IMG/VR virus record: IMGVR_UViG_3300023074_000001
Location: 1 to 64,000 of that record
DNA: 64,000 bases
Source: a virus
Direction: 5' to 3' (one strand)
Within the stretch, counting starts at the first letter, position 1, and every line of letters begins with the position of its first letter. The position numbers and the translations under genes are program-made. Below the pieces are notes generated by a model. That model searched no databases. It had not been told where the DNA came from and saw only the letters and a program-made list of their open reading frames with translations. Of this stretch, positions 1 to 64,000 are shown piece by piece.

Positions 1-2
1 TT

Positions 3-1271
3 CTAGACACATTAGGCAGAAACAAAGTTGATGCTGGCAAAATTGCTCTTTATGAGGAAACCTACAAAAACTTACTCTCCTATAAAGTTGAGGATTCCGA
101 GTTTCGCTGGAGTATGGATCAGCTAAAAGATCTAGCTGCTGATAGGCAAACTTCAGAAGCTATTGTTTCTGGAATGGAAATCCTCAACAGAGGAGCAAAG
201 GGTCCTAAAGGCGAGGATCTTGTAGGACATAATGACGCCAGAAGCCATATTTTGACAAAGTTCGCAGAAATCGATCGTAATCTGTCTATGCAGGAGTCGC
301 CTGAGGGTGACTCTAGGCAGGAAGCCTCAGAGATTTTTGCAGAATACAATGAGATTCGAAAGCATTCTGAAATTAAGTATGGAATTCCCGCACTTGATGA
401 AAAAATTGGCGGCCACAGCAATGGAGAACTAGGTCTTGTGGTAGGCTACAGCAGTAGTGGTAAGACTACCTTAGCTACTATCCAGTTAGCTTGGAATACA
501 GCTATTATGCAGGGTAAGAATGTAGTCATTCTTACATCAGAAACATTGCGTCCTCAAGTTAGACGTAAGCTCATCTGTCGTCACTCTAAGCTAGCCATCT
601 TCGGCCTTGAGCATGGAATTAATTCTCGTCACCTCAAGGCAGGTAGAGGTTATCTTACACCGGAGGAGGAGAGAGCCTTTCCTGATGTCGTCAATGATTA
701 CACAACTAATTCTAGTTATGGCAAACTAGTAATTGTTCAGGTTCCTCGTGGTGCTACTATATCTACCTGTGAAGGAAAACTGAATCGTTTCCAGCGAGAG
801 TTTAATGTAGATTTAGCTGTCATCGATTACCTAGCTTTACTGAAGCCTGACCGCAGGTTCACCTCGCGCAGAGAGGAACTAGCTGCTACAGTACAGGAGG
901 CGAAGCAGCTAGCTACGACATTCGATGATGGTAGAGGCTTACCTATTATTTCTCCCTGGCAGACGTCACGTGATGCTTGGAAAGAAGCTCAAACCGTAGG
1001 CTACTACAATTCATCAGCACTAGCGGAGACCGCCGAGGCTACAAGTTCATCAGATACCGTAATTACTATTCTTGAGCCTAAAGAAAATGAGTCTCGTTTT
1101 GCAGATATGAAGGTACAAGTTGTCAAGAATCGAGATGGTGAAAAATCTCTCGGAATAGACTTACAAGTTGATTACGCTACTAGTTACTGGAGTGAATCTG
1201 CATCGGGGGTTGGTAGCCTTGACACTGTAGGTAATTTCTTAGGCACGGGTGGTAGCTTGTTCGGAGGTTGA
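3..1271 (+). CDS. dnaB: Replicative DNA helicase, DnaB-type (5' partial)
   Basis: This is a superfamily 4 replicative helicase that would unwind DNA at the phage fork using a RecA-like ATPase core. The frame is open to the window edge, so the N-terminus lies upstream. Counting from the first internal Met (114), the Walker A motif GYSSSGKTT lies near residue 110, a Walker B-like VIDYLAL near 238, and a LPIISPWQTSRDA sensor-like segment near 277-289, in the order of the DnaB C-terminal domain. A glycine-rich tail ends the protein. It is followed by primase and clamp-loader genes, which fits a replisome operon. The TGA stop overlaps a TTGACA box. Confidence 0.88.
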   Translation, partial: LDTLGRNKVDAGKIALYEETYKNLLSYKVEDSEFRWSMDQLKDLAADRQTSEAIVSGMEILNRGAKGPKGEDLVGHNDARSHILTKFAEIDRNLSMQESPEGDSRQEASEIFAEYNEIRKHSEIKYGIPALDEKIGGHSNGELGLVVGYSSSGKTTLATIQLAWNTAIMQGKNVVILTSETLRPQVRRKLICRHSKLAIFGLEHGINSRHLKAGRGYLTPEEERAFPDVVNDYTTNSSYGKLVIVQVPRGATISTCEGKLNRFQREFNVDLAVIDYLALLKPDRRFTSRREELAATVQEAKQLATTFDDGRGLPIISPWQTSRDAWKEAQTVGYYNSSALAETAEATSSSDTVITILEPKENESRFADMKVQVVKNRDGEKSLGIDLQVDYATSYWSESASGVGSLDTVGNFLGTGGSLFGG

Positions 1272-1296
1272 CAGAGATCGGTATGGAGGCTAGACT
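1268..1296 (+). promoter_or_regulatory. Promoter TTGACA-N17-TAGACT inside an inverted repeat
   Basis: A consensus -35 (1268-1273), 17-nt spacer and -10 (1291-1296) sit at the helicase stop. The spacer carries AGATCGGTA (1275-1283), which pairs with TACCGATCT (1306-1314), followed by a loose T-rich tract. Read-through RNA could form this hairpin, but RNA starting near 1303 would lack the left arm. Confidence 0.6.
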
Positions 1297-1354
1297 AGGC
1301 TTCTGTACCGATCTTTCTTGTATAAGAGGGACGGTTTTGAAAGGAGCCTACAAA

Positions 1355-1561
1355 ATGGAAACGTTACTAAGTACTGATCGATGTGATAAATGTAATGCCC
1401 AGGCGTATGTGAGGTTTACACATATGGAAGGTATGCAGTTAGATTTTTGTGGGCATCATGCTGCTAAGTTTGCTGATAAGCTGGACTCTCAGGGATTTAG
1501 TATCATGCTGGATACCCGTGAACTATTGAATCGTCGTCCTGTAGGAGCGGAAGTTAGTTAA
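1355..1561 (+). CDS. Small zinc-binding protein, DUF7455-like
   Basis: This 68-residue protein has CDKCNAQAYVRF near the start and FCGHHA in the middle, giving a Cys2-CysHis2 cluster. The pattern matches small actinobacterial and phage zinc proteins of the DUF7455 type. I start it at 1355 because AAAGGAG lies just upstream; the frame extends back to 1268 across a promoter and hairpin, which is unlikely to be translated. The role is unknown. Confidence 0.65.
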   Translation: METLLSTDRCDKCNAQAYVRFTHMEGMQLDFCGHHAAKFADKLDSQGFSIMLDTRELLNRRPVGAEVS

Positions 1562-1563
1562 TT

Positions 1564-2145
1564 ATGCTACGTCAGAAGTCATGGATCGAGCAAGCTAACG
1601 AAGTAGTAAAGATTAGTGATGTTCTGGCAAGTTTTGGTGTGTTTGTTCCTGCATCTGTGGTTGAAGGCAGTAACAAGAAAATATTTTGTCCGTTTGGGTT
1701 TTACCACTCAGATGGAGGGTTGACTAAAGCTATGCGAATCTACACGAGAAGCAATTCTGTTTATTGCTTCTCGTGTAGTAAGCGTTATGACCCTGTTAGT
1801 CTTGCTGCTGCGAGGTGGGATACATCTTGGGTTACTGCTGCTATTACACTCCTAGAGGACGCTGGTTTTAAACCTAAGAGCCTAGAAGAACGTTGGCAGG
1901 ACGCAGTAACCATCGAAGTTAATACCCCCGATTTAATAGCTTTAGCAGACGCATTAAAAATGTATTGTTCTACAATTTGTGCATCTTGGAATATGTTACA
2001 GTTAGATGAGCAGGTGGCTGATAAATTATCCTCATGCCTATCTTTACTGGATGCCGTAAGAACAGATGAGGATGCAACTAAGTGGTTAAACATTACTAAA
2101 CAAGCAATGAAGCAAGTACTTGACTACAAAGAGAGAACACAATGA
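1564..2145 (+). CDS. DNA primase zinc-binding domain protein
   Basis: This 193-residue protein carries a CHC2-type primase zinc ribbon: CPFGFYHSDGG around residues 42-52 and YCFSCSKRYDPVSLAA around 67-82. It is much shorter than DnaG and shows no TOPRIM catalytic core, so it is either the template-recognition half of a split primase or a zinc regulator of priming. It lies directly downstream of the helicase and overlaps the next gene by 4 nt. A 15-bp perfect palindrome lies inside the zinc-ribbon codons. Confidence 0.7.
   Translation: MLRQKSWIEQANEVVKISDVLASFGVFVPASVVEGSNKKIFCPFGFYHSDGGLTKAMRIYTRSNSVYCFSCSKRYDPVSLAAARWDTSWVTAAITLLEDAGFKPKSLEERWQDAVTIEVNTPDLIALADALKMYCSTICASWNMLQLDEQVADKLSSCLSLLDAVRTDEDATKWLNITKQAMKQVLDYKERTQ
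1741..1777 (+). repeat. 15-bp perfect palindrome inside the primase gene
   Basis: TACACGAGAAGCAAT (1741-1755) and ATTGCTTCTCGTGTA (1763-1777) are exact reverse complements around the loop TCTGTTT. The element encodes part of the zinc ribbon, and no T tract follows. Confidence 0.8.
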
Positions 2146-2999
2146 ATAAGATAATGTTGCTTGGTGATACTCATGGTAATACCAAGTTTGTTGTTAACGC
2201 AGTCATTCCTGCGGCTATCGAACAGGGAGTCAACTGGATTTATCAGGTAGGTGATTTTGGGTATTGGGAGCACACACCTGAAGGAGTAACTTACCTCGAT
2301 GAAGTTCAAGAAGCTTTGACTGGGACTGGAATCAATCTTCTGTTTATCGCTGGTAACCACGACAAGGTTTCTATGATTCCTAAAAGATACTCAAATGTTG
2401 CTGGATTTTATATTGTCAGAAGTTCCATTTGGTATGCACCTAACGGTACTCAGTGGGACCTCGACGGAAAATCATTTCTCGCCTTAGGCGGAGCCTACTC
2501 TATCGATAAGAATTATCGTCTAGAGAGCGAGGAAGCCAATGCTCAGCGAGATGCAACTACCTCAAGACTTCGAGGCGAGTATTCTGTAAATTATATTATT
2601 GCAAGTACTAGGTCAGCCAATGCTGAAACTCTATGGTTTCCTGAAGAGGAAATGACAGATGATGAGCTAGACCGCATTTTAGCAGATTTGCGTGATACTA
2701 AGGTAGATGTTATTCTTACTCACGACAAGCCACTAGCGGCCAATCCTCTAGTTAAATTATTGCCTATCGATGAGTGCATCCCTAACCAGAGGCGACTGCA
2801 AAAAGCCGTTAATACTCTACAGCCAAAGCTTTTGGTTCACGGGCACCTACACATTAGATATACTGACACTATTCGCTGCGGAGATAACGATGTGTTTACT
2901 CGCGTTGAAGGTCTTGGTGCAGATGTACCTAACTTTAATCAACGTATGAGTTCTTGGGAACCAAGTGACGCCTGGGAAATCTTAAATCTCGAAGGGTAA
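2142..2999 (+). CDS. Calcineurin-like metallophosphoesterase
   Basis: This 285-residue protein has the metal-binding blocks of the metallophosphoesterase fold in order: GDTHGN near residue 8, GDFGYW near 42, GNHDK near 75, LTHDKP near 197 and HGHLH near 236. It is likely a phosphodiesterase or phosphatase acting on nucleic-acid ends or nucleotides; the substrate cannot be read from sequence. It differs from the SbcD homologue at 40.9 kb. It overlaps the primase gene by 4 nt. Confidence 0.85.
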   Translation: MNKIMLLGDTHGNTKFVVNAVIPAAIEQGVNWIYQVGDFGYWEHTPEGVTYLDEVQEALTGTGINLLFIAGNHDKVSMIPKRYSNVAGFYIVRSSIWYAPNGTQWDLDGKSFLALGGAYSIDKNYRLESEEANAQRDATTSRLRGEYSVNYIIASTRSANAETLWFPEEEMTDDELDRILADLRDTKVDVILTHDKPLAANPLVKLLPIDECIPNQRRLQKAVNTLQPKLLVHGHLHIRYTDTIRCGDNDVFTRVEGLGADVPNFNQRMSSWEPSDAWEILNLEG

Positions 3000-3004
3000 T
3001 TTCT

Positions 3005-3172
3005 ATGCTGATAGATAATATTATCGCCAAGGAAGTCGATATGTATGTCATTTGCTGCGAAATTGCAGCAGAACACGGGTCAGATGAGGCTTTGTATAAA
3101 AAACTGGCTCATGTTCTGTTTTATCATATTCTTGAAATGCGAGAAACCCGTAAAGGAGTTAGCCATGGCTAA
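3005..3172 (+). CDS. Hypothetical small protein
   Basis: This 55-residue ORF is MLIDNIIAKEVDMY at its start, predicted helical, with a CC pair. It fills the gap between the phosphoesterase and the next gene and overlaps the latter's start by 8 nt, as in neighbouring operon junctions. No function is recognised. Confidence 0.5.
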   Translation: MLIDNIIAKEVDMYVICCEIAAEHGSDEALYKKLAHVLFYHILEMRETRKGVSHG

Positions 3173-3317
3173 GAATGAAAAGAAGGCTGCATCCAAAAAG
3201 AAGCCAATCAAGCAAGCTGAGGTTTGGGCAAATAGAGATATTCCAGATGATGCTCAAGAAATCAGTCAACCTGGACCAACATACGACAATCCTAATGCAA
3301 ACGAGGTTTCCGAATAA
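3165..3317 (+). CDS. Hypothetical small basic protein
   Basis: This 50-residue protein has a Lys/Ala-rich N-terminus (MAKNEKKAASKKK) and a Pro/Asn-rich tail. The start at 3165 follows AAAGGAG at good spacing. It ends directly before the clamp-loader ATG. No family is recognised. Confidence 0.6.
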   Translation: MAKNEKKAASKKKPIKQAEVWANRDIPDDAQEISQPGPTYDNPNANEVSE

Positions 3318-4103
3318 ATGTTAGTAGGACATCAGGAGGTAATCAAGGCGTTAAGCTTAAGGTTACCTCCTGTCTCTATTATTACGGGGCCTGACTCTGT
3401 AGGCAAAAGACTTATAGGTATCAATGCAGCTATGGTACATAAGGTTGCCAGAGTAGACTTTATTGAAGTAACCAGGTTAACTGTTGGCGAAGCAGCTAGA
3501 ATCAAGGATTTTCTCCGTGTTGCCCCCATGCACAACTATCGTTTTGTACTTATCAATTTAGACTACGCCTCCAAGGCAGCAGTAGATGACTTGCTGAAAA
3601 GCCTAGAGGCTCCTCCTAGCTATGCCAGGTATGTTATCATCAGCTCCTCAAGGGTGCCGCAGAAGATCTTAACTAGAGGGCATCGCTATTTTGTAGGAAA
3701 GCTTAAACCCGAAGAGTTGTCACAAATTCTCGAAGCTAAAGGAATGTCTACCAATACGGCATCAAGGTTTAGCATATTAGGTCAAGTAGGGCCAGCCTTA
3801 GCTGCGGATGCAGATTCATTTTTAGTTTCTATTGTTATTAATGTACTTGAATCTGTAGCAGAAAATGATTATCAGTTATTTATTCAAGCATACAAAGCAG
3901 TAGATGATAGAGCCGCTAGACTTATCGTAGTAGCTATGGAGGAGTCGGCAGCTCAGAGGTGGGCACACTTTGATAAGATGCACCTAGGAATTTTTGCCAA
4001 GAAAAATATTGCATTGAACTTTCTACAGATTTGGGGTAACGTCAACACAGCAAAGCCTCAATTGGCAGTAAAGACAACATTTGAAACTATGATGAGGAAT
4101 TAA
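3318..4103 (+). CDS. Clamp-loader subunit, delta'/DnaX-like
   Basis: This 261-residue protein matches the clamp-loader AAA+ layout: GHQEVIKAL at the start, a P-loop-like GPDSVGKRL near residue 24, LINLDYASKAAVDDLLKSLE near 75-95, and SSSRVPQKILTRGHRY near 112 where the arginine-finger segment sits. The loop lacks the standard GxxxxGK[ST], so it may be a non-hydrolysing delta'-type subunit. It would load the DnaN-like clamp at 43.3 kb together with the delta-like protein at 4.4 kb. Confidence 0.7.
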   Translation: MLVGHQEVIKALSLRLPPVSIITGPDSVGKRLIGINAAMVHKVARVDFIEVTRLTVGEAARIKDFLRVAPMHNYRFVLINLDYASKAAVDDLLKSLEAPPSYARYVIISSSRVPQKILTRGHRYFVGKLKPEELSQILEAKGMSTNTASRFSILGQVGPALAADADSFLVSIVINVLESVAENDYQLFIQAYKAVDDRAARLIVVAMEESAAQRWAHFDKMHLGIFAKKNIALNFLQIWGNVNTAKPQLAVKTTFETMMRN

Positions 4104-4105
4104 TT

Positions 4106-4435
4106 ATGCCAGAAGAGTTAGAGGAATTAACAGCACAAGATTTTGTCAAGGATAGAGTTAAGGCAAGAAAAGAAATTGAAAACCTAAGACAGGGTAATGT
4201 AGATAGAATTAACACCTTACGTGTCTACGGAGGTGCGGTAGACCCTGGGTTACTGGCTAACTTAAAAATAGACACCTTCATCGATGCCTTCCTTGACCAG
4301 GATGCGAAGCTGGTCTACCATCGTAATCTTGAGGTTGCATTACGCAAGGCTCTTGATGAGGCTCTAGGAAAAGCAAGAACCAGTCAAATTGTTGATGGTT
4401 TAAAGACAAGCACGAAGTTAAGTATCCCGAAGTGA
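4106..4435 (+). CDS. Hypothetical protein between clamp-loader genes
   Basis: This 109-residue acidic helical protein starts MPEELEELTAQDF. It lies between the two clamp-loader genes with gaps of only a few nt. No family is recognised; a replisome role is inferred from position only. Confidence 0.65.
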   Translation: MPEELEELTAQDFVKDRVKARKEIENLRQGNVDRINTLRVYGGAVDPGLLANLKIDTFIDAFLDQDAKLVYHRNLEVALRKALDEALGKARTSQIVDGLKTSTKLSIPK

Positions 4436-4441
4436 GGTTAG

Positions 4442-5392
4442 GTGAACTTCAATCAGTGGAAGACTCATGCTGAGAAATCCTCTGTTGCTAAAGTAACATA
4501 CTGTTGCGGAGATCAGACGGCACTGGTGGAAATTGTTGTAGACGACATCCGTAGAATTCTTGATGTTCCTGCCACCGATTATGTAGAGGTCTCTGGTAGT
4601 AGCGAAGAATTGATTTGGGATGCCTTAGCTGCGTATCCGCTAGATCCTTCTGCTAACAGATTAATTCTTGTCAGAGACTGTGATCAGATTTCTGACTGGA
4701 CACTCTTTTTTGATTGGTTCAGTGCCAGTAGAGGAAAGTCATCTACTTATTTACTTCTAGTATCTTATGCTAGTGATGCTCCATGTACTTATGTCAAGGG
4801 AAAAAAATCAGGCTACGTCGAGCATATCGAGTTTATCAAATCAAAAGGCAAACTTATTAAATGTTCTCAGCCAAATGAGGAAGATTTGCTTTCCTGGGCT
4901 CAGTCTTATGGATTGAGTCAGGCTTCTGCACAGCATTTAATCCACCGTGTAGCAGGAGATACTTCAAGTATGTTAGATGTATTCCGTAAGGTTCATCTGT
5001 GGAGAGGCTCACCTAATACTAAGGTGATAGATTTGCTTTGTGAAGACAAGCCTCTTGATTCGTTCGTTGATAACCTGTTGCTGGGTGATAAGAAGGCTGC
5101 TGCTAAAACAGATTTTCATGAAGAAGATTTTGGCAAAGTCATCAATCAATTAGACAAGCGGCTAGATGTTATTTTAGAAATTACTAAGTATGTTGTTCGT
5201 CGGGTCTACCCATCAGATATCGCAACTAGTACCGGCATTAATGTCTTCATTGTTAAAAAATATACACCGCTAGTAAAAGACTATAACGTCAGCAAAATCA
5301 AACAACGTAGACAACTGTTAGCTATTTTAGATAGCAAATACAAAGAAGGAGTAAAAGAAGGTTTATGGGAAGTCCTGATAGCCCTATGGTAA
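4442..5392 (+). CDS. DNA polymerase III delta-like clamp-loader subunit
   Basis: This 316-residue protein resembles HolA: a nucleotide-fold segment with VTYCCGDQTALVEIVVDDIR near residues 19-38, a strand LILVRDCDQ near 80-88, then LLSWAQSYGLSQASAQHL and a VAGDTSSMLDVFRKV lid-like segment near 150-185, and a C-terminal helical domain. Length matches delta subunits. It starts with GTG at 4442. It would open the clamp at primer termini. Confidence 0.65.
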   Translation: MNFNQWKTHAEKSSVAKVTYCCGDQTALVEIVVDDIRRILDVPATDYVEVSGSSEELIWDALAAYPLDPSANRLILVRDCDQISDWTLFFDWFSASRGKSSTYLLLVSYASDAPCTYVKGKKSGYVEHIEFIKSKGKLIKCSQPNEEDLLSWAQSYGLSQASAQHLIHRVAGDTSSMLDVFRKVHLWRGSPNTKVIDLLCEDKPLDSFVDNLLLGDKKAAAKTDFHEEDFGKVINQLDKRLDVILEITKYVVRRVYPSDIATSTGINVFIVKKYTPLVKDYNVSKIKQRRQLLAILDSKYKEGVKEGLWEVLIALW

Positions 5393-5736
5393 AGCGTCGT
5401 AATTTTAGGGAAAACCCTATTACGCCAGAGGAGCTAATAAATTGTACCTGGTATGCAACTGCGGATGACACCATCGGAGGTTGGTGTGTATCAACATCTA
5501 ATAAGCCGGAGTCTCAAAGAGATCCTTATGCAGGCGAGTTCTCAGCGGGTAACTTTATGACCAAAGAGGTAGCTGAGCATATCGTTAGGATACACAATAC
5601 TTGGTGGGAAATCGAGGTATGGAAGACGTACATGCCAAACATCTACGCTACGTATAAGAAAGAATTGATTACCTCTACTGAGACTTTTATCACTCGTATA
5701 AAATCTGCTGTTGACAGGGTTCGTAGTTCTCGGTAG
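5365..5736 (+). CDS. Hypothetical protein
   Basis: This 123-residue soluble protein has a Trp-rich centre (HNTWWEIEVWKTYMP) and overlaps the delta gene by 28 nt. An internal Met at 5386 is an alternative start, but AAGAAGG upstream favours 5365. No family is recognised. Confidence 0.6.
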   Translation: MGSPDSPMVKRRNFRENPITPEELINCTWYATADDTIGGWCVSTSNKPESQRDPYAGEFSAGNFMTKEVAEHIVRIHNTWWEIEVWKTYMPNIYATYKKELITSTETFITRIKSAVDRVRSSR

Positions 5737-5745
5737 GCTCTGCCT

Positions 5746-6129
5746 ATGAGAAGGCATGATACTTTGATCAGGCGAGCAATGTTGGTAGCTCAGCAGAGTA
5801 CCTATCGCTGGAGGCATGGTGCAGTAGTTGCCAAGGGTAATAAGGTATTCGGCTGGGCTCCCAATAAGCTTCGTAATGCCCCGCTTATTGATGAGCATAA
5901 TGTCTCTGACCACGCTGAGCGAGCTATTCTGAGAGAACTACTGAAGGTTCGTGATGACCTGCGAGGCTGTACTATTTATATTGCTAGAATTAATAAGCAG
6001 GGAAAGTCTATGATGTCACGTCCATGCAATAACTGTATGCTTGCTATTATCGAAGCAGGGATTAAGGAAATAGTGTATACTAATGAGGTAAATGCCTACA
6101 GTGTAGAGCAAGTAAGGACACTCTCATAA
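5746..6129 (+). CDS. Cytidine/deoxycytidylate deaminase-family protein
   Basis: This 127-residue protein carries the zinc-deaminase signature: HAE (DHAERAIL near residue 56) and PCNNC near 91. It is short for a dCMP deaminase and closer to free cytidine deaminases in length. A role in making dUMP for the ThyA-like enzyme at 54 kb is plausible. It starts 10 nt after the previous stop. Confidence 0.8.
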   Translation: MRRHDTLIRRAMLVAQQSTYRWRHGAVVAKGNKVFGWAPNKLRNAPLIDEHNVSDHAERAILRELLKVRDDLRGCTIYIARINKQGKSMMSRPCNNCMLAIIEAGIKEIVYTNEVNAYSVEQVRTLS

Positions 6130-6142
6130 AAGAAAGTAATAT

Positions 6143-6574
6143 ATGGAAATCACAGCAATAATTTTAGTCCTGACATTTGGCTGGACCGCTACAGTAGCAC
6201 ATGGATTAGCGGATCACATTCTTGGTCAAACAGATAAGATAGCAGCTAATAAAGTCAAACCAGGTAGAGTAGGCTGGTCACACATTCTACAACACGTTAT
6301 GTATTATCATATTGTCATGGTAATAATGTTACTTGTTATTGTAGTTCTGTTTAGTTTGCCTGTGACTTTGTTAGGATTTATATCCGCTATACTATTCTCA
6401 GCGGTAACTCATGCTTTTATTGACAGGCGTTGGCCCGTTAGATGGATTCTAGAAAAAACAGGATCACCCAATTTTGCTGAGATGCAGACACCTATCTGTG
6501 GCATGTATCTGGCAGATCAGGATCTTCATAAGACAGCCTTATGGATTTCAGCAATATTATTTGCGCTGTTATGA
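6143..6574 (+). CDS. Membrane protein, DUF3307-like
   Basis: This 143-residue integral membrane protein has an N-terminal hydrophobic segment, then HGLADHILGQTDKIAANK, two strongly hydrophobic spans around residues 55-90, and a C-terminal hydrophobic tail. The H-x2-ADH...Q pattern resembles phage proteins grouped as DUF3307. The role is unknown. It overlaps the following HNH gene by 4 nt. Confidence 0.65.
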   Translation: MEITAIILVLTFGWTATVAHGLADHILGQTDKIAANKVKPGRVGWSHILQHVMYYHIVMVIMLLVIVVLFSLPVTLLGFISAILFSAVTHAFIDRRWPVRWILEKTGSPNFAEMQTPICGMYLADQDLHKTALWISAILFALL

Positions 6575-6981
6575 CAGTAAATCCTTTACATTGTAATTTG
6601 TCATCATGGTCAGGTGATAACGATGAATGTCGTTGGTGTTCTCATAAATTAGAGGCGAAGCAAAGGCGGTGGTGCTCAGGCGAGTGTTTACAAACATGGC
6701 GTCTGCACCACCGTTATTTTTTATCAAGACAGACAGCAGTTAAACTGTCAAGACGTAAATGTGATTGTGTAAGACAACTCAATGAAATTCGACATATGCA
6801 TTGCGCACAATGCGGCATCTGTGAAGCCCGAGCTAAATTACTAGGTAGAGAAATGACATGCGATCATATAGTGCCTAGGCAGGGCATCAAATCTAGGTTT
6901 AATTGTATTCATCATCCTAGTAATTTACAGATACTTTGCTCAAGTTGCCACAATGCCAAAACATTAAAAGATAATGAATAG
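6571..6981 (+). CDS. HNH endonuclease
   Basis: This 136-residue protein has paired zinc motifs (CRWCSHK, WCSGEC, CAQCGIC) and a C-terminal HNH core: CDHIVPRQG, HHPSNLQILCSSCHNAKT. It is probably a free-standing homing or DNA-processing nuclease. I start it at 6571 (ATGA overlap with the membrane gene) rather than at the in-frame Met at 6541. Confidence 0.85.
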   Translation: MTVNPLHCNLSSWSGDNDECRWCSHKLEAKQRRWCSGECLQTWRLHHRYFLSRQTAVKLSRRKCDCVRQLNEIRHMHCAQCGICEARAKLLGREMTCDHIVPRQGIKSRFNCIHHPSNLQILCSSCHNAKTLKDNE

Positions 6982-6989
6982 GGGTATTT

Positions 6990-8018
6990 ATGGAGGGTAT
7001 TAGCGTACGAGACGGAAAGTACTCAAACTTTACCGAAGCGGGGGCACGCTTTAATGCTTGCCTGACAGATTGTATAAAGCAAAAACTGCCTATGATTGTC
7101 CCTGGAGGTAGTTACGATTTTCATACGCCCTTGATTGTTCCTTCAGGATTTGGCACAAGAATATTAGGCACTGGTTGGCGGGCTGAATTGAATGCCATGC
7201 CTGGCTTTAATGACTATGTTATTAAGTTCGATTCTAGTAAGGGTGACATTCGAGGATTTGAAATCTCTAATCTTACTATAAATGGTAATTGCAAAGAGCA
7301 GTCTTCTGGGGGTGGCATCCTAGCCTCTGGTGCTGTAGAGTCGTGGTTCACGAAGTTGCATCTGTTCGGTTGCTATAATGAGGCTATTAAATTAGATGGT
7401 ATTTCAGCTGGTGGTTTCGGACATCATAATGAATTATCTTCTAGTTTAATAGATGGTGGCACAGCATCCCCAGGATTAGGTATTGGCTTAGTAGTTTTTG
7501 CTTCTGATGAAAATGTCATTACTACTACTCGCTTCCAAGATCTAGGTGGTGCGGATGCCTTTGCTGCTGGCTTAGAAGTCGGGGCTATTATAGATCGATC
7601 AGGGCTTCAAGTTTATGACAAAATCAACATTGTCAATGGAGCAGATGGGCTGCGAGTTAAGGATACCGGGAGAGTCAGGATTATCGGAGGATGCAATTTT
7701 GATGGTCCTCGCGGGACAGCCCTGATTATCAGCGGAGACAGATGTCTGGTCGAAGGTGCCCAATTTCTTGAAGGTAAAGAAGGCAGATCATATATTCATA
7801 TGAACAACGGAACAGGTAACATTATTCACACTAATGGGTTCCAGGCTCCTGATTCTGCTAAGATGAGATCCTTTATCCGTGAATCTGGTGGAAGTCACAA
7901 TAACATGGTTAACACCAACACATTGTACTATCAGGACGCACAATTAAGTGTGGGCGCGCTGGAAAGAAATAAGCCACGTACAGGTAAGTGGAAAGATAAT
8001 ATAGTATACAGGAGTTAG
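6990..8018 (+). CDS. Right-handed beta-helix protein, tailspike/depolymerase-like
   Basis: This 342-residue protein has the repetitive G/N-rich beta-strand pattern of pectate-lyase-type beta-helices, for example IRGFEISNLTINGN, ESWFTKLHLFGC and SGDRCLVEGAQFLEG. The N-terminus VRDGKYSNFTEAGARFNACL resembles the entry turn of phage tail spikes. It could bind or cleave a surface polysaccharide. It is oddly placed between replication genes, directly upstream of the DNA polymerase. Confidence 0.7.
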   Translation: MEGISVRDGKYSNFTEAGARFNACLTDCIKQKLPMIVPGGSYDFHTPLIVPSGFGTRILGTGWRAELNAMPGFNDYVIKFDSSKGDIRGFEISNLTINGNCKEQSSGGGILASGAVESWFTKLHLFGCYNEAIKLDGISAGGFGHHNELSSSLIDGGTASPGLGIGLVVFASDENVITTTRFQDLGGADAFAAGLEVGAIIDRSGLQVYDKINIVNGADGLRVKDTGRVRIIGGCNFDGPRGTALIISGDRCLVEGAQFLEGKEGRSYIHMNNGTGNIIHTNGFQAPDSAKMRSFIRESGGSHNNMVNTNTLYYQDAQLSVGALERNKPRTGKWKDNIVYRS

Positions 8019-8054
8019 TGAGGTCTCTTTCAACTCACAAGAATAGGAGTACGG

Positions 8055-10508
8055 GTGTCAGTAATTACTAAGAATTATGATGTTGTCAGATCTATCGATG
8101 AGCTGAAGCAGTTTTGGGATAGAATTGTTGCCGAGAAGGCTCCTTTTGGCTTCGATATTGAAACTGGCTATCATGGTGAAGATGATGATAGAGGTTCGCT
8201 AAAGCAGGAAACAAATTTATTAGTAGGTTTCAGCTTTACTAATTCACTTAATTGGGCTAGGTACGTCCCTCTTGCCCATGATTTTGATGAAAACCTTACT
8301 GATCATGTTGCTGTGGCTGAAACTCTTTGGGTTGCGTTCAAGACAGGGCTGATGGTAGCGCATAATGCTGGCTTCGAACTAAGGCGTATGGCAAGGTTCT
8401 TCCGTGAAATGCTATCAGATCATCCTGTGTATGGACCAGAAGTTATAGAGTCTAATGGTTATTTTCCTGTATTGAGTTGTACTCAGGTAGAGATGTATGT
8501 TGTTCGTGATCTTACTGAGTTTGATTTAAAGGGAGCGACTGACAAAACCTTCGGACACAGAATGATTAAGTTTGAAGAACTGTTCGACCACCTTACCGAG
8601 AAGAAAAAGAAAGCATTTAGATTCAATGTTCTTAACCTTACATCACAAGTAATTACCTATGCCTGTGAGGATGCTCTGTGGTGTCTAGCTCATCACCTAA
8701 GGCGTTATCCTATGGTGAAAGATCAGCTCGTTTACCAAGTTGATATGCAAGTTACTTATGTCATCTGTGATATGGAAGACTGTGGTATTCGTTATGATTG
8801 GTTCTTTATGGCGGACGCATCCGCTCGTGCTAAAGATTTCACAGCCAAATTAAATGAAGAGATTCAGACTGAGCTAGCTGGACTACTGGGTATGGAAGGA
8901 ACTACGCTCAACGTAAATCTGGGCAGCCCTAAACAGCTATCTGAGATCCTGTTCGACCGCCTCGGTATGAGGGTGAATGTTTACACCACCAGTACCAAGG
9001 GGGCCTCTAAAGAGGACAAGAAGATGTCTACCGGAAAGATGGCTCTTGATCTCCTTGCTGAACAGAATCCTGTCGTCAAGAAGATTTCTAACTACAAGAA
9101 TCTTAAGCGACTGACAACATCGTTTTTGGACAAGTATGCAAAAGATTATGCATACGCTCCTGATGGAATGATTCATCCATCGCTGAATCAAAGTTATGTA
9201 CGTACAGCTCGATTTTCTTCTGCTAATCCTAATCAGCAGAATCAACCATCGGTCAACTTGAAAGATGATGATGGAAAGACTCCACTAAGCTATTACTACA
9301 AACTAGCAACCGGTGAAAGTTTTAAACTGAACTTCCGTGATGCAGTTATTGCACCTGAAGATTACCTTATCCTTGGGTTCGACCTTTCTCAGGCTGAATA
9401 CAAGGCTGCGGCAGGGTTGGCTAATGAGACAGCTCTTATTGAAGCATTCGAAACAGGTGAGGATGTTCACACGAAGGTAGCTATGATGATGTTCAAGCTA
9501 CCTAAGGATAAAGTAACAAAAGAGTATCGTTCAAAGGCTAAGACTATTGGTTTCGGCTTGCTGTTCGGTATGACTCCTATTGCCCTGGGAAAGAGACTTA
9601 ATTGTAGTAAGGAAGAAGCTGAAGAACTGTTTAATCTCTATTTTGCTGCTTTTCCTAAACTTAAGCGTTGGACTGAAAAGCAAGTAGAGTTCGGCTACCA
9701 GAATGGATATGTTACTACTATCTTTGGTCGTAAGATTCCTATCTGGGAATTAGAGGATTCTCGTCGCTGGATTCGTGAAGGTGGGGAACGTGCCTGCTAT
9801 AACTATCCAGTTCAGGGAGGAGCAACAGGTGATTACGTCAGAATAGCTATGGTACGAGCACGTAAAGCTATTCACAAGGCTGGGTGGAAAAATAAAGTCA
9901 AGCTGTTCATGAATGTCCATGATGCTCTGGAGTTCTATGTGCATAGAAGTTTGAATCCGGCAGAAGTTATTCAGGTTCTTCAGCCAGCAGTAATCTTTCC
10001 AGTTCCAGGTTGGCCTATGATGAAAGCAGATTGGCATATCGGTAAGCGTTGGGGATCAGTCAAGGAAATCACTCTTCTTGAAGATGGAGTCATCCAGATA
10101 GAGGATGGTCCCCTAGTCTCCCCCAGGGAAAGATACTTACCTACACTTGGATCTGAGGAAGTTGTAGAGGAACCTGTCCCCAGGAACAGATACTTACCTA
10201 CACTTCAACTTGAGTCTCAGGAACCAGTAAACCTAGCAACTTCTAAGCATTTAATAGTTGAATTACACCAGATGCCTACTGAGACCCAGTACGCTAATTT
10301 CATAAAGATCCTGACGAAGCTAGGGGGGTTAAACACCGTAGAACTGAAGACTCCTGCGGGGTCGGTGGAACTCGCTCAGACTACTGGTTTGGATGCTGAT
10401 AACGCTAAGCACGTAGCATTGGTGTCTCTAGCACTCAATGGTGCGAGGTTGCGTTTTCAAGCAGAGGATGTTGATTTATTAGCATTATCCGCTGACATTG
10501 CTTTTTAG
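8055..10508 (+). CDS. polA: Family A DNA polymerase with 3'-5' exonuclease domain
   Basis: This 817-residue enzyme has an N-terminal DnaQ-like exonuclease (FGFDIETGYHG near 32; HNAGFELRR near 98) and a polymerase domain with motif A ILGFDLSQAEYKAAAG, motif B RSKAKTIGFGLLFG and motif C NVHDALEFYV. Motif C has Ala where Pol I usually has Glu after the catalytic Asp. About 170 residues follow motif C, and two copies of a dispersed repeat there encode RERYLPTL and RNRYLPTL. GTG start after ATAGGAG. Confidence 0.95.
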   Translation: MSVITKNYDVVRSIDELKQFWDRIVAEKAPFGFDIETGYHGEDDDRGSLKQETNLLVGFSFTNSLNWARYVPLAHDFDENLTDHVAVAETLWVAFKTGLMVAHNAGFELRRMARFFREMLSDHPVYGPEVIESNGYFPVLSCTQVEMYVVRDLTEFDLKGATDKTFGHRMIKFEELFDHLTEKKKKAFRFNVLNLTSQVITYACEDALWCLAHHLRRYPMVKDQLVYQVDMQVTYVICDMEDCGIRYDWFFMADASARAKDFTAKLNEEIQTELAGLLGMEGTTLNVNLGSPKQLSEILFDRLGMRVNVYTTSTKGASKEDKKMSTGKMALDLLAEQNPVVKKISNYKNLKRLTTSFLDKYAKDYAYAPDGMIHPSLNQSYVRTARFSSANPNQQNQPSVNLKDDDGKTPLSYYYKLATGESFKLNFRDAVIAPEDYLILGFDLSQAEYKAAAGLANETALIEAFETGEDVHTKVAMMMFKLPKDKVTKEYRSKAKTIGFGLLFGMTPIALGKRLNCSKEEAEELFNLYFAAFPKLKRWTEKQVEFGYQNGYVTTIFGRKIPIWELEDSRRWIREGGERACYNYPVQGGATGDYVRIAMVRARKAIHKAGWKNKVKLFMNVHDALEFYVHRSLNPAEVIQVLQPAVIFPVPGWPMMKADWHIGKRWGSVKEITLLEDGVIQIEDGPLVSPRERYLPTLGSEEVVEEPVPRNRYLPTLQLESQEPVNLATSKHLIVELHQMPTETQYANFIKILTKLGGLNTVELKTPAGSVELAQTTGLDADNAKHVALVSLALNGARLRFQAEDVDLLALSADIAF
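10119..10148 (+). repeat. Dispersed repeat copy 1 (inside polA)
   Basis: TCCCCCAGGGA (10119-10129), a small palindrome, precedes AGATACTTACCTACACTT (10131-10148). The same composite occurs at 10.18, 52.37, 52.76, 52.88 and 53.05 kb. Here it is translated in frame as RERYLPTL. Confidence 0.9.
10176..10205 (+). repeat. Dispersed repeat copy 2 (inside polA)
   Basis: GTCCCCAGGAAC (10176-10187) is joined to AGATACTTACCTACACTT (10188-10205), 57 nt after copy 1 and in the same reading frame (RNRYLPTL). Confidence 0.9.
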
Positions 10509-10526
10509 GTAGTGTCTTGATACACT
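10498..10526 (+). promoter_or_regulatory. Promoter TTGCTT-N17-TACACT, leaderless
   Basis: The -35 overlaps the end of polA. The -10 (10521-10526) is followed by exactly 6 nt and then ATG at 10533, so transcription would start at the start codon. Confidence 0.55.
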
Positions 10527-10532
10527 CAATCG

Positions 10533-10796
10533 ATGACTAGTCCAGAGTTTTTTGTCAGGTGTCATGTCTGCTCGGGGGAAGTCTATAATTGGAATCAGTC
10601 TATTAGTTATACATTAACAGATAAGGCTGCACATCAAGCAGGACAAACAATTTATTTATCTTGCGGTTGCGTTATAGACTTCCCTCAGTGGAAGATAGAT
10701 CTGAGCACAGGTATGTGTACCATAGAAGATTATGCAGGAAAGATATTTATTAATTTTTATGACGAAGAGTTTATCGGAGAAGGTGATGAGTTTTGA
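10533..10796 (+). CDS. Hypothetical zinc-binding protein, leaderless
   Basis: This 87-residue protein starts RCHVCSGE-like (CHVC near residue 10) and has a second pair CGC near 45, suggesting one zinc site. No ribosome site precedes the ATG, which lies 6 nt after a good -10. No family is recognised. Confidence 0.65.
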   Translation: MTSPEFFVRCHVCSGEVYNWNQSISYTLTDKAAHQAGQTIYLSCGCVIDFPQWKIDLSTGMCTIEDYAGKIFINFYDEEFIGEGDEF

Positions 10797-11068
10797 AGGT
10801 TCTACGAGGAGCCAGTGCAGAAATAGGAAATAACAAATGGGCTAAGTTTGATACTGAATTAGATGAGCAAGATCTAAATGATTTGATTATTACTCACAAT
10901 TTAACATCTTCACTTTCTCTCAATCAGAAGTTTCAACTGCTCCGCAAGCAAGCAGAGTTTTTTGTTACTGTGGAGATGGAATCCCAGGGTCTTAGGGGAT
11001 CTAGGACTTCTGCCCAACTACAGGCTAATCTGACTGAGTATATTTCATCTTTACCTAAGGCTGAATAA
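10793..11068 (+). CDS. Hypothetical protein
   Basis: This 91-residue acidic helical protein starts from TTG at 10793, overlapping the previous gene by 4 nt with GGAGAAGG upstream. It ends immediately before the nucleotide kinase ATG. Function unknown. Confidence 0.55.
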   Translation: MKVLRGASAEIGNNKWAKFDTELDEQDLNDLIITHNLTSSLSLNQKFQLLRKQAEFFVTVEMESQGLRGSRTSAQLQANLTEYISSLPKAE

Positions 11069-11653
11069 ATGTTAGTCGCTTTTTCAGGTTTTAAAGGCTC
11101 AGGTAAGGATACCGCAGCAAAAGTATTGATCGAAGAGTATGGGTTTACTAGAATCTTTTTTGCTGAGCCAATACTTCAAGCCTTAAAGGTATTAAATCCT
11201 ATAGTATGGCCTGATCCAGATAAATTCGGGTCTGTAGTTCGTTTCAAGGATGTATTAGATCAGTTCGGCTGGGATAAGGCTAAGCAATACACAGAGGTTC
11301 GTAGGCTCGGGCAGGTATTTGGTACCGAGGTCGGAAGAGAGTTCTTCTCTGAAGATTGTTGGCTACAGATTATGGATAAAGACTACCCTGATCTTAGCTG
11401 GGAAAATACTCGCTATGTCATTACAGATTGCCGTTTCGAAAACGAATGCCAGTTCGTTAGAGATAAAGGTGGGTCGATTACGTGGATTTATCGATCAGGA
11501 ACAGGCTCGGATGGACACGCTAGCGAATCTGATGTACCCTTTAACTACGCAAGCACAGTACTTCGAAACGACACAACAATAGAGGATTTGCACGACAGTG
11601 TAAGACTTCTCATGAAGATGAGAGGAATCGATAGTGCCAGCAACAGAAATTGA
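11069..11653 (+). CDS. Deoxynucleoside monophosphate kinase
   Basis: This 194-residue P-loop kinase has GFKGSGKDTAAK at residues 6-17, RRLGQVFGTEVGREFF near 75 and VITDCRFENE near 115, the pattern of T4 gp1-type dNMP kinases. It would phosphorylate dNMPs to dNDPs for phage DNA synthesis, complementing the deaminase and thymidylate synthase encoded nearby. A 20-nt overlap joins it to the next gene. Confidence 0.88.
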   Translation: MLVAFSGFKGSGKDTAAKVLIEEYGFTRIFFAEPILQALKVLNPIVWPDPDKFGSVVRFKDVLDQFGWDKAKQYTEVRRLGQVFGTEVGREFFSEDCWLQIMDKDYPDLSWENTRYVITDCRFENECQFVRDKGGSITWIYRSGTGSDGHASESDVPFNYASTVLRNDTTIEDLHDSVRLLMKMRGIDSASNRN

Positions 11654-12119
11654 AATTAAACTATCTGAATACATAGAAGAAGCTATTGCACTTAGATTTG
11701 ATTTTATCGTTCCTGATTTCCAGGCTGACTTTGTGCAACTACATTCTGCTGTCGTACAGTCTCAGGATATTTTGTCTAAAATAGAGAACATCTTGAGCAA
11801 GGTTATACGAGAGAAATCAGCAGCAGAAAGAAAAGTCTACTTAGATAAGATGCGGTTCCAGGAGAAGTTTGACCGTGCTATTTCTAATGCGGGTAAGAGA
11901 CCTACTCTTGGAGAATACGCTACAGGTAAGGAAAAAGTTTCAGAAGCAAATCTAGCTGCCTTTACTGAGTTGCGCATACTCAATGCTTCTGAATATCTTT
12001 TGTTGTTTGCTACAGAAGCAGTAGATATTATCAGGCTTCATTACTACGGTTTAGATAAGGTTCGTCAAGACCTTAGAAAGAGATTGGACTTGCAATCCGC
12101 TGATTTGCGCAACGCTTGA
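11634..12119 (+). CDS. Coiled-coil protein, possible recombination mediator
   Basis: This 161-residue, almost entirely helical protein starts at GTG. It has a Lys-rich middle (AERKVYLDKMRFQEKF) and a C-terminal helix with YYGLDKVRQDLRKRL. Size, shape and position just upstream of the ssDNA-binding protein recall UvsY-type mediators, but I see no diagnostic motif, so the assignment is a weak inference. Confidence 0.5.
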   Translation: MPATEIEIKLSEYIEEAIALRFDFIVPDFQADFVQLHSAVVQSQDILSKIENILSKVIREKSAAERKVYLDKMRFQEKFDRAISNAGKRPTLGEYATGKEKVSEANLAAFTELRILNASEYLLLFATEAVDIIRLHYYGLDKVRQDLRKRLDLQSADLRNA

Positions 12120-12144
12120 GTCAGTGCAGTGATTGTGCTACAAT
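12116..12144 (+). promoter_or_regulatory. Promoter TTGAGT-N17-TACAAT
   Basis: The -35 overlaps the upstream stop and the -10 is 12139-12144. It leaves a roughly 50-nt leader before the ssDNA-binding protein gene. The leader contains AGCG...CGCT and a purine-rich stretch before the ATG. Confidence 0.6.
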
Positions 12145-12200
12145 TAACATAGCGTTCCAGACAGTGTTCGCTCATTTTAAAGAGAAAAGAGATTTTACCT

Positions 12201-13112
12201 ATGGCTAAGATGTCCTTCAGCAGTGAGAACAAAGCAGAAGATTTAGCAAGTTTCCCCAAGCTTAAGTTAGACCAAGATGAATCAGGACGTATTTCCTGCT
12301 TTGAGGAACCTGAAGTTGGCTTTGTACACAATATCCGAGCACCAAAGATTGTACAAGGCGAAGTAGTTTATAAGCGTGTAGATACAAAAAATGGCCCTGA
12401 AATGCAGATGGAATATGACTTCATCGGGAATCCGATCTGTCTGGGTGATTTTAATACGCTACAGGATCGCGGTATTGACCCTAAGAATTGCCCCGCTTGC
12501 AAGGCGGCTCAGGAGTCTCCTGATATGTTCCAGGCCCCTAAGCGTCGTTTCGCTATGCATGTTTTCCAGTACACCACAAATGGTACCAAGACTCCTACTA
12601 AGAACTTCCAGGGTTCAGTTAAGATTTGGGCATTCACCGATCAGAAGTTTAACGAACTAATTGATCTTATGGAGGAGGCACCAGGTAGAGATCTTCGTGA
12701 GATTGATATTATTGTCGGCCCCTGCGAGAACAAGCTGTTCCAGAAGTTCAAAATGGTTCACTCCAACCAAGTTAAGTGGAAGGATGCACCTGAGCAGTTC
12801 CAGGAGATTATCGCGGACAACAAGGCAAAGGATCTTACTAAGTTCCTTGGACGTAGTACTAAGAAGGATTGGCTCGAAGACGACCTTGATAAGGTTCGTG
12901 CGCGTTGGAATGTAGCTAACGGGCAGAAGGGTGAAAAGGCTAATGACAGTCTTGCTGGATCTGAGAAGGATCTAGACGCAGGTCTTGCTGGATTGTTAGA
13001 TGACCCATGGGCAGGTGCAAAGAAAGAAGAATCAAAGCCAGCAACTAAGAAAGCTGGTTCCGACGACAACGATGCTCCAGTAGATTTTGAGGAATTACTG
13101 AAAGACATCTGA
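12201..13112 (+). CDS. Single-stranded DNA-binding protein, gp32-like
   Basis: This 303-residue protein has a core with NCPACKAAQES near residue 95 (half of a zinc site), aromatic-rich strands such as RRFAMHVFQYTT, and a long acidic C-terminal tail ending APVDFEELLKDI, as in T4 gp32-like proteins. It would coat ssDNA and recruit replication partners through the tail. It has its own promoter. Codon use appears stronger than in neighbours, consistent with high expression. Confidence 0.75.
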   Translation: MAKMSFSSENKAEDLASFPKLKLDQDESGRISCFEEPEVGFVHNIRAPKIVQGEVVYKRVDTKNGPEMQMEYDFIGNPICLGDFNTLQDRGIDPKNCPACKAAQESPDMFQAPKRRFAMHVFQYTTNGTKTPTKNFQGSVKIWAFTDQKFNELIDLMEEAPGRDLREIDIIVGPCENKLFQKFKMVHSNQVKWKDAPEQFQEIIADNKAKDLTKFLGRSTKKDWLEDDLDKVRARWNVANGQKGEKANDSLAGSEKDLDAGLAGLLDDPWAGAKKEESKPATKKAGSDDNDAPVDFEELLKDI

Positions 13113-13123
13113 ATAAAGTAAAT

Positions 13124-13205
13124 GAGGCTCTGGATATGGTAGCGAAGATCAAGGCGTGTAAAGACTGTTTGTCAACAACACGCAAGCTACCACATCCAGG
13201 GCCTC
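13124..13205 (+). promoter_or_regulatory. 20-bp hairpin spanning the endonuclease VII start codon
   Basis: The 20-nt arms 13124-13143 and 13186-13205 pair throughout, with two G-U wobbles. The inner GCGTGT and ACACGC segments can extend the helix. The ATG at 13136 lies inside the left arm, so folding should block translation initiation. Confidence 0.75.
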
Positions 13206-13591
13206 GTTGTGTTACTTGCCATAGAGTTCGAAAGAAAGTACTTCGTACGAGAAGTCATTCTAGTAGAATGCAAACTCTGTATAATCTTAGCGATGGTGAA
13301 TACGATGCGCTCTACCAGGCTCAAGGTGGTATGTGTTACACTTGTGGTCTATGGACGGGCAATAGAGGGCTTACTAAAAAGCTTTCTGTAGATCATGATC
13401 ACAGTTGTTGTCCCGCACCTCCTATTTGTGGAAAATGTATTAGAGGGCTTATATGTGGCCCCTGCAACACTATGCTAGGAGAATTAGGTGACTCTAAAGG
13501 TCATGCCATTCTACGTCTAACAAAGCTAATGCAATATCTACAAAATCCACCAGCTCAAGATATGTTGAGGAGAATTCGTGATTCAAGGTAG
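13136..13591 (+). CDS. Recombination endonuclease VII-like nuclease
   Basis: This 151-residue protein has an N-terminal zinc cluster (CKDC, CVTCHR), YDALYQAQGGMCYTCG near 60-75, LSVDHDH near 88, and GLICGPCNTMLG near 108, ending with YLQNPP. This is the T4 gp49-type endonuclease VII layout, which resolves branched DNA. The SSB gene upstream and RecA downstream support a recombination role. Confidence 0.85.
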   Translation: MVAKIKACKDCLSTTRKLPHPGPRCVTCHRVRKKVLRTRSHSSRMQTLYNLSDGEYDALYQAQGGMCYTCGLWTGNRGLTKKLSVDHDHSCCPAPPICGKCIRGLICGPCNTMLGELGDSKGHAILRLTKLMQYLQNPPAQDMLRRIRDSR

Positions 13592-13778
13592 TTGCTCTGT
13601 GTGTGGAATTTCTATGCGTTCGCACGATGGTTCTACATATAAGTCTAGACCTACTAGTAAATCAGTAACTAATAGGAATCCCCATAATCATAAGCTACCT
13701 TGGAGTTTCATCGCTGACGAGAATCCGGGAGATTATCGATACTGGCATGATTACGCACCTAACATAGTAACTAACTAG
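13578..13778 (+). CDS. Hypothetical zinc-finger-like protein
   Basis: This 66-residue protein starts at GTG, overlapping the nuclease by 14 nt. It begins with CSVCGISM and has NPHNHKLPW in the middle, so a CxxC/HxH metal site is possible. No family recognised. Confidence 0.55.
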   Translation: MIQGSCSVCGISMRSHDGSTYKSRPTSKSVTNRNPHNHKLPWSFIADENPGDYRYWHDYAPNIVTN

Positions 13779-13790
13779 AATAGGCCAAAC

Positions 13791-13949
13791 ATGAATCATT
13801 ACGATCCAAAAACAGGATGGTACATTCATTTTGAAGTTAGACGTAGGGATGTATCTGCCGAGACAGTTAAGATAATAAAAGAAATTTTAGATGGTAAACC
13901 GTATATACCTAATGTAGAAAAGAGTAAAGATGAAACCCCTGATTCTTGA
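13791..13949 (+). CDS. Hypothetical small protein
   Basis: This 52-residue ORF starts MNHYDPKTGWYIHFEVRR. It overlaps the next gene by 20 nt. No family recognised. Confidence 0.5.
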   Translation: MNHYDPKTGWYIHFEVRRRDVSAETVKIIKEILDGKPYIPNVEKSKDETPDS

Positions 13950-14208
13950 ATCAGAAGTAGCTCAAGATCTAGCAGTAGGCTGCGACACTAATGGCTACGT
14001 TTATATTGCAAATAACTTCGTAGGCGAGTGGCGATGGGGAGTTAACTATGAGCTAGTTATAAAAGATTCTGCTGGTAACTACTGGGCAACAGTTTATCAG
14101 GAGCAGACCGGCGATAATTATCACAACAGCCTAGAGGATAACTCAGCTCATTTTTATCCAGTAGTTCCAGAAGAGAAAGTTATTACTACCTATAAGAGGG
14201 TTAAATGA
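13930..14208 (+). CDS. Small protein with PxEKxxxxY tail, paralogue family member
   Basis: This 92-residue protein ends YPVVPEEKVITTYKRVK. A similar C-terminal block (P-x2-E/R-K/E-x-V-x2-Y) ends four tandem proteins at 48.5-50.2 kb, indicating a dispersed paralogous family. The body is beta-rich with many Tyr and Trp. Function unknown. Confidence 0.65.
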   Translation: MKPLILESEVAQDLAVGCDTNGYVYIANNFVGEWRWGVNYELVIKDSAGNYWATVYQEQTGDNYHNSLEDNSAHFYPVVPEEKVITTYKRVK

Positions 14209-14504
14209 GTCATCAAATACAGCGGTGTAAGCATGGAGTTCTTTACTCCCAATGCAGGTGTCCTTCGCCTAATAGACAAGTAACAATAGTTCCTTGCACA
14301 TGGACAACATGTACCGAGAGAAGTCCTAAATCTTTAACGGACTCAGAAATAGAGGAGATTGCCTACGCTGAAATCTTTCAGTCTGCTAGAAGCATGATTG
14401 AGGATTGGATCGACGAAGAAGGTGAGTATTCTCGTGAGGACTTCCTTAAAATTCGCGCAAAGGCTCTCTTTCTTATTAGAGAACTAGAAGCAAGGTATGC
14501 GTAA
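14205..14504 (+). CDS. Hypothetical zinc-binding protein
   Basis: This 99-residue protein has an N-terminal CKHGVLYSQCRC cluster and an acidic helical C-terminus. It overlaps the previous gene by 4 nt and precedes the RecA-like gene. Function unknown. Confidence 0.6.
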   Translation: MSHQIQRCKHGVLYSQCRCPSPNRQVTIVPCTWTTCTERSPKSLTDSEIEEIAYAEIFQSARSMIEDWIDEEGEYSREDFLKIRAKALFLIRELEARYA

Positions 14505-14548
14505 GACTACAACATCAAACTAAAAGATACTAATACTTTGGAGTAACC

Positions 14549-15658
14549 ATGCCACCAAAAGCTAAGGCTCAAGAATCTATTGCTGACATTTTAGCAACAG
14601 CAAACAAAAAGTATGCAGATAAGTTTTCTCTAGGCTTTACCCGTAACGTTCAGTTCTTCGATACAGGCAACATCGCTTTGAATAGTCTCATAGGCGCAGG
14701 AGTTCCTAGAGGACGTATCAGTCAGTTCTATGGACAATCCATGAGTGGTAAGACTACTGCTGCTCTACAGACTGCTGCAATGACACAGAAAAAAATTATT
14801 GAATCAGGTTCTGAAGAATCTATTCTTTATATGGATTATGAGTGCGCTCTCGATGGAGACTACGCCTACAATCTTGGGCTTGATTTAGAGCATCCTTCTT
14901 TTACTATGCTTAGACCCGATGACTTCGAAACTGGTGGGAACATCTCCAGGGAATTAATCAAGTCAGGTCAGGTTCCCTTGGTTATCTGGGATTCCGTACC
15001 ATCGATGATGCCCTCTACTACTTTTGAGGATGAGGTAGGAAAGGCCGCTGTAGCTCCACTACCTAGAGTATTAGCACCATTTTTAGGAACCCTGAATCCT
15101 ATTCTCAACAAAACCAATACCGCAGCTATCTTTATTAATCACATAGGTGAGAAGATTGGTGGTATGCCAGGATTCGGTCCCCCTGCAAAGGTACGCCCGG
15201 GTGGTAAGGCTCTTACTTACTATTCCAGTGTAATGATCGAGTTTGCCGGAACGACCAAGGAAAAGGGTAAGGTCTATAATGTTTACGGTGAAGAAGTTGA
15301 AGTAGCCATTGCTACTGAGGTTAAGATGGTCTGCACCAAGAACAAGGTAGGTGTACCCATGCGTGAAGCTAAGGCTTTGGTTCGTTATGGTGAGGGATTT
15401 GATAACCTATGGTCTGCTCGTAAGATTCTGGAATATAAGAAGCTTATTATTTCTTCTGGAGCCTGGATTAAACTCGACCCTAGCCTAGGCGGTGGAAGCT
15501 ACAACGGAAGCGCTCAGTTTAATTCTCAGATGGCTAGCGACCCCTCCCTGAGGCAGAGACTCATTACCGCAGCTATCGATATTCTGGCAAATGATCCAGC
15601 TCCTACGACCGTAGCGACAGCACAACGTAAACTGATGCCTGAGACTGAAGAAGATTGA
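14549..15658 (+). CDS. recA: RecA-like recombinase
   Basis: This 369-residue RecA/UvsX-type ATPase has Walker A GQSMSGKTT near residue 62, the acidic MDYECALD strand near 94, Walker B LVIWDSVPSMMP near 143 and FINHIGEKIGGMPGFGPP near 196 (loop L2 region). It would drive strand exchange with the phage SSB and endonuclease VII. The stop overlaps TTGACC of the next promoter. Confidence 0.9.
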   Translation: MPPKAKAQESIADILATANKKYADKFSLGFTRNVQFFDTGNIALNSLIGAGVPRGRISQFYGQSMSGKTTAALQTAAMTQKKIIESGSEESILYMDYECALDGDYAYNLGLDLEHPSFTMLRPDDFETGGNISRELIKSGQVPLVIWDSVPSMMPSTTFEDEVGKAAVAPLPRVLAPFLGTLNPILNKTNTAAIFINHIGEKIGGMPGFGPPAKVRPGGKALTYYSSVMIEFAGTTKEKGKVYNVYGEEVEVAIATEVKMVCTKNKVGVPMREAKALVRYGEGFDNLWSARKILEYKKLIISSGAWIKLDPSLGGGSYNGSAQFNSQMASDPSLRQRLITAAIDILANDPAPTTVATAQRKLMPETEED

Positions 15659-15683
15659 CCTAGCCTGCCCATTCTGCTAGAGT
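15655..15683 (+). promoter_or_regulatory. Promoter TTGACC-N17-TAGAGT fused to a terminator
   Basis: The -10 (15678-15683) overlaps the left arm of a 12-bp terminator hairpin (15681-15712). Initiation near 15690 would skip that arm, so new RNA escapes while read-through RNA can terminate. Confidence 0.75.
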
Positions 15684-15720
15684 AGAGAGACAGCGAGAGT
15701 TGTCTCTCTACTTTTCTTTT
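15681..15720 (+). terminator. Intrinsic terminator overlapping the promoter
   Basis: AGTAGAGAGACA (15681-15692) pairs with TGTCTCTCTACT (15701-15712), with loop GCGAGAGT and a TTTCTTTTT tail. It would end transcription of the RecA operon. Confidence 0.85.
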
Positions 15721-15733
15721 TAAGGAGTTTATT

Positions 15734-16840
15734 TTGAGTATTACCATCGATGACGTCAAGGAAAAACTATTAACCCTCGATGAGGTACGTGAGCGACTAG
15801 CACATACTGAGCCGCTAGCTACTTATGATTTCGGCTCAGAGGACCGTGTTGCATTTCGACTTGAGCCAGATTTTAATCACGGGCTGAAGGCACTACCAGG
15901 TAATGTGGCTATTCCTGGGTATATTTCGCTAGGCCAGACGCAACTTCAGCTTACTCGTGATGCTCTTTATGAGGCGGCATCTGAGGCTAAACTTGTAAAG
16001 GGTTTCGTTCAGACTGCACCAGCAGATATTCTTGCTGAGGTACTTAACTGGTATTACAATTCTGGAGCCGAAGGTAAGTCTTTTAAGATTCTAGGTATCC
16101 AGGGAGATAAGGCAGCAGCTATTACTCGCGGAGCGGTACAGCCTTATTCCAACTTGCGTCTGTTGGAGACAGCACTAAACGGTATTGAGGCACAGTATGG
16201 TACGGGTGAAGTGTTTGCGGACTATAAGTTTGTCCATGATCTTCAGCGTACGCACATGCGCCTTATTATTCCCGAGTATGTACGCACTATCGAGAATACA
16301 GGAACCGAGAATGACACCTGGTCTGTAGGTATTCAGCTAAAGAACTCTCTTACGGGGCTTGAGCAGACTGAAATCAACGGTTACCTTTTTCGCTACTGGT
16401 GCACTAATGGTGCCATCGATACTCGTAATAACTCCAATGCTATATGGTCTCGACGTGGAGCATCAGGCCGTAACGAGGATGCCGTATTTGAGTGGGCACG
16501 TGACGCAGTTGATGAGGTACTAGGTGGTCTTGAAGGTAGCCTAGACCTTGTTCAGGGTATGACTGACATCAGTATTGAGGGTACAGCAGTAGAGGCTCTA
16601 CGTGATGTATTCAATACTTACCATATTCCTCAGGCTCATCGCAACCGTATTCTTGGCAATATGGTAAATGAACAGAATCTTACCATGTACAACCTTATGC
16701 AGGCTGTTACTGAAGCAGCTAATGCTGATAACCTATCTCCAGCAGATGTTGATCGTCTTATGCGAGCAGGTGGAGATCTTCCTGAAATTGCTAACGACAG
16801 GTGTGACTCCTGCCATAGGTTCCTAGACCACAATCACTGA
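15734..16840 (+). CDS. Large conserved phage protein of unknown function, C-terminal zinc motif
   Basis: This 368-residue soluble protein starts from TTG after AAGGAG. It has YLFRYWCTNGAIDTRNNSN near 215, a pattern seen in DUF932-like phage or plasmid proteins, and ends CDSCHRFLDHNH, a possible zinc site. Strong codon bias and a dedicated promoter suggest abundant expression. Function unknown. Confidence 0.65.
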   Translation: MSITIDDVKEKLLTLDEVRERLAHTEPLATYDFGSEDRVAFRLEPDFNHGLKALPGNVAIPGYISLGQTQLQLTRDALYEAASEAKLVKGFVQTAPADILAEVLNWYYNSGAEGKSFKILGIQGDKAAAITRGAVQPYSNLRLLETALNGIEAQYGTGEVFADYKFVHDLQRTHMRLIIPEYVRTIENTGTENDTWSVGIQLKNSLTGLEQTEINGYLFRYWCTNGAIDTRNNSNAIWSRRGASGRNEDAVFEWARDAVDEVLGGLEGSLDLVQGMTDISIEGTAVEALRDVFNTYHIPQAHRNRILGNMVNEQNLTMYNLMQAVTEAANADNLSPADVDRLMRAGGDLPEIANDRCDSCHRFLDHNH

Positions 16841-16841
16841 G

Positions 16842-16870
16842 TTGACACGATGAGGCATCTTTGGTAGAGT
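16842..16870 (+). promoter_or_regulatory. Promoter TTGACA-N17-TAGAGT within a 15-bp inverted repeat
   Basis: Left arm 16848-16862 fills the spacer; the perfect 15-nt right arm is 16882-16896, inside the first codons of the next gene. Read-through RNA would trap the ATG (16879) in the loop, while RNA started near 16877 cannot form the stem. No T tract follows. Confidence 0.7.
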
Positions 16871-16878
16871 CCGCAGCT

Positions 16879-17112
16879 ATGAAAGATGCCTCATCGGTGT
16901 ATCTGGATGTAACCGAATACGAAAAAATACGTCTCTCACCGAATACACCAGAATCCTGGTGTATTGCTGTAGAGGGCTACTGGGTACAGATAGTTCCAGC
17001 TATTGTGTATGAATTAGAGTATAGAGGGTTATTGACTCCCGATGAGATGATGTCAACTTACATCATCTGGGACTTGACGGCTGAGTTTGCTAGTGATAAG
17101 CTCAGGACATAA
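16879..17112 (+). CDS. Hypothetical protein, near-leaderless
   Basis: This 77-residue acidic protein starts MKDASSVYLDV. The ATG lies 8 nt after the -10, and no ribosome site is seen. Function unknown; the start is set by the promoter position, since the frame is open upstream only through the promoter. Confidence 0.6.
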   Translation: MKDASSVYLDVTEYEKIRLSPNTPESWCIAVEGYWVQIVPAIVYELEYRGLLTPDEMMSTYIIWDLTAEFASDKLRT

Positions 17113-17145
17113 ATTGCACCGTAACAAGACGAAAGGAGTACGGTG

Positions 17146-17595
17146 ATGTCAGGAAGTGTTATGGTTCTTAACGCAGATTTAACCTTGCTGCATTCCGTAT
17201 CTCTTGAGCATTCTATTAGAATGATTGTTCGCGGTGTAGCAGAACTGCATGAAGCAGGTAATGAGTTTATAGGTAATTTTATACGACCTGTTTCTGTCAG
17301 ATTGGTTAAGTACGTTGTTACCACCTGGAGGTACCAAAGGCAGCCTAAGTGGTCTAAGAATGGCGTTCTGAGGAGAGATAACTTTAGGTGCGCCTTCTGC
17401 GAGGGTAAGGCATCTACTATCGATCACATCTTGCCTCGTTCTCAAGGTGGTAAGAACACCTGGAAGAATACTATTGCTGCATGTTCTCCGTGTAACAACA
17501 GAAAGGCTGACAGGACTCCAGAGCAGGCACACATGCCGCTGAAGTTCAAGGCTCGTGTACCGGAGTGGACAGATTTGTATAAGAGGCCAGAGTAA
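17146..17595 (+). CDS. HNH endonuclease
   Basis: This 149-residue protein has VLNADLTLLHSVSLEHSIRM at the N-terminus, RDNFRCAFCEGKA near 78, IDHILPRSQGG near 92 and ACSPCNNRKADRTP near 112, the classical Cys4-HNH core found widely in actinobacterial and phage genes. Start at 17146 uses AAAGGAG (17132-17138); that site sits in the loop of a CACCGTA/TACGGTG hairpin that ends at the start codon. Confidence 0.88.
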   Translation: MSGSVMVLNADLTLLHSVSLEHSIRMIVRGVAELHEAGNEFIGNFIRPVSVRLVKYVVTTWRYQRQPKWSKNGVLRRDNFRCAFCEGKASTIDHILPRSQGGKNTWKNTIAACSPCNNRKADRTPEQAHMPLKFKARVPEWTDLYKRPE

Positions 17596-17643
17596 TTACC
17601 AGCCGATATTTAAGGTAACTTCTTAATATCAGCGAGGTATATT

Positions 17644-19128
17644 GTGGCTGCTCCAACGCTTATTACTGTTCAAGGTAGATATGTTAAATTGGATGGAACA
17701 CCTGAAAAAGGCTCCATCCAATTTACCTCGTCTGTATTTTCGCTTGATTCAGATACTGACACTGTAATGGTTCCCAGTACTATTTCTGCTACCCTAGACA
17801 ATACAGGTAGCGTCTCTGTAGCCTTGCCAGCCACCGATGATCCTGATTGGACCCCTGTAGGCTGGACTTATCTTTTTACTGCACAATTCAGTAAGTCATT
17901 TTACAGCTTTGAGGTTGTTATACCTCATAATGCTCCTGATGGCATATTGTTAATTTCTGAACTTGTTCCTGCACAAAACGCTAATAGTCAGTTGTATGCT
18001 ACGTATTCTCATACACACGCGCAGTATGTTTCTGAATCAGAAATAGGCGCAGTAGTAGGTGAAGCTGTTGAGAATGAGTTGGCAAACTATTCTCCTATAA
18101 CACACTCTCACCCTAGTTTGTACGCTGCATTGATGCATACACATACAGCTGCACAGATTGTGTCAGGGTTTATTGACATAGCTAGATTGCCTGTAGGTTT
18201 GACATCTAACACAGTAGCAGCAGGTAACCATACTCATGCTGATCTGTATGTACCTATTGCTGATTTTGACAGTACCTTAGCTGATTATGTGTTAGCATCT
18301 GATCTTAGTACAACTTTAAATGCATACGCCACTGATGCTGATGTAACTACAACTTTGGCTGATTATGTGTTATCCGCTGGCCTTGCTACAACCTTGAGTT
18401 CATATGTTACTGAAAATGATTTAAGTGCAGCGCTTGATGATTACACAACTGCTAGTGATCTTAGTACTGCATTGTCAGGAAAGGCTAATACTTCACATAC
18501 TCATGCTATTAGTGATGTCCTTAACTTGCAAAGTACATTAGATTCTAAGCAGGCAGCAGGAGATTATTCTACGGTAGCACAAATGCAGTCGGGGGACGCA
18601 GCTGTTCTGTATACCGCCTCCGTAGCTTATGATGCTAGTGTTGCAGCGACAAATGCTGTAAATACTAAAGTTTCTAAATCTGGTGACTCTATTTCAGGAG
18701 ATTTAGAAATTAAGGCAGGAGATAACAGTAAGGGTTACCGTTTGCGTCCTACAGGTGGGGCACTAGATTTCGAATTCGGAGGAGCCGAGTTCTGGCTAGC
18801 TGGAAAATCTGGTTCACCTGGAGATCCTTACGGTGGAGATCAGCACGTAGTCTTAAAGCTTCGTCCCAATCAGGATCTTGTCACAGCAGTCGGAGTGTGG
18901 GAGTATACTGATGGTCCATACGGAGGTGCTAGACATCTTATTGATGGAACCAACGGTGTAGCTAGCTTAGGCTCTAAGAACGGCTTGACAAACCTACGCT
19001 TTGCAGGGTATAAAGATACTCCTGGAGCACCTACTACCGACACCTGGGCAACAGGTGATATGATAATGGACAGCAATAAAGTTTGGTGGCGTTGCTCATC
19101 AGGAGGCAGCCCGGGAACATGGACATGA
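17644..19128 (+). CDS. Tail-fibre-like protein
   Basis: This 494-residue protein has a beta-rich N-terminal domain, a middle of degenerate repeats (ADYVL-ASDL, TTLADYVL, and several SHTHA/HTHA clusters), and a C-terminal domain ending with WWRCSSGGSPGTW as in many phage fibre tips. His-x-His clusters in phage fibres coordinate metal along the trimer axis. It probably contributes to host binding despite sitting outside a visible virion gene block. GTG start. Confidence 0.75.
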   Translation: MAAPTLITVQGRYVKLDGTPEKGSIQFTSSVFSLDSDTDTVMVPSTISATLDNTGSVSVALPATDDPDWTPVGWTYLFTAQFSKSFYSFEVVIPHNAPDGILLISELVPAQNANSQLYATYSHTHAQYVSESEIGAVVGEAVENELANYSPITHSHPSLYAALMHTHTAAQIVSGFIDIARLPVGLTSNTVAAGNHTHADLYVPIADFDSTLADYVLASDLSTTLNAYATDADVTTTLADYVLSAGLATTLSSYVTENDLSAALDDYTTASDLSTALSGKANTSHTHAISDVLNLQSTLDSKQAAGDYSTVAQMQSGDAAVLYTASVAYDASVAATNAVNTKVSKSGDSISGDLEIKAGDNSKGYRLRPTGGALDFEFGGAEFWLAGKSGSPGDPYGGDQHVVLKLRPNQDLVTAVGVWEYTDGPYGGARHLIDGTNGVASLGSKNGLTNLRFAGYKDTPGAPTTDTWATGDMIMDSNKVWWRCSSGGSPGTWT

Positions 19129-19144
19129 TAGAGAGAAAACTAAG

Positions 19145-19693
19145 TTGATTAAAGTAATTTTGGCTGCTACACTGGTACTCAGTTCACTGGCAGCTTGTGG
19201 ATCAGAAACACCGGCAGTAAAGACCACACCTAATACAGTAGCTCAGTCTGCTGACCCCGGTGAAACAGGTATGCCTGAGACAGAGCCAACTAGTTCTGTC
19301 TTAATAGGAAAAATGGGTAAAGACACTCTAATCTTTCCTGAATCTAAGTTGACAGTATTTTTAAGTCTGCCAGTAAAGTTTAGTCCATCTGATACCTCAG
19401 CGGGCCATACTGCCGGTAATAAAGCTTATAAGGTGAAGGTTGTCATAGAAAGTAGAGGGTCAGCAGTATTTGATCTTTCTTATCTTACGGTCGATACCTC
19501 GCTAGGTTCGGAGAGTACTGTAGCGGAGTCTGTAATTGATAGTGCTCAAAGCATTGAAGGCGTTCCTTACGTGAATCTTCCTCCAGGAAAGAAAAAGACT
19601 TTTGAGATTGCCTTCAGCGGTAAGAGTGACAACAATCACGTAGAGGTTTCAGTCGGTAGTACTTTCGGTGAAGTAGCCTTCTTCGAAAACTGA
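19145..19693 (+). CDS. Phage-encoded lipoprotein
   Basis: This 182-residue protein has a signal peptide and lipobox LAAC at residue 18, a Thr/Pro-rich linker, and an Ig-like domain resembling DUF4352-type domains (YKVKVVIESRG, LPPGKKKTFEIAF). It would be anchored on the outer face of the host membrane. Surface lipoproteins of phages often act in superinfection exclusion; that is inference. TTG start. Confidence 0.75.
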   Translation: MIKVILAATLVLSSLAACGSETPAVKTTPNTVAQSADPGETGMPETEPTSSVLIGKMGKDTLIFPESKLTVFLSLPVKFSPSDTSAGHTAGNKAYKVKVVIESRGSAVFDLSYLTVDTSLGSESTVAESVIDSAQSIEGVPYVNLPPGKKKTFEIAFSGKSDNNHVEVSVGSTFGEVAFFEN

Positions 19694-19696
19694 GGG

Positions 19697-19725
19697 TTGA
19701 CAGACCACGCAAGATGATGTAATGT
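19697..19725 (+). promoter_or_regulatory. Promoter TTGACA-N17-TAATGT for the tRNA array
   Basis: The -10 is 19720-19725. The predicted start near 19732 coincides with the left arm of a closing stem (TGTAAGCGA 19732-19740, TCGCTTACA 19768-19776). ATGATGTAA at the -10 also pairs with TTACATCAT downstream. Confidence 0.65.
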
Positions 19726-19731
19726 AGTACT

Positions 19732-19776
19732 TGTAAGCGAGAGAAATAGAACTAACAGCCGAAATCATCGCTTACA
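19732..19776 (+). ncRNA. Closed-stem leader RNA before a tRNA-like gene
   Basis: A 45-nt segment is enclosed by a perfect 9-bp stem and ends 4 nt before the tRNA-like gene at 19781. The same layout precedes most tRNAs in this window. Confidence 0.5.
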
Positions 19777-19780
19777 TCAT

Positions 19781-19856
19781 ACGGGTATATGGCCTCACGC
19801 TACGAACGTGTTGAAAGCCTAATGGATACATGCAGGTTCGACTCCTGTTACCCGTG
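19781..19856 (+). tRNA. tRNA-like, anticodon loop CTACGAA (Arg ACG), no D-arm
   Basis: A perfect 7-bp acceptor (ACGGGTA/TACCCGT) and a T-arm (GCAGG TTCGACT CCTGT) are clear. CACG CTACGAA CGTG gives a 4-bp anticodon stem with the standard Arg(ACG) loop. Only 8 nt separate it from the acceptor, so there is no room for a D-arm, and about 21 nt replace the variable loop. Confidence 0.5.
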
Positions 19857-19864
19857 CTTAGGGT

Positions 19865-19893
19865 TTGCCAGTAAGTGAATAATGTAGTAGGGT
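19865..19893 (+). promoter_or_regulatory. Promoter TTGCCA-N17-TAGGGT in a terminator-like hairpin
   Basis: ATAATGTAGTAG (19879-19890), covering spacer and -10, pairs perfectly with CTACTACATTAT (19908-19919), followed by CTTTATC. The predicted start near 19900 lies between the arms. It drives the next tRNA genes. Confidence 0.65.
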
Positions 19894-19924
19894 AAGCTTC
19901 GGCTATGCTACTACATTATCTTTA
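19879..19924 (+). terminator. 12-bp terminator-like hairpin overlapping the promoter
   Basis: A perfect 12-bp stem is followed by a short T-rich run (CTTTATC). It would act on RNA entering from the lipoprotein and tRNA promoter upstream. Confidence 0.55.
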
Positions 19925-19951
19925 TCCCTGCCTAGGCAAAACTGGCTCCAT

Positions 19952-20024
19952 GCGGTCGTAGCTCAGTGGTTAGAGCACTCGGTTGTCACCTGAGAGGTCG
20001 GGGGTTCAATTCCCCCTACGGATA
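19952..20024 (+). tRNA. tRNA-Asp(GTC)-like with imperfect acceptor stem
   Basis: D-arm (GCTC/GAGC), anticodon arm CTCGG TTGTCAC CTGAG and T-arm GGGGG TTCAATT CCCCC are canonical. The 5' GCGGTCG does not pair with the 3' TACGGAT; only CGTA/TACG pairs if positions 8-9 are absorbed. It may be a decayed copy, since an intact Asp gene follows. Confidence 0.55.
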
Positions 20025-20183
20025 CGTTGAGGGAAGGCTAGCCAGGTTGCTATACCTGCTTTCCTCAGCTCTAACTTAATCAGCCAGTGTAGGACCGAGC
20101 TGGTGTTGACTTCTTGAGAAGGAACTGTTAGGCTCCAATCTAACAGAACTGAAACAGGCATGAAAATGCTATCGGTCTGCCAA

Positions 20184-20257
20184 GGTGTTGTGGCCTAGTT
20201 GGTTAAGGCATCAGATTGTCAATCTGAAGATCGCGGGTTCGAGTCCCGTCAGCACCG
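20184..20257 (+). tRNA. tRNA-Asp(GTC)
   Basis: Acceptor GGTGTTG/CAGCACC, D-stem GCCT/AGGC, anticodon arm TCAGA TTGTCAA TCTGA and T-arm GCGGG TTCGAGT CCCGT all pair. Discriminator G, then one C, then ATG of the next ORF. Confidence 0.95.
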
Positions 20258-20258
20258 C

Positions 20259-20345
20259 ATGGTTTTAATTTTGAAGGCAATTAAAAGAATTTGCACAAAC
20301 TGTGAGGGTACAGGATGTCCCCCTGTAGTTATAAGGGGTACATAG
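20259..20345 (+). CDS. CxxC microprotein directly after tRNA-Asp
   Basis: This 28-residue ORF has CTNCEGTGCPP, a single zinc-knuckle-like cluster. Its ATG follows the tRNA discriminator and one C with no ribosome site, so tRNA 3' processing would leave a leaderless message. Very short; coding status rests on this recurring context. Confidence 0.45.
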   Translation: MVLILKAIKRICTNCEGTGCPPVVIRGT

Positions 20346-20352
20346 TTATCTA

Positions 20353-20439
20353 ATGCCAGCTATTACGTGTCTATGGTGTAACGGTAAACAGGGTGGTTGC
20401 TACAAATGCAACTGGACCGGATTGATTTGGATATAATTT
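20353..20439 (+). CDS. CxxC microprotein
   Basis: This 27-residue ORF has CLWCNGKQGGCYKCNWTG, a DnaJ-like CxxC-x6-CxxC zinc repeat. It ends just before tRNA-Gly(GCC). No ribosome site is obvious. Confidence 0.45.
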
Positions 20440-20444
20440 AATAT

Positions 20445-20515
20445 GCGATAGTAGCTCAATGGTAGAGCGAAACGTTGCCAACGTTTATACGGGAGTTCGA
20501 TTCTCCTCTATCGCT
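20445..20515 (+). tRNA. tRNA-Gly(GCC)
   Basis: Acceptor GCGATAG/CTATCGC, D-arm GCTC/GAGC, anticodon arm AAACG TTGCCAA CGTTT, T-arm GGGAG TTCGATT CTCCT, discriminator T. Confidence 0.95.
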
Positions 20516-20527
20516 CGGGACGACCAG

Positions 20528-20643
20528 TGAAAAGTACAGGCTGATGCCCTTCTATACTGAAAAGTCTTGAGTAGCTTAAGATGCTCTTGATACTAGCTGT
20601 ATAGTTGGTCGGTGTGTCACTGTCTGGGGACGAAAACTTTTCA
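20528..20643 (+). ncRNA. Closed-stem spacer RNA before tRNA-Gly(TCC)
   Basis: TGAAAAGT (20528-20535) and ACTTTTCA (20636-20643) form an 8-bp closing stem that ends 2 nt before the tRNA. An inner CGACCA/TGGTCG pairing is alternative. No ORF is evident inside. Confidence 0.45.
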
Positions 20644-20645
20644 AT

Positions 20646-20717
20646 GCGGGGTTAGTATAAAAGTAATTATGCGACGCTTCCAACGTTGAGACACCGGGGC
20701 AGTACCGGTACTCCGCT
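20646..20717 (+). tRNA. tRNA-Gly(TCC) with atypical T-loop
   Basis: Acceptor GCGGGGT/ACTCCGC and anticodon arm CGACG CTTCCAA CGTTG are good. The T-stem ACCGG/CCGGT closes a GGCAGTA loop instead of TTCRANN, and the D-arm is weak. Discriminator T, one C, then GTG of the next ORF. Confidence 0.75.
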
Positions 20718-20718
20718 C

Positions 20719-20832
20719 GTGATAAAATATAAGTGTACTATATGTTATGATACTGGCTATGTGTGGAATCAGGCAGAAGGCAAAAGCATTCCGTGTTACC
20801 CAGACATTCATAATAAATATCCAAGTAAATAA
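20719..20832 (+). CDS. Microprotein after tRNA-Gly, GTG start
   Basis: This 37-residue ORF has CTIC and a later Cys. GTG follows tRNA discriminator plus one C. It stops 1 nt before tRNA-Thr. Confidence 0.45.
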   Translation: MIKYKCTICYDTGYVWNQAEGKSIPCYPDIHNKYPSK

Positions 20833-20833
20833 T

Positions 20834-20907
20834 GCCGCCATAGCTCAGAAGGTTAGAGCGTATCCTTGGTACGGATAAGGCGATCGGTTCGATTCCGATT
20901 GGTGGCT
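20834..20907 (+). tRNA. tRNA-Thr(GGT)
   Basis: Acceptor GCCGCCA/TGGTGGC, D-stem GCTC/GAGC, anticodon arm TATCC TTGGTAC GGATA, T-arm ATCGG TTCGATT CCGAT. Discriminator T, one C, then ATG. Confidence 0.95.
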
Positions 20908-20908
20908 C

Positions 20909-21043
20909 ATGGTAGTAAATACGAGTTCATGGATTTGCAGCAAGTGTAAAGCCCTTGGTGATTTTACTATAACTAAGGAGAGCACCTTTACATATTCTGC
21001 AAGGTGCAATTCCTGCGGTAAGTCCAACTGGTTTGCTAAATAA
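20909..21043 (+). CDS. Zinc-ribbon microprotein after tRNA-Thr
   Basis: This 44-residue protein has CSKCKALG and, 25 residues on, CNSCGKSNW: a four-Cys zinc ribbon. The start codon lies 1 nt after the tRNA discriminator. Function unknown; possible nucleic-acid binding is inferred. Confidence 0.6.
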   Translation: MVVNTSSWICSKCKALGDFTITKESTFTYSARCNSCGKSNWFAK

Positions 21044-21122
21044 ATCTCTTCTCATAAGAGAGGCCGAAGATGGTAGATTCAACCTGACACTTTCTTGATT
21101 AACAGTCAAGGAGGTGATATAA

Positions 21123-21239
21123 ATGCCGGGACCGATGTCCGCACCTAACGGTAATAAGAAGCTAGTAACAGATGCTAAGCTTCGAGAAAGCTTGAGAGCC
21201 AAAAGCCAACTCAAGACAGGCAAAACTCAAAGTAAATAA
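21123..21239 (+). CDS. Small basic protein with strong ribosome site
   Basis: This 38-residue Lys-rich ORF is preceded by AAGGAGGTGAT (21108-21118), a near-perfect anti-16S match and the best ribosome site in this region. Function unknown. Confidence 0.6.
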   Translation: MPGPMSAPNGNKKLVTDAKLRESLRAKSQLKTGKTQSK

Positions 21240-21258
21240 GAGCAGAAATGCTCTTTTT

Positions 21259-21336
21259 GCACTATGGTAGTAGGTGGTCCTGCTGCACCTCTGCAAAAGG
21301 TGTTTATACGTTCCGGTCCGATTCCGGCATAGTGCT
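21259..21336 (+). tRNA. tRNA-Cys(GCA)
   Basis: Acceptor GCACTAT/ATAGTGC, D-arm GTAG/CTGC, anticodon arm CACCT CTGCAAA AGGTG. T-arm is 4 bp with TCCGATT loop. A short AAGAGC/GCTCTT hairpin with T run ends at its 5' edge. Discriminator T, one C, ATG follows. Confidence 0.85.
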
Positions 21337-21337
21337 C

Positions 21338-21478
21338 ATGAAGATGAAAAAAACTGTTATTAACGATGTTGTTAAAATGGGTATGGATCAAGAAAAAGAT
21401 TTAGCTAGGCGACTGCCGCAGCTTAGCGAAAAGAAATCTCACAAGTTATCGCCACCAGAAGACGGACACGAAAACTAA
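21338..21478 (+). CDS. Small charged protein after tRNA-Cys
   Basis: This 46-residue protein starts MKMKKTVINDVVK and is Lys/Glu-rich and helical. Its ATG lies 1 nt after the tRNA discriminator without a ribosome site. Confidence 0.55.
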   Translation: MKMKKTVINDVVKMGMDQEKDLARRLPQLSEKKSHKLSPPEDGHEN

Positions 21479-21516
21479 TACCGATTATCCTAACATACTA
21501 ACGTTAGGATAAAGAC

Positions 21517-21882
21517 ATGGCTAAAACTATTCGTGTAGCTGAGGGACCGGTGACGAAAGTAACCGATGGCGATACGTTTGTTGTAGAATACCTCGACTTA
21601 GGTTGGGGTAACAGAGTGTATCCCTTAGATAAAACCAAACCAGGCTACTGTGCTATAAGGATTACTCTACCTGAAAACAAGTGGTACGACGCTCCTGAGA
21701 AAGCTGATAAAGTTCGTTGGAAAGCAGCAACAGATTATTTAAAAACATTGCTGACTCCAGGTACAGAAGTAGTTCTTACTTCTTATGGTTTATTTACTCT
21801 CGGTAGAACCTTGGCGTCTGTGACCTTGCCAGACGGAAGAGATGTTGCTACGCTCATGGTAGAGGCAGGACATACCAAATAA
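21517..21882 (+). CDS. Staphylococcal-nuclease-like (SNase/thermonuclease) protein
   Basis: This 121-residue protein has the SNase-fold order: VTKVTDGDTFVV near 13-24, IRITLPEN and YDAPEKADKVRWKAA near 48-70, and TLGRTLASVTLPDGRDVATLMVEAGHT at the end. Such proteins cleave DNA and RNA in a Ca2+-dependent way or bind nucleic acid. It lies in the tRNA array between tRNA-Cys and an RNA ligase. A TTATCCTAAC/GTTAGGATAA hairpin (21485-21512) sits just upstream, and the ATG has no clear ribosome site. Confidence 0.75.
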   Translation: MAKTIRVAEGPVTKVTDGDTFVVEYLDLGWGNRVYPLDKTKPGYCAIRITLPENKWYDAPEKADKVRWKAATDYLKTLLTPGTEVVLTSYGLFTLGRTLASVTLPDGRDVATLMVEAGHTK

Positions 21883-21955
21883 CAAAGCCAACCTCTGTTA
21901 GGTTTACGACGGTGCGATCTCTGAGCTGGTACACGATGAGGTTTTGTTATTTGGT
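21874..21955 (+). ncRNA. Structured RNA element after the nuclease gene
   Basis: ACCAAATAACAAA (21874-21886), overlapping the nuclease stop, pairs with TTTGTTATTTGGT (21943-21955). An inner AACCTC/GAGGTT extends the stem. About 40 unpaired nt cap it. No ORF inside. Confidence 0.6.
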
Positions 21956-21960
21956 GAGGG

Positions 21961-21996
21961 AAGACCCATGAAAATTCATGGGTCTTCTTCTTGTTT
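21961..21996 (+). terminator. Intrinsic terminator
   Basis: AAGACCCATGA pairs with TCATGGGTCTT around a small A-rich loop, followed by CTTCTTGTTT. It ends the nuclease unit just before a new promoter. Confidence 0.85.
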
Positions 21997-22023
21997 GACA
22001 CCGAGGCTAGTATGTAGTAGGCT
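21995..22023 (+). promoter_or_regulatory. Promoter TTGACA-N17-TAGGCT, leaderless
   Basis: The -35 directly follows the terminator tail. The -10 (22018-22023) is followed by 6 nt and the ATG at 22030, implying a leaderless transcript for the RNA-ligase operon. Confidence 0.75.
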
Positions 22024-22029
22024 CATGGC

Positions 22030-22185
22030 ATGGAAATCATCGTATGGATTATTTTTGGGGTAATCGCTACTATCCTCGTTACTCTCTTTGCGCACTTCGC
22101 TCTAGCACTTTCTTGGCTTGCTGCCTTTATTACAGCCTTGATTTTTGTGGTTGTAGGGGTGTGGGTAGCTAATGAAATTGGATAG
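22030..22185 (+). CDS. Small two-span membrane protein
   Basis: This 51-residue protein is almost wholly hydrophobic, with two predicted membrane segments. It is the first gene of the RNA-ligase operon, read from a leaderless start. Confidence 0.65.
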   Translation: MEIIVWIIFGVIATILVTLFAHFALALSWLAAFITALIFVVVGVWVANEIG

Positions 22186-22186
22186 A

Positions 22187-22345
22187 ATGAGCGATAAGCA
22201 GTTAGCTGATTTTCTTAACCAAACCAAGTATGCTATCTCTCATTATACGTCTATGGAACGAGTCTATCGCCTTAACAAGGAAGCATCGATGGAAGACCTA
22301 GAAGAAATTATTCAAGTCATGAAGCAGAGAAAGGAGAGTAAGTAA
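22187..22345 (+). CDS. Hypothetical helical protein
   Basis: This 52-residue protein starts MSDKQLADFLNQTKY and shares the TAATG junction with the RNA-ligase gene, so translation is probably coupled. Function unknown. Confidence 0.6.
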   Translation: MSDKQLADFLNQTKYAISHYTSMERVYRLNKEASMEDLEEIIQVMKQRKESK

Positions 22346-23004
22346 TGCAAGTTTTTGAATATCATAAAATTCCAGGGCCGTTTAAGCGTGCAACTGAGGG
22401 AGTTAATAAGAACCAGGTCATTGCTTGGCAGTGGTCTAATCCTGAGCTGGAGTATCTAGCAGATGTGCCATGGATTTTTACAGAAAAGATTGATGGAACT
22501 AATATCCGCATCATCTGGGATGGGTATTCTGTCGAGGTACGTGGACGTACTGATCGCGCTAATCTTGCACCTGATCTGGTAAAGACTTTGTTTGCCATGT
22601 TTCCTGAGGAGTTGATGGAGCAGACTTTCGGGGCTAACCCGGCTATTTTGTTTGGTGAAGGCTATGGTCCAGGTATCCAAAAGGGCGGCGGCAACTATCG
22701 TTCAGATAAGAGTTTCATTCTTTTTGATGTGCATATCGGTGGTTGGTGGCTTATGCGAAACTCTGTAGAGGATATCGCTAAGTCTCTAGGAATCGATGTT
22801 GTACCTGTCGGAGCCTCCTGTACGCTTAGGGAAGCTATTAAAGATATGGCAGCTTTAGACTTCATTGACTCTATGGTTGCTGAGACTCCTATGAACATTG
22901 AAGGTATGGTAGGTACTCCTAAGATTCCCCTGTTCAATCGTAAGGGCGAACGAGTCATCGTGAAACTCAAGGGTTGCGATCTCTACGGACTTGAGGTAGG
23001 CTAA
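22345..23004 (+). CDS. RNA ligase, Rnl2-like nucleotidyltransferase
   Basis: This 219-residue protein has the covalent nucleotidyltransferase motifs: EKIDGTNIRI (motif I with lysine near 48), RGRTDRANL near 67, LFGEGYGPGIQKGG near 103, SFILFDVHIGGWW near 122, NIEGMVG (motif IV) near 186 and RVIVKLKG (motif V) near 208. It is compact compared with T4 Rnl2. It would seal RNA nicks. In an array of tRNA genes, repair of tRNAs cleaved by host defence nucleases is the natural suggestion, but that is inference. Confidence 0.85.
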   Translation: MQVFEYHKIPGPFKRATEGVNKNQVIAWQWSNPELEYLADVPWIFTEKIDGTNIRIIWDGYSVEVRGRTDRANLAPDLVKTLFAMFPEELMEQTFGANPAILFGEGYGPGIQKGGGNYRSDKSFILFDVHIGGWWLMRNSVEDIAKSLGIDVVPVGASCTLREAIKDMAALDFIDSMVAETPMNIEGMVGTPKIPLFNRKGERVIVKLKGCDLYGLEVG

Positions 23005-23008
23005 GCAC

Positions 23009-23251
23009 ATGGACGTACTAGAGGACATCTTTTTTTCTATTTTCATTGCTGCTCTTGCGGCTGGGCTTTTGGTAGGTGTGGCGCAGCTCTTTGAGGCGAC
23101 CGACCATAATACTTGCCACGAGCGTGGAGAACTTGCTAATGTGCAGGTAACCTATCGTAAGTGGAAGGGTTGCTATGTTAACCAGAATAACCTTTGGGTT
23201 CCTTATGACAACTGGAAGTACAACCGAGACCATGGGTTTGTGCAGAAATGA
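23009..23251 (+). CDS. Membrane-anchored protein with paired cysteines
   Basis: This 80-residue protein has one N-terminal membrane span, then NTCHERGELANVQVTYRKWKG with a second Cys. The Cys...Cys spacing recurs in the next gene and at 23.6 kb, suggesting related exported domains. Confidence 0.65.
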   Translation: MDVLEDIFFSIFIAALAAGLLVGVAQLFEATDHNTCHERGELANVQVTYRKWKGCYVNQNNLWVPYDNWKYNRDHGFVQK

Positions 23252-23448
23252 TGGATGAAAGAATCTTTCTAAGTCTAGTACTGTTTCTAGCAGTAGTATG
23301 TGTTATTGCTGCTTTCGTCCTTCTCGACAATCAGCAAAAGCAGTTTGCAGACTCTTGCCACGCAAGGGGCGGCGCCGTACAGCACATCTATCGTAACGCT
23401 AACTGTGTCAGTACTGATGGTAAGCTGCTTGACACCTTCAGCAAGTAG
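23248..23448 (+). CDS. Membrane-anchored protein, paralogue of neighbour
   Basis: This 66-residue protein has an N-terminal membrane span then DSCHARGGAVQHIYRNANCV, matching the SC/TCH-x-RG-...-C pattern of the upstream protein. Overlaps it by 4 nt. Confidence 0.65.
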   Translation: MMDERIFLSLVLFLAVVCVIAAFVLLDNQQKQFADSCHARGGAVQHIYRNANCVSTDGKLLDTFSK

Positions 23449-23463
23449 TGTTAGGCTTCCTAC

Positions 23464-23634
23464 ATGACACGAGATGAGGCGCTAAGAGCAGCTGAGAATT
23501 GTTTGAACTATGTAACAACTGTTAGGTTGCCATCACATGATCATGAAGCTGGCAAGGCAATTGCCTTGATGGCTCAAGCTAAGGCCGAAGCAGCTAAAGC
23601 ATATATCGAACTAGCCAAGTTGCTTAGCTACTAA
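23464..23634 (+). CDS. Hypothetical Ala-rich helical protein
   Basis: This 56-residue protein is rich in Ala, Lys and Glu in its C-terminal helix (ALMAQAKAEAAKAYIELAK). Function unknown. Confidence 0.55.
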   Translation: MTRDEALRAAENCLNYVTTVRLPSHDHEAGKAIALMAQAKAEAAKAYIELAKLLSY

Positions 23635-23644
23635 GGAGAGCACT

Positions 23645-23824
23645 ATGAAGTTTGTTGTGGCTTGGGTGTTGTCGGCGCTATTTTTTCTAGCAATGTTTAA
23701 TTGGTATAGCACTAACAGCGATAAGTTTAATGAACGTTGCAGGCAGTATCAGGGTCATGTAGAGTCTAGTTTTATGAAGTACTCATGCGTTGATGCAGCA
23801 AATCAAGTGATCTTCGGCACTTGA
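23645..23824 (+). CDS. Membrane-anchored protein, third paralogue
   Basis: This 59-residue protein has a membrane span, then NERCRQYQGHVESSFMKYSCV, again a Cys pair about 17 residues apart as in the genes at 23.0 and 23.2 kb. SD AGGAG precedes. Its stop overlaps TTGACA. Confidence 0.65.
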   Translation: MKFVVAWVLSALFFLAMFNWYSTNSDKFNERCRQYQGHVESSFMKYSCVDAANQVIFGT

Positions 23825-23849
23825 CAAGCTAGCTGCGACGATGTAAAGT
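23821..23849 (+). promoter_or_regulatory. Promoter TTGACA-N17-TAAAGT
   Basis: -10 at 23844-23849. The predicted start near 23856 matches the beginning of the closing stem of the leader before tRNA-Ala. Confidence 0.75.
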
Positions 23850-23853
23850 AGAA

Positions 23854-23904
23854 GTTGTAAGCAGGAAGAAGTTGCGACATAGCGCACAACGGAATGCTTA
23901 CAAC
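23854..23904 (+). ncRNA. Closed-stem leader RNA before tRNA-Ala
   Basis: GTTGTAAGCA (23854-23863) pairs with TGCTTACAAC (23895-23904), enclosing 31 nt. It ends 5 nt before the tRNA and begins at the predicted transcript 5' end. Confidence 0.6.
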
Positions 23905-23909
23905 TCTAT

Positions 23910-23981
23910 GGGGGATTCATATACAGGTTATTATGCTGCTTTTGCAAGGCAGACAAAAGAGTTCGAGTCTCTTATCCTCCA
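23910..23981 (+). tRNA. tRNA-Ala(TGC)
   Basis: Acceptor GGGGGAT/ATCCTCC, D-stem CATA/TATG, anticodon arm CTGCT TTTGCAA GGCAG, T-arm AAGAG TTCGAGT CTCTT, discriminator A. Confidence 0.9.
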
Positions 23982-24138
23982 CGCAAGCAAGTATCGGGGT
24001 AACATTCGGTTACGCAGGGGGTTATAATATGCCCGGTTAAACTCCGGCCGAGAAAGCTTAAAACTTGTGATGACTATGAGCTCAATGGGGCGACATGTAC
24101 TGACCTGATAGCGGCAGCCGAGCCCGAACTGGACAGAC
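23982..24138 (+). other. Structured non-coding spacer
   Basis: No supportable ORF. It contains GTAAC/GTTAC hairpin and a T-arm-like CCGG TTAAACT CCGG near 24032 without a matching acceptor, so it may include a decayed tRNA. Confidence 0.35.
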
Positions 24139-24168
24139 TTGACAGGCGAAGCAGTCCTAAGTTATAGT
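24139..24168 (+). promoter_or_regulatory. Promoter TTGACA-N18-TATAGT in an inverted repeat
   Basis: Spacer segment CAGTCCTAAG pairs with CTTAG-CT-GACTG (24191-24202) across the -10, with a 2-nt bulge. It drives tRNA-Val. Confidence 0.6.
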
Positions 24169-24218
24169 TAGATCCTGCCAGAATTCAAGTCTTAGCTGAC
24201 TGGTAGTTCACAATTAAT

Positions 24219-24292
24219 GGGGTTGTAGCTTAGCGGCTAAAGCAGTTGTCTTACACACAACAGATTCGTAGGTTCGAGTCCTACCAGCCCTA
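24219..24292 (+). tRNA. tRNA-Val(TAC)
   Basis: Acceptor GGGGTTG/CAGCCCT, D-stem GCTT/AAGC, anticodon arm GTTGT CTTACAC ACAAC, T-arm GTAGG TTCGAGT CCTAC, discriminator A. Confidence 0.95.
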
Positions 24293-24325
24293 CAAAGGAT
24301 AGTTGCAACTATTCTAGCAGCATTG

Positions 24326-24362
24326 GCGGTTCGAATCCGTAAGGCTAAACAATGTTGCGAGC
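24326..24362 (+). other. tRNA fragment: T-arm-like stem
   Basis: GCGG TTCGAAT CCGTA resembles a T-arm and is enclosed by GCAGCATTG/CAATGTTGC. There is no acceptor or anticodon arm, so I treat it as a remnant. Confidence 0.3.
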
Positions 24363-24369
24363 ATTAAAA

Positions 24370-24408
24370 TGACATAGATTTAATTCGGCCGTACATGCTT
24401 CTATGTCA
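24370..24408 (+). ncRNA. Closed-stem segment before tRNA-Lys
   Basis: TGACATAG and CTATGTCA form an 8-bp stem ending 5 nt before tRNA-Lys(CTT). Confidence 0.45.
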
Positions 24409-24413
24409 AGCTT

Positions 24414-24488
24414 GGGTCCGTAGTATTAATTGGTAAAACCCCCGCCTCTTAAGCGGTGAGAATGTCGGTTCGAATCCGACCGGACCCA
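24414..24488 (+). tRNA. tRNA-Lys(CTT), first copy
   Basis: Acceptor GGGTCCG/CGGACCC, anticodon arm with CCGC CTCTTAA GCGG, T-arm GTCGG TTCGAAT CCGAC, discriminator A. The D-arm pairs poorly (GTAT versus AAAC). Confidence 0.8.
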
Positions 24489-24515
24489 CTTTAACAAAAT
24501 TCACAAGGAGTTGTT

Positions 24516-24644
24516 ATGGCTGAAGCTAAGTGCAAGGCTTGTGGACATGCACGTAAATCACATTCTATAGTTGGTTGCCTTGATTCAGGAAGATGTACCT
24601 ATCAATGCACTGTAAAGTTTAATGATAAGAAAATGTTTGAGTAA
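24516..24644 (+). CDS. Zinc-binding microprotein
   Basis: This 42-residue protein has CKACGHARKSH, GCLDSGRCTYQC: a C-x2-C...H...C...C...C cluster. AAGGAG precedes the ATG. A similar layout occurs at 25.1 kb. Confidence 0.6.
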   Translation: MAEAKCKACGHARKSHSIVGCLDSGRCTYQCTVKFNDKKMFE

Positions 24645-24654
24645 CTAAATATTT

Positions 24655-24725
24655 GCACCGTTAGCTGAGTGGTTTAGCTCCGTCCTCTTAAGTCGGAGAC
24701 GTCAGTTCGATTCTGACACGGTGTA
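24655..24725 (+). tRNA. tRNA-Lys(CTT), second copy
   Basis: Acceptor GCACCGT/ACGGTGT, D-stem AGCT/AGCT, anticodon arm CCGTC CTCTTAA GTCGG with one T-T mismatch, T-arm GTCAG TTCGATT CTGAC, discriminator A. Confidence 0.85.
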
Positions 24726-24728
24726 CGT

Positions 24729-24848
24729 TAGATGTTAATTCAGTAAATGAAGCGGGGCTTCTTGGTTGTTAGAGCCCGTGAAAGACTGTATCACGAAACC
24801 TTAGCGGGTGAAGTTTCCCAAGACGAACCAAGTGAGGGAAAGCATCTA
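24729..24848 (+). ncRNA. Structured spacer before tRNA-Lys(TTT)
   Basis: TAGATG/CATCTA encloses a region with TTGGTT/AACCAA and CGTGA/TCACG pairings. No ORF seen. Confidence 0.4.
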
Positions 24849-24857
24849 GCACCACAT

Positions 24858-24929
24858 GCGCCGTTAGCTGAGATGGTTTAGCTGGGGACTTTTAATCCTT
24901 AGACGCGGGTTCGAGTCCTGCACGGCGTA
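24858..24929 (+). tRNA. tRNA-Lys(TTT)
   Basis: Acceptor GCGCCGT/ACGGCGT, D-stem AGCT/AGCT, anticodon arm GGGGA CTTTTAA TCCTT, T-arm GCGGG TTCGAGT CCTGC. Discriminator A, one C, then ATG. Confidence 0.9.
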
Positions 24930-24930
24930 C

Positions 24931-25104
24931 ATGTCTAAAGATAAAGATAACAAACGAAATCAATCTAGCGAGAAGCTTCCAGAGTTCGATGCTAAACTTG
25001 ATCGAAGGTGGACCAAAGGAGCTAAGGGTGCAGCCCGAGGCAAGACTGATTCTACTAACGATACTGATTTTGGTAAAATTAATAACTCCCATAAGACGCG
25101 TTGA
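24931..25104 (+). CDS. Small charged protein after tRNA-Lys
   Basis: This 57-residue hydrophilic protein starts MSKDKDNKRNQSSEK. The start codon is 1 nt after the tRNA discriminator with no ribosome site. Function unknown. Confidence 0.6.
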   Translation: MSKDKDNKRNQSSEKLPEFDAKLDRRWTKGAKGAARGKTDSTNDTDFGKINNSHKTR

Positions 25105-25106
25105 TA

Positions 25107-25250
25107 ATGGTTTCTACTAAAAAGTGTAATTCTTGTGAGCACCCTGCGATTCAGCACAACCAATCAGGTTGTTTTGCTGTTGCTATGGGAAACTCTAAGA
25201 GGAAAGATAGTTCTTGTTTCTGCAAGATGCCTCGCACGTTGATTGAATAG
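25107..25250 (+). CDS. Zinc-binding microprotein
   Basis: This 47-residue protein has CNSCEHPAIQH, GCF and SCFCKM, similar in layout to the 24.5-kb microprotein (C-x2-C...H...C...C-x-C). It starts 2 nt after the preceding stop. Confidence 0.6.
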   Translation: MVSTKKCNSCEHPAIQHNQSGCFAVAMGNSKRKDSSCFCKMPRTLIE

Positions 25251-25315
25251 ATTTAGATACTGGTCTAAGCACCACGGACGTACGGCCGGAACGGGTAAGC
25301 GCAGTATTTGATGGA

Positions 25316-25383
25316 GCATGGTAGCCCAAATGGTAGAGGCAGAGCCCTGTGAGGGAAGTCTTGGTTCGAATCCAAGTCATGCA
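25316..25383 (+). tRNA. tRNA-His(GTG)-like, weak anticodon stem
   Basis: Acceptor GCATGG/TCATGC, D-arm GCC/GGC, T-arm CTTGG TTCGAAT CCAAG. The loop CTGTGAG carries GTG, but only two stem pairs flank it in the standard register. Probably degenerate, as two better His genes occur at 38.2 kb. Confidence 0.5.
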
Positions 25384-25538
25384 CGTTTGGTTGTGAGTTT
25401 GCCTTTCGTCGGGAAGACGAAACGGAACTCTCGTACGATCAGGTCAGCCTAATGTGCCAGCATTAGGTGTAAGCGCTAGGGAACACCTAGTTAGCTTGGG
25501 TCATTCGTAATGGTAAAAGCAGGGCTGGCACCCTGTTA
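25384..25538 (+). other. Non-coding spacer with tRNA 5'-half-like segment
   Basis: CCTAATG/CATTAGG and AGGTGT/ACACCT hairpins overlap. From about 25497 a GGGTCATTCGTAATGG run followed by CAGGG CTGGCA CCCTG looks like the 5' half of a tRNA without a T-arm. No ORF. Confidence 0.35.
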
Positions 25539-25607
25539 GTGTTGAGTAGCATTTGGATAATGCGCCTCCAGTTACGGGGGAGATACGGTTCAATTCCGCT
25601 CAATGCA
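25539..25607 (+). tRNA. tRNA-like, anticodon uncertain
   Basis: Acceptor GTGTTGA/TCAATGC and D-arm GCAT TTGGATA ATGC pair well; the T-arm is CGG TTCAATT CCG. The anticodon arm fits CTCCA GTTACGG GGGAG (TAC) or CCTCC AGTTACG GGGGA; neither is clean. Confidence 0.45.
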
Positions 25608-25771
25608 CAAACCCAGGGACGCCTGGATTAGGTAATCGCTAGGTACCTTAACCTATTGTCTGGTAGACTTGAGACGCCTGACTAGCTATCAGGAATGTCA
25701 AAGAGGATTCAGACCGATTACTGTTTTTTACACAATACCAGATAGGGTAGGTAATACGGAATGTTCTCAAC
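25608..25771 (+). other. Non-coding spacer
   Basis: No ORF or clear structure beyond ACCCAGG-type short repeats. It precedes the promoter of tRNA-Arg. Confidence 0.3.
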
Positions 25772-25800
25772 TTGAAAGGGTTGGTCGATTCTGGTAGAGT
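25772..25800 (+). promoter_or_regulatory. Promoter TTGAAA-N17-TAGAGT
   Basis: -10 at 25795-25800; the predicted start is only about 3 nt before tRNA-Arg(TCT). Confidence 0.7.
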
Positions 25801-25809
25801 GTAATCAAT

Positions 25810-25878
25810 GCCCCTGCTATAGGATATAGACTCAGGTCTTCTAAACCAGATGAGAAGGTTCGAATCCTTCCAGGGGCG
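25810..25878 (+). tRNA. tRNA-Arg(TCT), short D-arm
   Basis: Acceptor GCCCCTG/CAGGGGC, anticodon arm CAGGT CTTCTAA ACCAG with one mismatch, T-arm GAAGG TTCGAAT CCTTC. CTAT/ATAG forms a minimal D-arm directly against the acceptor. Confidence 0.8.
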
Positions 25879-25882
25879 CATT

Positions 25883-26062
25883 ATGGTGGCAAAACGAAAA
25901 ACAACTACGACTGTTACTCTCAAGAAGGGTAACAAGACTCTCACAGCAAAGAGAGAAACAACAACAGAATATGACAGGAAGAGTAAGACCTGGAAGCAGA
26001 GTCAACACGATACTCTCATCAAAACTGAAGTGAAACCTTATTCTCCTAAACTTAGTAGGTAA
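25883..26062 (+). CDS. Small basic Thr-rich protein
   Basis: This 59-residue protein starts MVAKRKTTTTVTLKKGNKT. ATG lies 4 nt after the tRNA discriminator, and the frame upstream runs only through the tRNA. Function unknown. Confidence 0.6.
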   Translation: MVAKRKTTTTVTLKKGNKTLTAKRETTTEYDRKSKTWKQSQHDTLIKTEVKPYSPKLSR

Positions 26063-26066
26063 CTAA

Positions 26067-26606
26067 ATGCTTTCAGTACAAATTTATACTCTTCCCGATG
26101 AAGATTACGTCATCGATTCATCTTATGACATGTATAAAATTGCTTTTAGGCCACTTCTCAAGCTCGCCGCCCAGAATCATATGATGGATTACTATGAGTT
26201 CGAGCAAATGTGGCATAATCCTTACATCGAAAAACATGTTGTTTACGATGATGGGGAACTTGTCGGCCTCAGTGTAGTTACTAGGCACCTTAATCAATGG
26301 TCTCTGATTTCTGAGGCATACTTTGAGCATAATTTTCCCGAGCATTTTGATTCAGGAACCCTATGGTATGTAGGATTTGTTTGTGTAGCTAATAAGTATC
26401 AGTCTTCTGGAGCATTTCAGATGCTGCTAGAGTCTATGTCTGACAACCGTAAAGATGGTATGTTCTTTATGGACTTCTGTACACATAATCTAGATAGAAA
26501 AATTATTACGCTTTGTACGAGGGCTTTGACTTCATCAGATCCTACCGCTACAATGACTCATGTAGACTCTCAGGAGTTCTGGGTTGTGCGGTGGGCAAAT
26601 AACTAG
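26067..26606 (+). CDS. GNAT-like acetyltransferase
   Basis: This 179-residue protein has a GNAT-type order: VYDDGELVGLSVVTRHL near 60-75, then GTLWYVGFVCVANKYQSSGA near 100 with Q-x3-GA as a degenerate acetyl-CoA loop, and helix FQMLLESM. Substrate unknown. A terminator follows. Confidence 0.55.
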   Translation: MLSVQIYTLPDEDYVIDSSYDMYKIAFRPLLKLAAQNHMMDYYEFEQMWHNPYIEKHVVYDDGELVGLSVVTRHLNQWSLISEAYFEHNFPEHFDSGTLWYVGFVCVANKYQSSGAFQMLLESMSDNRKDGMFFMDFCTHNLDRKIITLCTRALTSSDPTATMTHVDSQEFWVVRWANN

Positions 26607-26615
26607 CAAACACTA

Positions 26616-26641
26616 GGCCACCCTTAGCGGGTGGTCTTTTT
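26616..26641 (+). terminator. Intrinsic terminator
   Basis: GGCCACCC/GGGTGGTC stem with TTAGC loop and TTTTTGTG tail. Confidence 0.85.
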
Positions 26642-26657
26642 GTGTAGGAGGACAACA

Positions 26658-26795
26658 ATGGCTGAGAAGTATAGAGGCAAGCATAAGAAAAAAGATCTGC
26701 TAAAGGAATGCCCTGATCATGGGTTGAATGCTACTAAGCAAAATATCAAGGGCGGACTTGTTATCTGCATGACATGCAAGAAACCAGTTCTATGA
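26658..26795 (+). CDS. Small zinc-ribbon-like protein
   Basis: This 45-residue basic protein has ECPDHG and VICMTCKK, a C...H...CxxC cluster. ATGA overlap couples it to the SbcC half downstream. Confidence 0.6.
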   Translation: MAEKYRGKHKKKDLLKECPDHGLNATKQNIKGGLVICMTCKKPVL

Positions 26796-27736
26796 TTGAG
26801 ACAATAAAGATCAGTAATTTTCAGAGTTTGAGAAATGTTGACATCGAATTAGGTAACTTTACGGTTATCGTAGGTCCATCATCATCAGGTAAGTCTGCAT
26901 TAACAAGAGCATTAAAAGCCGTAGCATCTAATGCTCTTGATTCCGATTATATTACTAGAGGAACTAAATTATCTTCTGTGTCTGTTAAAACAGATTCAGG
27001 CACAGTTACTATTGAGAGGTCAGGTAATACCAGTGCTTACAAAGTTGCTAAGGTTGGCAGCCAAGAATCCAGCTTTACTCGCCTTAATCGTCAAGTACCT
27101 ACCGAAGTTACAGAAATACTTGGCATCGCGCCGAGCACCAAAGAGATAGAATCTATCAACTTTGCGGGCCAATTCGATGCTCCTTATCTTTTAAAGGACG
27201 GCTCCAGTACAGTAGCTAGAGTTCTAGGAGAATTAACTAATGTCTCTACTATTTTTGCAGCAGTAAAAGAAGCCAGCAAAAGAGCAAAAAACTCTAGCTC
27301 ACTACTTAACCTGAGAAAGAAAGATCTCGATGAGGTTAAAAAGCAGATTACTGATTATCGCAATGTTACTCAAGAAACTCAGCAACTAGCTGAAATCGAA
27401 ATGTTGATTTCTACAAGTGTCCAAACTGAGGCCAGCCTACGGCTTCTGAAGACTCTGGTGGGGCGCGCTGAGGTGGCCTCAGATGCCCTCAGCGGGGTTA
27501 AAATTATTCCTGAGGTACCTGACATGGATGAGCTGATAAAGGCTCAAAATAATCTAACTAGATTTAAGAATTTACTCAGAGAAATCAATAGCGCCAAGAG
27601 TGTACGTTTCTCTCAAGGAGCATTGGTAGAACAAGCTGATGAGACTATCAGCGAAATAGATATTGAACTACATGACACCCTAGTGCAAGCAGGAAACTGC
27701 CCTCTTTGTAATCAGAAGACCGGAGGACTACTGTGA
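26792..27736 (+). CDS. sbcC: SbcC/Rad50-like ATPase, N-terminal half ending at a CxxC hook
   Basis: This 314-residue protein has an SMC/Rad50 N-terminal lobe: MIETIKISNFQSLRNVDIEL, P-loop VGPSSSGKSAL near 34, then predicted coiled coil from about 160, and ends CPLCNQKTGGLL, a zinc-hook-like CxxC four residues from a conserved GG end. There is no signature motif or Walker B. Those occur in the separate gene at 51555-52202, so the ATPase appears split at its hook. Start 26792 is chosen for the ATGA junction. Confidence 0.75.
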   Translation: MIETIKISNFQSLRNVDIELGNFTVIVGPSSSGKSALTRALKAVASNALDSDYITRGTKLSSVSVKTDSGTVTIERSGNTSAYKVAKVGSQESSFTRLNRQVPTEVTEILGIAPSTKEIESINFAGQFDAPYLLKDGSSTVARVLGELTNVSTIFAAVKEASKRAKNSSSLLNLRKKDLDEVKKQITDYRNVTQETQQLAEIEMLISTSVQTEASLRLLKTLVGRAEVASDALSGVKIIPEVPDMDELIKAQNNLTRFKNLLREINSAKSVRFSQGALVEQADETISEIDIELHDTLVQAGNCPLCNQKTGGLL

Positions 27737-28059
27737 ACTCAGATCGTAGAGGGATAAGAGAGTCATTAGAGTCTGAAAAATTTCTTCTTGAGTTTGATAC
27801 CAACTCCGAGGATTTCATCAGAGGATTTGAATGTGGCGAAATATGGGCCTGTTTATCTGACAGAGTAGAGTATCTTCATTCTATTATTGTGACTTCTAAT
27901 GCCTTGATGGTGATGCGTATGGTAGACGCAGCAAATAAAAAATTTAATGCTCATTATACTTTCGATGCGCATGAGTTGACACAGGAGCATATTGAGCAAT
28001 TATTACTTGGTCCTGGTGAGTGGATGAGTGTTGTTATCAAGGATGAGTCACATGAGTAA
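27733..28059 (+). CDS. Hypothetical protein
   Basis: This 108-residue acidic protein starts with GTG at 27733 after GGAGG, overlapping the SbcC half by 4 nt. No family recognised. Confidence 0.6.
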   Translation: MNSDRRGIRESLESEKFLLEFDTNSEDFIRGFECGEIWACLSDRVEYLHSIIVTSNALMVMRMVDAANKKFNAHYTFDAHELTQEHIEQLLLGPGEWMSVVIKDESHE

Positions 28060-28198
28060 CGAAGAAATACCTCCCTGGCATACGCTTCCTGAAGAGGATA
28101 AGACAAAGGCAAAAGAACTGTATGCCGAACTAGACGAATTGACAGCACGCTATGAGAAATTGAGAGACGATGAGAATATTTCACCTGAAAAGAATTGA
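28052..28198 (+). CDS. Hypothetical helical protein
   Basis: This 48-residue protein starts MSNEEIPPWHTLPEEDK, then a charged helix. It overlaps genes on both sides. Function unknown. Confidence 0.55.
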   Translation: MSNEEIPPWHTLPEEDKTKAKELYAELDELTARYEKLRDDENISPEKN

Positions 28199-28373
28199 AG
28201 ATGAGACAGGAATCTCGGGAACAGGCTTGGTAACTGAGGGTGTTGAGTTTTCTGATGGTAGTTGTGCTATGCGTTGGATGACAGAAACTACCTCTACAGG
28301 ATTTTACAAAAACATAGATGATGTGGTACACATCCATGGGCACGGCGGTAAGACTGTCGTCGTCTGGGATTGA
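28170..28373 (+). CDS. Conserved-looking small phage protein
   Basis: This 67-residue protein has RIEDETGISGTGLVTEGVEF and HIHGHGGKT, a pattern I recall from many phage early regions, function unknown. It overlaps the previous ORF by 29 nt. Confidence 0.6.
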   Translation: MRIFHLKRIEDETGISGTGLVTEGVEFSDGSCAMRWMTETTSTGFYKNIDDVVHIHGHGGKTVVVWD

Positions 28374-28398
28374 CAGCTTAAGCTAATTCTGTTAGAGT
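28370..28398 (+). promoter_or_regulatory. Promoter TTGACA-N17-TAGAGT
   Basis: It overlaps the upstream stop. -10 at 28393-28398 lies 7 nt before an ATG (28406) and 22 nt before a better-spaced ATG (28421). Confidence 0.7.
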
Positions 28399-28420
28399 AC
28401 GAGGCATGAGAGGAGCTGAC

Positions 28421-28561
28421 ATGAAACCTTATAAGCGCAAGGACACCCCTGAGGAGACTAGACGGCTCCTCGAACTTCGTAGATCTAATGCCGCAGGTAG
28501 ACATAAAAACAGGAAGAGATATGACAGAAAACGAGATCGCCGAATCCCCTCGGAGAACTAA
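28421..28561 (+). CDS. Small Arg-rich protein
   Basis: This 46-residue, strongly basic protein has RRLLELRRSNAAGRHK and RKRYDRKRDRR. GAGGAG before 28421 supports this start; a leaderless start at 28406 in the same frame is possible. Likely nucleic-acid binding by charge only. Confidence 0.55.
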   Translation: MKPYKRKDTPEETRRLLELRRSNAAGRHKNRKRYDRKRDRRIPSEN

Positions 28562-28790
28562 TATTACTGACAAAATCAGCAAAGACGACTTTAGGTTTCT
28601 CAGTTATATAGCTTCTTTCTTTTTAGGGTTCTTTATCCTAGTAGGAGTAATCTCTGGGTGGGCTGGACTTATTTATGTAGTATTTGGAATGCTTATGACT
28701 GTGGTTGTTGTTGCGACAGTCTATACTCTCTACAAAGCTGTTTCAGGATTGTCGGATCTCCTTTATGATTGGTTGGCAAAAGATGAGTAA
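28521..28790 (+). CDS. Two-span membrane protein
   Basis: This 89-residue protein has membrane spans near residues 28-50 and 55-75. Start 28521 follows GGAAGAG. It overlaps the Arg-rich ORF in another frame. Confidence 0.6.
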   Translation: MTENEIAESPRRTNITDKISKDDFRFLSYIASFFLGFFILVGVISGWAGLIYVVFGMLMTVVVVATVYTLYKAVSGLSDLLYDWLAKDE

Positions 28791-28911
28791 GTTCAACGAT
28801 CCTAAGGCCAAGGTTCCTTCCAAGAAGAATAAGGCTTCCAAGGAAAAGACTACCGATGCTTATGTTGAAGCATTGAAGGCTGCACCATCTTGGTACAGGT
28901 CGGAAAAATAA
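28783..28911 (+). CDS. Small Lys-rich protein
   Basis: This 42-residue protein starts MSKFNDPKAKVPSKK. It overlaps the membrane gene by 8 nt. Function unknown. Confidence 0.55.
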   Translation: MSKFNDPKAKVPSKKNKASKEKTTDAYVEALKAAPSWYRSEK

Positions 28912-28912
28912 A

Positions 28913-28942
28913 TTGACATGCGTGTATCAACTCTGGTAGACT
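28913..28942 (+). promoter_or_regulatory. Promoter TTGACA-N18-TAGACT
   Basis: -10 at 28937-28942; the predicted start lies a few nt before tRNA-Met. Confidence 0.7.
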
Positions 28943-28953
28943 TGGTGCATCGC

Positions 28954-29024
28954 GGCGAATTAGTTCAACGGTAGAACGGCAGACTCATATCCTGTTAACA
29001 AGGGTTCGACTCCCTTATTCGCTA
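28954..29024 (+). tRNA. tRNA-Met(CAT)
   Basis: Acceptor GGCGAAT/ATTCGCT, D-stem GTTC/GAAC, anticodon arm GCAGA CTCATAT CCTGT with an A-C closing mismatch, T-arm AAGGG TTCGACT CCCTT. A CAT anticodon could also be Ile after lysidine modification. Discriminator A, one C, ATG. Confidence 0.85.
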
Positions 29025-29025
29025 C

Positions 29026-29247
29026 ATGGCAAATAACACACATGCATTGTTTAGAGAGCTACGAGCAGCCATCCTCGAAGAGTTTTATTCAGAGGCATAC
29101 ACAAGAATTCAGAGCTTAGGTAGACCAGGATTACATGATTTGGCAGAAATCAATCGTGGCGACGCACTAAGAGCATTAAACGTTGCAAGGAGAAGACTCC
29201 TTGCTAAAGATGAGGAGAAACTAAGTGTCGCCGACACCCAAAGCTAA
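29026..29247 (+). CDS. Hypothetical helical protein after tRNA-Met
   Basis: This 73-residue protein starts MANNTHALFRELRAAILEEF. Its ATG lies 1 nt after the tRNA discriminator with no ribosome site. Function unknown. Confidence 0.65.
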   Translation: MANNTHALFRELRAAILEEFYSEAYTRIQSLGRPGLHDLAEINRGDALRALNVARRRLLAKDEEKLSVADTQS

Positions 29248-29578
29248 GATGTTCATCTCGCCAGATCAGTTAGCTAATTTTCTGGTACTACCACCAACTA
29301 CTGAAATTATCAGTATGTATGTTTTACCTGACCCGCTAACGTTAAATGTTATCACTAGTGTTCCAGGCCCACATATTGTTGTAGATGAGCCATCTCTACG
29401 AGATTTTCTTAATCTGCCAGAACACACCAAAATTGTTAACATCGTTGTAACTAACGATCCTCTGTCTTTTACTGTTATTCTTATGTCTGCTACAGCCTTT
29501 AATGAGGCGTATATTGACTACGGCGGATACGACCCTGGTCTAAGCTTTATTACTATTGGAACAAACTTTTTCGACTAA
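29225..29578 (+). CDS. Hypothetical protein with internal repeat
   Basis: This 117-residue protein contains two similar units: LANFLVLPPTTEIISMYVLPDP and LRDFLNLPEHTKIVNIVVTNDP, an internal duplication of about 45 residues. GTG start after GAGGAG, overlapping the previous gene by 23 nt. Function unknown. Confidence 0.65.
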   Translation: MSPTPKAKMFISPDQLANFLVLPPTTEIISMYVLPDPLTLNVITSVPGPHIVVDEPSLRDFLNLPEHTKIVNIVVTNDPLSFTVILMSATAFNEAYIDYGGYDPGLSFITIGTNFFD

Positions 29579-29582
29579 GTGG

Positions 29583-29612
29583 TTGACAGCAACAAATTTG
29601 GTATGCTACGCT
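29583..29612 (+). promoter_or_regulatory. Promoter TTGACA-N18-TACGCT
   Basis: TTGGTAT in the spacer pairs with ATACCAA (29615-29621), which ends 3 nt before the initiator-like tRNA. Confidence 0.6.
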
Positions 29613-29624
29613 AGATACCAACGA

Positions 29625-29699
29625 CGCGGATTAGTGTAGCCTGGTAACACGCAAGCCTCATGCGCTTGAGACTCGGGGGTTCGAATCCCCCATCCGCCA
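29625..29699 (+). tRNA. tRNA-Met(CAT), initiator-like
   Basis: Pairs 2-7 of the acceptor form, but 1-72 is C-C unpaired, and the D-loop AGCCTGGTA equals that of bacterial fMet. Anticodon arm CAAGC CTCATGC GCTTG lacks the usual GGG/CCC. T-arm GGGGG TTCGAAT CCCCC. Confidence 0.8.
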
Positions 29700-29704
29700 C
29701 TCAT

Positions 29705-29778
29705 GCAGGTATAGCTCAGCGGCAAGAGCAACGGCTTCCAAACCCGTGTTGTCGGGGGTTCGAGTCCCTCTACCTGTG
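29705..29778 (+). tRNA. tRNA-Trp(CCA), probable
   Basis: Acceptor GCAGGTA/TACCTGT, D-stem GCTC/GAGC, anticodon stem ACGGC/CCCGT with one C-C mismatch around TTCCAAA, T-arm GGGGG TTCGAGT CCCTC. A Gly(TCC) reading needs a worse stem. Confidence 0.75.
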
Positions 29779-29800
29779 CCATAATAGAAGGAGTTTTACC

Positions 29801-29953
29801 ATGAAAAAAGGTAAGATGATTAAGCAAGACAATCCAGAACCTAAAGTAGGTCGCGGAGTTGTCAAAAAATGTCCTAACTGTACGGACGGTAAAATCGGTA
29901 AGGCTGATTGTAATGCCTGTACTGGGCACGGTTCAAGGCGTCTGTACCTATGA
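29801..29953 (+). CDS. DnaJ-type zinc microprotein
   Basis: This 50-residue protein has CPNCTDGKIGKADCNACTGHG, a CxxC-x8-CxxC cluster. Start 29801 uses AAGGAG; the open frame upstream runs only through two tRNA genes. Confidence 0.65.
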   Translation: MKKGKMIKQDNPEPKVGRGVVKKCPNCTDGKIGKADCNACTGHGSRRLYL

Positions 29954-30516
29954 AATTATCTCCTCATGAAGTTGCTTTCCTTGTTATCAATGCAGGGTTT
30001 AGCAAGACTACTATAGTGCCAGGAACTAATGATTCTGAGGCTGTAGTTGCTGTGGCAGTAGCGTTTGCTGAGTCTAGTGCTGATACAGAAAGTATTTCTC
30101 GTACTACTGCCGCTATTACTAGTGAACCAGCTAGCGTAGGGCAGCGAGATCATGGTATCTTTCAGCTCTCAGGACGTTGGCAATACCCTAAGATTCAAAA
30201 AGCTGGTGGGCGTTGGCGTGATCCTGCGACTAACGTAGCTATTGCTTATGAAATTTTTAGGACCAACGGTAGGACTTTTACACCTTGGTCTGTTTTTGAG
30301 AAAAACGCAGCAACAGGTGTGGCACCTTACGAGCAGTATCTTCCTGATGCTAGGATGGGTGTAGCTCAGCCTTGGCCTTATGTTGATGAGATGCAACTGG
30401 CTATGAAAAACTTGCAGACATCGCTTGACACAGCAGTAACGAGTATGACAAAATTGACTACAACAGTAAATGAGATGACTACTAAGCTCGCTGAAGTAAG
30501 AAGTCACTTCAAGTAA
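29950..30516 (+). CDS. Lysozyme/transglycosylase-like protein
   Basis: This 188-residue protein resembles the lysozyme-like fold of soluble transglycosylases: FAESSADTES with a candidate Glu near 40, DHGIFQLSGRWQYPK near 68-82, NVAIAYEIF near 95 and FTPWSVF near 110. The C-terminal 50 residues form a coiled coil. No signal peptide. It may act in lysis or virion entry; uncertain. Confidence 0.65.
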   Translation: MKLSPHEVAFLVINAGFSKTTIVPGTNDSEAVVAVAVAFAESSADTESISRTTAAITSEPASVGQRDHGIFQLSGRWQYPKIQKAGGRWRDPATNVAIAYEIFRTNGRTFTPWSVFEKNAATGVAPYEQYLPDARMGVAQPWPYVDEMQLAMKNLQTSLDTAVTSMTKLTTTVNEMTTKLAEVRSHFK

Positions 30517-30577
30517 ATAGATTTCCCTTAATTAGTTGTCTGACACAGACGTTCAATCAACTAATGAGGAGATTTCT

Positions 30578-30781
30578 GTGGAATATCGTGCATGTCAAGG
30601 TGGTTGTGGTCTTGTTTACCCAGTTGGTACACTTGATGAGTGGGTGGGCCGAAACAAGTATAAGATCGGCGAAGGTGTGGTAGGCTACACAGAGGAGCCG
30701 TTCGAAATTGAAATTTACGATAAGTTAATCATGATGTGGCTATGTGAAGGTTGCTGGTACGCATCGTACGATGAAACATAA
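30578..30781 (+). CDS. Hypothetical zinc-binding protein
   Basis: This 67-residue protein has CQGGCG near its start and LCEGCW near the end, forming a two-CxxC pair. GTG start after GAGGAG; a longer TTG start at 30536 is possible. Confidence 0.6.
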   Translation: MEYRACQGGCGLVYPVGTLDEWVGRNKYKIGEGVVGYTEEPFEIEIYDKLIMMWLCEGCWYASYDET

Positions 30782-30808
30782 GTAACATAGAGTCGAAAGA
30801 CTCTTCAA

Positions 30809-30882
30809 GGCTCTGTATTCCAATTGGTAGAGAACTCAGGCTTAGACCCTGAACAGTGTCAGTTCGAATCTGACCAGAGTCA
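30809..30882 (+). tRNA. tRNA-Leu(TAG) with short variable loop
   Basis: Acceptor GGCTCTG/CAGAGTC, anticodon arm TCAGG CTTAGAC CCTGA, T-arm GTCAG TTCGAAT CTGAC. Variable loop is only ACAGT. An AGAGTC/GACTCT hairpin (30789-30804) ends 4 nt upstream. Discriminator A, one C, ATG. Confidence 0.85.
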
Positions 30883-30883
30883 C

Positions 30884-30994
30884 ATGAAAACTATCCGTAA
30901 GCTTACTAACGGTGTTATTGAAACAACCAAAGTTACTAAGTCGGGGTCTGTTGAAAGAACTTTTAGCGCTCCAGTAAAGAAGAAAAAGAAGTAA
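30884..30994 (+). CDS. Small basic protein after tRNA-Leu
   Basis: This 36-residue protein starts MKTIRKLTNGVIETTK and ends in Lys run. ATG lies 1 nt after the tRNA discriminator. Function unknown. Confidence 0.55.
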   Translation: MKTIRKLTNGVIETTKVTKSGSVERTFSAPVKKKKK

Positions 30995-31041
30995 TTCCGA
31001 TATAACATAATAAGGTTCCAACTATCAGATGGAGTTTTATT

Positions 31042-31236
31042 ATGTACAATCGTGAAGTAGAGATTACTAAGGTTACTGAGCGTAAGTCAGAAGACGGCAA
31101 GTATAAGGCTGAGTTAACAGCCAAGGACCAGGACAAGACTGTGGTAAAGTTTGTTGTTCAAGGTGAGGGTGACTTGCCAGTCTGGGTTCGAGATGGTAAG
31201 CTTCTGAATGTAACGATCGAGGTTGATCGAGTATAG
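31042..31236 (+). CDS. Hypothetical small protein
   Basis: This 64-residue beta-rich protein starts MYNREVEITKVTERKSEDG. TGGAG precedes the ATG. Function unknown. Confidence 0.65.
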   Translation: MYNREVEITKVTERKSEDGKYKAELTAKDQDKTVVKFVVQGEGDLPVWVRDGKLLNVTIEVDRV

Positions 31237-31243
31237 GTAAGAC

Positions 31244-31428
31244 TTCTTGGTGGTAGCTGAGCAAACAAGTCAGCGGCACAGAAGCACACAGTACGTTGCC
31301 AACTTCCGGCAGAGGCCGGTCCTGATTACCAGGATAGCCAAGCGTAGGTTACTATCGATTGTGTGATGGAGTGCGACTTAACTACGTGAAAGAGGAATGC
31401 GCGCCTCTTGACTCGTCAGCACCAAGAA
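31244..31428 (+). ncRNA. 185-nt closed structured RNA before tRNA-Leu(TAA)
   Basis: TTCTTGGTG (31244-31252) and CACCAAGAA (31420-31428) form a 9-bp closing stem ending 4 nt before the tRNA. The inside lacks an ORF and has several local hairpins, including CCGGCAGAGGCCGG. Confidence 0.5.
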
Positions 31429-31432
31429 TTAA

Positions 31433-31505
31433 GGCTACGTATCCCAAAGGCAGAGGACGCGGACTTAAAATCCGTTCAGTGTCGGTTCGACCCCGACCGT
31501 AGCTA
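31433..31505 (+). tRNA. tRNA-Leu(TAA) with short variable loop
   Basis: Acceptor GGCTACG/CGTAGCT, D-arm TCC/GGA, anticodon arm GCGGA CTTAAAA TCCGT, T-arm GTCGG TTCGACC CCGAC, variable loop TCAGT. Confidence 0.85.
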
Positions 31506-31507
31506 CT

Positions 31508-31759
31508 TTAGTGATAGTTTAATGTGAGAACGCCTGTTTGTTGTTACAGGTAATTCAGGTAAACGTCAGATCGTATGCTGATACTATTCCTGGTCACTAA
31601 GCCAAACTTGGTGTCTGTTGATTTCAGCAGAGTCATCTGTTAGGGTTCAGATGAGACTAGCATAAGTCCTTAACTGGCGGCCAAACCAAACCTAGGAGAG
31701 AAAGCAAGTATTCGAGGAGTGGAGGATCGCAACCTTCCTTGCTGGACCTCCGAAATTAA
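31508..31759 (+). ncRNA. Structured non-coding region before tRNA-Leu(CAA)
   Basis: TTAGTGA/TCACTAA (31508-31514, 31594-31600) closes a first domain. A second GGAGG/CCTCC pairing ends 9 nt before the tRNA. No ORF is seen in 254 nt. Confidence 0.4.
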
Positions 31760-31832
31760 GGCGACGTAGCCCAAAGGTAGAGGCATCAGATTCAAAACCT
31801 GACCAGCGTGGGTTCGACCCCCACCGTTGCTA
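31760..31832 (+). tRNA. tRNA-Leu(CAA) with short variable loop
   Basis: Acceptor GGCGACG/CGTTGCT, D-arm GCC/GGC, anticodon arm TCAGA TTCAAAA CCTGA with an A-C mismatch, T-arm GTGGG TTCGACC CCCAC, variable loop CCAGC. Confidence 0.85.
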
Positions 31833-31857
31833 CATTATGACAAACAAAGGAAGCACT

Positions 31858-32310
31858 ATGACTAATGTAACACGTGTCGGCATTGGTGTCGCACTTCTTC
31901 GGGTATCTGATAAACATATTACTGAAGTTCTTCTTGGAGAACGTAAGGGTTCTCATGGTGCAGGCGAAATGGCCCTACCAGGTGGACACCTAGAGTATGG
32001 TGAAAGTTTCCACGATACTGCTGTTCGTGAGCTTATCGAGGAGCTTGGTCCTGATGTCAAGTTCACCAAGCCTCAGGTTACTTCTGTTATTAACTTGACA
32101 GATTACATGCCTAAGCATTATGTTGACATCGGTATGGTTGCTTCCTACATCGAGGGTGAGCCGCGAGTGATGGAGCCTGACAAGTGTGAAAGTTGGCAGT
32201 GGGTTTCTGTGGATGAGGTTCTTTATGGTAATGTAAAGGTATTCGCTACGGTACCTCGAATCCTTGAGTCCTGGTATAGTATTGGAAGAATTTCTGTTTA
32301 TGACTCTTGA
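31858..32310 (+). CDS. Nudix hydrolase
   Basis: This 150-residue protein has a complete Nudix box GGHLEYGESFHDTAVRELIE continuing ELG near residues 44-66, flanked by beta strands. It resembles MutT/NUDT15-like housecleaning enzymes. Start 31858 uses AAAGGA; an ATG at 31837 lies only 4 nt after tRNA-Leu. It could sanitise nucleotides or process RNA 5' ends. Confidence 0.88.
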   Translation: MTNVTRVGIGVALLRVSDKHITEVLLGERKGSHGAGEMALPGGHLEYGESFHDTAVRELIEELGPDVKFTKPQVTSVINLTDYMPKHYVDIGMVASYIEGEPRVMEPDKCESWQWVSVDEVLYGNVKVFATVPRILESWYSIGRISVYDS

Positions 32311-32623
32311 TATGTTTATGCTAATTGCTATTAGTATAGCAATGATTGCAGTATTTACTAATTTTTTCGGTCTAGGTAGTTATCAGCGAGGAACCTGGTA
32401 TGAGGTTTCCTACGATGAGCTTGACACGACGATGAAGAAGCTATATGCTCTCAAGGCGTTCAACGATTCTGATGGAATCCCTCAGGAGCAGTTGAAGGTC
32501 AAGGCGTTTGTACAGGACGGCCAGGTGTGCTACCTTGTACGGGTACCGAAATGGATTTTCAAGAATGTTGAAATAGAGTTGACCGAAGCCAAAAGACGCG
32601 AGCTGATCGGCTTGACACCGTAA
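32300..32623 (+). CDS. Membrane-anchored hypothetical protein
   Basis: This 107-residue protein has one N-terminal membrane span, then a soluble domain with YALKAFNDSDG and VPKWIFKNVEIEL. It overlaps the Nudix gene by 11 nt; 32312 is an alternative start. Confidence 0.6.
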   Translation: MTLDMFMLIAISIAMIAVFTNFFGLGSYQRGTWYEVSYDELDTTMKKLYALKAFNDSDGIPQEQLKVKAFVQDGQVCYLVRVPKWIFKNVEIELTEAKRRELIGLTP

Positions 32624-32640
32624 GATAGCTAGTGTAAAGT
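32612..32640 (+). promoter_or_regulatory. Promoter TTGACA-N17-TAAAGT
   Basis: -10 at 32635-32640; predicted start near 32647 coincides with the left arm of the leader stem. Confidence 0.75.
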
Positions 32641-32645
32641 AAAAC

Positions 32646-32706
32646 TTGTCAGGGCGGCAAGCCTGCTTAAATGTGTATGCCTCGGATCTACGAGCAGCCC
32701 TGACAA
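32646..32706 (+). ncRNA. Closed-stem leader RNA before tRNA-Glu
   Basis: TTGTCAGGGC pairs perfectly with GCCCTGACAA, enclosing 41 nt; it ends 3 nt before tRNA-Glu(CTC). Confidence 0.6.
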
Positions 32707-32709
32707 CAT

Positions 32710-32782
32710 GGTCTCATCGTCTAGTGGACAAGGACGCAACCCTCTCAAGGTTGAAACGAGAGTTCAATTCTCTCTGGGACTA
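32710..32782 (+). tRNA. tRNA-Glu(CTC)
   Basis: Acceptor GGTCTCA/TGGGACT, D-stem GTCT/GGAC, anticodon arm CAACC CTCTCAA GGTTG, T-arm GAGAG TTCAATT CTCTC, discriminator A. Confidence 0.93.
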
Positions 32783-32783
32783 C

Positions 32784-32956
32784 AAAGTTGAGCCGAATAG
32801 GTATTGGTTATCTAATTATATGTAAATTAACCGCCCCCTTGGGGCATCTCCAATCCTAAATCCATGTTCAACCTTTAATTTTAGTAGAGTCGGAGTTAGT
32901 GGTTTATCTTACTTACAAATAAAAATACCACTAACAAAACATATTCTACGTATTTT
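32784..32956 (+). other. Spacer with terminator-like and paired segments
   Basis: AAAGTTGA pairs with TCAACCTTT (bulged), followed by AATTTT, enclosing ATTGG/CCAAT and GCCCC/GGGGC; this may terminate the Glu transcript. GTTAGTGGT (32895-32903) pairs with ACCACTAAC (32927-32935) before the next tRNA. No ORF. Confidence 0.45.
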
Positions 32957-33029
32957 GCCGCCGTAGCTTAGAGGACAAAGCAGCTGCACGACATGCAGAA
33001 GAACGTGGGTTCAACTCCTACCGGCAGCA
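32957..33029 (+). tRNA. tRNA-Val(GAC)-like with C33
   Basis: Acceptor GCCGCCG/CGGCAGC with one C-A mismatch, D-stem GCTT/AAGC, T-arm GTGGG TTCAACT CCTAC. The loop ACGACAT reads GAC but has C at position 33 where U is almost universal. CTGCA/TGCAG with a 5-nt loop is an alternative. Confidence 0.6.
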
Positions 33030-33181
33030 CAAGCAGTGAGTCGAACAGAAAACGATTATCTTACTATTATCAGGAAACTGCTGGGTTCAACTCCCAGGAC
33101 ATCCACGAGGGTGTTGCAGGCTTGCCTTAAACTCGTCTTCTACCCTTTATATTCACTACTTACTTTCATGGAGGCTTTAAC
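33030..33181 (+). other. Spacer with tRNA 3'-end-like remnant
   Basis: CTGGG TTCAACT CCCAG near 33080-33098 is a perfect T-arm followed by GACATCCA, but no 5' partner for the acceptor is visible. Otherwise non-coding. Confidence 0.35.
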
Positions 33182-33376
33182 TTGTCTTTCAAGGAAACCA
33201 AGGCACTTAAGGCTGCTGCTCAGAAGCTTGCTGCGGCGAGAAAAGAATTGTTTGCGGCGCAAAAAGCAAAGTCTAGAGATGCAGCTCTAATCAAAGAGCT
33301 TGAGAAGCAAGTAGCTAATCTCACCTATTTCCATAGTCATCTTTTTTACGATGCTAATAAGGATGCGAGACCGTAA
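33182..33376 (+). CDS. Small coiled-coil protein
   Basis: This 64-residue Ala/Lys-rich helical protein (KALKAAAQKLAAARKELFAA) starts from TTG after ATGGAGG. Function unknown. Confidence 0.6.
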   Translation: MSFKETKALKAAAQKLAAARKELFAAQKAKSRDAALIKELEKQVANLTYFHSHLFYDANKDARP

Positions 33377-33379
33377 TTT

Positions 33380-33514
33380 ATGGCAGACAACAAAGAAACA
33401 CGTGCAAAAGTAAGTAAAGCAGCTAATAGCTTAACACGAGCTAAAGAAGCTAAGCTAGATCAATCTGATGCTCGTGAAAAGCTTAGAAAAGCTATTGCTG
33501 AGTACGACAAGTAA
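33380..33514 (+). CDS. Small Lys/Ala-rich helical protein
   Basis: This 44-residue protein starts MADNKETRAKVSKAAN and resembles its upstream neighbour in composition. Function unknown. Confidence 0.55.
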   Translation: MADNKETRAKVSKAANSLTRAKEAKLDQSDAREKLRKAIAEYDK

Positions 33515-33517
33515 TAC

Positions 33518-33641
33518 TTATTGGCGAGTCGTAGTTGAATGGTTAACAGTCCAAACCGCTTGCGTGGGTTCGATTCCCACTTCGTAGTTTAATGGCAGAA
33601 CAGCGGTCATCTTCCGTTTAACGATCCTATATTCGCCAATC
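33518..33641 (+). other. Nested tRNA-like element upstream of ro60
   Basis: ATTGGCGA near 33519 and TCGCCAAT near 33634 are exact complements. Inside are a first D-arm-like GTTGAATGGTTAAC, a perfect T-arm GTGGG TTCGATT CCCAC, and then a second D-arm-like GTTTAATGGCAGAAC and CGG TCATCTT CCG arm without a T-arm. It looks like two merged or rearranged tRNAs. Confidence 0.4.
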
Positions 33642-33643
33642 AT

Positions 33644-33729
33644 GCTCTTGCTAGGGACCAACGAAGTCGCGTTCGTTGAGCGTAGACCGGCGGGTTTATG
33701 ATGGGAAGGTTCGAATCCTTCCAAGGGCA
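33644..33729 (+). tRNA. tRNA-like, no D-arm, extra hairpin in variable region
   Basis: Acceptor GCTCTTG/CAAGGGC and T-arm GAAGG TTCGAAT CCTTC are complete, and CCA is encoded after the discriminator A. An 8-nt linker leads to CAACGAA/TTCGTTG with a 6-nt loop GTCGCG, then a TAGACC/GGTTTA hairpin. No anticodon is assigned. Confidence 0.45.
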
Positions 33730-33779
33730 CCATTCGTAATATTCAATTTTCATTGAGTCGAAAGAGAGGCTATAAGCCC

Positions 33780-35381
33780 ATGTCAGCACTAAAGAAGTAT
33801 TCAACTAATTCATTCTCCCAGACTGAGAAGGCTCGTACCGATCAGGTGCAGAACTCAGCCGGTGGCTATGTTTTCAAGGTAAACGATCTCAAGCGTCTTG
33901 AGCGATTCCTTATCATCGGAACTGATGGTGGAACCTACTATGTCGGTGAGCGCGACCTTACTAAGGCTAACGTTGATTTTATTCGTGAGATGATTGCTAA
34001 GTCTCCTGAGACTGTTCTACACACCGTTGTAGATGTTTCAGATAAGGGTCGTGCATATCGTAACGACGCAGCTATCTTTGTGCTTGCGCTTATGCTTAAC
34101 GATGCTCCTGCTGATTTCAAGGCTCAGATAGTTGAGGCTGTACCGGCTGTTGCTCGTATCGCTACTCACGTATTTCAGCTTGCTGCTTACATCGAGAACC
34201 TTGGTGGTTGGGGCCGTGCAAAGCGTCGTGCTATTGCTAAGTGGTTTGAGTCAAAGTCAGCGGATCAGCTTGCATACCAGGCTGTAAAGTACCGTCAGCG
34301 TGATGGTTGGACCATGAAGGATCTTATGCGTCTGAGCCACGTTAAGGGTGTAGATGAGCGTGTAGGCGGGTTCATTCTTGGTCGTGAGACTAACCCTGGT
34401 GGGGACATCATTGATGGTTTCCAGACCATGCAGCTTGCGCTTTCGCCTTCTGAGGTAATTTCTACTCTTGGGCGTTACCCTAATCTGCCTTGGGAGACTA
34501 TTCCTACTCAGTTCCTCAAGGATGCTGAGGTTTGGAAGACTCTATTTGCGAATGGTCAGCTTAAGGGGCAGGCTCTAGTACGTAACATCACTAGGCTTTC
34601 GCGTATTGGCGCATTCAACGATATGGTATTCGCTCGTGAGGTAGCTGACAAGCTTGTTGATTCTGACATGATTGCGAAGACTCGTCTTCACCCAATCCAG
34701 TATCTTCTGGCTTCTGTTACTCACCGTACGGGGCAGATGGATCGTAATGGTTATGGTAGTTTCTATGGTGCAGCTCGTAAGCGTGACTGGGAGATCGTTC
34801 CAGTAATTGCTGATGCGCTGGATGCAGGATTCTACCAGTCATTTAAGTCTATCGTTCCGGCAAACAAGCGTACTATGCTTGGCCTGGATATTTCAGGTTC
34901 TATGGCCGCTACTGCTCTAGGAATTGATTTGAGCTGTGCTCAGGTTTCTGCTGCTATGGCTATGGTCACAGCTCGTACTGAGCCATACACCATGATTCGT
35001 GGATTCTCTACGCAGTTCAAGGATCTAGGCATTACTCCTAATCAGGATTTTGCTACAGTTATGAGTAAGATTAGTAACCAGAACTTTGGTGGTACTGACT
35101 GCGCACAACCTATGATTTGGGCAATGGAGAACAAGGTTGAAGTTGATACCTTTGCTGTCTTTACCGACTCAGAAACTTGGGCTGGTAGGACGCAGCCATT
35201 CCAAGCATTGAAGCGATACCATCAGAAGATGGGTATTGATGCTAAGCTGGCAGTTTTCGGTGTTGCTAGCACGGAGTTCACTATTGCAGATCCTAGTGAT
35301 TCTGCGGGAATGATGGACTTCTGCGGTTTTGATTCCAACGCAGCTAGTGTGTTTGCTGACTTCTCAGCAGGTCGTCTGTAA
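33780..35381 (+). CDS. Ro60/TROVE-domain RNA-binding protein
   Basis: This 533-residue protein has an N-terminal TROVE module of HEAT-like helices (NSAGGYVFKVNDLKRLERFL, LGGWGRAKRRAIAKWF, YRQRDGWTMKDLMRLSH) and a C-terminal vWA domain with MIDAS motif DISGSMA near 370, plus GGTDCAQPM and FTDSETW. Ro60 proteins bind misfolded RNA in the ring cavity and Y RNAs, which in bacteria contain tRNA-like folds. Phage homologues are known from actinophages. It follows two aberrant tRNA-like elements. Start 33780 chosen over 33753. Confidence 0.92.
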   Translation: MSALKKYSTNSFSQTEKARTDQVQNSAGGYVFKVNDLKRLERFLIIGTDGGTYYVGERDLTKANVDFIREMIAKSPETVLHTVVDVSDKGRAYRNDAAIFVLALMLNDAPADFKAQIVEAVPAVARIATHVFQLAAYIENLGGWGRAKRRAIAKWFESKSADQLAYQAVKYRQRDGWTMKDLMRLSHVKGVDERVGGFILGRETNPGGDIIDGFQTMQLALSPSEVISTLGRYPNLPWETIPTQFLKDAEVWKTLFANGQLKGQALVRNITRLSRIGAFNDMVFAREVADKLVDSDMIAKTRLHPIQYLLASVTHRTGQMDRNGYGSFYGAARKRDWEIVPVIADALDAGFYQSFKSIVPANKRTMLGLDISGSMAATALGIDLSCAQVSAAMAMVTARTEPYTMIRGFSTQFKDLGITPNQDFATVMSKISNQNFGGTDCAQPMIWAMENKVEVDTFAVFTDSETWAGRTQPFQALKRYHQKMGIDAKLAVFGVASTEFTIADPSDSAGMMDFCGFDSNAASVFADFSAGRL

Positions 35382-35384
35382 GGT

Positions 35385-35413
35385 TTGACAGTATAAGTAG
35401 CGAGTGGTAGAGT
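35385..35413 (+). promoter_or_regulatory. Promoter TTGACA-N17-TAGAGT inside a terminator
   Basis: Spacer segment 35395-35407 is the left arm of a 13-bp terminator; the -10 is in the loop. Predicted start near 35420 lies just before the right arm. Confidence 0.85.
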
Positions 35414-35442
35414 TTAGCTCAGTAGCCACTCGCTACTTTTTT
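35395..35442 (+). terminator. Intrinsic terminator enclosing the -10
   Basis: AAGTAGCGAGTGG (35395-35407) pairs perfectly with CCACTCGCTACTT (35426-35438), followed by TTTT. It would end the ro60 transcript. Confidence 0.88.
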
Positions 35443-35456
35443 ATCCTACTCATAGA

Positions 35457-35936
35457 TTGAAGATTGATTTGAAGCTTCTCATTGTTCTACTAATTCTTGC
35501 TGCACTAGGCTATCTGGTGTATCGAGGTTATAAGAAGTATCTTGCTCCATTCAAGAAGCCTAAGCAAAGTATTACTGATTCCTATATTGGAGGTTCCGTG
35601 ACTCAAGTTTCTGGTGTTAAGGATTACGTTCGTCGTCCTACTGAGAACTTCGTTAAGCCGACCTTTCCTGCGCCAAGGCCGAAGCCTTCTTCACCGACAA
35701 ATCCTGGCCCGAAGCGAAGCTCGCAAGCAGAGCGTGAGACTTATGATGTTTATCAGACAGATGAAAACTTTGAGTATCCTTCTTCTCCAGACACAAGTAA
35801 TGCGTACGTCTGGGAAGATAGCTCTACTAGTCGCAGTACTGAATCTACGTCGTATTACTCGCCTCCTGCTGAGGCAAGCCCGCCAAGTTCCAGCACCCCA
35901 GATACACCTTCTACGTCCAGTAGTTCTGACTACTGA
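35457..35936 (+). CDS. Membrane-anchored Ser/Pro-rich protein
   Basis: This 159-residue protein has one N-terminal membrane span (LKLLIVLLILAALGYLVY) followed by a low-complexity, Ser/Pro/Thr/Tyr-rich region ending SSSSDY. TTG start. It probably has a disordered extension; function unknown. Confidence 0.65.
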   Translation: MKIDLKLLIVLLILAALGYLVYRGYKKYLAPFKKPKQSITDSYIGGSVTQVSGVKDYVRRPTENFVKPTFPAPRPKPSSPTNPGPKRSSQAERETYDVYQTDENFEYPSSPDTSNAYVWEDSSTSRSTESTSYYSPPAEASPPSSSTPDTPSTSSSSDY

Positions 35937-35940
35937 AGGC

Positions 35941-35969
35941 TTGACAGCTTAGCGAGACTAGGCTAGGAT
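35941..35969 (+). promoter_or_regulatory. Promoter TTGACA-N17-TAGGAT
   Basis: -10 at 35964-35969; predicted start near 35976, before CAAGTA/TACTTG and the TAACAGCC/GGCTGTTA stem that precedes tRNA-Glu. Confidence 0.75.
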
Positions 35970-36001
35970 TAACCAAGTAAGCCGGTTGTGGTACTTGCGA
36001 A

Positions 36002-36037
36002 TAACAGCCCGTAAGGATAAAAGTAATTTGGCTGTTA
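36002..36037 (+). ncRNA. Closed-stem segment before tRNA-Glu(TTC)
   Basis: TAACAGCC and GGCTGTTA form an 8-bp stem ending 4 nt before the tRNA. Confidence 0.55.
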
Positions 36038-36041
36038 GCCT

Positions 36042-36116
36042 GGAGTAGTCGTCTAACAGGACTAGGACACCAGACTTTCAATCTGGGTAATGCGGGTTCG
36101 AATCCCGTCTACTCTA
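36042..36116 (+). tRNA. tRNA-Glu(TTC)
   Basis: Acceptor GGAGTAG/CTACTCT, D-stem GTCT/GGAC, anticodon arm CCAGA CTTTCAA TCTGG, T-arm GCGGG TTCGAAT CCCGT, discriminator A. Confidence 0.95.
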
Positions 36117-36148
36117 CTTTAAATTTTATTGTATAATGGAGATTTGCT

Positions 36149-36382
36149 ATGTCTACTCAAGTACTAGAGAGGCCAGTAGAAACATCAGATTTTAATAAGT
36201 TTTGTCATGTGGTTTGTGCGTGCAGTCCTAAGCTTTCATTGTGCGGGGCATACAAGCCAATACAATGTGGCCTGGCTATTGTTGATAGCAGAGCCATAAA
36301 AACTTGTCCTAAGTGCAAGAAAGATTTCTGTCAGGATTGCATAGATCTTTTGCCATACGAATGTGTACGCTGTGGTCGCTAG
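36149..36382 (+). CDS. Zinc-binding protein
   Basis: This 77-residue protein has CHVVCACSPKLSLCG and TCPKCKKDFCQDCIDLLPYECVRCG, a RING/zinc-ribbon-like series of Cys pairs. A weak GGAG lies upstream. Function unknown. Confidence 0.65.
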   Translation: MSTQVLERPVETSDFNKFCHVVCACSPKLSLCGAYKPIQCGLAIVDSRAIKTCPKCKKDFCQDCIDLLPYECVRCGR

Positions 36383-36522
36383 ACGTCGTAACTTCCCCAA
36401 AGGAAATTTTGCACCTCTCAAGCCTTGCACATGCGAAACACTACACAATCACAGCTTTGCAGCTGGATGCCGGTGTAAAAGACATGCGCAAGAGACTAAA
36501 TGAGGTGTTATTAGGTGTTTAG
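36361..36522 (+). CDS. Hypothetical small protein
   Basis: This 53-residue ORF overlaps both neighbours. C-terminal SLAHAKHYTITALQLDAGVK is helical. The start is uncertain. Confidence 0.45.
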   Translation: MCTLWSLDVVTSPKEILHLSSLAHAKHYTITALQLDAGVKDMRKRLNEVLLGV

Positions 36523-36937
36523 AATCCTTATCACAGGGTCACGAACCTGGGATGATTACGATACCATCTGCAAAGTAATTGTTGATACTATCGTAGCTTA
36601 CGTTAAAGATAATCCTCACCTGAATAAAGGCCCTATTGATTGGGTTACTATTGTCCATGGAGATTGTCCTAAGGGTGCTGATTACTTAGCTGATATGTTT
36701 GCCTCTCAAGTACTTAATTGCCAGGTCGAGCGATATCCTGCTGATTGGGCAACCTTTGGCAAGAGGGCTGGTTTTGTGAGAAACAGACGTCTGGTAGACT
36801 CGATGCCTGATGTGTGTCTAGCCTTTATTCGAGATAAATCCAAGGGTGCTACTATGTGCAGAGACCTAGCTAAGGCTAAAGGCATTCCTACAGAAACCTA
36901 CATCTACGATCCTGAGAAAGTAGCAACCAATGGCTAA
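36515..36937 (+). CDS. SLOG-family protein (DUF2493/YspA-like)
   Basis: This 140-residue Rossmann-like protein has ITGSRTWDDYD near 5, VHGDCPKGADYLAD near 47, ERYPADWATFGKRAGFVRN near 71 and PDVCLAFIRDKSKGATMC near 98, the SLOG/DUF2493 pattern predicted to bind nucleotide-derived ligands. GTG start. It may sense or process a nucleotide signal. Confidence 0.85.
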   Translation: MFRILITGSRTWDDYDTICKVIVDTIVAYVKDNPHLNKGPIDWVTIVHGDCPKGADYLADMFASQVLNCQVERYPADWATFGKRAGFVRNRRLVDSMPDVCLAFIRDKSKGATMCRDLAKAKGIPTETYIYDPEKVATNG

Positions 36938-37091
36938 GAGCAAAGATCCTCAGTGTGGAACCTGTAGTAGCTACCTCAACAAAGCTGGCAACTGTTTGAA
37001 TTGTCATCCTACGGGTCGCGCTAGAAAGCCAGGGAATCCTGGACACGGTAATAGCAGGGATAAGAAGGAAAGGCGACCACCAGCACGATGA
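36930..37091 (+). CDS. Zinc-binding small basic protein
   Basis: This 53-residue protein has QCGTCSSYL and NCLNCHPTGRARKPG. It overlaps genes on both sides (8 nt and 4 nt). Function unknown. Confidence 0.6.
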   Translation: MAKSKDPQCGTCSSYLNKAGNCLNCHPTGRARKPGNPGHGNSRDKKERRPPAR

Positions 37092-37279
37092 CACAAGAGC
37101 AATTACTTGATTGTTTACATATTCTTCTAGGTAAGTTGCATCTGTATCAAGCTGGTGAAAAGGTTCTAACTCTAGGAGAATGGAATCTTATCTGCGATCT
37201 ATCTGATTGGTATGCAGATAAAGGTAAGTTGATCGCTGAAGGCAGACGCTTGACAGCTATGCAGGTTGTGCTAGACTAG
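37088..37279 (+). CDS. Hypothetical helical protein
   Basis: This 63-residue protein starts MTQEQLLDCLHILLGKL. ATGA overlap upstream. Its stop codon overlaps the -10 of the next promoter. Confidence 0.6.
   Translation: MTQEQLLDCLHILLGKLHLYQAGEKVLTLGEWNLICDLSDWYADKGKLIAEGRRLTAMQVVLD
37250..37277 (+). promoter_or_regulatory. Promoter TTGACA-N16-TAGACT
   Basis: It lies inside the end of the upstream gene. A GCTGGT/ACCAGC stem (37301-37306, 37332-37337) follows and ends 4 nt before the tRNA-like gene at 37342. Confidence 0.65.
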
Positions 37280-37341
37280 AGAACATAGGGGATGGGGTTT
37301 GCTGGTAGCTACCTCCCAAAATCTGTATGAAACCAGCACTA

Positions 37342-37405
37342 GGGTATCCGCGATCGGCAGGGCACCGGTAAAACGTCCTGGCAGGTTTGACACCTGCAAT
37401 ATCCA
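37342..37405 (+). tRNA. Truncated tRNA-like gene, anticodon unassigned
   Basis: Acceptor GGGTAT/ATATCC and T-arm GCAGG TTTGACA CCTGC are present. Only 32 nt lie between them (about 41 expected). CAGGG/TCCTG could close a 13-nt loop containing CCGGTAAAA. Confidence 0.4.
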
Positions 37406-37457
37406 CTTTATCAGAATGATCAACTGATGAATGCACTAGGCTTAATTACCCTAGTGA

Positions 37458-37574
37458 GCAACGTAGTTTAAAGGAAAAACAGAGAAACCTTAGTAGGGAA
37501 ACAAGTAGGCATTGCGCTGAACGAAGTAGCCGAACAGTAAGTATTAGATGGTAGGGTCGAGTCTACCCGTTGCG
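37458..37574 (+). tRNA. tRNA-like gene with long insertion, anticodon unassigned
   Basis: Acceptor GCAACG/CGTTGC, D-arm GTTT AAAGGAA AAAC and T-stem GGTAG/CTACC (8-nt loop GGTCGAGT) are present. About 69 nt separate D-arm and T-arm, roughly 40 more than normal. Discriminator G, one C, then ATG, as in intact tRNAs here. Confidence 0.5.
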
Positions 37575-37575
37575 C

Positions 37576-37698
37576 ATGGCAGATAGAGTTTGTGATTCTT
37601 GTGACTGGGGTCAGTGCTTACAGTGTCGTAAGGGTAGCTGTCGATGTAAAAATTGTGGTGGAGGTCGTCCGTCGCTGGACCCCCGTAGACGCCGATAA
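37576..37698 (+). CDS. Cys-rich zinc microprotein after a tRNA-like gene
   Basis: This 40-residue protein has CDSCDWGQCLQCRKGSCRCK and NCGGG, then an Arg-rich end. ATG is 1 nt after the tRNA-like discriminator, without a ribosome site. Confidence 0.6.
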   Translation: MADRVCDSCDWGQCLQCRKGSCRCKNCGGGRPSLDPRRRR

Positions 37699-37731
37699 AT
37701 CCTTTAACGACTTATTGTTAGGAGATTTATC
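37694..37731 (+). promoter_or_regulatory. Hairpin sequestering the ribosome site of the next gene
   Basis: Arms 37694-37707 and 37718-37731 pair with one mismatch. The right arm contains AGGAG and abuts the ATG at 37732; the left arm overlaps the upstream stop. It may be a temperature- or translation-sensitive switch. Confidence 0.5.
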
Positions 37732-37911
37732 ATGATCAGTGTAAGTTTTGATCCTGTCCTTGACGGTGAGGGCAACCTTATCGGCCAGAGACTAACTATT
37801 TATTTCAACAACAAGATAGTTAATTCTCTGGATTATCCACCTGAGGCTGTTATGACTCAGGACGACCTAGATAATTATATTGTTGGAAAGCTGTCGGGCA
37901 TTCTGTCTTGA
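37732..37911 (+). CDS. Hypothetical small protein
   Basis: This 59-residue protein starts MISVSFDPVLDGEG. Function unknown. Its stop overlaps TTGACA. Confidence 0.6.
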   Translation: MISVSFDPVLDGEGNLIGQRLTIYFNNKIVNSLDYPPEAVMTQDDLDNYIVGKLSGILS

Positions 37912-37937
37912 CACAGTGGGGCTAGATGATGTAAGGT
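37908..37937 (+). promoter_or_regulatory. Promoter TTGACA-N18-TAAGGT
   Basis: -10 at 37932-37937. About 85 nt of non-coding leader with GGATGCGCC-type hairpins precedes tRNA-Pro. Confidence 0.7.
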
Positions 37938-38027
37938 ATTAAGCATAAGACGGCCGGTGGGATGCGCCATACGGTAGCTTCGGGTAGGAAACTAGCTCGC
38001 ATGAAGGCTAAAAACAACGCATACCTC

Positions 38028-38098
38028 GGGCACGAGGGAGACGGTTAACCCGGCTGGTTTGGAACCATCAGACACCCAGTTCGACTCTGGGGTGCCCG
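38028..38098 (+). tRNA. tRNA-Pro(TGG), probable
   Basis: Acceptor GGGCAC/GTGCCC (6 bp), D-stem GGG/CCC, anticodon arm GCTGG TTTGGAA CCATC with one mismatch, T-arm CCCAG TTCGACT CTGGG. An 8-nt loop Ser(GGA) reading is the alternative. Confidence 0.7.
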
Positions 38099-38157
38099 AC
38101 AAGTAAGAGTATGGCATAGTCCCTTAATTGTCCCATAGTGGTGCTCTTACCGTAATT

Positions 38158-38231
38158 GTGGCTATAGCTTAATGGTCTAGAGCGACAGGTTGTGTCCCTG
38201 TTAGGTGTCCGTTCGAATCGGACTAGTCACC
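38158..38231 (+). tRNA. tRNA-His(GTG) without encoded G-1
   Basis: Acceptor GTGGCTA/TAGTCAC, D-stem GCTT/GAGC, anticodon arm ACAGG TTGTGTC CCTGT, T-arm GTCCG TTCGAAT CGGAC, discriminator C as in His. Position -1 is T, not G. Confidence 0.9.
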
Positions 38232-38237
38232 GAATAC

Positions 38238-38276
38238 AGAAAGTGTAAGTAACATAAAAATTTACTTACACTTTCT
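38238..38276 (+). ncRNA. 15-bp perfect hairpin before second tRNA-His
   Basis: AGAAAGTGTAAGTAA pairs exactly with TTACTTACACTTTCT around a 9-nt loop; it ends 3 nt before the tRNA. No T tract. Confidence 0.8.
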
Positions 38277-38279
38277 CAT

Positions 38280-38351
38280 GGAGTTCGTAGCTCAATGGTA
38301 GAGCGCTGGGTTGTGGTCCCAGATACGGGGGTTCAATTCCCCTCGATCTCC
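38280..38351 (+). tRNA. tRNA-His(GTG), second copy with G-1
   Basis: G-1 (38280) faces discriminator C. Acceptor GAGTTCG/CGATCTC has one T-T mismatch; D-stem GCTC/GAGC; anticodon arm CTGGG TTGTGGT CCCAG; T-arm GGGGG TTCAATT CCCCT. Confidence 0.9.
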
Positions 38352-38373
38352 CTACGACAATTTAAGGAAAACT

Positions 38374-38442
38374 ATGATTCAGGCTACACTTTACAAGTGT
38401 CCTCGGTGTGGTAATGTTCTTCCTCGAAAATGCCCCTGCTGA
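38374..38442 (+). CDS. Zinc-ribbon microprotein
   Basis: This 22-residue ORF has CPRCGNVLPRKCPC, a minimal zinc-knuckle. AAGGAAAAC precedes the ATG. Very short. Confidence 0.45.
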   Translation: MIQATLYKCPRCGNVLPRKCPC

Positions 38443-38496
38443 TACTATAAACTTAAATGACAACGGCGTCATCAATTTCTGAAGTAAAGGATGTTG

Positions 38497-38565
38497 ATGG
38501 CGAAATATATTTGTATGGATTGTGGAACGCCTCACGATGGTGAACACAAATGTAAAAAGAAATAA
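38497..38565 (+). CDS. Zinc microprotein
   Basis: This 22-residue ORF has CMDCGTPHDGEHKCKKK. AAAGG lies upstream. A terminator follows. Confidence 0.45.
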   Translation: MAKYICMDCGTPHDGEHKCKKK

Positions 38566-38569
38566 TTGC

Positions 38570-38609
38570 TCCCTAGGGTCTTTCGAGACTCCTAGGGATT
38601 TTTTATATA
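38570..38609 (+). terminator. Intrinsic terminator
   Basis: TCCCTAGGGTCT TTCG AGAC-T-CCTAGGGA stem with a UUCG tetraloop and TTTTTTATATA tail. Confidence 0.9.
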
Positions 38610-38623
38610 AGGAGAGTAGCACT

Positions 38624-38746
38624 ATGAAACCCATTCATATATGGGATAAGATTATTTATTGGTGGGTAACTACATCAGAAGCTTGGAGATTCACTATTCT
38701 GATGCTTCTGGTATTCTGGGCCATGATGTTTTTCCTCGTAATTTAG
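38624..38746 (+). CDS. Small single-span membrane protein
   Basis: This 40-residue protein has a Trp-rich N-terminus and a C-terminal membrane span (FTILMLLVFWAMMFFLVI). GGAGAG precedes. Confidence 0.55.
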   Translation: MKPIHIWDKIIYWWVTTSEAWRFTILMLLVFWAMMFFLVI

Positions 38747-38754
38747 GAGCAGTT

Positions 38755-38844
38755 ATGGGTCACAGTGAGCCTAAAGTCTGTCCTGTCTGTGGAACTGTTA
38801 TGACAGGATCAGTATGCCCTTACAAAGGTAAGAGACACGAATGA
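38755..38844 (+). CDS. Zinc microprotein
   Basis: This 29-residue protein has VCPVCGTVMTGSVCPYKGK. AGGAG precedes; ATGA overlap with the HAD gene. Confidence 0.5.
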   Translation: MGHSEPKVCPVCGTVMTGSVCPYKGKRHE

Positions 38845-39323
38845 AACCGATACGATGGCTACTTGATGTTGATGGGGTGCTTAATGCTTCTAGGGCTGGT
38901 TGGTCTGCTGCACCTAATTTAGGGTTAGCTTATGGTAATGGAGCATCATGGAGAATGCGATGGGCTCCTGCTCTGATGGAGCGTATTCGTCAGGTGCATA
39001 ATACGGGCCTCGTAGAGATTTTATGGGCGACTACTTGGGTAGGGTACACAGACCAACTGGAAAGCCTTTTTAGGCTCCCAGCTTTGCGCTCAGCAGGCTT
39101 AACGGCTATGTCTGTGGCAGACAAGCAGGATGCAGCTGAGGAGACTGTTGACTCAGGAGTTAAGTTGATCTGGACAGATGATGTGGCTATTCCTACAGAT
39201 GGTGCACTACGGTTTAAATTAGAGGCACACAACAGTCTGCTGATAGCTCCTAGGTCTAGTAGAGGGTTACGTCCTGAGCATCTTGACCAAATTGACTCCT
39301 ACGTGCTACGGTACGGATCATGA
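38841..39323 (+). CDS. HAD-like hydrolase
   Basis: This 160-residue protein has the HAD nucleophile motif LLDVDGVLN near residue 8, LWATTWVGYTDQL near 60 and IWTDDVAIP near 109, matching small phage HAD phosphatases. The substrate is unknown; nucleotide or polynucleotide 3'-phosphate processing is possible. Confidence 0.8.
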   Translation: MKPIRWLLDVDGVLNASRAGWSAAPNLGLAYGNGASWRMRWAPALMERIRQVHNTGLVEILWATTWVGYTDQLESLFRLPALRSAGLTAMSVADKQDAAEETVDSGVKLIWTDDVAIPTDGALRFKLEAHNSLLIAPRSSRGLRPEHLDQIDSYVLRYGS

Positions 39324-39721
39324 GCAACACCTATACCCTCGAAGGACTAAGGTTTACTGAAGATGAAGAAATCATCCAATACTTCACGCGCGGGCAATGT
39401 AATGCGCTTGCGTACGAGCTTAATAGACTTAAAGGATATAGTCTTGGAATCTGCTCTAGTAGTGCTGGTGGAGAAGACGATTTCGGCGCTCATGCGTTCT
39501 GTTATACATCTGATGGATTAGTTATTGACATTAGAGGTGTGCAGCACTTTGCCGACTTCAGGATGGATTGGCTTTACTTTCCTTTTGTTACTCGATACAC
39601 GCTGTCTGACTATCACAAAGAAATGAGATTTTGGAAGAACGATACTCACTATACTCAAGACAGGTTTGCTCGTAAGTGGGCTAAAATTATAGTCGATATA
39701 CTCGAAGACCCATTTTACTAA
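39320..39721 (+). CDS. Hypothetical protein
   Basis: This 133-residue acidic protein starts MSNTYTLEGLRFTEDE and has FTRGQCNALAYELNRL and HAFCYTSDGLVIDIRGV, a GQC...H pattern that recalls a papain-like layout. Not assigned. Confidence 0.6.
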   Translation: MSNTYTLEGLRFTEDEEIIQYFTRGQCNALAYELNRLKGYSLGICSSSAGGEDDFGAHAFCYTSDGLVIDIRGVQHFADFRMDWLYFPFVTRYTLSDYHKEMRFWKNDTHYTQDRFARKWAKIIVDILEDPFY

Positions 39722-39737
39722 AGAAGCGAGGCGAGAC

Positions 39738-40007
39738 ATGGCAGATAAGGCTGTGTCTCGCCTTTCTTCATTTATGGCTAAGTATAGTGATAAACTACAT
39801 CTGTGCTTCGCTGCTTTCTGGATACTGATGGTAATACCTACGTTACTTTTTTGGTCCCAATCTGTTGCTGTAGTATTAGTCTATTCTGTGTATGCTTTAG
39901 TAGGTGCTCACATTGCTGCTTATGAAGGAGCAAAAGATGACGCCCAAATTGCTTTACTCATAAAAGAGGTACGTGAGCTGCGCAAACAGCTTGAAGGCAA
40001 GAGTTGA
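39738..40007 (+). CDS. Membrane protein
   Basis: This 89-residue protein has two membrane spans near 22-40 and 45-65 and a charged C-terminal helix. AGGCGAGACA (39729-39738) and TGTCTCGCCT (39754-39763) form a hairpin over the first codons, with a TTCTTCATTT run after it; ATG 39774 is an alternative start. Confidence 0.6.
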   Translation: MADKAVSRLSSFMAKYSDKLHLCFAAFWILMVIPTLLFWSQSVAVVLVYSVYALVGAHIAAYEGAKDDAQIALLIKEVRELRKQLEGKS

Positions 40008-40019
40008 CTGTGGTAGAAT
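39991..40019 (+). promoter_or_regulatory. Promoter TTGAAG-N17-TAGAAT, leaderless
   Basis: The -10 (40014-40019) is followed by 6 nt and ATG at 40026. Confidence 0.65.
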
Positions 40020-40025
40020 CAGGAC

Positions 40026-40337
40026 ATGACACACTACACTAAGGCTAATGAAGACCAGAGAAACGACAGGGCACTAAAAGATTTAGTCTACATGGAAGTA
40101 ATGAATGAGTATTCTTCCTACGAGAAGTCCGCTACTTGGTTGCAGAAAATCTATGATAACACCAGCTTTAACAGGGCAGAGGTGTATGGCCTGCTGAAGA
40201 AAGCTATTTGGCATAGAGATCTTTTACAACGAGTATTGAGTAAGTATCCTGAAGATGATTTTTACATAGGAAATCAGGCAGCATTTTTGTCTTCTGAAGA
40301 GGTTATCAAACTTAAGGAAAAATATGCAATTGATTGA
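40026..40337 (+). CDS. Hypothetical helical protein, leaderless
   Basis: This 103-residue protein starts MTHYTKANEDQRNDRALK and is charged and helical. No ribosome site. It overlaps the next gene by 14 nt. Confidence 0.65.
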   Translation: MTHYTKANEDQRNDRALKDLVYMEVMNEYSSYEKSATWLQKIYDNTSFNRAEVYGLLKKAIWHRDLLQRVLSKYPEDDFYIGNQAAFLSSEEVIKLKEKYAID

Positions 40338-40869
40338 TTGGCGAGGAAATCCTTATACCGTAGGTAGCAAGGTTATCTATGCCGCTATGAGTGGGCGTAG
40401 TGTAGAACTGCAAGAGGCCGAAGTATTAGAGATTAAAACAGTTTACCGTAATAACTACACAGGCAAATGGGTGACTTACAAAGAAGGTGATCCTATTCCA
40501 CGAGAAATGGAGTACGATTACGATAATAAGTCTTGGGCACCTACAGGTGACGAAATTACTAAATTTGAAACTAGGGTAAAGCTTCAACCTACTCGTAAGG
40601 GCTCTCGAAACTTCTCTATGCGTGAAGATACCGAAACTTGGTATGAGAACAAGCATACAGGAGAGCGTAAAGACTGGAAATGGATTGATGAAACTTACTA
40701 CCTTCCTGCTGCGATTAAGGCACATCAGGAAACTGGTTCTCGATATCATAATAGGTACCGAGAAATTGCCGCAGAGATTGATAAGGATGGCTGGGAGCGC
40801 AAGGAGAAGTATGTTCTTCCTAAGCCGGTAAATCTGACAGTAATCGATAATATTACGGTGATCGAATGA
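40324..40869 (+). CDS. Hypothetical protein
   Basis: This 181-residue beta-rich protein starts MQLIDWRGNPYTVGSKVIY, resembling small SH3-like DNA- or RNA-binding barrels at its start. Not assigned. It overlaps SbcD by 4 nt. Confidence 0.6.
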   Translation: MQLIDWRGNPYTVGSKVIYAAMSGRSVELQEAEVLEIKTVYRNNYTGKWVTYKEGDPIPREMEYDYDNKSWAPTGDEITKFETRVKLQPTRKGSRNFSMREDTETWYENKHTGERKDWKWIDETYYLPAAIKAHQETGSRYHNRYREIAAEIDKDGWERKEKYVLPKPVNLTVIDNITVIE

Positions 40870-41879
40870 AAGTTGCAATTCTTAATGATGTTCATCTAAC
40901 AGATCCTAACAATCATCCTAGTTCCTGCACATCTGAATACACAGAAGATATGTTTGACCTGCTGTATCAGGCGAGTAAGGTAGCTGAGGAGTCTGATTGC
41001 TCAGCAATTATCCAGCTAGGAGATCTATTTCATATTAAGACTCCAAGTCGTAATTCTCTCAAACTAGTACAACAAGTTATTGAGTGGGCAAGATATACAG
41101 ATCTTCCTGTATTTGTTGTTACCGGAAATCATGATTTGCTCAACGATAGACTAGATAGCCTTGATGAGGGCCAACCTCTAGGAGTACTATATTCTTCGGG
41201 AGCAGTTTATAAAGCTGATCAATACTTCGGTGATTCCAGTTCAGTATTGACAGGAGTTCCTAAAGCTGGACATTATCCAATATACGGTGTTCCGTGGCAG
41301 CAATTCTGGGATGCTGAGCATTCTGTAGCAGATCGAGCAGTCAAGGATGCATTACATGCTTTTAAGCCTTCCGATACTGCTCAGCTAATTGTTACTCATG
41401 CACCGTTCTTTCCGCCAGGAGTTAACCCAGCTTATGAGCACTACTCAACAGAGAAGTTTTCTCGATTCGTTAACCCATCTGGACAATCAAATGTTCAAGT
41501 TGTGTATGGTCACATCCATGACAGGCATGGAGAATACGTTGTTAACGGGGTTCGATTCTGTAATTACGGTGCTCTATCACGTGGGAGCCTTACCGAATCG
41601 AACCTTACTAGAGCTGTTGGAGTTACGATCTGGGATTCTATTACAGGAAGATTTGAATTCGTAGAACTGAAAGCTAAGCCTGCTGAGCAGGTATTTAGGG
41701 TTAAAGAGATTAAAGAAGTCAAGGCTACTCAAGTCAGACTGGATGAGTTCCTAGCATCCGTAGGCCAATCTTCTATTACCATTACCGATATTGCTAGTGT
41801 TCTTGATCATGTCAAGACATTGAAATTAGGTAAAAAAATAGAAGATATTGTTGAGGAACTTCTCACCACTGTAGAGTAG
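40866..41879 (+). CDS. sbcD: SbcD/Mre11-like nuclease subunit
   Basis: This 337-residue metallophosphoesterase has AILNDVHLTD near 3, QLGDLFH near 53, VVTGNHDLLNDR near 90, VTHAPFF near 177 and YGHIHDRHG near 216, the Mre11/SbcD/gp47 pattern, with a helical C-terminal tail. It should pair with the split SbcC halves at 26.8 and 51.6 kb in DNA-end processing. Confidence 0.88.
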   Translation: MKVAILNDVHLTDPNNHPSSCTSEYTEDMFDLLYQASKVAEESDCSAIIQLGDLFHIKTPSRNSLKLVQQVIEWARYTDLPVFVVTGNHDLLNDRLDSLDEGQPLGVLYSSGAVYKADQYFGDSSSVLTGVPKAGHYPIYGVPWQQFWDAEHSVADRAVKDALHAFKPSDTAQLIVTHAPFFPPGVNPAYEHYSTEKFSRFVNPSGQSNVQVVYGHIHDRHGEYVVNGVRFCNYGALSRGSLTESNLTRAVGVTIWDSITGRFEFVELKAKPAEQVFRVKEIKEVKATQVRLDEFLASVGQSSITITDIASVLDHVKTLKLGKKIEDIVEELLTTVE

Positions 41880-41887
41880 GTAAAACA

Positions 41888-42064
41888 ATGATTGCAGAAG
41901 ATGGTATGTTTGTCGAACCTGACAAGGAATCGATGTTTATATTTTTCTTCTGCACAATCTGTCCTTTATCTATTCCTTTTATTCATGCTAGAAATGCTTA
42001 TCTGTATCTTGACGGTCACAGACAGAACGCATACCACAAAAGGCGTCTTGAGCTGCAACGATGA
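41888..42064 (+). CDS. Small protein with hydrophobic segment
   Basis: This 58-residue protein has a central span MFIFFFCTICPLSIPFIHA and a basic tail. Function unknown. Confidence 0.5.
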   Translation: MIAEDGMFVEPDKESMFIFFFCTICPLSIPFIHARNAYLYLDGHRQNAYHKRRLELQR

Positions 42065-42106
42065 AGTGTGATATACTTGATTATTACTATAATTAAAGGA
42101 ACACAC

Positions 42107-42901
42107 ATGACTGAAAAAGACACTAGATTTAAGGTTTCTTGGAGTAGTTTACAAAGACATGAGTATTGTAAGGCTAAGCATTTTCTTGTATTGGAGGGTC
42201 ATACGGTTCCTGGTAAGGACGCAAGAAACTTCCTTGCCGGTAATGTTATTGACTCTGTGCAAAAAGCTTGGCTTGACAATCCTGTAGGTAGTATGGATGC
42301 TATGGTTGATGATCATATGGAAATGGCTATTGCCGAATCTGAAATCAAGGGTAGCATCAAGTGGCGCAATAAGAATGATAAAAAGAATATCAATACTTCC
42401 TGTCATACGGCTGCTGTACAACTTCAACCTATTTTGGAAGCTAGAGTATTGCCTTATGATTATGAGCCTGCTAAGAGGTTCTATACTCCCGTCAAGATTC
42501 GTAAGCCTGATGGTGAAGTATTAGAGATTATTCTTCGAGGTGAGTTCGACTTATTGGTAAAGGATAATTTTGGCAAATTCATAGTATGGGATTTGAAGAC
42601 TACAGCAGACAATGACTATTGGAAAAAAACATTAGGACAACTGGTGTTTTATGATTTAGCCATCTACAGTATGTTTGGTGAGCCTCCTGTAAAGACAGGA
42701 TTTATTCAGCCGCTCTGTGATGAACAAGTCAAGGAGTTCTATTTCGATGACTCTCATAGAGCTGAAATGTGGGGGAGAATTAATTCTATGATGCAGGCTT
42801 TGTGGGTAGAGGATTACAGCCCAAAAGTTGATAACACAGGCTGCTCATTCTGTGAGGTTGCCCACTCCTGCCCTAAGTTCAAGAGGAAGTTATTTAGTTG
42901 A
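42107..42901 (+). CDS. PD-(D/E)XK exonuclease, Cas4/RecB-like
   Basis: This 264-residue protein begins VSWSSLQRHEYCKAKHFL, has GEFDLLVKDNFGKFIVWDLKTT near 145-165 (the D...DLK catalytic pair), QLVFYDLAIY near 175, and a C-terminal CSFCEVAHSC that with the N-terminal Cys could hold an Fe-S cluster as in Cas4/AddB-type nucleases. It lies between SbcD and the clamp gene. Start 42107 uses AAAGGA. Confidence 0.85.
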   Translation: MTEKDTRFKVSWSSLQRHEYCKAKHFLVLEGHTVPGKDARNFLAGNVIDSVQKAWLDNPVGSMDAMVDDHMEMAIAESEIKGSIKWRNKNDKKNINTSCHTAAVQLQPILEARVLPYDYEPAKRFYTPVKIRKPDGEVLEIILRGEFDLLVKDNFGKFIVWDLKTTADNDYWKKTLGQLVFYDLAIYSMFGEPPVKTGFIQPLCDEQVKEFYFDDSHRAEMWGRINSMMQALWVEDYSPKVDNTGCSFCEVAHSCPKFKRKLFS

Positions 42902-43077
42902 GCAAGCCTGGATACTATGATAAAACTCGTATGTTGGAATTCATGCAAAAAGAAGTAAATTGTTTAAGCTCTAGACTAATAGAATTGCCTCAGTCTACAG
43001 AAAGATTAGCGCTGCAATATTGTGTAGGTGCATTGCAGACAAGCATGTACAGAATTCAACATGGAAGTGATGAATGA
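42898..43077 (+). CDS. Hypothetical helical protein
   Basis: This 59-residue ORF starts from TTG overlapping the nuclease stop by 4 nt and overlaps the next ATG by 4 nt. Function unknown. Confidence 0.5.
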   Translation: MSKPGYYDKTRMLEFMQKEVNCLSSRLIELPQSTERLALQYCVGALQTSMYRIQHGSDE

Positions 43078-43322
43078 GCAATACAGACGCTATTATCGAT
43101 AATCTTAAGGCTCGCAGAAATGCAGCTCAACTAGCTAGGGTACGAGCTGAGACATTAAAAGAAACAGCTCAGGCATCGTACGATGCTGCTATAGCTAGTT
43201 TAAAGTCTGAGTTTGCTGTTGACACCATCGAGGATGCTCGTGCTAGACTTAGTGATCTACAACGTCAATTCGAATCTCAGCTGGAAGACATTACAGCAAA
43301 ATTAGATGCAATGGGGTGTTAA
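43074..43322 (+). CDS. Coiled-coil protein
   Basis: This 82-residue protein has heptad-like KARRNAAQLARVRAETLKE and LSDLQRQFESQLEDITAKL. It sits just before the clamp gene. Function unknown. Confidence 0.6.
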   Translation: MSNTDAIIDNLKARRNAAQLARVRAETLKETAQASYDAAIASLKSEFAVDTIEDARARLSDLQRQFESQLEDITAKLDAMGC

Positions 43323-43323
43323 A

Positions 43324-44574
43324 GTGGATCAGACAGGCGGAGTTGCAGAGCTAGATATTCTTAGTTGGCTTGACAGTGAAGAATCCGTTAAGCCCAAAAT
43401 AGCAGTTAGATCTTCAGCTCATGCTAAAAGTCTCACTACGGATAACACTGTTAAAATGGGTTTTGAGGTACAGCGAGAGGTATTGCTGAGTTTACTGAAC
43501 AAGGCTATTTCTGCTGTACCTAGTAATACTATGATTCCTGTGCTCAATAACTTCAAGTGCGCAGTAGGCAACGATAAGTTAGTTGTTGTTGGTAGCTCGA
43601 AGAGTATGTCTATTGCAGTAACTACGGATCAGGTTAGTATTAGTACTGAAGGCACACAGGTATTTCCTGCGAAAACATTCCTGAATATTGTTAAAGAATG
43701 TAATCCAGGGTCTACGGTATTTATAGAAGTTACTGATGTTGGTGCAGTCATCGTAGCTGGAAGCTTTAGTGTAGAAATAGCTTTAGCTAAAGCTGATGGA
43801 TACCCCGCACTTGAAGATGTTTCTGCATTAGAGTTTCACCAGGTCAACAGATTGCAATTTATAGATGCTATAAACATTGTGAAATATGCTCTACCTAGTA
43901 GAGAGTTTTCTGGTCAGAGTTCTATGAAGATGATCAACATCAAGGGTGGTAAGTTCACCGCCTGCGACGGATCACGATTTCAGCAGAGTAGGATTCATGG
44001 GTTCAAGTTGCACATGCAGCTACCAGCTGATAGTATCAGCATACTGAACAAGCTGCTAGGTGGCTCTGACCTGGAGAACCTGGAAATTGGTGAGGTTACT
44101 AAGAAATTAATCTTCAAACTCGGCACTACAGTATTCTATGTCAATAAGCTTGATGATCCATATCCTAATGTTGAACAGCTCTGGCTTAGACCTGCTCTCA
44201 CTAACGATCAGGAATTGCTTGTGGATCGTCAGGAATTGATTACAGCAATCAAGCAGGTAAGAACTACAGCTGATACTAATTCTTCTGCATTAGGTCTTCA
44301 AGTAGAGGCCGAATCTATGAGAATAGTAACTAAGGATACTAATAACTCAGCTTCTGCTACTATAGCCTGTAAATGGTCGGGTAAATCTAGAAACATTGTT
44401 GTCAATTACCTGCATCTTGCAGAAATGTTAAAGGCTTATCCCTCAACTGAGTGTAGATTTATGTTAGGTGAGGATACACAGAAGCATAAGTCACCTATTC
44501 TACTGCGAGATGATGATACGATGGCGATTGCAACAATCAGTCAGCTACTTGCGTACCAGCCAGGTTTGCTGTAG
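43324..44574 (+). CDS. dnaN: DNA polymerase sliding clamp, DnaN-like
   Basis: This 416-residue protein matches the beta-clamp: an N-terminal VQREVLLSLLNKAISAVPSN followed by PVLNNFKCAVGNDKLVVVGS, GSFSVEIALAKADGYPAL near 145, DGSRFQQSR near 210, and LLVDRQELITAIKQVR near 300 in the third domain. It starts about 40 residues earlier than usual, with an acidic extension. It works with the clamp loader at 3.3-5.4 kb. GTG start. Confidence 0.85.
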   Translation: MDQTGGVAELDILSWLDSEESVKPKIAVRSSAHAKSLTTDNTVKMGFEVQREVLLSLLNKAISAVPSNTMIPVLNNFKCAVGNDKLVVVGSSKSMSIAVTTDQVSISTEGTQVFPAKTFLNIVKECNPGSTVFIEVTDVGAVIVAGSFSVEIALAKADGYPALEDVSALEFHQVNRLQFIDAINIVKYALPSREFSGQSSMKMINIKGGKFTACDGSRFQQSRIHGFKLHMQLPADSISILNKLLGGSDLENLEIGEVTKKLIFKLGTTVFYVNKLDDPYPNVEQLWLRPALTNDQELLVDRQELITAIKQVRTTADTNSSALGLQVEAESMRIVTKDTNNSASATIACKWSGKSRNIVVNYLHLAEMLKAYPSTECRFMLGEDTQKHKSPILLRDDDTMAIATISQLLAYQPGLL

Positions 44575-44621
44575 GGTAGTGCTCATGACGGCACAAAGTC
44601 GTCTTAACGAAAGGGTTTTCT

Positions 44622-44861
44622 ATGAAGTCTGCTAAGTTTGTTGCGGTAGCAGTTGCTGCTGTGTTAAGTTTTGGTAGTATGGTCGCCTGTGGTTCTGGAA
44701 ATTCAGAGCCTGTTGACGCCAATATTGATACTGGTGTAGTGATTGACAAGTCCAGTAAGCGTGTTACTATTCTTGAAGACGACGGCGAGCGAGACACCCA
44801 CAAGTTCCGAAACTCTAAGAAGTGTCTTGTTGGTCAGCGTTGGCCTGATTGCAAGAAGTAA
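44622..44861 (+). CDS. Small lipoprotein
   Basis: This 79-residue protein has a signal peptide and lipobox MVAC at residue 23, then a short soluble domain with a Cys pair (KCLVGQRWPDC). AAAGGG precedes. It may modify the host surface. Confidence 0.7.
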   Translation: MKSAKFVAVAVAAVLSFGSMVACGSGNSEPVDANIDTGVVIDKSSKRVTILEDDGERDTHKFRNSKKCLVGQRWPDCKK

Positions 44862-45202
44862 TGGCTAAGTCAAAGGAAACAGACAATATCTCTGATGGTT
44901 ATCATACTTTCGGAGAATTATACGATCATCGTCGTGCATTGACACGAGCCTTGATGTTGTCAAATACTAAAATTTCTTGGCGTTCAAGGCACCACCACCC
45001 AGATGATGCGCCTATGTTTGAGGGTGGGTATTTTATCGTAGGAATGCAGTTGCCTACGGGACAAATCAGTTACCACTACAAGCTTACTCACTGGAATGAT
45101 TTTGACGGAGTACACACCATCGAGCACGCCCCTAAGTACGATGGACACACTCCACGAGAAACAGTGACCAGACTACTTGACTGGGTAATCAGAAAGATGT
45201 AG
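44861..45202 (+). CDS. Conserved phage protein with WxxFDGxH/DGHTP motifs
   Basis: This 113-residue protein has HTFGELYDHRRALTRALM, HHHPDDAPMFEGGYFIVGMQ and APKYDGHTPRE, a pattern common in tailed phages and of unknown function. TAATG junction upstream. Confidence 0.7.
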   Translation: MAKSKETDNISDGYHTFGELYDHRRALTRALMLSNTKISWRSRHHHPDDAPMFEGGYFIVGMQLPTGQISYHYKLTHWNDFDGVHTIEHAPKYDGHTPRETVTRLLDWVIRKM

Positions 45203-45235
45203 ACTAGTACTACAGCCAGGGAAACTTGGCTTCAT

Positions 45236-45319
45236 GTGTTAGAGGCAACTGTTGGTTGGTTGCAACGGTCTGTAAAATCGTTCCGCGAGGCGTCGGGGGT
45301 TCAATTCCCTCCTAACACA
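45236..45319 (+). tRNA. tRNA-Tyr(GTA)
   Basis: Class II: acceptor GTGTTAG/CTAACAC, D-stem GCAAC/GTTGC, anticodon arm ACGGT CTGTAAA ATCGT, variable arm CCGC-GAG-GCG, T-arm GGGGG TTCAATT CCCTC. An AGCCA/TGGCT stem ends 4 nt upstream. Confidence 0.93.
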
Positions 45320-45339
45320 CATACATTAACTTAATACAA

Positions 45340-45427
45340 AGGTAGAGTCACTTATAGGGCAGGCTGTTGAGAGAAGCCGGTAATTCCGTAGAGATCCCAG
45401 GAGGGTGTAAGACCTTCGCTCTAACCT
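45340..45427 (+). ncRNA. Structured segment after tRNA-Tyr
   Basis: AGGTAGAG and CTCTAACCT close an 88-nt segment with one bulge. No ORF. Confidence 0.35.
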
Positions 45428-45451
45428 ATTCAAATATTAAGGATTAAACAA

Positions 45452-45592
45452 GTGGCAAAAGTTGGAGATAACATGTCCGCAGCTGAGCGTAAAGCTGCAC
45501 AGGAAAAGGCTAAACCATTACGCAAAGTATCAAAACCTAAAGTAATATATCCAGATAGAGTAGCTAACGCTCAATCTAGAGAAAAGAAGTAA
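45452..45592 (+). CDS. Small Lys/Ala-rich protein
   Basis: This 46-residue protein starts MAKVGDNMSAAERKAAQ from GTG after AAGGA. Function unknown. Confidence 0.55.
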   Translation: MAKVGDNMSAAERKAAQEKAKPLRKVSKPKVIYPDRVANAQSREKK

Positions 45593-45595
45593 GTC

Positions 45596-45623
45596 AAGGC
45601 ACATGGAAACATGTGCCTTTTTC
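45596..45623 (+). terminator. Intrinsic terminator
   Basis: AAGGCACATG GAAA CATGTGCCTT stem with TTTTCATTT tail. Confidence 0.92.
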
Positions 45624-45640
45624 ATTTCAGGAGAGTTATC

Positions 45641-45790
45641 TTGACTAAGAAGGACCCTAACGCAAGTCGCGGTGAAAGGCGTCACTGCCAAAGCCCAACT
45701 TGTGGAAATGTATTTATCGCTAACAACAGCGGGCAGATTTATTGTTCGATCAAGTGTCAACGTGCGGCAGCATATCGAAAAAGGAAGTAA
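45641..45790 (+). CDS. Zinc-binding small protein
   Basis: This 49-residue protein has HCQSPTCGNVF and YCSIKCQRAAAYRKRK, a CxxxxC...CxxxC zinc-finger seen in small phage proteins. TTG start after AGGAGA. Confidence 0.6.
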   Translation: MTKKDPNASRGERRHCQSPTCGNVFIANNSGQIYCSIKCQRAAAYRKRK

Positions 45791-45795
45791 CCCTT

Positions 45796-46035
45796 ATGTT
45801 TTTCTGTGATTTTTGTGCCAATAAAAGAAATTGGCCTGAGAGTATGTCTAAGTCTTATGGAGTTTGTGAAATTTGTGATATAACTGCTAGGTGTAATGAC
45901 GTACCCTCATCAGCTTTACCTATGCCTGCTAAGGTTATTGAACCCGAATATGTAGGAAGGCATCGTAAGATAGAAGATATAGCAGCAGATGTCGTTAAGT
46001 CTCGCAAGGATATGCTTGAAAAACTAAAAGACTAA
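45796..46035 (+). CDS. Zinc-binding protein
   Basis: This 79-residue protein starts MFFCDFCANKRNWPES and has VCEICDITARC, a CxxC...CxxC ribbon, then an acidic C-terminal half. Start 45796 is chosen because the upstream frame overlaps the previous gene. Confidence 0.6.
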   Translation: MFFCDFCANKRNWPESMSKSYGVCEICDITARCNDVPSSALPMPAKVIEPEYVGRHRKIEDIAADVVKSRKDMLEKLKD

Positions 46036-46063
46036 TTATGAAAAAGCAGCTGCGCGAACTTCC

Positions 46064-46093
46064 TTGACACAGCCCCCGGCAGCATGATAGGGT
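46064..46093 (+). promoter_or_regulatory. Promoter TTGACA-N18-TAGGGT
   Basis: -10 at 46088-46093; a 33-nt leader with GAGAGGA leads to the lipoprotein gene. Confidence 0.75.
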
Positions 46094-46132
46094 AGCTGTA
46101 ATAAACAAACACAGAGAGGACGATCGGTACAG

Positions 46133-46585
46133 ATGAACCGACGCATGTATTCGCGCCGTGTTGCACTGACTGGTACATTTCTATTGCTTGCTGCTGGTGG
46201 CATGGCTGCCTGTGATAGCGCAGACGATGACCCGAATGAGGATGGTCACTTTTACTGCTCTGATAGTAACGGTACGGTAATTGATGAAAGCTACTGCGAT
46301 GATTCAGATGGAGGTGGGGGTGGCTATTTCTTCGCTTACATGGGAAGCTCTGTCCACGGTAACACCACTTATCCTGTAGGCTCAAGGCTTCCTGCTGGAC
46401 ATCAGAAGTTCTCCGTCAAGGACACAGCAGCTAGGTCAAGGTTCGGTCTTCCTGCTTCTGGTAGAATCAGCAACGGTACAGTAAAGACTGGTGTTATCGG
46501 CAAGGGTGGACCTGGTTCTACTGCTAAGGTAGGATCTGGAGCTAAGGGTGGAGGTGGCACCGGTGGTAAGTCTGGTGGTGGCTGA
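46133..46585 (+). CDS. Gly-rich lipoprotein
   Basis: This 150-residue protein has a twin-Arg-like start (MNRRMYSRRVALTGTF), lipobox MAAC near residue 27, an acidic Cys-containing segment, and a C-terminal Gly/Lys/Thr low-complexity tail. Own promoter. It probably sits on the outer face of the host membrane. Confidence 0.7.
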   Translation: MNRRMYSRRVALTGTFLLLAAGGMAACDSADDDPNEDGHFYCSDSNGTVIDESYCDDSDGGGGGYFFAYMGSSVHGNTTYPVGSRLPAGHQKFSVKDTAARSRFGLPASGRISNGTVKTGVIGKGGPGSTAKVGSGAKGGGGTGGKSGGG

Positions 46586-46619
46586 GTAAATATGTTAGGG
46601 TGTGCTTGTCACACCACTT

Positions 46620-46695
46620 GCTCCGTAGGCTTGGCTGGTGGCTGGAGGCACGCTTATAACGTGCTTAAAGGTGGGTTCGATTCCCACACGGAGTA
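46620..46695 (+). tRNA. tRNA-Ile(TAT)
   Basis: Acceptor GCTCCGT/ACGGAGT, anticodon arm GCACG CTTATAA CGTGC, T-arm GTGGG TTCGATT CCCAC. D-region is enlarged. GGTGTG/CACACC stem ends 4 nt upstream. Discriminator A, one C, then GTG. Confidence 0.9.
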
Positions 46696-46696
46696 C

Positions 46697-46831
46697 GTGA
46701 ATAAAAATCATGATGTTGAAGACCTGTTTAACGCATTTGTTGGATACATTTTTCTTGTAGGAATAATTTTTGGCATTGTAGTTCTGGCAGTACTCGTACT
46801 AATTATCTGGCTACTCTTCACCCTCGTTTAA
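46697..46831 (+). CDS. Small membrane protein after tRNA-Ile, GTG start
   Basis: This 44-residue protein starts NKNHDVEDLFNAFVGYIF after GTG and has one or two membrane spans. The start codon lies 1 nt after the tRNA discriminator; the frame upstream would read through the tRNA. Confidence 0.6.
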   Translation: MNKNHDVEDLFNAFVGYIFLVGIIFGIVVLAVLVLIIWLLFTLV

Positions 46832-46840
46832 AGGATCATT

Positions 46841-46969
46841 ATGGACAAGGTATTTACCTGGATTTTTAACAACTTCGGTAAGCTTTGGATCGGTGCAGCA
46901 GTACTTGGTCTTGGCATTACTGGAGTAGTTGTTTGGGGATTCATTATGCTCGTTCTGCATTTCACCTGA
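46841..46969 (+). CDS. Small membrane protein
   Basis: This 42-residue protein has a membrane span (IGAAVLGLGITGVVVWGFIM). AAAGGA precedes. Confidence 0.6.
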   Translation: MDKVFTWIFNNFGKLWIGAAVLGLGITGVVVWGFIMLVLHFT

Positions 46970-46979
46970 GGAGTTTATT

Positions 46980-47144
46980 TTGCCAGAAAAGAAAGACCGC
47001 ATTCGTACCAAGAGCGATGAGCTAGGCGTTCAGGTTAAAGGCGCAACCACTAGAAAATTGATCAAGAATCAAAAAGCTGGTACCGCTGATTTTCGAGATG
47101 ACCCTGATCGAGATGGCGGAAATACTCGTACTAGTAGAGGCTGA
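46980..47144 (+). CDS. Small charged protein
   Basis: This 54-residue protein starts from TTG after GAGGAG (PEKKDRIRTKSDELGVQVK). Function unknown. Confidence 0.5.
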   Translation: MPEKKDRIRTKSDELGVQVKGATTRKLIKNQKAGTADFRDDPDRDGGNTRTSRG

Positions 47145-47167
47145 CAATAGCTTTTACCTGGAGAAAC

Positions 47168-47176
47168 TGATATAAT
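47168..47176 (+). promoter_or_regulatory. Possible extended -10 promoter TGATATAAT
   Basis: TGA-TATAAT matches an extended -10, but no TTGACA-like -35 is spaced correctly. It would drive tRNA-Ser(TGA). Confidence 0.4.
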
Positions 47177-47206
47177 TATTTAATGGCCTGCTCACGCAGG
47201 TATCTC

Positions 47207-47296
47207 GGAGAGCACCGCATGAGGTCATGCGACTAGTCTTGAAAACTAGGGTATCGGGTTAGTAGCCGGATAGGGGATCGTTACCTCTGCTCTCCT
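47207..47296 (+). tRNA. tRNA-Ser(TGA)
   Basis: Class II: acceptor GGAGAGC/GCTCTCC, D-arm CGCA TGAGGTCA TGCG, anticodon arm CTAGT CTTGAAA ACTAG, long variable arm, T-stem AGGGG/CCTCT around a non-consensus ATCGTTA loop. Discriminator T, one C, then ATG. Confidence 0.88.
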
Positions 47297-47297
47297 C

Positions 47298-47561
47298 ATG
47301 TCACTAACATTCTTTTCTGTTGAAATCGATCCTGAGCACGAAAATGGCCCTGGCTTACAGATGTGTCAGGCATACGATCATGCTACGGTATTAGCTAGCA
47401 ATGAAGACGTCAACTGTGCTCTCCCTCCAGTAGAGGTTTTGCAAATGCGTATTGGAGAAGATATTACCCTGGCGCAGGCGTTGTGTATCGTGCATCTCAA
47501 TGCATTTAAACTTGGTCTTCGTGACGGTCAAGTACTTTATGATGCAGACTCACTCCAATAA
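47298..47561 (+). CDS. Hypothetical protein after tRNA-Ser
   Basis: This 87-residue acidic protein starts MSLTFFSVEIDPEHENG. The ATG is 1 nt after the tRNA discriminator without a ribosome site. It is a normal-sized gene, which strengthens the punctuation model. Confidence 0.7.
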   Translation: MSLTFFSVEIDPEHENGPGLQMCQAYDHATVLASNEDVNCALPPVEVLQMRIGEDITLAQALCIVHLNAFKLGLRDGQVLYDADSLQ

Positions 47562-47582
47562 TTTATTCTAGGAGATTTCACT

Positions 47583-48395
47583 ATGGTACTTATCATTGGC
47601 TCTACAGCCATGAATTATTGGTTCTCTGATGCTCGGGAGCCTAAGGACTACGATTACTTTGCTGATCCTGAGGGGCATGTATCACCTTGGATCAAGAATA
47701 ACTCACAGGCTGATCCTTTCTGGGACAATAGCTGGAGGGGTACGCGACTAGACGAACCATTTATGAATAGAATGGCTACTCCGGATGAACTTTATACCAT
47801 CAAGATGTCTCATTCTTATTGGGAATTAAAAAACGGTTCCTGGAGTAAGCATATGGCTGACATCGTTTTTTTGAAGCGTCATGGTGCTAAGCTCGATATG
47901 GCACTACATAATATTTTGTATCCTGTATGGGTCAAGACGCATGGCGCTAAGAAAATGAATTTAGCTCAGGCAGCTGGTAACTTCTTTGATGATGCGGTAG
48001 TCCGTATCTACGATCACGACTCTATTCATGAGAGTTGCGCATTCGGCGATAAGCCTTTGTATGAGGCTATTCTTAAGGATGGTGAGACTGTAGATATCGA
48101 TCCTACTAAGCTGTGGAATATGCCATTTGATACTCAGGTCAAGCTGTTCCGTGAGGAGATTGCGGCTACGGCTCTTGAGCGCTGGATGATTCCCTCAAAA
48201 TACCGAGTCAGCCCTGGTCTGGCTTATACTCTGGCACTTCGTAAGACGATTGTTAGCCTTACTAAGGGCCGGTCTGCTCGCTTTATTGTAGATAATTTTG
48301 AGCATTTCATGAAGCCGCATGACTACATGAGCATTCATCGTGAAAAAATTGATAAGCTGAAGCCTCTGGACAAGACCAAGAAGGGTATGATGTAA
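47583..48395 (+). CDS. Nucleotidyltransferase-like protein (DUF7275-like)
   Basis: This 270-residue protein has GSTAMNYWFSDAREPKDYDYF at the N-terminus, the GS-x...D-x-D core of minimal nucleotidyltransferases, then ATPDELYTIKMSH near 65 and helical C-terminal domain. Similar phage proteins are annotated as nucleotidyltransferases. The acceptor is unknown; tRNA is a tempting but unproven target. Confidence 0.7.
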   Translation: MVLIIGSTAMNYWFSDAREPKDYDYFADPEGHVSPWIKNNSQADPFWDNSWRGTRLDEPFMNRMATPDELYTIKMSHSYWELKNGSWSKHMADIVFLKRHGAKLDMALHNILYPVWVKTHGAKKMNLAQAAGNFFDDAVVRIYDHDSIHESCAFGDKPLYEAILKDGETVDIDPTKLWNMPFDTQVKLFREEIAATALERWMIPSKYRVSPGLAYTLALRKTIVSLTKGRSARFIVDNFEHFMKPHDYMSIHREKIDKLKPLDKTKKGMM

Positions 48396-48523
48396 TGCAT
48401 TACGCTGATACTCCAACACGGGCAGCCTGTGGAGCAAAGCTTTCACTAGGTAAGTCCACTACTAATATGAGTAAGGTTACTTGTACCGGCTGTAAAAGTG
48501 TTATTAACAAGGGCTGGAATTGA
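48395..48523 (+). CDS. Small zinc-binding protein
   Basis: This 42-residue protein has TRAACGAKLS and VTCTGCKSV; TAATG junctions or single-base overlaps on both sides. Resembles short C...CxxC phage proteins. Confidence 0.6.
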   Translation: MHYADTPTRAACGAKLSLGKSTTNMSKVTCTGCKSVINKGWN

Positions 48524-49065
48524 TGGAAGTAGTTCATTTTAGTATTACGGGGAAACCAAATACTTTATGCTATCGCCCTAAAGATTGGCTACTCCTAACC
48601 ATCAACGAAAAAATAGTGACCTGTGACTCCTGTATTAGGCATTTAAATGCAGACGCGAAGAAAGAAGAGACTATGAGTGAATGTAAGTTATGCGGAACAC
48701 AACTACCTGCTAGCCATCCTGCTGTGATTCTGGCAGAGTTGGAGACTTGGGTAAAGTCGAAAGGCGGGTGGGATATCTTTGAAAGTGAAGATACTCGATA
48801 CGGATTGTACCCTGTAGGTAAGGAGTTTTCTGTCGGTAATAGGTTTGCTTCTGTAGCTGATAAGAAGATGACTCCAGGGTATCCTCCTAACGGCTACGAT
48901 GGTGCATACGAGCAGGGTACTGAGTTTGAAGTATATGTAATTATTAAGGTAGGAGAACAGTATTTCAAGAAGTCAGGTAGTGCTGATTCCTACGGAGAGG
49001 TTTCCTGGGATGGCGATCTGAAGACTGTTCAGCCTAGAGAGAAGACGGTAACCTATTATGAATGA
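48523..49065 (+). CDS. Two-part protein with zinc motifs and paralogue-family domain
   Basis: This 180-residue protein has an N-terminal half with VTCDSCIRHLN, then MSECKLCGTQLPASHPAV (residue 51 on), which could be an internal start at 48673. The C-terminus ends TVQPREKTVTYYE, the tail motif of the family at 13.9, 49.1, 49.4 and 49.8 kb. Confidence 0.65.
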   Translation: MEVVHFSITGKPNTLCYRPKDWLLLTINEKIVTCDSCIRHLNADAKKEETMSECKLCGTQLPASHPAVILAELETWVKSKGGWDIFESEDTRYGLYPVGKEFSVGNRFASVADKKMTPGYPPNGYDGAYEQGTEFEVYVIIKVGEQYFKKSGSADSYGEVSWDGDLKTVQPREKTVTYYE

Positions 49066-49420
49066 CGTAACAGTAGCTGAATTACAGGAGTGGTTCCGCA
49101 ATCACGAGGACGTAAATTATTTGTATGAGCTTGAGTTAGAGTATTCTAGCGTCGGTGATACTATCGAGCTAAGTTCTCTACCTGAAGGGTATTCCATTAC
49201 AGTCAAGGATCTTAAGCTTGAGCGAGAGTATTCTTCCTATGGATACCAAAATCTTCATGATGGCTATATTATTCTGACAGTAAAGGACTCTGAAAGTAAG
49301 GAAAAAGACTTCAAGATTCCGGTTACTTATGCATCCTTCGAGGGCTGGGGCTATGAAATTGACAACATCGTTCCTGCGGTACGTAGAGAGCAGACCATTA
49401 CTACCTATGAGTGGGTATAA
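49058..49420 (+). CDS. Paralogue-family protein
   Basis: This 120-residue Tyr/Glu-rich protein ends AVRREQTITTYEWV. Second of four tandem members; overlaps the previous by 8 nt. Confidence 0.7.
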   Translation: MNDVTVAELQEWFRNHEDVNYLYELELEYSSVGDTIELSSLPEGYSITVKDLKLEREYSSYGYQNLHDGYIILTVKDSESKEKDFKIPVTYASFEGWGYEIDNIVPAVRREQTITTYEWV

Positions 49421-49768
49421 ATGTACAGCACTAGTGAGGTAGAAACAGCATTATTGAGATTTGCTGAAGACAATCTAGACGAGGGCTCTAGTTACGGAGC
49501 CTTCCTTAATTCTTACAGCGACCTGCGTGGAACAGTGCATGAGATCCCAGAATTAGGCCCTGTTACTATTGTTGATTACCATGAATACGATAGTGATAAG
49601 AACTACGATGGTTGGTCAGAGAAGCTGTATATTATCTTCGACTTATGTGGTATTCTTTATCGCGCTACAGGTACCTATACATCTTATGTAGGTTCTGAGT
49701 GGAATGATACTCTAACTATTGTTGAGCCTAGAAACAAAACTGTTATCGAATATGTGGAGGCTGCATGA
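49421..49768 (+). CDS. Paralogue-family protein
   Basis: This 115-residue acidic protein ends EPRNKTVIEYVEAA; it shares DYHEYDSDK and Tyr-rich beta stretches with its neighbours. ATG directly follows the previous stop. Confidence 0.7.
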   Translation: MYSTSEVETALLRFAEDNLDEGSSYGAFLNSYSDLRGTVHEIPELGPVTIVDYHEYDSDKNYDGWSEKLYIIFDLCGILYRATGTYTSYVGSEWNDTLTIVEPRNKTVIEYVEAA

Positions 49769-50187
49769 ACCAGACCCTAACTGATATGAGTATCACCGAA
49801 GCCGCATCTAAGGCTCTTGAGATTCTATTAGTGAGTTGTTATACGGGATACTATAACGCAGAAGCAGAAGAATATCTAAAAGCCGAATTAGAAATCGATC
49901 AGTTTTCTGATCTAGATAATACAATTCGAGCTTGGTCGCAAGTTAAGGGCGAGCTGTACGGAGATAAAAAGAAAGCTACCTTAGATAACTTTACAGCTGA
50001 GTTGGTAGCGGAGTATGGTGGAGAGGGTCAGGGTGACCAGTATTGGGTAGTAATTTCTCTTTCTGATGGAAAGACTACTCGCTACTTCCGTAAGGATGGC
50101 TGGTACGCATCTTATTCTGGCGGCGAACTTGACGGAGACACCTATGAAGTTACACCTCAAGAAAGAATGGTTGTGTTCTACGAATGA
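49765..50187 (+). CDS. Paralogue-family protein
   Basis: This 140-residue protein ends TPQERMVVFYE and contains FRKDGWYASYSGGELDGDT, similar to YFKKSGSADSYGEVSWDGD in the 48.5-kb member. ATGA overlap upstream. Confidence 0.7.
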   Translation: MNQTLTDMSITEAASKALEILLVSCYTGYYNAEAEEYLKAELEIDQFSDLDNTIRAWSQVKGELYGDKKKATLDNFTAELVAEYGGEGQGDQYWVVISLSDGKTTRYFRKDGWYASYSGGELDGDTYEVTPQERMVVFYE

Positions 50188-50282
50188 GTTATGTCAATGA
50201 ATGGATCTGCAAAGCTAAGGGTTGCGGAGCTAAGAATAGTAAGTTTCTCACACACTGTACCCAATGCGGTAAAAAGAAGTAA
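50184..50282 (+). CDS. Zinc microprotein
   Basis: This 32-residue protein has ICKAKGCGAKNSKFLTHCTQ, then CGKKK: C...C...CxxC. ATGA overlap with the previous gene. Confidence 0.55.
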   Translation: MSYVNEWICKAKGCGAKNSKFLTHCTQCGKKK

Positions 50283-50284
50283 TC

Positions 50285-50350
50285 ATGGCTGATAAGAAGA
50301 ACAACAAGTTCTCTATTATCTGTCGCGGCTGTGGTCACGGACAGAAGTAA
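50285..50350 (+). CDS. Zinc microprotein
   Basis: This 21-residue ORF has ICRGCGHGQK, one CxxC. It follows the previous stop by 2 nt. Very short. Confidence 0.4.
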   Translation: MADKKNNKFSIICRGCGHGQK

Positions 50351-50384
50351 GGCATACAGCAGTTTGTGAAAATAAGCTGCTTCT

Positions 50385-50468
50385 GGAAGGTAAATTGCTG
50401 AGGTCAGCAACCCTATTTGCTAAATAGGTGGTAGGTAAAACTATGGATTTCGAATATCCTGCCTTCCT
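50385..50468 (+). tRNA. tRNA-Ser(GCT)
   Basis: Class II: acceptor GGAAGGT/GCCTTCC, D-arm TTGC TGAGGTCA GCAA with the same loop as tRNA-Ser(TGA), anticodon arm CCTAT TTGCTAA ATAGG, 15-nt variable region, T-arm GGAT TTCGAAT ATCC. An AGCAG/CTGCT stem ends 3 nt upstream. Confidence 0.88.
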
Positions 50469-50490
50469 CATTGAAGGAAGTTGATTTTTT
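50463..50490 (+). terminator. Hairpin and T tract overlapping the tRNA 3' end
   Basis: CTTCCT/AGGAAG uses the tRNA acceptor 3' strand and is followed by TTGATTTTTT. It may terminate transcription while competing with tRNA folding. Confidence 0.55.
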
Positions 50491-50545
50491 AGGGAGAAGT
50501 CTTAGTGCTATTTTTTTATTTTATTATTAAAAGGAGAATAATGTT

Positions 50546-51022
50546 ATGAGGAAATTAGCTTTACTTGCTGTACCGTTTATTTTATTAGTAGGCTGCAATA
50601 AACCTACTGATTTACCACCTACACCTCCTACCATGCCAGCTCCGTCTGTTGTTGTTTCAACAAAGACGCTAGAGCCTCCTAATGTGCCTGCTGTGACTAT
50701 TACAGCAACCCCGAAGCCTGCCGAAAAGGAGTCACCGAGAGTACCTACAGCATCACCATCTGAGCCTGCTACGGTAGGTGTGCAGTTTGCTCAAAGATGG
50801 GGTTTGCGTTACCCTAACGTTCCTGAGTATGCAATCTTAAAGGCTGCTAATGCGACATGTAAGATTATCGAGAAGAATGAGCTTTCCTGGAATATCGAGC
50901 CTGGCATTCTTAAAAGCATTGAAGATGTTGTTAACATAGCTGGACTACCAGATAACGATGCACTAGAGTTTGCTCAAGATGCTAATCAGAACTACTGTGC
51001 GAGTGTGTCAAACCCCACTTGA
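50546..51022 (+). CDS. Lipoprotein with Pro/Thr-rich linker
   Basis: This 158-residue protein has a signal peptide and lipobox LVGC near residue 17, a long Pro/Thr/Lys linker and a C-terminal helical domain with ANATCKIIEK and DANQNYCAS, two Cys that could form a disulfide. AAAGGAG upstream. Confidence 0.7.
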   Translation: MRKLALLAVPFILLVGCNKPTDLPPTPPTMPAPSVVVSTKTLEPPNVPAVTITATPKPAEKESPRVPTASPSEPATVGVQFAQRWGLRYPNVPEYAILKAANATCKIIEKNELSWNIEPGILKSIEDVVNIAGLPDNDALEFAQDANQNYCASVSNPT

Positions 51023-51047
51023 CCTGCACAAACTCTCATGTTACACT
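51019..51047 (+). promoter_or_regulatory. Promoter TTGACC-N17-TACACT fused to a terminator
   Basis: The -35 overlaps the upstream stop. The terminator's left arm begins right after the -10, so RNA started near 51054 would lack its first half. Confidence 0.75.
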
Positions 51048-51085
51048 AAGGCTGCTGGAGAAAACTCTCTGGCAGCTTTTTTATT
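51048..51085 (+). terminator. Intrinsic terminator overlapping the promoter start site
   Basis: AAGGCTGCTGGAG (51048-51060) pairs with CTCTGGCAGCTTT (51067-51079), including G-U pairs, around AAAACT; the tail is TTTTATTTT. Confidence 0.8.
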
Positions 51086-51106
51086 TTATCAGAAAGGTCG
51101 AACGTT

Positions 51107-51571
51107 ATGACGTTGCTATGGATTATTGTCCTTAGCTTGTTGGCGTATCTGATTACTGGGATTCCTGTAGGCATCTATTCCCGTAATAGATCTGTCAATA
51201 AGTCTTTTAATGAGCATTACGACGACAACAAGCGTCTATACTCCAGGGAAAGTGAGGAGGATCAGATTCTACGAGCCATGAGAGACTCTGAAAGATTTAA
51301 TGAAGAAGAGAAATTGTTCGCAGGAGTCTGCGGAACTATATTCTGGCCTTTATTCCTTGTGGGGTTTGCCTGGCACTATCTCTTCAAGGCTGTAGCAAAA
51401 AGGATTGCGCCTATTCTGCCAAAAGCAGAATCTGAAAAGAAAGTAGACCTCATTCTTCAGCGCAAGAGGCTAAGGGAAGAATCTGACAGAATCATCAAGA
51501 TTGCTCGACAGCTTGGCTTCAGTACAGAAGAACTTAAAGAAATGGAATCAATAGTTGAAAACAATAGATGA
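51107..51571 (+). CDS. Membrane protein with charged coiled coil
   Basis: This 154-residue protein has an N-terminal span (LLWIIVLSLLAYLITGIPVG), a second span near 85-105, and a charged C-terminal helix. It overlaps the SbcC C-half by 17 nt. Function unknown. Confidence 0.65.
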   Translation: MTLLWIIVLSLLAYLITGIPVGIYSRNRSVNKSFNEHYDDNKRLYSRESEEDQILRAMRDSERFNEEEKLFAGVCGTIFWPLFLVGFAWHYLFKAVAKRIAPILPKAESEKKVDLILQRKRLREESDRIIKIARQLGFSTEELKEMESIVENNR

Positions 51572-52202
51572 GCTGATTCAAGAGACACGACGTATTCGTA
51601 AGCGTGTAGATAGAAGAGTAGCTGAAGCTAGACTTATTGCCGGTAGCGGTAAAAAACTACAAGAAGAAATCAAATTAGCAGCTGCGGACGTAGAACTCTA
51701 CAATCAAGTAGCTATCACTTTAGCATCGATCGGAGAGACAAAGCAAGCTGCTGCACAAGAGACAATCGAACAATTGGTAACACGAGGATTGAATAGTATT
51801 TTCGGTGAGGATTTATCTTTTCATCTGGTGCAGACTCAGAGGGGCAAGACGCCCGAAGTTAAATTCCTCGTAAAATCTAGGGGCCTTAACGGGGCATCTG
51901 TGGAGACTGCTGTGATGGACGCCAGAGGCGGTGGTATGGCTGCTGTGGTAGGGTTCCTGCTGAGGCTGGTGGTCCTATTGCTGGATAAGAAGAAAACTGA
52001 TCCTGTCCTGATCCTGGATGAGAGTTTCAGTCACGTCTCGGCAGAGTATGAGCGCCCGCTAGCTGAGTTTATCAAAGAATTGATCGACAAGACTAAGGTT
52101 CAGATTATCCTGGTAACGCATTCTGATGCCTTCAGTGAGTTTGCTGATAAGCGATACAAGTTTACTCTTGTACAAGGAGTTACTAAGGTAAAGGAATTAT
52201 GA
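51555..52202 (+). CDS. sbcC: SbcC/Rad50-like ATPase, C-terminal half
   Basis: This 215-residue protein starts with a coiled coil (TTG start), then ARGGGMAAVVGFLLRL near 118 (ABC signature region), VLILDESFSHVS near 145 (Walker B with catalytic Glu) and ILVTHSDAF near 178 (H-loop). There is no Walker A. It is the missing C-lobe of the protein encoded 24 kb upstream at 26792-27736, which supplies Walker A and the CxxC hook. Confidence 0.8.
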   Translation: MKTIDELIQETRRIRKRVDRRVAEARLIAGSGKKLQEEIKLAAADVELYNQVAITLASIGETKQAAAQETIEQLVTRGLNSIFGEDLSFHLVQTQRGKTPEVKFLVKSRGLNGASVETAVMDARGGGMAAVVGFLLRLVVLLLDKKKTDPVLILDESFSHVSAEYERPLAEFIKELIDKTKVQIILVTHSDAFSEFADKRYKFTLVQGVTKVKEL

Positions 52203-52366
52203 TGGAGTTCTATATTAAGGTTAATGCAGACAAGAAACAGTTGCAGGAGTTGTTCGGCTCAGAGCTTTCTGAAGATGAACTTGTCAGCAAGGTTATCGAA
52301 CATCTCTACAGCACAGAAATCAAGGATTACTTCGAGTACAACAATGCTCCTCTAGAGCTATCCTGA
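52199..52366 (+). CDS. Small acidic protein
   Basis: This 55-residue protein starts MMEFYIKVNADKKQLQELFG. It overlaps the SbcC half by 4 nt and ends inside the first intergenic copy of the dispersed repeat. Confidence 0.6.
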   Translation: MMEFYIKVNADKKQLQELFGSELSEDELVSKVIEHLYSTEIKDYFEYNNAPLELS

Positions 52367-52389
52367 GGGACAGATACTTACCTACACTT
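52364..52389 (+). repeat. Dispersed repeat copy 3
   Basis: TGAGGGAC followed by AGATACTTACCTACACTT (52372-52389). The TGA is the stop of the preceding gene. Confidence 0.88.
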
Positions 52390-52413
52390 CAACTCAAGGA
52401 GAAGATAAGCACC

Positions 52414-52635
52414 ATGAACAGATTTGATCATCAGAGCAAGCAAATTAAGATCCAGCGAGATACTGTAACTGCCGCCTATGCAAAGTACCTGAGGGCTGTT
52501 GATACCTCGCAGTCTTATCCTCCAGCTACTCGTAAGGAAATGATAGCTAAGGCGTATGAGGAACTTAGCAGAGCAGAAAAGCAAAGTACGCAGACCTACA
52601 TTCGAAGCATGAAGGATTTTGATAGCAATGTTTGA
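52414..52635 (+). CDS. Hypothetical basic helical protein
   Basis: This 73-residue protein starts MNRFDHQSKQIKIQRDTV; AAGGAG lies upstream, about 10 nt after the repeat. Function unknown. Confidence 0.6.
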   Translation: MNRFDHQSKQIKIQRDTVTAAYAKYLRAVDTSQSYPPATRKEMIAKAYEELSRAEKQSTQTYIRSMKDFDSNV

Positions 52636-52744
52636 CATATTCAAAAAAGATGTAACTATCAAATGTTACAATCTTGAGGAATTAGCTAAGTTGCTTGAAT
52701 TGAACGAGAAGTTTTTGATCCTGTACTTGAGCAAAGACCTATAG
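52628..52744 (+). CDS. Small hypothetical protein
   Basis: This 38-residue ORF starts MFDIFKKDVTIKCYNLEEL, overlapping the previous gene by 8 nt. Confidence 0.5.
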   Translation: MFDIFKKDVTIKCYNLEELAKLLELNEKFLILYLSKDL

Positions 52745-52760
52745 CTGAGATCCTAGGCAG

Positions 52761-52795
52761 GTCCCTCTAGAGGGACTAGATACTTACCTACACTT
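52761..52795 (+). repeat. Dispersed repeat copy 4, with perfect palindrome
   Basis: GTCCCTCTAGAGGGAC (52761-52776), a perfect 16-nt palindrome, then T and AGATACTTACCTACACTT (52778-52795). Confidence 0.92.
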
Positions 52796-52815
52796 CAAAC
52801 TTGGAAGGAGACAAC

Positions 52816-52947
52816 ATGATCGGTTTAGTAATCTTGGGTAGCATGGCTCTAGCTCTGCTAGCTATCGTTGTTCTAGGAACCTGTCCCCAGGGACAGATAC
52901 TTACCTACACTTCGAATCAGGAGGAGGATCAGCATGGAACATCTTAA
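52816..52947 (+). CDS. Small membrane protein with repeat in its 3' end
   Basis: This 43-residue protein has one membrane span, then runs into repeat copy 5, which encodes CPQGQILTYTS, before stopping inside the next gene. GGAGG-like site AAGGAG precedes. The natural stop may have been lost by repeat insertion. Confidence 0.5.
   Translation: MIGLVILGSMALALLAIVVLGTCPQGQILTYTSNQEEDQHGTS
52883..52912 (+). repeat. Dispersed repeat copy 5
   Basis: GTCCCCAGGGAC (52883-52894) then AGATACTTACCTACACTT (52895-52912); read in a different frame from the polA copies. Confidence 0.92.
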
Positions 52948-53035
52948 GGTTATAGCTTCAGCATTGTTTGATCTCTTCTCTGACAAGACTCACAGAGAAG
53001 CTATGCAGTTGATCTACAGATGGTTCTATCAGTGA
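52934..53035 (+). CDS. Small helical protein
   Basis: This 33-residue ORF starts MEHLKVIASALFDLFSDK after GAGGAGGAT. Function unknown. Confidence 0.5.
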   Translation: MEHLKVIASALFDLFSDKTHREAMQLIYRWFYQ

Positions 53036-53041
53036 GCCATC

Positions 53042-53070
53042 TCCTGAGGGACAGATACTTACCTACACTT
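53042..53070 (+). repeat. Dispersed repeat copy 6
   Basis: TCCTGAGGGAC then AGATACTTACCTACACTT (53053-53070), followed by a purine-rich ribosome site for the next gene. Confidence 0.9.
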
Positions 53071-53092
53071 CGATTTGAGAGAGGAGAGCACT

Positions 53093-53380
53093 GTGTTTAA
53101 GAAACCTATCAAGGTTAGATGTGACACCACCGAAGAACTAGGAAGACTGCTGGATTGGTTGAGAACTGATTCAGGATTATCTGAGTTGAACAGACAGCGT
53201 TATGCGGTAACCGCAGTTATGGCGATGCAGTATTGGGAGAATCCTCATGAGCTTATGTATTTTGAGGTAACAGTTCCTTACTACATTTATAAAAAGCAAA
53301 GAGATAAGTTTGTGCAGACAGAAGTTATCGATCGTGTCTTGCAACAGCGGGTGTTTTCTGAGATACTAGGCAGATCATGA
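53093..53380 (+). CDS. Hypothetical protein
   Basis: This 95-residue protein starts from GTG after GAGAGGAGAG (FKKPIKVRCDTTEELGRLLD). Function unknown; overlaps next ATG by 4 nt. Confidence 0.6.
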   Translation: MFKKPIKVRCDTTEELGRLLDWLRTDSGLSELNRQRYAVTAVMAMQYWENPHELMYFEVTVPYYIYKKQRDKFVQTEVIDRVLQQRVFSEILGRS

Positions 53381-53508
53381 CTAAGCCGGGGAAACGTTCT
53401 GAGCCAGCTAAGGCTGGAAGAGTATCTAATCAATTTGTCGAGAAGCTGGAAAAATACGGAGCTTCAGAGAAGTTACTGAAAAAGCTAAAGGAATCTGAGG
53501 AAAAATGA
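53377..53508 (+). CDS. Small basic helical protein
   Basis: This 43-residue ORF starts MTKPGKRSEPAKAGR. Overlaps of 4 nt on both sides. Confidence 0.55.
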   Translation: MTKPGKRSEPAKAGRVSNQFVEKLEKYGASEKLLKKLKESEEK

Positions 53509-53690
53509 TGGAAGAAATAGCTACCGTAAAGCTTAATTACGTTGAATTATGTACCCTCCTAGACTCAGGTACCGTTGAGCATGGTTCGGCGCTGTACGTA
53601 AAACTGAGGGCCGCTAGAGATGCCTTCACGCAGACTCCGAAGGTTTATGGAAACGGTCTAGGTATTAGGATGCAGAAGGTGACTCAGTGA
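53505..53690 (+). CDS. Hypothetical protein
   Basis: This 61-residue protein starts MMEEIATVKLNYVELCTLLD; overlaps by 4 nt on both sides. Function unknown. Confidence 0.6.
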   Translation: MMEEIATVKLNYVELCTLLDSGTVEHGSALYVKLRAARDAFTQTPKVYGNGLGIRMQKVTQ

Positions 53691-53818
53691 GCAAACCTGA
53701 CTCGGGGGATGTCGTTCCTGAAGGAAGCAACTGGTCTCAGACAGGAAACAAGATACCTATGACTGCCGAGAAAATAATTAGAGTCTTTAGTAGAGCGAAG
53801 AAGGGTAAAATTAAATGA
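53687..53818 (+). CDS. Small hypothetical protein
   Basis: This 43-residue ORF starts MSKPDSGDVVPEG from GTG. Overlaps by 4 nt on both sides. Confidence 0.55.
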   Translation: MSKPDSGDVVPEGSNWSQTGNKIPMTAEKIIRVFSRAKKGKIK

Positions 53819-53973
53819 GCAAACCGGATCCAGATGAGGTATATCGAAAGGGCACTAGTTGTGAGCCATGCGGCGGCATAGGAACTGTTGCTGTAAGGAC
53901 TAAATCTAAGCTGACTAACTATGCTAGTTACAAATGCAGCAAGTGTAACGGTAAAGGAAAATATATTAAATGA
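53815..53973 (+). CDS. Zinc-finger (DnaJ-type) small protein
   Basis: This 52-residue protein has CEPCGGIGTV and CSKCNGKGKY: CxxCxGxG twice, like half of a DnaJ zinc domain. ATGA junction with thymidylate synthase. Confidence 0.65.
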   Translation: MSKPDPDEVYRKGTSCEPCGGIGTVAVRTKSKLTNYASYKCSKCNGKGKYIK

Positions 53974-54803
53974 GTAAAGCTGATGATGAATACACGAATA
54001 TGGTTTTTGACGTTTTAGCGTATGGTAAGCCGCGAGAGGATCGTACAGGCACAGGAACTATTTCTCTGTTTTCGTATCAGCTGATATTTGATATGGCTGA
54101 TGGTTTTCCATTACTGACTACCAAGGATATGACAGCAGGCTTTAAGCATATTGTTGCTGAAATGCTCTGGATGTTACGAGGATCTACCAATGCTGATGAG
54201 CTTGCAGAAATGGGTTTTGGTATCTGGCGTAAGTGGGCTAAGCCTGACTCTAACGGTGACCTAGGGCCTGTTTATGGACATCAGATGCGTAATTTTAACG
54301 GCCATACCTATAATTCTCCAGGCAATGAGCACGGAGTAGATCAGATTTCCTGGATCATTAATGAACTGAAGACCAATCCTGAATCCAGGAGAATGGTTGT
54401 CAGTTTGTGGAACCCTAATCAGCTTGATGAGATGGCATTACCTCCGTGTCATTGGGCGTTTGAGCTTTATGTAGACAGTAATAGGCTTAACATGAAGCTG
54501 CATCAGCGCTCATGTGATGTATTCCTTGGTGTTCCGTATAACATTGCTGAATACGCGCTATTGTTGCATATGCTTGCTGATGTTACTGGATATATTCCTG
54601 GAATACTTATTCACGATATGACTAACGTGCATATCTACAACAACCATATTGAACAGATCAAAAAACAAATATGGAGAGTTGGTCATCCTGCACCTACTTT
54701 AGTCAGGCGCAAAGTTGATTCTATATTCGATTTTGACATAAATAGCTTTAGTCTCTCTGGCTATAAGTATCACCCTAAGTTAACGGGTGAGGTATCTGTT
54801 TGA
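53970..54803 (+). CDS. thyA: Thymidylate synthase, ThyA-type
   Basis: This 277-residue enzyme has EDRTGTGTISLF near 23, LPPCHWAFELYV with the catalytic Cys near 157, and QRSCDVFLGVPYNIAEYALL near 178-197. The Asn in PYNIA is the dUMP-selecting residue, which argues against a dCMP hydroxymethylase. It would make dTMP, using dUMP that the deaminase at 5.7 kb might supply. Confidence 0.93.
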   Translation: MSKADDEYTNMVFDVLAYGKPREDRTGTGTISLFSYQLIFDMADGFPLLTTKDMTAGFKHIVAEMLWMLRGSTNADELAEMGFGIWRKWAKPDSNGDLGPVYGHQMRNFNGHTYNSPGNEHGVDQISWIINELKTNPESRRMVVSLWNPNQLDEMALPPCHWAFELYVDSNRLNMKLHQRSCDVFLGVPYNIAEYALLLHMLADVTGYIPGILIHDMTNVHIYNNHIEQIKKQIWRVGHPAPTLVRRKVDSIFDFDINSFSLSGYKYHPKLTGEVSV

Positions 54804-55009
54804 TGGAGCCATTCAATGCAACCCCAGAAGAAGCAGAAGAGTTAATTTGGTGGCTCGTCTATCTGCTAGGTGGTAGAGTAACTATTCCAACAGATGATGA
54901 GTTTTGGGATAACAATTTACCCGAACACAGACGGCTGTCGGTGGGTCACGACGACCAGGGTAATCCTGTCTTGCTTGCTGAGCAGCAGGTATGGAGTGAC
55001 TTGACATAG
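54800..55009 (+). CDS. Hypothetical acidic protein
   Basis: This 69-residue protein starts MMEPFNATPEEAEELIWWL. ATGA overlap with thyA. Its stop overlaps TTGACA. Confidence 0.6.
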   Translation: MMEPFNATPEEAEELIWWLVYLLGGRVTIPTDDEFWDNNLPEHRRLSVGHDDQGNPVLLAEQQVWSDLT

Positions 55010-55029
55010 AGGCTTTGAGGAGGTAGGTT
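55001..55029 (+). promoter_or_regulatory. Promoter TTGACA-N17-TAGGTT, leaderless
   Basis: -10 at 55024-55029, then 6 nt and ATG at 55036. Confidence 0.7.
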
Positions 55030-55035
55030 GTGGGT

Positions 55036-55419
55036 ATGGACATGACCTATCTCAAGACAGAGGAACGTAGGTGGCTTAAGTATCATCTAAGCTTGACTGA
55101 CCCAGACTTGGATAAGGTCTGGGAAATCATGATGGCTCAGTTTGTGCAGAAGGTTGCTAAATCTAAGGCTGTGACATATACTGCCAGGAGTCCTGAACGG
55201 CGAGAGATCTCTCGCTGTGGGTATCCTGTGGATTCATCTGGAGATGATGAGCCTATTGACATGCAGGAACTAACAGCAAAATGTTATACTGTTGTCGGAA
55301 GCTGGGAGTGGCAGTCAGGAACTAGATCTCCGCAGATTCGTGAACGCAACATTAAAGATTATGAAACTTTGCGAGGCACCTATAAAGATGAATGTAATTG
55401 TGCCCCTTGTAATCCCTGA
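55036..55419 (+). CDS. Hypothetical protein, leaderless
   Basis: This 127-residue protein starts MDMTYLKTEERRWLKYHLS and ends CNCAPCNP. The promoter spacing fixes the start at 55036 rather than GTG 55030. Function unknown. Confidence 0.65.
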   Translation: MDMTYLKTEERRWLKYHLSLTDPDLDKVWEIMMAQFVQKVAKSKAVTYTARSPERREISRCGYPVDSSGDDEPIDMQELTAKCYTVVGSWEWQSGTRSPQIRERNIKDYETLRGTYKDECNCAPCNP

Positions 55420-55444
55420 CACCAACTAACAAGATAGGAAGCAA

Positions 55445-55738
55445 ATGGCGCTACGCAGACGTTCTGAGATGACTCACTATGTTGATTTCGGAGACCTTGA
55501 GAGTTTCATCAAGGAAACTTACGGATTTACCTATAATATTGCCGCAGCTGAAGAATGCGGCAACGATACTTCATTGACTTACCACATCGATGGCGTCCTT
55601 GATCTTTTTGAGCATAGTCTTTTTGAGCAGATGTTAGCAGGAGAATGGCTTCCTTACAAAACTCGACTTATTCTCAATAAGCTGCACCAAGATGGACATA
55701 TTCCCGCAGGTAATTATCTCATGACTGTAGATTGGTGA
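55445..55738 (+). CDS. Hypothetical protein
   Basis: This 97-residue acidic protein has HYVDFGDLESFIKETYGF; AGGAAG precedes. Function unknown. Confidence 0.65.
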   Translation: MALRRRSEMTHYVDFGDLESFIKETYGFTYNIAAAEECGNDTSLTYHIDGVLDLFEHSLFEQMLAGEWLPYKTRLILNKLHQDGHIPAGNYLMTVDW

Positions 55739-55744
55739 ATCATT

Positions 55745-55900
55745 ATGTTTGGAAATTCTAGGAAAATTAATCAGGCTGCCATGTCTGCTGCCGTTAAGGG
55801 AATGAAGAAGGATAAGCTTCTCAAAAAGGGTAGTGGCGGCCATAGCTGCGATGGTGGCTTTATCGGTAAGAAGCCCTGCATTGTGTGTAATCCTCGCTAA
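55745..55900 (+). CDS. Small protein with Cys motif
   Basis: This 51-residue basic protein has SCDGGFIGKKPCIVCNPR, a C...CxxC cluster. A promoter-terminator follows. Confidence 0.6.
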   Translation: MFGNSRKINQAAMSAAVKGMKKDKLLKKGSGGHSCDGGFIGKKPCIVCNPR

Positions 55901-55907
55901 AACCCCT

Positions 55908-55940
55908 AAAGGAGCCTACTTGACGGTAGGCTCCTTTTTG
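55908..55940 (+). terminator. Intrinsic terminator with a -35 box as its loop
   Basis: AAAGGAGCCTAC (55908-55919) pairs perfectly with GTAGGCTCCTTT (55926-55937). The 6-nt loop is TTGACG, the -35 of the next promoter. Confidence 0.9.
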
Positions 55941-55948
55941 TGTATGGT
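55920..55948 (+). promoter_or_regulatory. Promoter TTGACG-N17-TATGGT, leaderless, within terminator
   Basis: The right terminator arm and T tract form the spacer. -10 at 55943-55948, 6 nt, then ATG at 55955. Confidence 0.8.
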
Positions 55949-55954
55949 CTAGCT

Positions 55955-56194
55955 ATGAGTGTTGATCTAGTAAAAACCATATACGCCGAAGATGTTAATG
56001 TAGGCGATGAACTTGATTTTGCAGAAGACGAATACTGCTGGAATGACTTAGCAGATTCAGCCTATGCTACGATAAGCCGTAGAACTGAATGGTATAACGG
56101 TCATACCGGAGAGCCGTGGGTTACTCTTATAACTTCCCAAGGTGATTTTGAAATGCCAGCAGCGCATCAGGTAAAGAAGAGAGTGATTGAATGA
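55955..56194 (+). CDS. Hypothetical acidic protein, leaderless
   Basis: This 79-residue protein starts MSVDLVKTIYAEDVNVGDEL, with an early beta-barrel look. Start fixed by promoter spacing. Function unknown. Confidence 0.65.
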   Translation: MSVDLVKTIYAEDVNVGDELDFAEDEYCWNDLADSAYATISRRTEWYNGHTGEPWVTLITSQGDFEMPAAHQVKKRVIE

Positions 56195-56421
56195 ACAACA
56201 CATTAGTTATTACTGTTGGTGGGCATGATAGTAAGACTCATGCACAGTTTTTATCAGAATACTTAGGCACCAACGTTCAAATAACAGCTAAGCGAAAGAA
56301 ATGGTATCAACGGCATGTTGAGCATGTCATCAGAGCACAGAACGTCTCCTCAGTTGCCGTAAAGTTCATCAGCGACTACGCTAACAACAGCGGGCTACCA
56401 CTCAAGGTCAAACTTTTCTAG
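56191..56421 (+). CDS. Hypothetical protein
   Basis: This 76-residue protein starts MNNTLVITVGGHDSKTH; ATGA overlap. Function unknown. Confidence 0.6.
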   Translation: MNNTLVITVGGHDSKTHAQFLSEYLGTNVQITAKRKKWYQRHVEHVIRAQNVSSVAVKFISDYANNSGLPLKVKLF

Positions 56422-56423
56422 GC

Positions 56424-56452
56424 TTGACAGCAAGATTTGAGCGATGTAAGCT
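56424..56452 (+). promoter_or_regulatory. Promoter TTGACA-N17-TAAGCT
   Basis: -10 at 56447-56452. GAGC-GATGTAA-GCTC spans it. A leader of about 30 nt precedes the AT-hook gene. Confidence 0.7.
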
Positions 56453-56489
56453 CTAGCTATCAACAACAACGAGGCAGAAAGGTACCACC

Positions 56490-57005
56490 ATGGCTAAGAT
56501 TGTCATCATCATCGAGGACTGCCGTGACAAGGTTTCTCCGAATTGCACGAAGACTTTCTCTCGTACCCCAGGACGTCGAGGTCGGCCCTCCGTCAACTGT
56601 GTGCCGTGCCGAGATGCCCTGAAGGCTAAGACGGCTTCTAAGTCTGGTGCGGATGTTGCTGAGCATGACTGTAATTCTGTTGGCTGGGATTGCATGGTCA
56701 ACAACGGAGTCAAGGAGCATCACCAGATTTCCAAGGTTGTTACCTGTCCCTGTAATAACACCTTCACCGTCATGCTGGGTCGTCGTGGCCGTCAGCCTAC
56801 TAAGTGCGAGGCTTGCCGTCATGCTGGTACGGTGTACCGTGAGAACACCGAGGGTGAGATGGAGCTTATCCGCGCTGAGGAGGCTCGGGAGAAGGCTCGG
56901 GAGAAGGCTGAGCAGGCTGGACGTGAACGTGCCGCCCGACTTTGTGAGATGATGAAGCCGATTATTGACCGTGACAACCGTCGTCGTAATTTGGTTAAGG
57001 TTTGA
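56490..57005 (+). CDS. AT-hook/zinc-finger DNA-binding protein
   Basis: This 171-residue protein carries two related units: SRTPGRRGRPSVNCVPC near 26-42 and LGRRGRQPTKCEAC near 95-108, each an AT-hook-like GRRGR(P/Q) core followed by CxxC, plus a charged C-terminal helix. It probably binds AT-rich DNA. Own promoter and strong codon bias suggest abundance. Confidence 0.75.
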   Translation: MAKIVIIIEDCRDKVSPNCTKTFSRTPGRRGRPSVNCVPCRDALKAKTASKSGADVAEHDCNSVGWDCMVNNGVKEHHQISKVVTCPCNNTFTVMLGRRGRQPTKCEACRHAGTVYRENTEGEMELIRAEEAREKAREKAEQAGRERAARLCEMMKPIIDRDNRRRNLVKV

Positions 57006-57006
57006 T

Positions 57007-57267
57007 ATGTATGAAATAGCAGGCATTATTGCTTGTATTTTAGGTGCCATAGGACTTATATGTTCTTTAGGCGCACTTATCTATGATATCGCTGAACCCG
57101 TACAACCAGAAGCCGATAAAGTAAATGTGAAAAAGCTAGTGGCTGAGAATACAGAACTGAAGACAAAAGTAGCAGAATTGGAAAACATAGTTTCTGCTGA
57201 GCAGATGGTTAGAAATTGGAGCGCGCCAGATATGAAAGAAACACTTAGTAATGCCACGCAGGAATAA
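57007..57267 (+). CDS. Membrane-anchored coiled-coil protein
   Basis: This 86-residue protein has an N-terminal membrane span (IAGIIACILGAIGLICSLGA) and a coiled coil. Start 57007 is chosen; the upstream frame overlaps the AT-hook gene. Confidence 0.6.
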   Translation: MYEIAGIIACILGAIGLICSLGALIYDIAEPVQPEADKVNVKKLVAENTELKTKVAELENIVSAEQMVRNWSAPDMKETLSNATQE

Positions 57268-57514
57268 TAGAATCGCGGAGGATGCTTGGCTGCCTACATT
57301 TAAGGCAGAAGATGAGAGGCGCGACCTTCCTACGTGCAATAAGTTTCCCCATAAAACCCTATTCACCACGGGCTATCGCGCTCAGGTAGCGGTAGATGAG
57401 ATAAATGCTCGCTCGCATAGGGATGATAAGCCTAAGCGAGTATATGAATGCCTAGAGCGTGCCGGAGGCTGTGGTTATTTCCATACAACAAAGCAAAGCG
57501 AATACAGCGAATAA
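57251..57514 (+). CDS. Hypothetical zinc-finger-like protein
   Basis: This 87-residue protein starts MPRRNNRIAEDAWLPTF and ends with CLERAGGCGYFHTTK, a C...C...H segment typical of small phage zinc proteins. Overlaps by 17 nt. Confidence 0.6.
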   Translation: MPRRNNRIAEDAWLPTFKAEDERRDLPTCNKFPHKTLFTTGYRAQVAVDEINARSHRDDKPKRVYECLERAGGCGYFHTTKQSEYSE

Positions 57515-57532
57515 GTTTTGATAGGCGGCAAT

Positions 57533-57904
57533 ATGAGAACAGAACCCTGCAAGCAATGTAATATGTTTGATTTCTATTACCGGGGAACCTTCTCATACTG
57601 CCGCCCTTGCCATTCTCAGGCACAAAGGCGTTATGCTGCTAAGCAAACTGAGAAGCAATTAGTGCAGCCTCCTAGGAGAAGTCTAGAAGAAATATTAGAG
57701 TTGAAAAACTCATTCTCTAGAAATAAGACCCATTGCGTTAATGGTCATCCTTTCTCCGGAGATAATGTGCGCTACTCAAGCCAAAAAGGCGGGCGCAATA
57801 TGTTCCGCAGATGCAGGGCTTGCGAGCGGAACGCTAAGCGTGTAAAGTATGGGCTAGCACCGGAGCCAACACCTATGACTCTGGGTAAATTGCTAGAGGA
57901 GTAA
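57533..57904 (+). CDS. Zinc-finger protein with HNH-like C-terminal motif
   Basis: This 123-residue protein has CKQCNMFDFYYRGTFSYCRP with CHSQ, and later HCVNGHPFSGDNVRY and RRCRACERNAKRVKYG, the C-x-GH...C-x2-C pattern of small phage HNH-associated proteins. A catalytic HNH triad is not clear. Confidence 0.65.
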   Translation: MRTEPCKQCNMFDFYYRGTFSYCRPCHSQAQRRYAAKQTEKQLVQPPRRSLEEILELKNSFSRNKTHCVNGHPFSGDNVRYSSQKGGRNMFRRCRACERNAKRVKYGLAPEPTPMTLGKLLEE

Positions 57905-57906
57905 TC

Positions 57907-58098
57907 ATGTGGTATGGTAAGTTCTTCAAAGAAGCTCAGCTTGTAGGTTCAATCTTGATGGTCGAAGGCCCTGAGCGTGCTATTGTGCTTGATACTGAGG
58001 TTGAGTCTCTTGAGGAGGCTTGCCAGATCATGCTGGACATTCACAAGCAGGCTCCGCACTGCTCGCCGGTAGTTCGCAAGCGCCTGAAGAAGGTTTGA
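57907..58098 (+). CDS. Hypothetical protein
   Basis: This 63-residue protein starts MWYGKFFKEAQLVGSILM and resembles a single small alpha/beta unit. Stop overlaps TTGACA. Confidence 0.6.
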   Translation: MWYGKFFKEAQLVGSILMVEGPERAIVLDTEVESLEEACQIMLDIHKQAPHCSPVVRKRLKKV

Positions 58099-58123
58099 CA
58101 CATATAGTTGATGTTGCTAGAGT
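58095..58123 (+). promoter_or_regulatory. Promoter TTGACA-N17-TAGAGT with overlapping stem
   Basis: AGTAGTT (58121-58127, overlapping the -10) pairs with AACTACT (58141-58147), just before GAGGAG. RNA started near 58130 cannot form the stem. Confidence 0.7.
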
Positions 58124-58161
58124 AGTTATATCGAAAGAAAAACTACTGAGGAGATCAGCTA

Positions 58162-58284
58162 ATGTGTAATGCACCGCAGTGTGCTACGATCAAGAAGTAC
58201 GGTCAGAACCAGCCTGAGGCACGTAGGGCTGATCAGGAAAAGCTTGAGCGAGTACTTTACAACCGTAACCCGAAAACCGACTAA
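58162..58284 (+). CDS. Small basic protein
   Basis: This 40-residue protein starts MCNAPQCATIKKYGQNQ. GAGGAG precedes. Similar short phage proteins occur upstream of structural genes; function unknown. Confidence 0.6.
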   Translation: MCNAPQCATIKKYGQNQPEARRADQEKLERVLYNRNPKTD

Positions 58285-58303
58285 GAAAGGCAACTCTTTT
58301 AGT

Positions 58304-58600
58304 ATGCCTAGGACACCTAAGTATCGTTCCCACGAAGTTGGGGATGTAGTTGCAGCTATCGAAAGCATGAGCCCCAAGGAAGCCAAAGAAGCAATGAAGG
58401 CTATTCAAAAGGGCAATGTGCCGGGCATGAGCAGGAAGCAAATCAAGGCGCTTGAGAAGCCCATTAAGCAGCTCGAAAAGAGGCTTGAGGGTGGCGTTCA
58501 ACTCGGTGCTACTGCTGCCGGTATCAAGGACTTCTTTAACAGCCACAAGGGAAATGCAGGTAAGGCTAAGCCTCCTCCCGGCCGTAGTTCCTGGTGGTGA
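58304..58600 (+). CDS. Hypothetical basic helical protein
   Basis: This 98-residue protein starts MPRTPKYRSHEVGDVVAAIE and has repeated KE-rich helices and a Gly/Ala-rich end. AAAGG precedes. Function unknown. Confidence 0.65.
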   Translation: MPRTPKYRSHEVGDVVAAIESMSPKEAKEAMKAIQKGNVPGMSRKQIKALEKPIKQLEKRLEGGVQLGATAAGIKDFFNSHKGNAGKAKPPPGRSSWW

Positions 58601-58603
58601 CTT

Positions 58604-58678
58604 ATGCGTAAGACGTGTTCGGTATGTAATAAACCTATAGGGCCTTTTGGTCACGCATGTGATTACCCTGGGAAGTGA
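58604..58678 (+). CDS. Zinc microprotein
   Basis: This 24-residue ORF has CSVCNKPIGPFGHAC. It lies 3 nt after the preceding stop and before a terminator. Confidence 0.45.
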   Translation: MRKTCSVCNKPIGPFGHACDYPGK

Positions 58679-58684
58679 TTTGAA

Positions 58685-58719
58685 AGTAGGGACAGAGGTT
58701 TCTGTCCCTACTCCTATTT
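58685..58719 (+). terminator. Intrinsic terminator
   Basis: AGTAGGGACAGA GGTT TCTGTCCCTACT, 12-bp perfect stem, then CCTATTT. Confidence 0.8.
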
Positions 58720-58734
58720 AGACAGGAGTGCATT

Positions 58735-58914
58735 ATGGTTTTGACTGATGTTACCAACAAGGACATGGAAGCTACTCTTGGTTGGTTCGAGAAGCTTATT
58801 GTTGCTATTGGTGATGGAATTATGGCTGTGGTAAACTTTCTTCCAGACGTAGTTCTCGGGGGAATTGTAGTTGTACTTATTATTCTTGCCATTTATCACC
58901 ACATCAAGAACTAA
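58735..58914 (+). CDS. Small membrane protein
   Basis: This 59-residue protein has a charged N-terminus and one or two membrane spans (GGIVVVLIILAIYHH). AGGAG precedes. Function unknown. Confidence 0.65.
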   Translation: MVLTDVTNKDMEATLGWFEKLIVAIGDGIMAVVNFLPDVVLGGIVVVLIILAIYHHIKN

Positions 58915-59144
58915 TGATGTTCAAGGTTAAGAAGACTTATCAGTACTTTGTGGCTTACACCTATAATTCGAAAGACAAGACCTCAATTAGTAATTGGCAG
59001 TTTGGCTTTACTAAGAGGCTTACTACAAATGCTGATCTTGAGGTAATTCGTAAGCATCTATGCGATGTGCATCAAGTAAATCATGTCACATTTCTTACAT
59101 ACCCGAAGTTGATGAGGGTTGACAGGAAGCTCAGGCGCAGGTAA
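58914..59144 (+). CDS. Hypothetical basic protein
   Basis: This 76-residue protein starts MMFKVKKTYQYFVAYTYN; TAATG junction upstream. A similar domain (TRYWYWVVASL) may occur at 60.4 kb. Confidence 0.6.
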   Translation: MMFKVKKTYQYFVAYTYNSKDKTSISNWQFGFTKRLTTNADLEVIRKHLCDVHQVNHVTFLTYPKLMRVDRKLRRR

Positions 59145-59175
59145 GCTAACTTCATCACCTAGCGAAGGGGTCACT

Positions 59176-59622
59176 ATGGAGCTGTTTGATGCCAGTATCC
59201 TGGCTAAGGAGCTTATCTCTCAGTACGTTCCGCAGTATCGATTCTCCTGGAATAGCCTGAAGACTAAGTACGGTGTATGCAGCTACAGCAACAGGACCAT
59301 CTATCTGTCTCGGCATCTTACTCCGCTACGTACTGAGGCTGCTGTCCGTCAGACGATTATGCATGAGATCGCTCATGCCTTGACTCCTGGCGCAGGACAC
59401 GGTATGCTGTGGAAGATTCAGATGCAGCGATTTGGGTATAAGCCTGAGCGTTGTAGTTCTGATGTAGTAGACAAGTCCAGTATCTCAAACTGGAAGGCTA
59501 CATGCCCTGGCTGTGCTAAGGTTGTCTACATGGTTCGCAAGCCAAGAGTTGTTAAGTCTTGCGGCAAATGCGGTCATGGTAAGTTCAACCGTAAGTACAT
59601 CTTGGAATTCAAGAAGATTTGA
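59176..59622 (+). CDS. SprT-like zinc metallopeptidase
   Basis: This 148-residue protein has FSWNSLKTKYGVCSYSNRTI near 22-42, MHEIAHALTPGAGHG with HExxH near 74, and a C-terminal zinc ribbon (TCPGCAKVVYM, SCGKCGHGKF). This is the SprT/Spartan-like layout; such enzymes act on DNA-protein crosslinks in cells. Start 59176 chosen from the conserved N-terminus. Its stop overlaps a -35. Confidence 0.85.
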   Translation: MELFDASILAKELISQYVPQYRFSWNSLKTKYGVCSYSNRTIYLSRHLTPLRTEAAVRQTIMHEIAHALTPGAGHGMLWKIQMQRFGYKPERCSSDVVDKSSISNWKATCPGCAKVVYMVRKPRVVKSCGKCGHGKFNRKYILEFKKI

Positions 59623-59647
59623 CCGCCTCGGACGGTACTGGTAGGAT
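59619..59647 (+). promoter_or_regulatory. Promoter TTGACC-N17-TAGGAT inside a terminator
   Basis: The spacer carries the left arm (59629-59642) of a 14-bp terminator whose right arm is 59687-59700. The predicted start near 59654 lies between them. Confidence 0.88.
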
Positions 59648-59710
59648 GTGGAGAGAGTTTAACGATTCTCGTAGAAGCAGATGATCACCAGTACCGTCCG
59701 TTTTTGTTTT
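59629..59710 (+). terminator. Intrinsic terminator enclosing a promoter
   Basis: CGGACGGTACTGGT pairs perfectly with ACCAGTACCGTCCG, followed by TTTTTGTTTT. The 44-nt loop holds the -10 and the predicted start. Confidence 0.88.
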
Positions 59711-59732
59711 CTCAGAATGAGAGGTTAGCGCT

Positions 59733-60185
59733 ATGGACACGACAATTGAAGGTGTGCGTCAGGTCTGGTATCGACAGACCTTGCTCGCTAAGCCAGTTAA
59801 GCCTAGTCGTTGCAGAGATTGCGGGGAGGCTATTCTTTTTGTCTCTTCCGATCGGAAGCATTCCTATTATCCTGTTGATGTCGTGCGAAGTGAAACTGAG
59901 CCTGGTAAGGTCGTTCCTCTAGTAGGTCAGAATCACCTGACTACGTGTGTCATCGCTATTCTGGAGCGTAAGCGAGCTACACAGCAACCCTCAACTGAGG
60001 TGCCTGCTGTCAAGTCTGATGAGCCAGCAGAGGTTAGAGTTACCTTGACACGCGGCAATGAGAGTGTTGCGGTAGTCGCATCGGGCAACAATAAGTCTGA
60101 GGCATCCGAGCACGCACGTGCTAAACTCGCAGAGTATCCTGGCTTTGAGGTTTCTCGCTGGGCTGTTGTGAGTTTGGCAAACTAA
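59733..60185 (+). CDS. Zinc-motif protein with Ala/Glu-rich tail
   Basis: This 150-residue protein has CRDCGEAILFVSSDRKHSYY near 27-46 and LTTCV near 68, a zinc site, then a disordered linker and a C-terminal dsRBD-like or alpha/beta segment. GAGAGG upstream. Function unknown. Confidence 0.65.
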   Translation: MDTTIEGVRQVWYRQTLLAKPVKPSRCRDCGEAILFVSSDRKHSYYPVDVVRSETEPGKVVPLVGQNHLTTCVIAILERKRATQQPSTEVPAVKSDEPAEVRVTLTRGNESVAVVASGNNKSEASEHARAKLAEYPGFEVSRWAVVSLAN

Positions 60186-60202
60186 CTAAGAAGGGTTACA
60201 CT

Positions 60203-60364
60203 ATGAACGAAGGCAGGCGTAATTGGATTATTGTCTGGATTGCCGTTGCGCCACTCATGATTATCAGTTGGGTTTTCTGGCTGATCAGGCTTCCGTTTAC
60301 CTGGTTTGTCAAGGGTGTTGAGAAGGTCTGTTCGTGGGTTGACAACAAGGTATCCAACCGTTAG
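60203..60364 (+). CDS. Small membrane protein
   Basis: This 53-residue protein has one membrane span (IAVAPLMIISWVFWLI). AAGAAGGG precedes. Function unknown. Confidence 0.6.
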   Translation: MNEGRRNWIIVWIAVAPLMIISWVFWLIRLPFTWFVKGVEKVCSWVDNKVSNR

Positions 60365-60373
60365 GGTTTAGGC

Positions 60374-60589
60374 ATGACAAGGTATTGGTACTGGGTAGTT
60401 GCATCGCTAGACAGATCTACGCTAGCGCTGGAATTGGGATTCGATGATCCTATTACAACAGCTGAGCAACTTAACGAGATTGCCATTCATGTTAAGAAGC
60501 ATTTTAACATTGAGTTTGGCAGCTGCGTAGTCACAAACTTTATTTTTCTCAGGACCGAAGTTGTTAAAGACGGTGGACAACCTAGCTAG
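60374..60589 (+). CDS. Hypothetical protein
   Basis: This 71-residue protein starts MTRYWYWVVASLDRSTLAL. Its C-terminal end overlaps the next promoter's -35. Confidence 0.6.
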   Translation: MTRYWYWVVASLDRSTLALELGFDDPITTAEQLNEIAIHVKKHFNIEFGSCVVTNFIFLRTEVVKDGGQPS

Positions 60590-60602
60590 TATGTAGTAAG
60601 CT
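60574..60602 (+). promoter_or_regulatory. Promoter TGGACA-N17-TAAGCT
   Basis: -10 at 60597-60602; predicted start near 60609, three nt before the closing stem of RNA element A. Confidence 0.6.
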
Positions 60603-60611
60603 TCAAATCAT

Positions 60612-60731
60612 CAAGTAGCCCGCTAACCAGCTAAACCGTGGGCCCACCGAGGAGCGATCCTTATCGGGTGGGTAGCCGAGGCCGTGCTGCGCTGGATACA
60701 GTCTGGTAAGCTAGTCAGGCCGAGCTACTTG
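60612..60731 (+). ncRNA. Structured RNA element A
   Basis: CAAGTAGCCCG (60612-60622) and CGAGCTACTTG (60721-60731) close a 120-nt segment with one mismatch. Inside, CCCACCG pairs with CGGGTGGG. No ORF. It begins at a predicted transcript start. Confidence 0.6.
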
Positions 60732-60757
60732 TGGTTTGTGGTAGAATCTAGTAAGTT
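60729..60757 (+). promoter_or_regulatory. Promoter TTGTGG-N17-TAAGTT
   Basis: The -35 overlaps the right arm of element A. The predicted start near 60764 precedes element B. Confidence 0.45.
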
Positions 60758-60767
60758 TTAATCAAGT

Positions 60768-60842
60768 CAAGCAGCCCGCGCACCACGCAGCATTAAGTCT
60801 GTGGATTTCGGCCAGCCGGTGAGAGTCGGGCCGGGCTACTTG
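60768..60842 (+). ncRNA. Structured RNA element B
   Basis: CAAGCAGCCCG (60768-60778) and CGGGCTACTTG (60832-60842) close a 75-nt segment related to element A in its closing stem. The right arm overlaps the next TTGACA. Confidence 0.6.
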
Positions 60843-60868
60843 ACAGCACGAACGCAACCTGATAGATT
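60840..60868 (+). promoter_or_regulatory. Promoter TTGACA-N17-TAGATT
   Basis: -10 at 60863-60868. It drives the Lsr2-like gene with a leader of about 43 nt containing AAAGAGGAAAA. Confidence 0.75.
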
Positions 60869-60917
60869 ACTTCCACCAGGGCAACAACGCCCAAACAAAC
60901 GAAAGAGGAAAACCATT

Positions 60918-61463
60918 ATGGCTACTGTTACTAACGTTGTTCTGCTTGACTCCCTCGACGAGCGGATCAAGAGTGGCGTTGAGACTGTTACCTTCTTCGA
61001 CCCGATGACCGGTCAGGAGATGGAGATCGAACTGGGCGAGGCTAACCGTAAGCACTTCACCAACCACATCGAAAAGCTTCAGAAGTACATCGATGCTGCC
61101 CGTAAGGTTGAGGCTGCCCCTAAGAAGGCTGTTGCCGCTCAGAAGGGTAACCAGAGCGTTATCCGTGAGTGGGCTAAGGCGAATGGCTTTGAGGTTGGTG
61201 ACCGTGGTCGTATCAAGGCTGACATCGTTGAGGCTTACCACAAGGCTCAGGTCGTGCCGACTCAGACTGTGATCCCCGAAGCTGAGACTAAGGCTGAGGA
61301 GATTGCAGTTGAGATTGAGCAGGCTCGCACCGAGGAGCCCGTTAAGCTTGTCGAGGTGTCCTCTGAGGCTCCTGAAGCTGAAGTCAGCGACAACGAGCAG
61401 GCTATCGCTGATGCCCTGGCGTCCATCAAGGCTGAGGTTGTCAAGAGTGGCGCTAGCGAGTAA
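60918..61463 (+). CDS. lsr2: Lsr2-like nucleoid-associated protein
   Basis: This 181-residue protein has the Lsr2 N-terminal dimer domain (LLDSLDERIKSGVETVTFF, then EMEIELGEANRKHF) and DNA-binding domain IREWAKANGFEVGDRGRIK with an RGR minor-groove motif near residues 92-110. The acidic Ala/Glu tail is extra. Lsr2 is an actinobacterial xenogeneic silencer, so the host is very likely an actinobacterium. The phage copy could counter or imitate host silencing. Start 60918 chosen. Confidence 0.9.
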   Translation: MATVTNVVLLDSLDERIKSGVETVTFFDPMTGQEMEIELGEANRKHFTNHIEKLQKYIDAARKVEAAPKKAVAAQKGNQSVIREWAKANGFEVGDRGRIKADIVEAYHKAQVVPTQTVIPEAETKAEEIAVEIEQARTEEPVKLVEVSSEAPEAEVSDNEQAIADALASIKAEVVKSGASE

Positions 61464-61466
61464 GCT

Positions 61467-61622
61467 TTGAGCAATAGGCAAGCACGGGTAGAGCGTAGGG
61501 CAACTGAAAGAAAGGTTGCCCGCCTCGCACAGGAAATTAAAGACAAACGCATTGCAGAACGTGATAGGCTCAAGAAAGAATTAGCCAGTATTCCTACAGT
61601 TAAGCCTAAAAGAAAGTCCTAA
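61467..61622 (+). CDS. Small Arg/Lys-rich helical protein
   Basis: This 51-residue ORF starts from TTG (MSNRQARVERRATERK). No strong ribosome site, so coding status is moderate. Confidence 0.45.
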   Translation: MSNRQARVERRATERKVARLAQEIKDKRIAERDRLKKELASIPTVKPKRKS

Positions 61623-61623
61623 T

Positions 61624-61833
61624 ATGCTTCTTGTATTAATGGTCGTAGCCTATTGGCTTGGCTCAGTTGCGGGCACATCATGGTTTATTATGATTGCTAC
61701 GGGGAACCTGCATCATCTCAATGCCTACGTGCCAGCACTCAGCTATTCAGAAGTTTTCTCAGCTATCCTTTGGCCTAGCCTGGTTATTCTGGTAGTATCC
61801 GTGGTGTGGCAAATCATTACAGCTTCAGATTGA
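61624..61833 (+). CDS. Two-span membrane protein
   Basis: This 69-residue protein has spans at residues 1-25 and 45-65. Its stop overlaps TTGACG. Function unknown. Confidence 0.65.
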   Translation: MLLVLMVVAYWLGSVAGTSWFIMIATGNLHHLNAYVPALSYSEVFSAILWPSLVILVVSVVWQIITASD

Positions 61834-61859
61834 CGTACGTTAGACCAGTATGGTAGCCT
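61830..61859 (+). promoter_or_regulatory. Promoter TTGACG-N18-TAGCCT with structured leader
   Basis: GACCAG in the spacer pairs with CTGGTC near 61895. Between them are GCCTG/CAGGC and the perfect GAGAGCAT/ATGCTCTC hairpin. Confidence 0.6.
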
Positions 61860-61957
61860 GCCTTACACAGCAGGCGAGAGCATCGATGCTCTCCTGGTCA
61901 CAATGCTTGCCTCACGGCTTGACAGACATCATAATGACAACTTGGAGGTAGTACATC

Positions 61958-62101
61958 ATGACTTTCTTCGAAATCCTCAATGAGATCTTCAAGGCGCACC
62001 GTAGCGGCGACATGGTGCGTAAGCACATTCTGATGGAAATGCTCGATGATGTTGAGCCGACTTACGCTGACACCCTTGACAGGATCGAATATGCCAGCTA
62101 G
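61958..62101 (+). CDS. Small acidic helical protein
   Basis: This 47-residue protein starts MTFFEILNEIFKAHRSGD; TTGGAGG precedes at good spacing. Function unknown. Confidence 0.6.
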   Translation: MTFFEILNEIFKAHRSGDMVRKHILMEMLDDVEPTYADTLDRIEYAS

Positions 62102-62129
62102 GCTGTAACCTGAAAGACCTGCTGAGCTA

Positions 62130-62200
62130 GCTCGGTAGTGTGGGCGGGGGAGTGGATTCCCATAGTGGGATGATACCTAGATCCGTGGCCCACATCCAAT
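62130..62200 (+). other. Structured non-coding leader before HNH gene
   Basis: TGTGGGC near 62138 pairs with GCCCACA near 62188; CCCATAGTGGG lies inside. It is followed by ATCCAATTTT. No ORF. Confidence 0.4.
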
Positions 62201-62223
62201 TTTCCTGAAAAGGATTATGAATA

Positions 62224-62589
62224 GTGCCTCACAGTTTACGCGCACCTAAAGTGAGAAAGTATTTACTGGAAAAGTACGGTCCTGTTTGCCAGATTTGCCT
62301 TGAGTGGAAACGTACTGGTAGGGTAACGCTTATCGATCTTACAATCGATGGCGGGCCGCTATCGTATTCCGTTGACCATAAGATTGCTCGCGCCGATGGC
62401 GGGCCGAATACCAAAGAAAATATGCAGCCAGCACATAGGTTGTGCAATGAAGTTAAGGGCAGCAGTATTGACAATAGGCTAGGCAATATGCCTAAGATGC
62501 CGAGACGCAACACAGCGCCGCCACAGACAATCATCCGTGGATCTGAGTTGCGCTACACCTCAGCTAGTGCTAAGCTAGTTTCAGCTTAA
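62224..62589 (+). CDS. HNH endonuclease
   Basis: This 121-residue protein has YGPVCQICLEW near 20, YSVDHKIARADGGPNTKENM near 49-68 and AHRLCNEVKGS near 71, a compact HNH nuclease. GTG start after AAAAGGA. Likely a mobile homing-type nuclease. Confidence 0.85.
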   Translation: MPHSLRAPKVRKYLLEKYGPVCQICLEWKRTGRVTLIDLTIDGGPLSYSVDHKIARADGGPNTKENMQPAHRLCNEVKGSSIDNRLGNMPKMPRRNTAPPQTIIRGSELRYTSASAKLVSA

Positions 62590-62620
62590 GACATTCACAC
62601 CTAGAAAGGCGCAACAATTT

Positions 62621-62689
62621 ATGGTACCTACTAATTCGGATAGTAAAGAGATCATCTCTCCTCTCCTTCCAAAGAAGGAAACTAAGTGA
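62621..62689 (+). CDS. Very small ORF before SAP-domain gene
   Basis: This 22-residue ORF (MVPTNSDSKEIISPLLPKK) overlaps the next start by 4 nt and may serve translational coupling. Confidence 0.35.
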   Translation: MVPTNSDSKEIISPLLPKKETK

Positions 62690-63090
62690 CTGACTATGCT
62701 AGGCTCAGCCTTGACGCACTCAAGTTGAAGGCTGCTGATCTGAAGATCAAGGGTCGCAGCAAGATGAATAAGGCAGAGCTTATTGCAGCTATCGAGGCTA
62801 CTCAGCCTCTTAAGGCTGAGTCTGTCGTCGATGCAATTGTTGCCGGTATTCGTAACGACCGTGAGGCTCGTAGCAATAAGGGCCGATCTGCTGGTAATGC
62901 ATCGCCTAAGACCAAGAAGATGCACCCTGACACCAAGGCTGTACAGTATCGTCTGTCGCGTGGTAGTATGACTGCAAAGCTTACTCCTAAGCAGTCTAAG
63001 CGAGTTCGCAAAGCTGAAGCTAAGTTCTACAATGCTCAGCGGTACAACGTGTGTACTGGTATGGGTGCCAATAACTTCACCTACGCCTAA
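62686..63090 (+). CDS. SAP/Rho-N-domain DNA-binding protein
   Basis: This 134-residue protein has LSLDALKLKAADLKIKGRSK followed by MNKAELIAAIE at residues 7-38, the SAP/Rho N-terminal helix-loop-helix, and a basic C-terminus ending TGMGANNFTY. GTG start overlapping the upstream stop. It probably binds nucleic acid. Confidence 0.75.
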   Translation: MTDYARLSLDALKLKAADLKIKGRSKMNKAELIAAIEATQPLKAESVVDAIVAGIRNDREARSNKGRSAGNASPKTKKMHPDTKAVQYRLSRGSMTAKLTPKQSKRVRKAEAKFYNAQRYNVCTGMGANNFTYA

Positions 63091-63102
63091 GGATTGAGTA
63101 CA

Positions 63103-63366
63103 ATGGCTAAGGCCAGTCGGCGCAAGTTTCTTTGTCTTGATTGTGGTATTGACACAGCTCGAAACAATGAGCTGTACATGTTGATTAATCAGACATGGGC
63201 GTTGACTGGCCTTAGTAAGTTTGGTATGCTCTGCGTGCTCGACGTTGAACGTCGTATCGGCCGTAAGCTGGTAAAATCAGACTTCAACGCTAGTTACCTC
63301 AACGACTTGCGGACAGCCAGCAAGAGTGCTAGGCTGATCAGCAGAATGACAAACCAAGGAGAGTAA
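63103..63366 (+). CDS. Conserved small phage protein
   Basis: This 87-residue protein has FLCLDCGIDTARNNELYMLI near 8-27 and GMLCVLDVERRIGRKLVKSDFN near 44-65, a pattern common in actinophages and of unknown function. The second zinc pair is incomplete (CVLD instead of CxxC). Start 63103 uses AAGGA. Confidence 0.75.
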   Translation: MAKASRRKFLCLDCGIDTARNNELYMLINQTWALTGLSKFGMLCVLDVERRIGRKLVKSDFNASYLNDLRTASKSARLISRMTNQGE

Positions 63367-63372
63367 ATCATT

Positions 63373-63732
63373 ATGGGTGGAATGCACAGCCTCTACGATA
63401 CCCCTGAGCAGTGGATCGGCCGTCAGGTAACTTATAGCGGCGTCAACCGTCCTGAGCTTGCTGGGCGAAAGGGAAAGATCGTTAGTTTTAGCAAAAACTC
63501 CAACAACATCACCTACGGTGTAGCCTTCCCGGGGCACCCTAAGATTGAGTTTGGCTCAGAGTGGGCCTGGAAGTTGGTCCCACAGAGCGAAGCTGACCAG
63601 ACTGCGGCACTTGATGCCTTGCTCACCGATGCTGCGGGTGGTAAGCTTCAGGTAGCTAAGAAGGAAATCGAACGTCTTGAGGAACGTATTGCGGAACTTC
63701 GCATGTTCGTCAAGGTTCACGAGTCTCTGTGA
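63373..63732 (+). CDS. KOW/SH3-like small protein
   Basis: This 119-residue protein has WIGRQVTYSGVNRPELAGRKG then KIVSFSKNSNNITYGVAF, a KOW-like barrel, and a C-terminal coiled coil. GGAGAG precedes. Possible nucleic-acid or protein binding. Confidence 0.65.
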   Translation: MGGMHSLYDTPEQWIGRQVTYSGVNRPELAGRKGKIVSFSKNSNNITYGVAFPGHPKIEFGSEWAWKLVPQSEADQTAALDALLTDAAGGKLQVAKKEIERLEERIAELRMFVKVHESL

Positions 63733-63884
63733 TTCTGCCACGATTGATGGCAGGCGTAGTATTTTTGGTGGTAGGGTGGGTTATTGCACAGTTTCCAAGT
63801 ACTTGGATTCCAATAGCTCACCTTATTCCATTTACTGCGCTAGCTATATTCGTTTACGGTGTCTACAGGGTATGGAAGGCTTAG
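63729..63884 (+). CDS. Small membrane protein
   Basis: This 51-residue protein has two hydrophobic spans (LMAGVVFLVVGWVIA and IPFTALAIFVYGVY). GTG start overlaps the previous stop by 4 nt. Confidence 0.6.
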   Translation: MILPRLMAGVVFLVVGWVIAQFPSTWIPIAHLIPFTALAIFVYGVYRVWKA

Positions 63885-64000
63885 ATGTTTACCAAAGGTA
63901 GTCGAGTAATAATCTCTCGCCCGATAAAGGCATGGGGAGACTACCTTAAAGGTAAAACAGGAAAGCTAATTACCGTATCTAAGACGCAACGTCATGCTAC
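63885..64000 (+). CDS. KOW/SH3-like protein, 3' partial
   Basis: The ORF starts MFTKGSRVIISRPIKAWGD and is open at the window end. GKTGKLITVSK resembles a KOW-type turn, as in the 63.4-kb protein. Confidence 0.5.
   Translation, partial: MFTKGSRVIISRPIKAWGDYLKGKTGKLITVSKTQRHA

What the first reader, a model, noticed from the sequence alone, without database searches (positions are those of the whole stretch)
20184..47561. Mitochondria-like tRNA punctuation: tRNA, one C, then a leaderless start codon
In ten places the tRNA discriminator base is followed by exactly one C and then ATG or GTG of an ORF: 20259, 20719, 20909, 21338, 24931, 29026, 30884, 37576, 46697 and 47298. None has a ribosome site. 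RNase Z-type cleavage after the discriminator would leave a message starting 5'-C-AUG. The ORFs include a normal-sized 87-residue gene, not only microproteins. This couples tRNA maturation to creation of leaderless mRNA, as tRNA punctuation does in mitochondria; I know of no described phage system like it.
Basis: partly seen in the sequence, partly recalled or inferred. Interest (0 to 1): 0.9.

Follow-up and report, generated by a model that had tools for sequence, protein, structure and literature searches.

The report
Phage tRNAs trim leaderless gene starts
In this tRNA-rich phage and its relatives, many small genes begin exactly where the neighbouring tRNA is expected to be cut off the transcript, so tRNA maturation would itself produce translation-ready messages without any leader, a trick known from mitochondria that I found described for no phage.

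Summary
At ten window sites a tRNA discriminator is followed by one C and then ATG or GTG of an ORF. Nine tRNAs look sound; the one at 37576 is only tRNA-like. The C itself is not special: it is tRNA position 74, encoded by nearly every tRNA of this phage, of other actinophages and of a Streptomyces chromosome. What is special is the start codon directly after it.

In the window phage, three IMG/VR relatives and four Streptomyces phages, 53 of 273 tRNAs have RTG there (about 10 expected). Five other actinophages have 1 of 150. These frames are long (median 54 codons against 12), several are under purifying selection, and six orthologue pairs keep the junction, once with a different tRNA. Orthologues lying elsewhere often have a Shine-Dalgarno site.

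Published end maps of S. coelicolor and P. acnes show tRNA 3' cleavage between C74 and C75. That is the form mycobacteria translate best.

Best explanation: host tRNA 3' processing creates leaderless phage mRNAs. The DNA signal is shown; the RNA step is inferred.

The parts
20184..20258 (+). tRNA-Asp(GUC) 20184-20257 plus encoded C74 (20258)
   Evidence: Rfam 73.9 bits; context
20259..20345 (+). 28-aa ORF starting ATG directly after C74
20646..20718 (+). tRNA-Gly 20646-20717 (U73) plus C74 (20718)
   Evidence: Rfam 40.7 bits in local search, cloverleaf MFE
20719..20832 (+). 37-aa ORF starting GTG directly after C74
20834..20908 (+). tRNA-Thr(GGU) 20834-20907 plus C74
   Evidence: Rfam 63.5 bits
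20909..21043 (+). 44-aa ORF with two CxxC pairs starting ATG directly after C74
   Evidence: weak zinc-ribbon matches only
21259..21337 (+). tRNA-Cys(GCA) 21259-21336 (U73) plus C74
   Evidence: read by eye; relaxed ARAGORN hit 21250-21337
21338..21478 (+). 46-aa ORF starting ATG directly after C74
24858..24930 (+). tRNA-Lys(UUU) 24858-24929 plus C74
   Evidence: Rfam 59.2 bits
24931..25104 (+). 57-aa ORF (RRWTKG protein) starting ATG directly after C74; orthologue in G002 follows a tRNA-Arg with the same junction
28954..29025 (+). tRNA-Met(CAU) 28954-29024 plus C74
   Evidence: Rfam 63.9 bits
29026..29247 (+). 73-aa ORF starting ATG directly after C74
30809..30883 (+). tRNA-Leu(UAG) 30809-30882 plus C74
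   Evidence: Rfam 53.6 bits
30884..30994 (+). 36-aa basic ORF starting ATG directly after C74
37457..37575 (+). degenerate or interrupted tRNA-like element (acceptor and T arm) ending in C
   Evidence: no Rfam match; acceptor and T arm in the fold
37576..37698 (+). 40-aa Cys-rich ORF starting ATG directly after that C
46620..46696 (+). tRNA-Ile(UAU) 46620-46695 plus C74
   Evidence: ARAGORN; Rfam 31.5 bits
46697..46831 (+). 44-aa hydrophobic (membrane-like) ORF starting GTG directly after C74
47206..47297 (+). tRNA-Ser(UGA)-like gene 47206-47296 plus C74
   Evidence: relaxed ARAGORN Ser UGA; tRNA-Sec model 42.8 bits
47298..47561 (+). 87-aa gene starting ATG directly after C74; a homologue in G001 is not next to a detected tRNA

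Best explanation
The phage places start codons at the host's tRNA 3' cleavage site. A polycistronic transcript carries tRNAs and small ORFs. The host endonuclease that removes tRNA trailers cuts after C74, one base 3' of the discriminator. The upstream product is a tRNA ending ...N73-C74, which the CCA-adding enzyme completes with C and A. The downstream product is an mRNA whose first nucleotides are AUG or GUG with, presumably, a 5' phosphate. Actinobacterial ribosomes translate such leaderless mRNAs efficiently, so no Shine-Dalgarno site is needed. Shown: the exact register, its excess over chance, its recurrence in relatives, purifying selection on several of the genes, and universal C74. 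Taken from published work on other actinobacteria: the cut between the Cs and the efficiency of 5'-RTG. Inferred: that this cut acts on the phage transcripts, that the 5' end carries a phosphate, that the products are translated, and that the host is an actinobacterium.
For: Register: RTG-started frames of at least 35 codons occur at +1 after 29 of 118 tRNAs in the window phage and three IMG/VR relatives (mean 0.9 at other offsets), and after 16 of 155 in four Streptomyces phages (mean 1.9). RTG frames at +1 have a median of 54 codons, other triplets 12, TTG 19.5; Shell et al. 2015 report different start-codon requirements for leaderless initiation, with RTG at the first nucleotide the only discernible criterion. 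Coding: six orthologue pairs keep the junction and have pN far below pS, dN/dS 0.14 and 0.30 where dS could be estimated. The RRWTKG gene follows tRNA-Lys in the window and tRNA-Arg in G002. Annotators placed CDS starts at these points in Forrest and Karimac. C74: 39 of 43 here, 149 of 150 in five other actinophages, 34 of 34 in Streptomyces canus with CCA in 6. Cut between C74 and C75: S. coelicolor, P. acnes. RTG at the first nucleotide beats positions 2-5 in mycobacteria; a 5' phosphate aids leaderless translation.
Against: No RNA or protein data for any of these phages. The published cuts between the Cs were mapped on tRNAs that encode CCA; for CCA-less tRNAs the S. coelicolor paper only reports cuts within a few nucleotides downstream. 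Streptomyces phages FlowerPower and Frankenweenie and five other actinophages keep C74 but show no convincing junction excess, so the trait follows phage lineages rather than the host alone. Streptomyces chromosomes show no obvious excess. The host of the window phage is unknown.
Confidence: 0.78

Rival explanations
1. One reading: cleavage directly after the discriminator by RNase Z, giving 5'-C-AUG mRNAs with a one-base leader.
For: Canonical bacterial RNase Z cuts just downstream of the discriminator (stated); S. coelicolor has a tRNase Z homologue, SCO2547.
Against: Actinobacterial end maps place the cut between the Cs. RTG at positions 2-5 of a transcript is translated less well than at position 1 in M. 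tuberculosis. It does not explain why C74 is encoded almost universally.
Confidence: 0.15
2. Primary leaderless transcripts: promoters inside the tRNA genes start transcription at the RTG.
For: Leaderless primary transcripts are common in actinobacteria.
Against: No enrichment of the -10 motif TANNNT in the last 14 bases before the RTG: 3.9% of junction tRNAs against 4.5% of the others. It would not explain why the start sits in the same register after tRNAs of 16 different isotypes.
Confidence: 0.04
3. Genome compaction with chance or spurious ORFs: tRNAs and ORFs are simply packed tightly and short frames are over-read.
For: tRNA-rich phage genomes are compact; several of the window ORFs are under 45 codons and have no relatives in the databases searched.
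Against: Offsets 0, 2 and 3 are not raised like offset 1. Frame lengths, synonymous saturation with protein conservation, and retained junctions show real genes. Other tRNA-packed actinophages lack the excess.
Confidence: 0.02
4. The ORFs are translated from the unprocessed transcript, with the tRNA 3' arm serving as a ribosome-binding region or by re-initiation.
For: Three of 51 junction tRNAs have a GGAG/GAGG/AGGA tetramer at a roughly suitable distance.
Against: That is no more than in other tRNAs (5.9% against 4.5%), and these bases are paired in the acceptor and T stems.
Confidence: 0.01

Closest known systems
tRNA punctuation of mitochondrial transcripts (animal mtDNA)
   Same: tRNAs between genes are excised from long transcripts and the cuts define mRNA ends; the resulting mRNAs have almost no leader.
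   Different: Here the cut expected from actinobacterial maps is after C74, not after the discriminator; only a minority of genes and tRNAs take part, many other phage genes have Shine-Dalgarno sites, and the enzymes would be the bacterial host's.
Leaderless mRNAs of actinobacteria (Streptomyces, Mycobacterium)
   Same: 5'-RTG start with no Shine-Dalgarno site, often small ORFs.
   Different: Those described arise from transcription initiation at the RTG; here the 5' end would come from RNA processing and so carry a monophosphate.
MazF-generated leaderless mRNAs in E. coli (contested)
   Same: An endonuclease would create leaderless mRNAs by removing upstream RNA.
   Different: Stress toxin cutting at ACA, not reproduced by other laboratories; here the cutter would be constitutive tRNA maturation at a structured site.
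tRNA-rich actinobacteriophages of family Stanwilliamsviridae (Karimac, Samisti12, Forrest, Blueeyedbeauty)
   Same: Large tRNA arrays mixed with small genes, Ro-like protein, C74, and the same junction, annotated without comment.
   Different: The window phage shares the Ro-like gene and the junction, but its DNA polymerase and sliding-clamp-like gene are nearest to Microbacterium phage Magritte, so family membership is not shown.

Membership tests
tRNA punctuation (processing-defined mRNA ends) | tRNA genes directly abut protein-coding genes | tested here: met
   Ten window sites; 53 of 273 tRNAs in eight genomes have RTG at +1
tRNA punctuation (processing-defined mRNA ends) | mRNA 5' ends are produced by tRNA excision | not testable with these tools
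   Needs 5'-end RNA-seq during infection; cut position inferred from S. coelicolor and P. acnes
tRNA punctuation (processing-defined mRNA ends) | Most genes of the genome are separated by tRNAs | tested here: not met
   Most phage genes are not next to a tRNA
Leaderless mRNA | AUG or GUG start, TTG not used | tested here: met
   ATG 38, GTG 15 with long frames; TTG frames no longer than background
Leaderless mRNA | No Shine-Dalgarno site upstream | tested here: met
   SD-like tetramers at background level
Leaderless mRNA | Transcript 5' end coincides with the start codon | not testable with these tools
   No transcript data for these phages
Primary leaderless transcript with its own promoter | -10 box TANNNT just upstream of the RTG | tested here: not met
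   3.9% against 4.5% background
Stanwilliamsviridae | Core genes shared with members | tested here: inconclusive
   Ro-like protein 58% identical to members; DNA polymerase and processivity factor nearest to Microbacterium phage Magritte

The most novel reading that the evidence does not exclude
A widespread but unrecognised expression mode of actinobacterial phages: start codons are placed at tRNA position 75 so that host tRNA 3' maturation simultaneously releases the tRNA and a 5'-monophosphate leaderless mRNA, linking tRNA supply and expression of the downstream gene. Genes gain or lose this mode in evolution in exchange for a Shine-Dalgarno leader. It extends to full-size enzymes in uncultivated phages.
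Probability: 0.7. Interest if true: 0.85.

Novelty: new variant of a known kind. Interest (0 to 1): 0.78.

Why it matters
If true, a phage obtains two products from one host cut: a tRNA and a leaderless mRNA, with the amount of each tied together. It would be the first systematic case of tRNA punctuation known to me outside organelles. It would give a clean natural system for asking how ribosomes use processed (monophosphate) leaderless mRNAs. It gives a reason for the many small genes scattered in phage tRNA arrays, and a rule for calling starts that gene finders and annotators miss. It also draws attention to an unidentified actinobacterial endonuclease that cuts tRNAs between C74 and C75.

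Tried and rejected
Chance: rejected by offset profile, frame lengths and binomial tests. Internal promoters: no TANNNT excess. Hidden Shine-Dalgarno sites in tRNA 3' arms: none. One-C spacing as the diagnostic feature: rejected, C74 is nearly universal, even in Chitinophaga. Host-determined trait: not supported, since Streptomyces phages FlowerPower and Frankenweenie and Streptomyces chromosomes lack the excess. Spacing between abutting tRNAs as evidence for the boundary after C74: the minimum is 1 base, never 0, but counts are small and T5/T4 also show 1, so not decisive. Pfam and PHROGs gave no family for nearly all window junction ORFs, and tblastn found no phage homologue of the 87-aa and 73-aa proteins. 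No paper describing such junctions in phages was found in searches; subscription journals and preprints are largely outside that library.
Full report
Setting. The window is part of a 135,654-bp IMG/VR virus record with about 36 Rfam-detectable tRNAs on both strands and more that are divergent. Its Ro-like protein (33780-35378) is 70, 71 and 56% identical to those of three other IMG/VR contigs (G001-G003) and about 58% identical to those of Streptomyces phages of Stanwilliamsviridae. Its DNA polymerase and its PHROG-assigned processivity factor are closest to Microbacterium phage Magritte. An actinobacterial host is likely but not shown.

Observation. At all ten coordinates the sequence reads discriminator, C, then ATG or GTG. 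Six tRNAs are standard hits. The Gly tRNA (20646-20717) is confirmed by a local Rfam search at 40.7 bits. Ser (47206-47296) and Cys (21259-21336) are plausible cloverleaves. The element before 37576 keeps only an acceptor and a T arm. Three more junctions lie outside the window on the minus strand: after 82768-82839 (GTG, 50 aa), after a partial tRNA match near 81457 (ATG, 46 aa) and after 89902-89974 (GTG, 21 aa).

The C is position 74. In the whole record 39 of 43 curated tRNA-like genes have C after the discriminator, including those followed by no ORF. The same holds for 149 of 150 tRNAs in Mycobacterium, Microbacterium and Gordonia phages, 34 of 34 in Streptomyces canus (CCA encoded in 6), 31 of 31 in a Mycolicibacterium (CCA in 14) and 31 of 31 in a Chitinophaga (CCA in none). 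The one-C spacing therefore says nothing special by itself.

The start codon is the signal. For ARAGORN tRNAs I counted RTG-started frames at every offset. In the window phage, G001-G003, Forrest, Karimac, Samisti12 and Blueeyedbeauty (273 tRNAs), frames of at least 20 codons number 51 at +1, and 0 to 11 at each other offset from 0 to 39. With at least 35 codons: 29 of 118 in the four IMG/VR phages against a mean of 0.9 elsewhere, and 16 of 155 in the four Streptomyces phages against 1.9. Per genome the P value is 1e-5 or smaller for each IMG/VR phage, 0.004 to 0.04 for three Streptomyces phages and 0.15 for Blueeyedbeauty. Five other actinophages together have 1 of 150 (Fisher P 3e-10). Escherichia and Aeromonas phages, which mostly encode CCA, have none. 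After position 74, RTG opens frames of median length 54 codons, other triplets 12, and TTG 19.5.

The ORFs are genes. Six orthologue pairs keep the junction: RRWTKG (window, Lys; G002, Arg), MITLQE (G001 and G002, Glu), LNKxTRKAAK (G001 and G002, Asp), VPAKIP (Karimac and Samisti12, Glu), MxYT (Karimac and Samisti12, Leu) and MxLRVG (Blueeyedbeauty; Forrest, where the upstream tRNA-Leu is not annotated). Synonymous sites are near saturation while proteins are conserved; dN/dS is 0.14 and 0.30 where it can be estimated. GenBank annotators placed starts directly after tRNAs in Forrest (77614, 79891) and Karimac (85634, 92617). Orthologues that do not follow a tRNA directly often have a Shine-Dalgarno-like site instead: window 36149 (GGAG) for MITLQE, a G002 gene (AAGGA) and a Karimac lipoprotein gene. 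So genes appear to exchange one leader type for the other.

Mechanism. In P. acnes the cuts found inside encoded CCA were always between the Cs, in a species without an obvious tRNase Z (PMC3848588). In S. [quoted passage not shown]). Applied to this phage, that cut leaves tRNA-N73-C74, which the CCA-adding enzyme can complete, and an RNA that begins exactly with AUG or GUG. [quoted passage not shown]). A 5' phosphate is reported as required for leaderless translation in E. coli (PMC9031893). Each property of the junction (C74, zero further bases, RTG only, no Shine-Dalgarno, no promoter motif) fits this model. The step not shown is the cut in phage RNA. The published maps concern CCA-encoding tRNAs, which is why I keep the 5'-C-AUG version as a serious rival.

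Distribution. The excess is lineage-bound: Streptomyces phages FlowerPower and Frankenweenie and Microbacterium phage Magritte keep C74 without a convincing excess, and Streptomyces chromosomes show none by inspection. It is not confined to relatives of the window phage. On IMG/VR contigs selected for one tRNA-CATG match, the other CCA-less tRNAs also peak at +1: 34 of 590 with frames of at least 35 codons, against 2 to 11 at offsets 2 to 19. In one group of four related contigs (L042, L058, L108, L116) two small genes keep the junction, and full-size enzymes stand right after tRNA-C: a GlcNAc glycosyltransferase of 299 aa (L058:4712) and a 2OG-Fe(II) oxygenase of 218 aa (L042:7932).

Verdict. 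The sequence pattern is established beyond reasonable doubt. The explanation, tRNA 3' processing as the source of leaderless mRNAs, is the only one I found that accounts for all features, at about 0.78 confidence; the exact 5' end (5'-RTG) is favoured over 5'-C-RTG. It recombines known parts (tRNA punctuation, actinobacterial leaderless translation, cutting between the Cs) into an arrangement I could not find described.

Noticed in passing
31833-31839 and 25879-25885: Two tRNAs are followed by C-ATT-ATG, in frame with long ORFs (a 157-aa NUDIX protein and a 59-aa protein). The NUDIX frame has a further ATG at 31858 preceded by AAAGGAAG, so it may be Shine-Dalgarno led.
   Followed up: partly
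47206-47296: The Ser(UGA)-like tRNA scores 42.8 bits against the selenocysteine tRNA model, just below its cut-off of 47, with a long D stem and a long variable arm.
   Followed up: no
33494-33640, 33644-33735, 37343-37405, 25500-25607: Several irregular, overlapping or interrupted tRNA-like elements, and a T-arm-like stretch near 33080 without a clear 5' half. They may be decaying, interrupted or nested tRNA genes.
   Followed up: no
33780-35378: A Ro-like RNA-binding protein gene sits in the middle of the tRNA array, as in many actinophages; no Rfam match other than tRNA was found in the window at the gathering threshold, so any Y RNA partner is unidentified.
   Followed up: partly
L317-L346 (Chitinophaga silvisoli genome): Thirty-one of 31 tRNA genes encode C74 although none encodes CCA. 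Encoding only the first C may be a wider bacterial habit that hints at cutting after C74 outside Actinobacteria too.
   Followed up: partly
L042, L058, L108, L116: A group of uncultivated phages at 37% GC with tRNA-C-RTG junctions in front of conserved small genes and full-size enzymes; no close relative in the phage collection for the two proteins tested.
   Followed up: partly
L006:30400-30511 (Streptomyces phage Forrest): A tRNA-Leu directly upstream of the CDS at 30512 is not annotated; its T arm and acceptor end in C directly before the ATG.
   Followed up: partly
20517-20645, 31237-31432, 33735-33780 and similar gaps: Long stretches between tRNAs without ORFs or Rfam matches that look structured and may hold further RNAs.
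   Followed up: no
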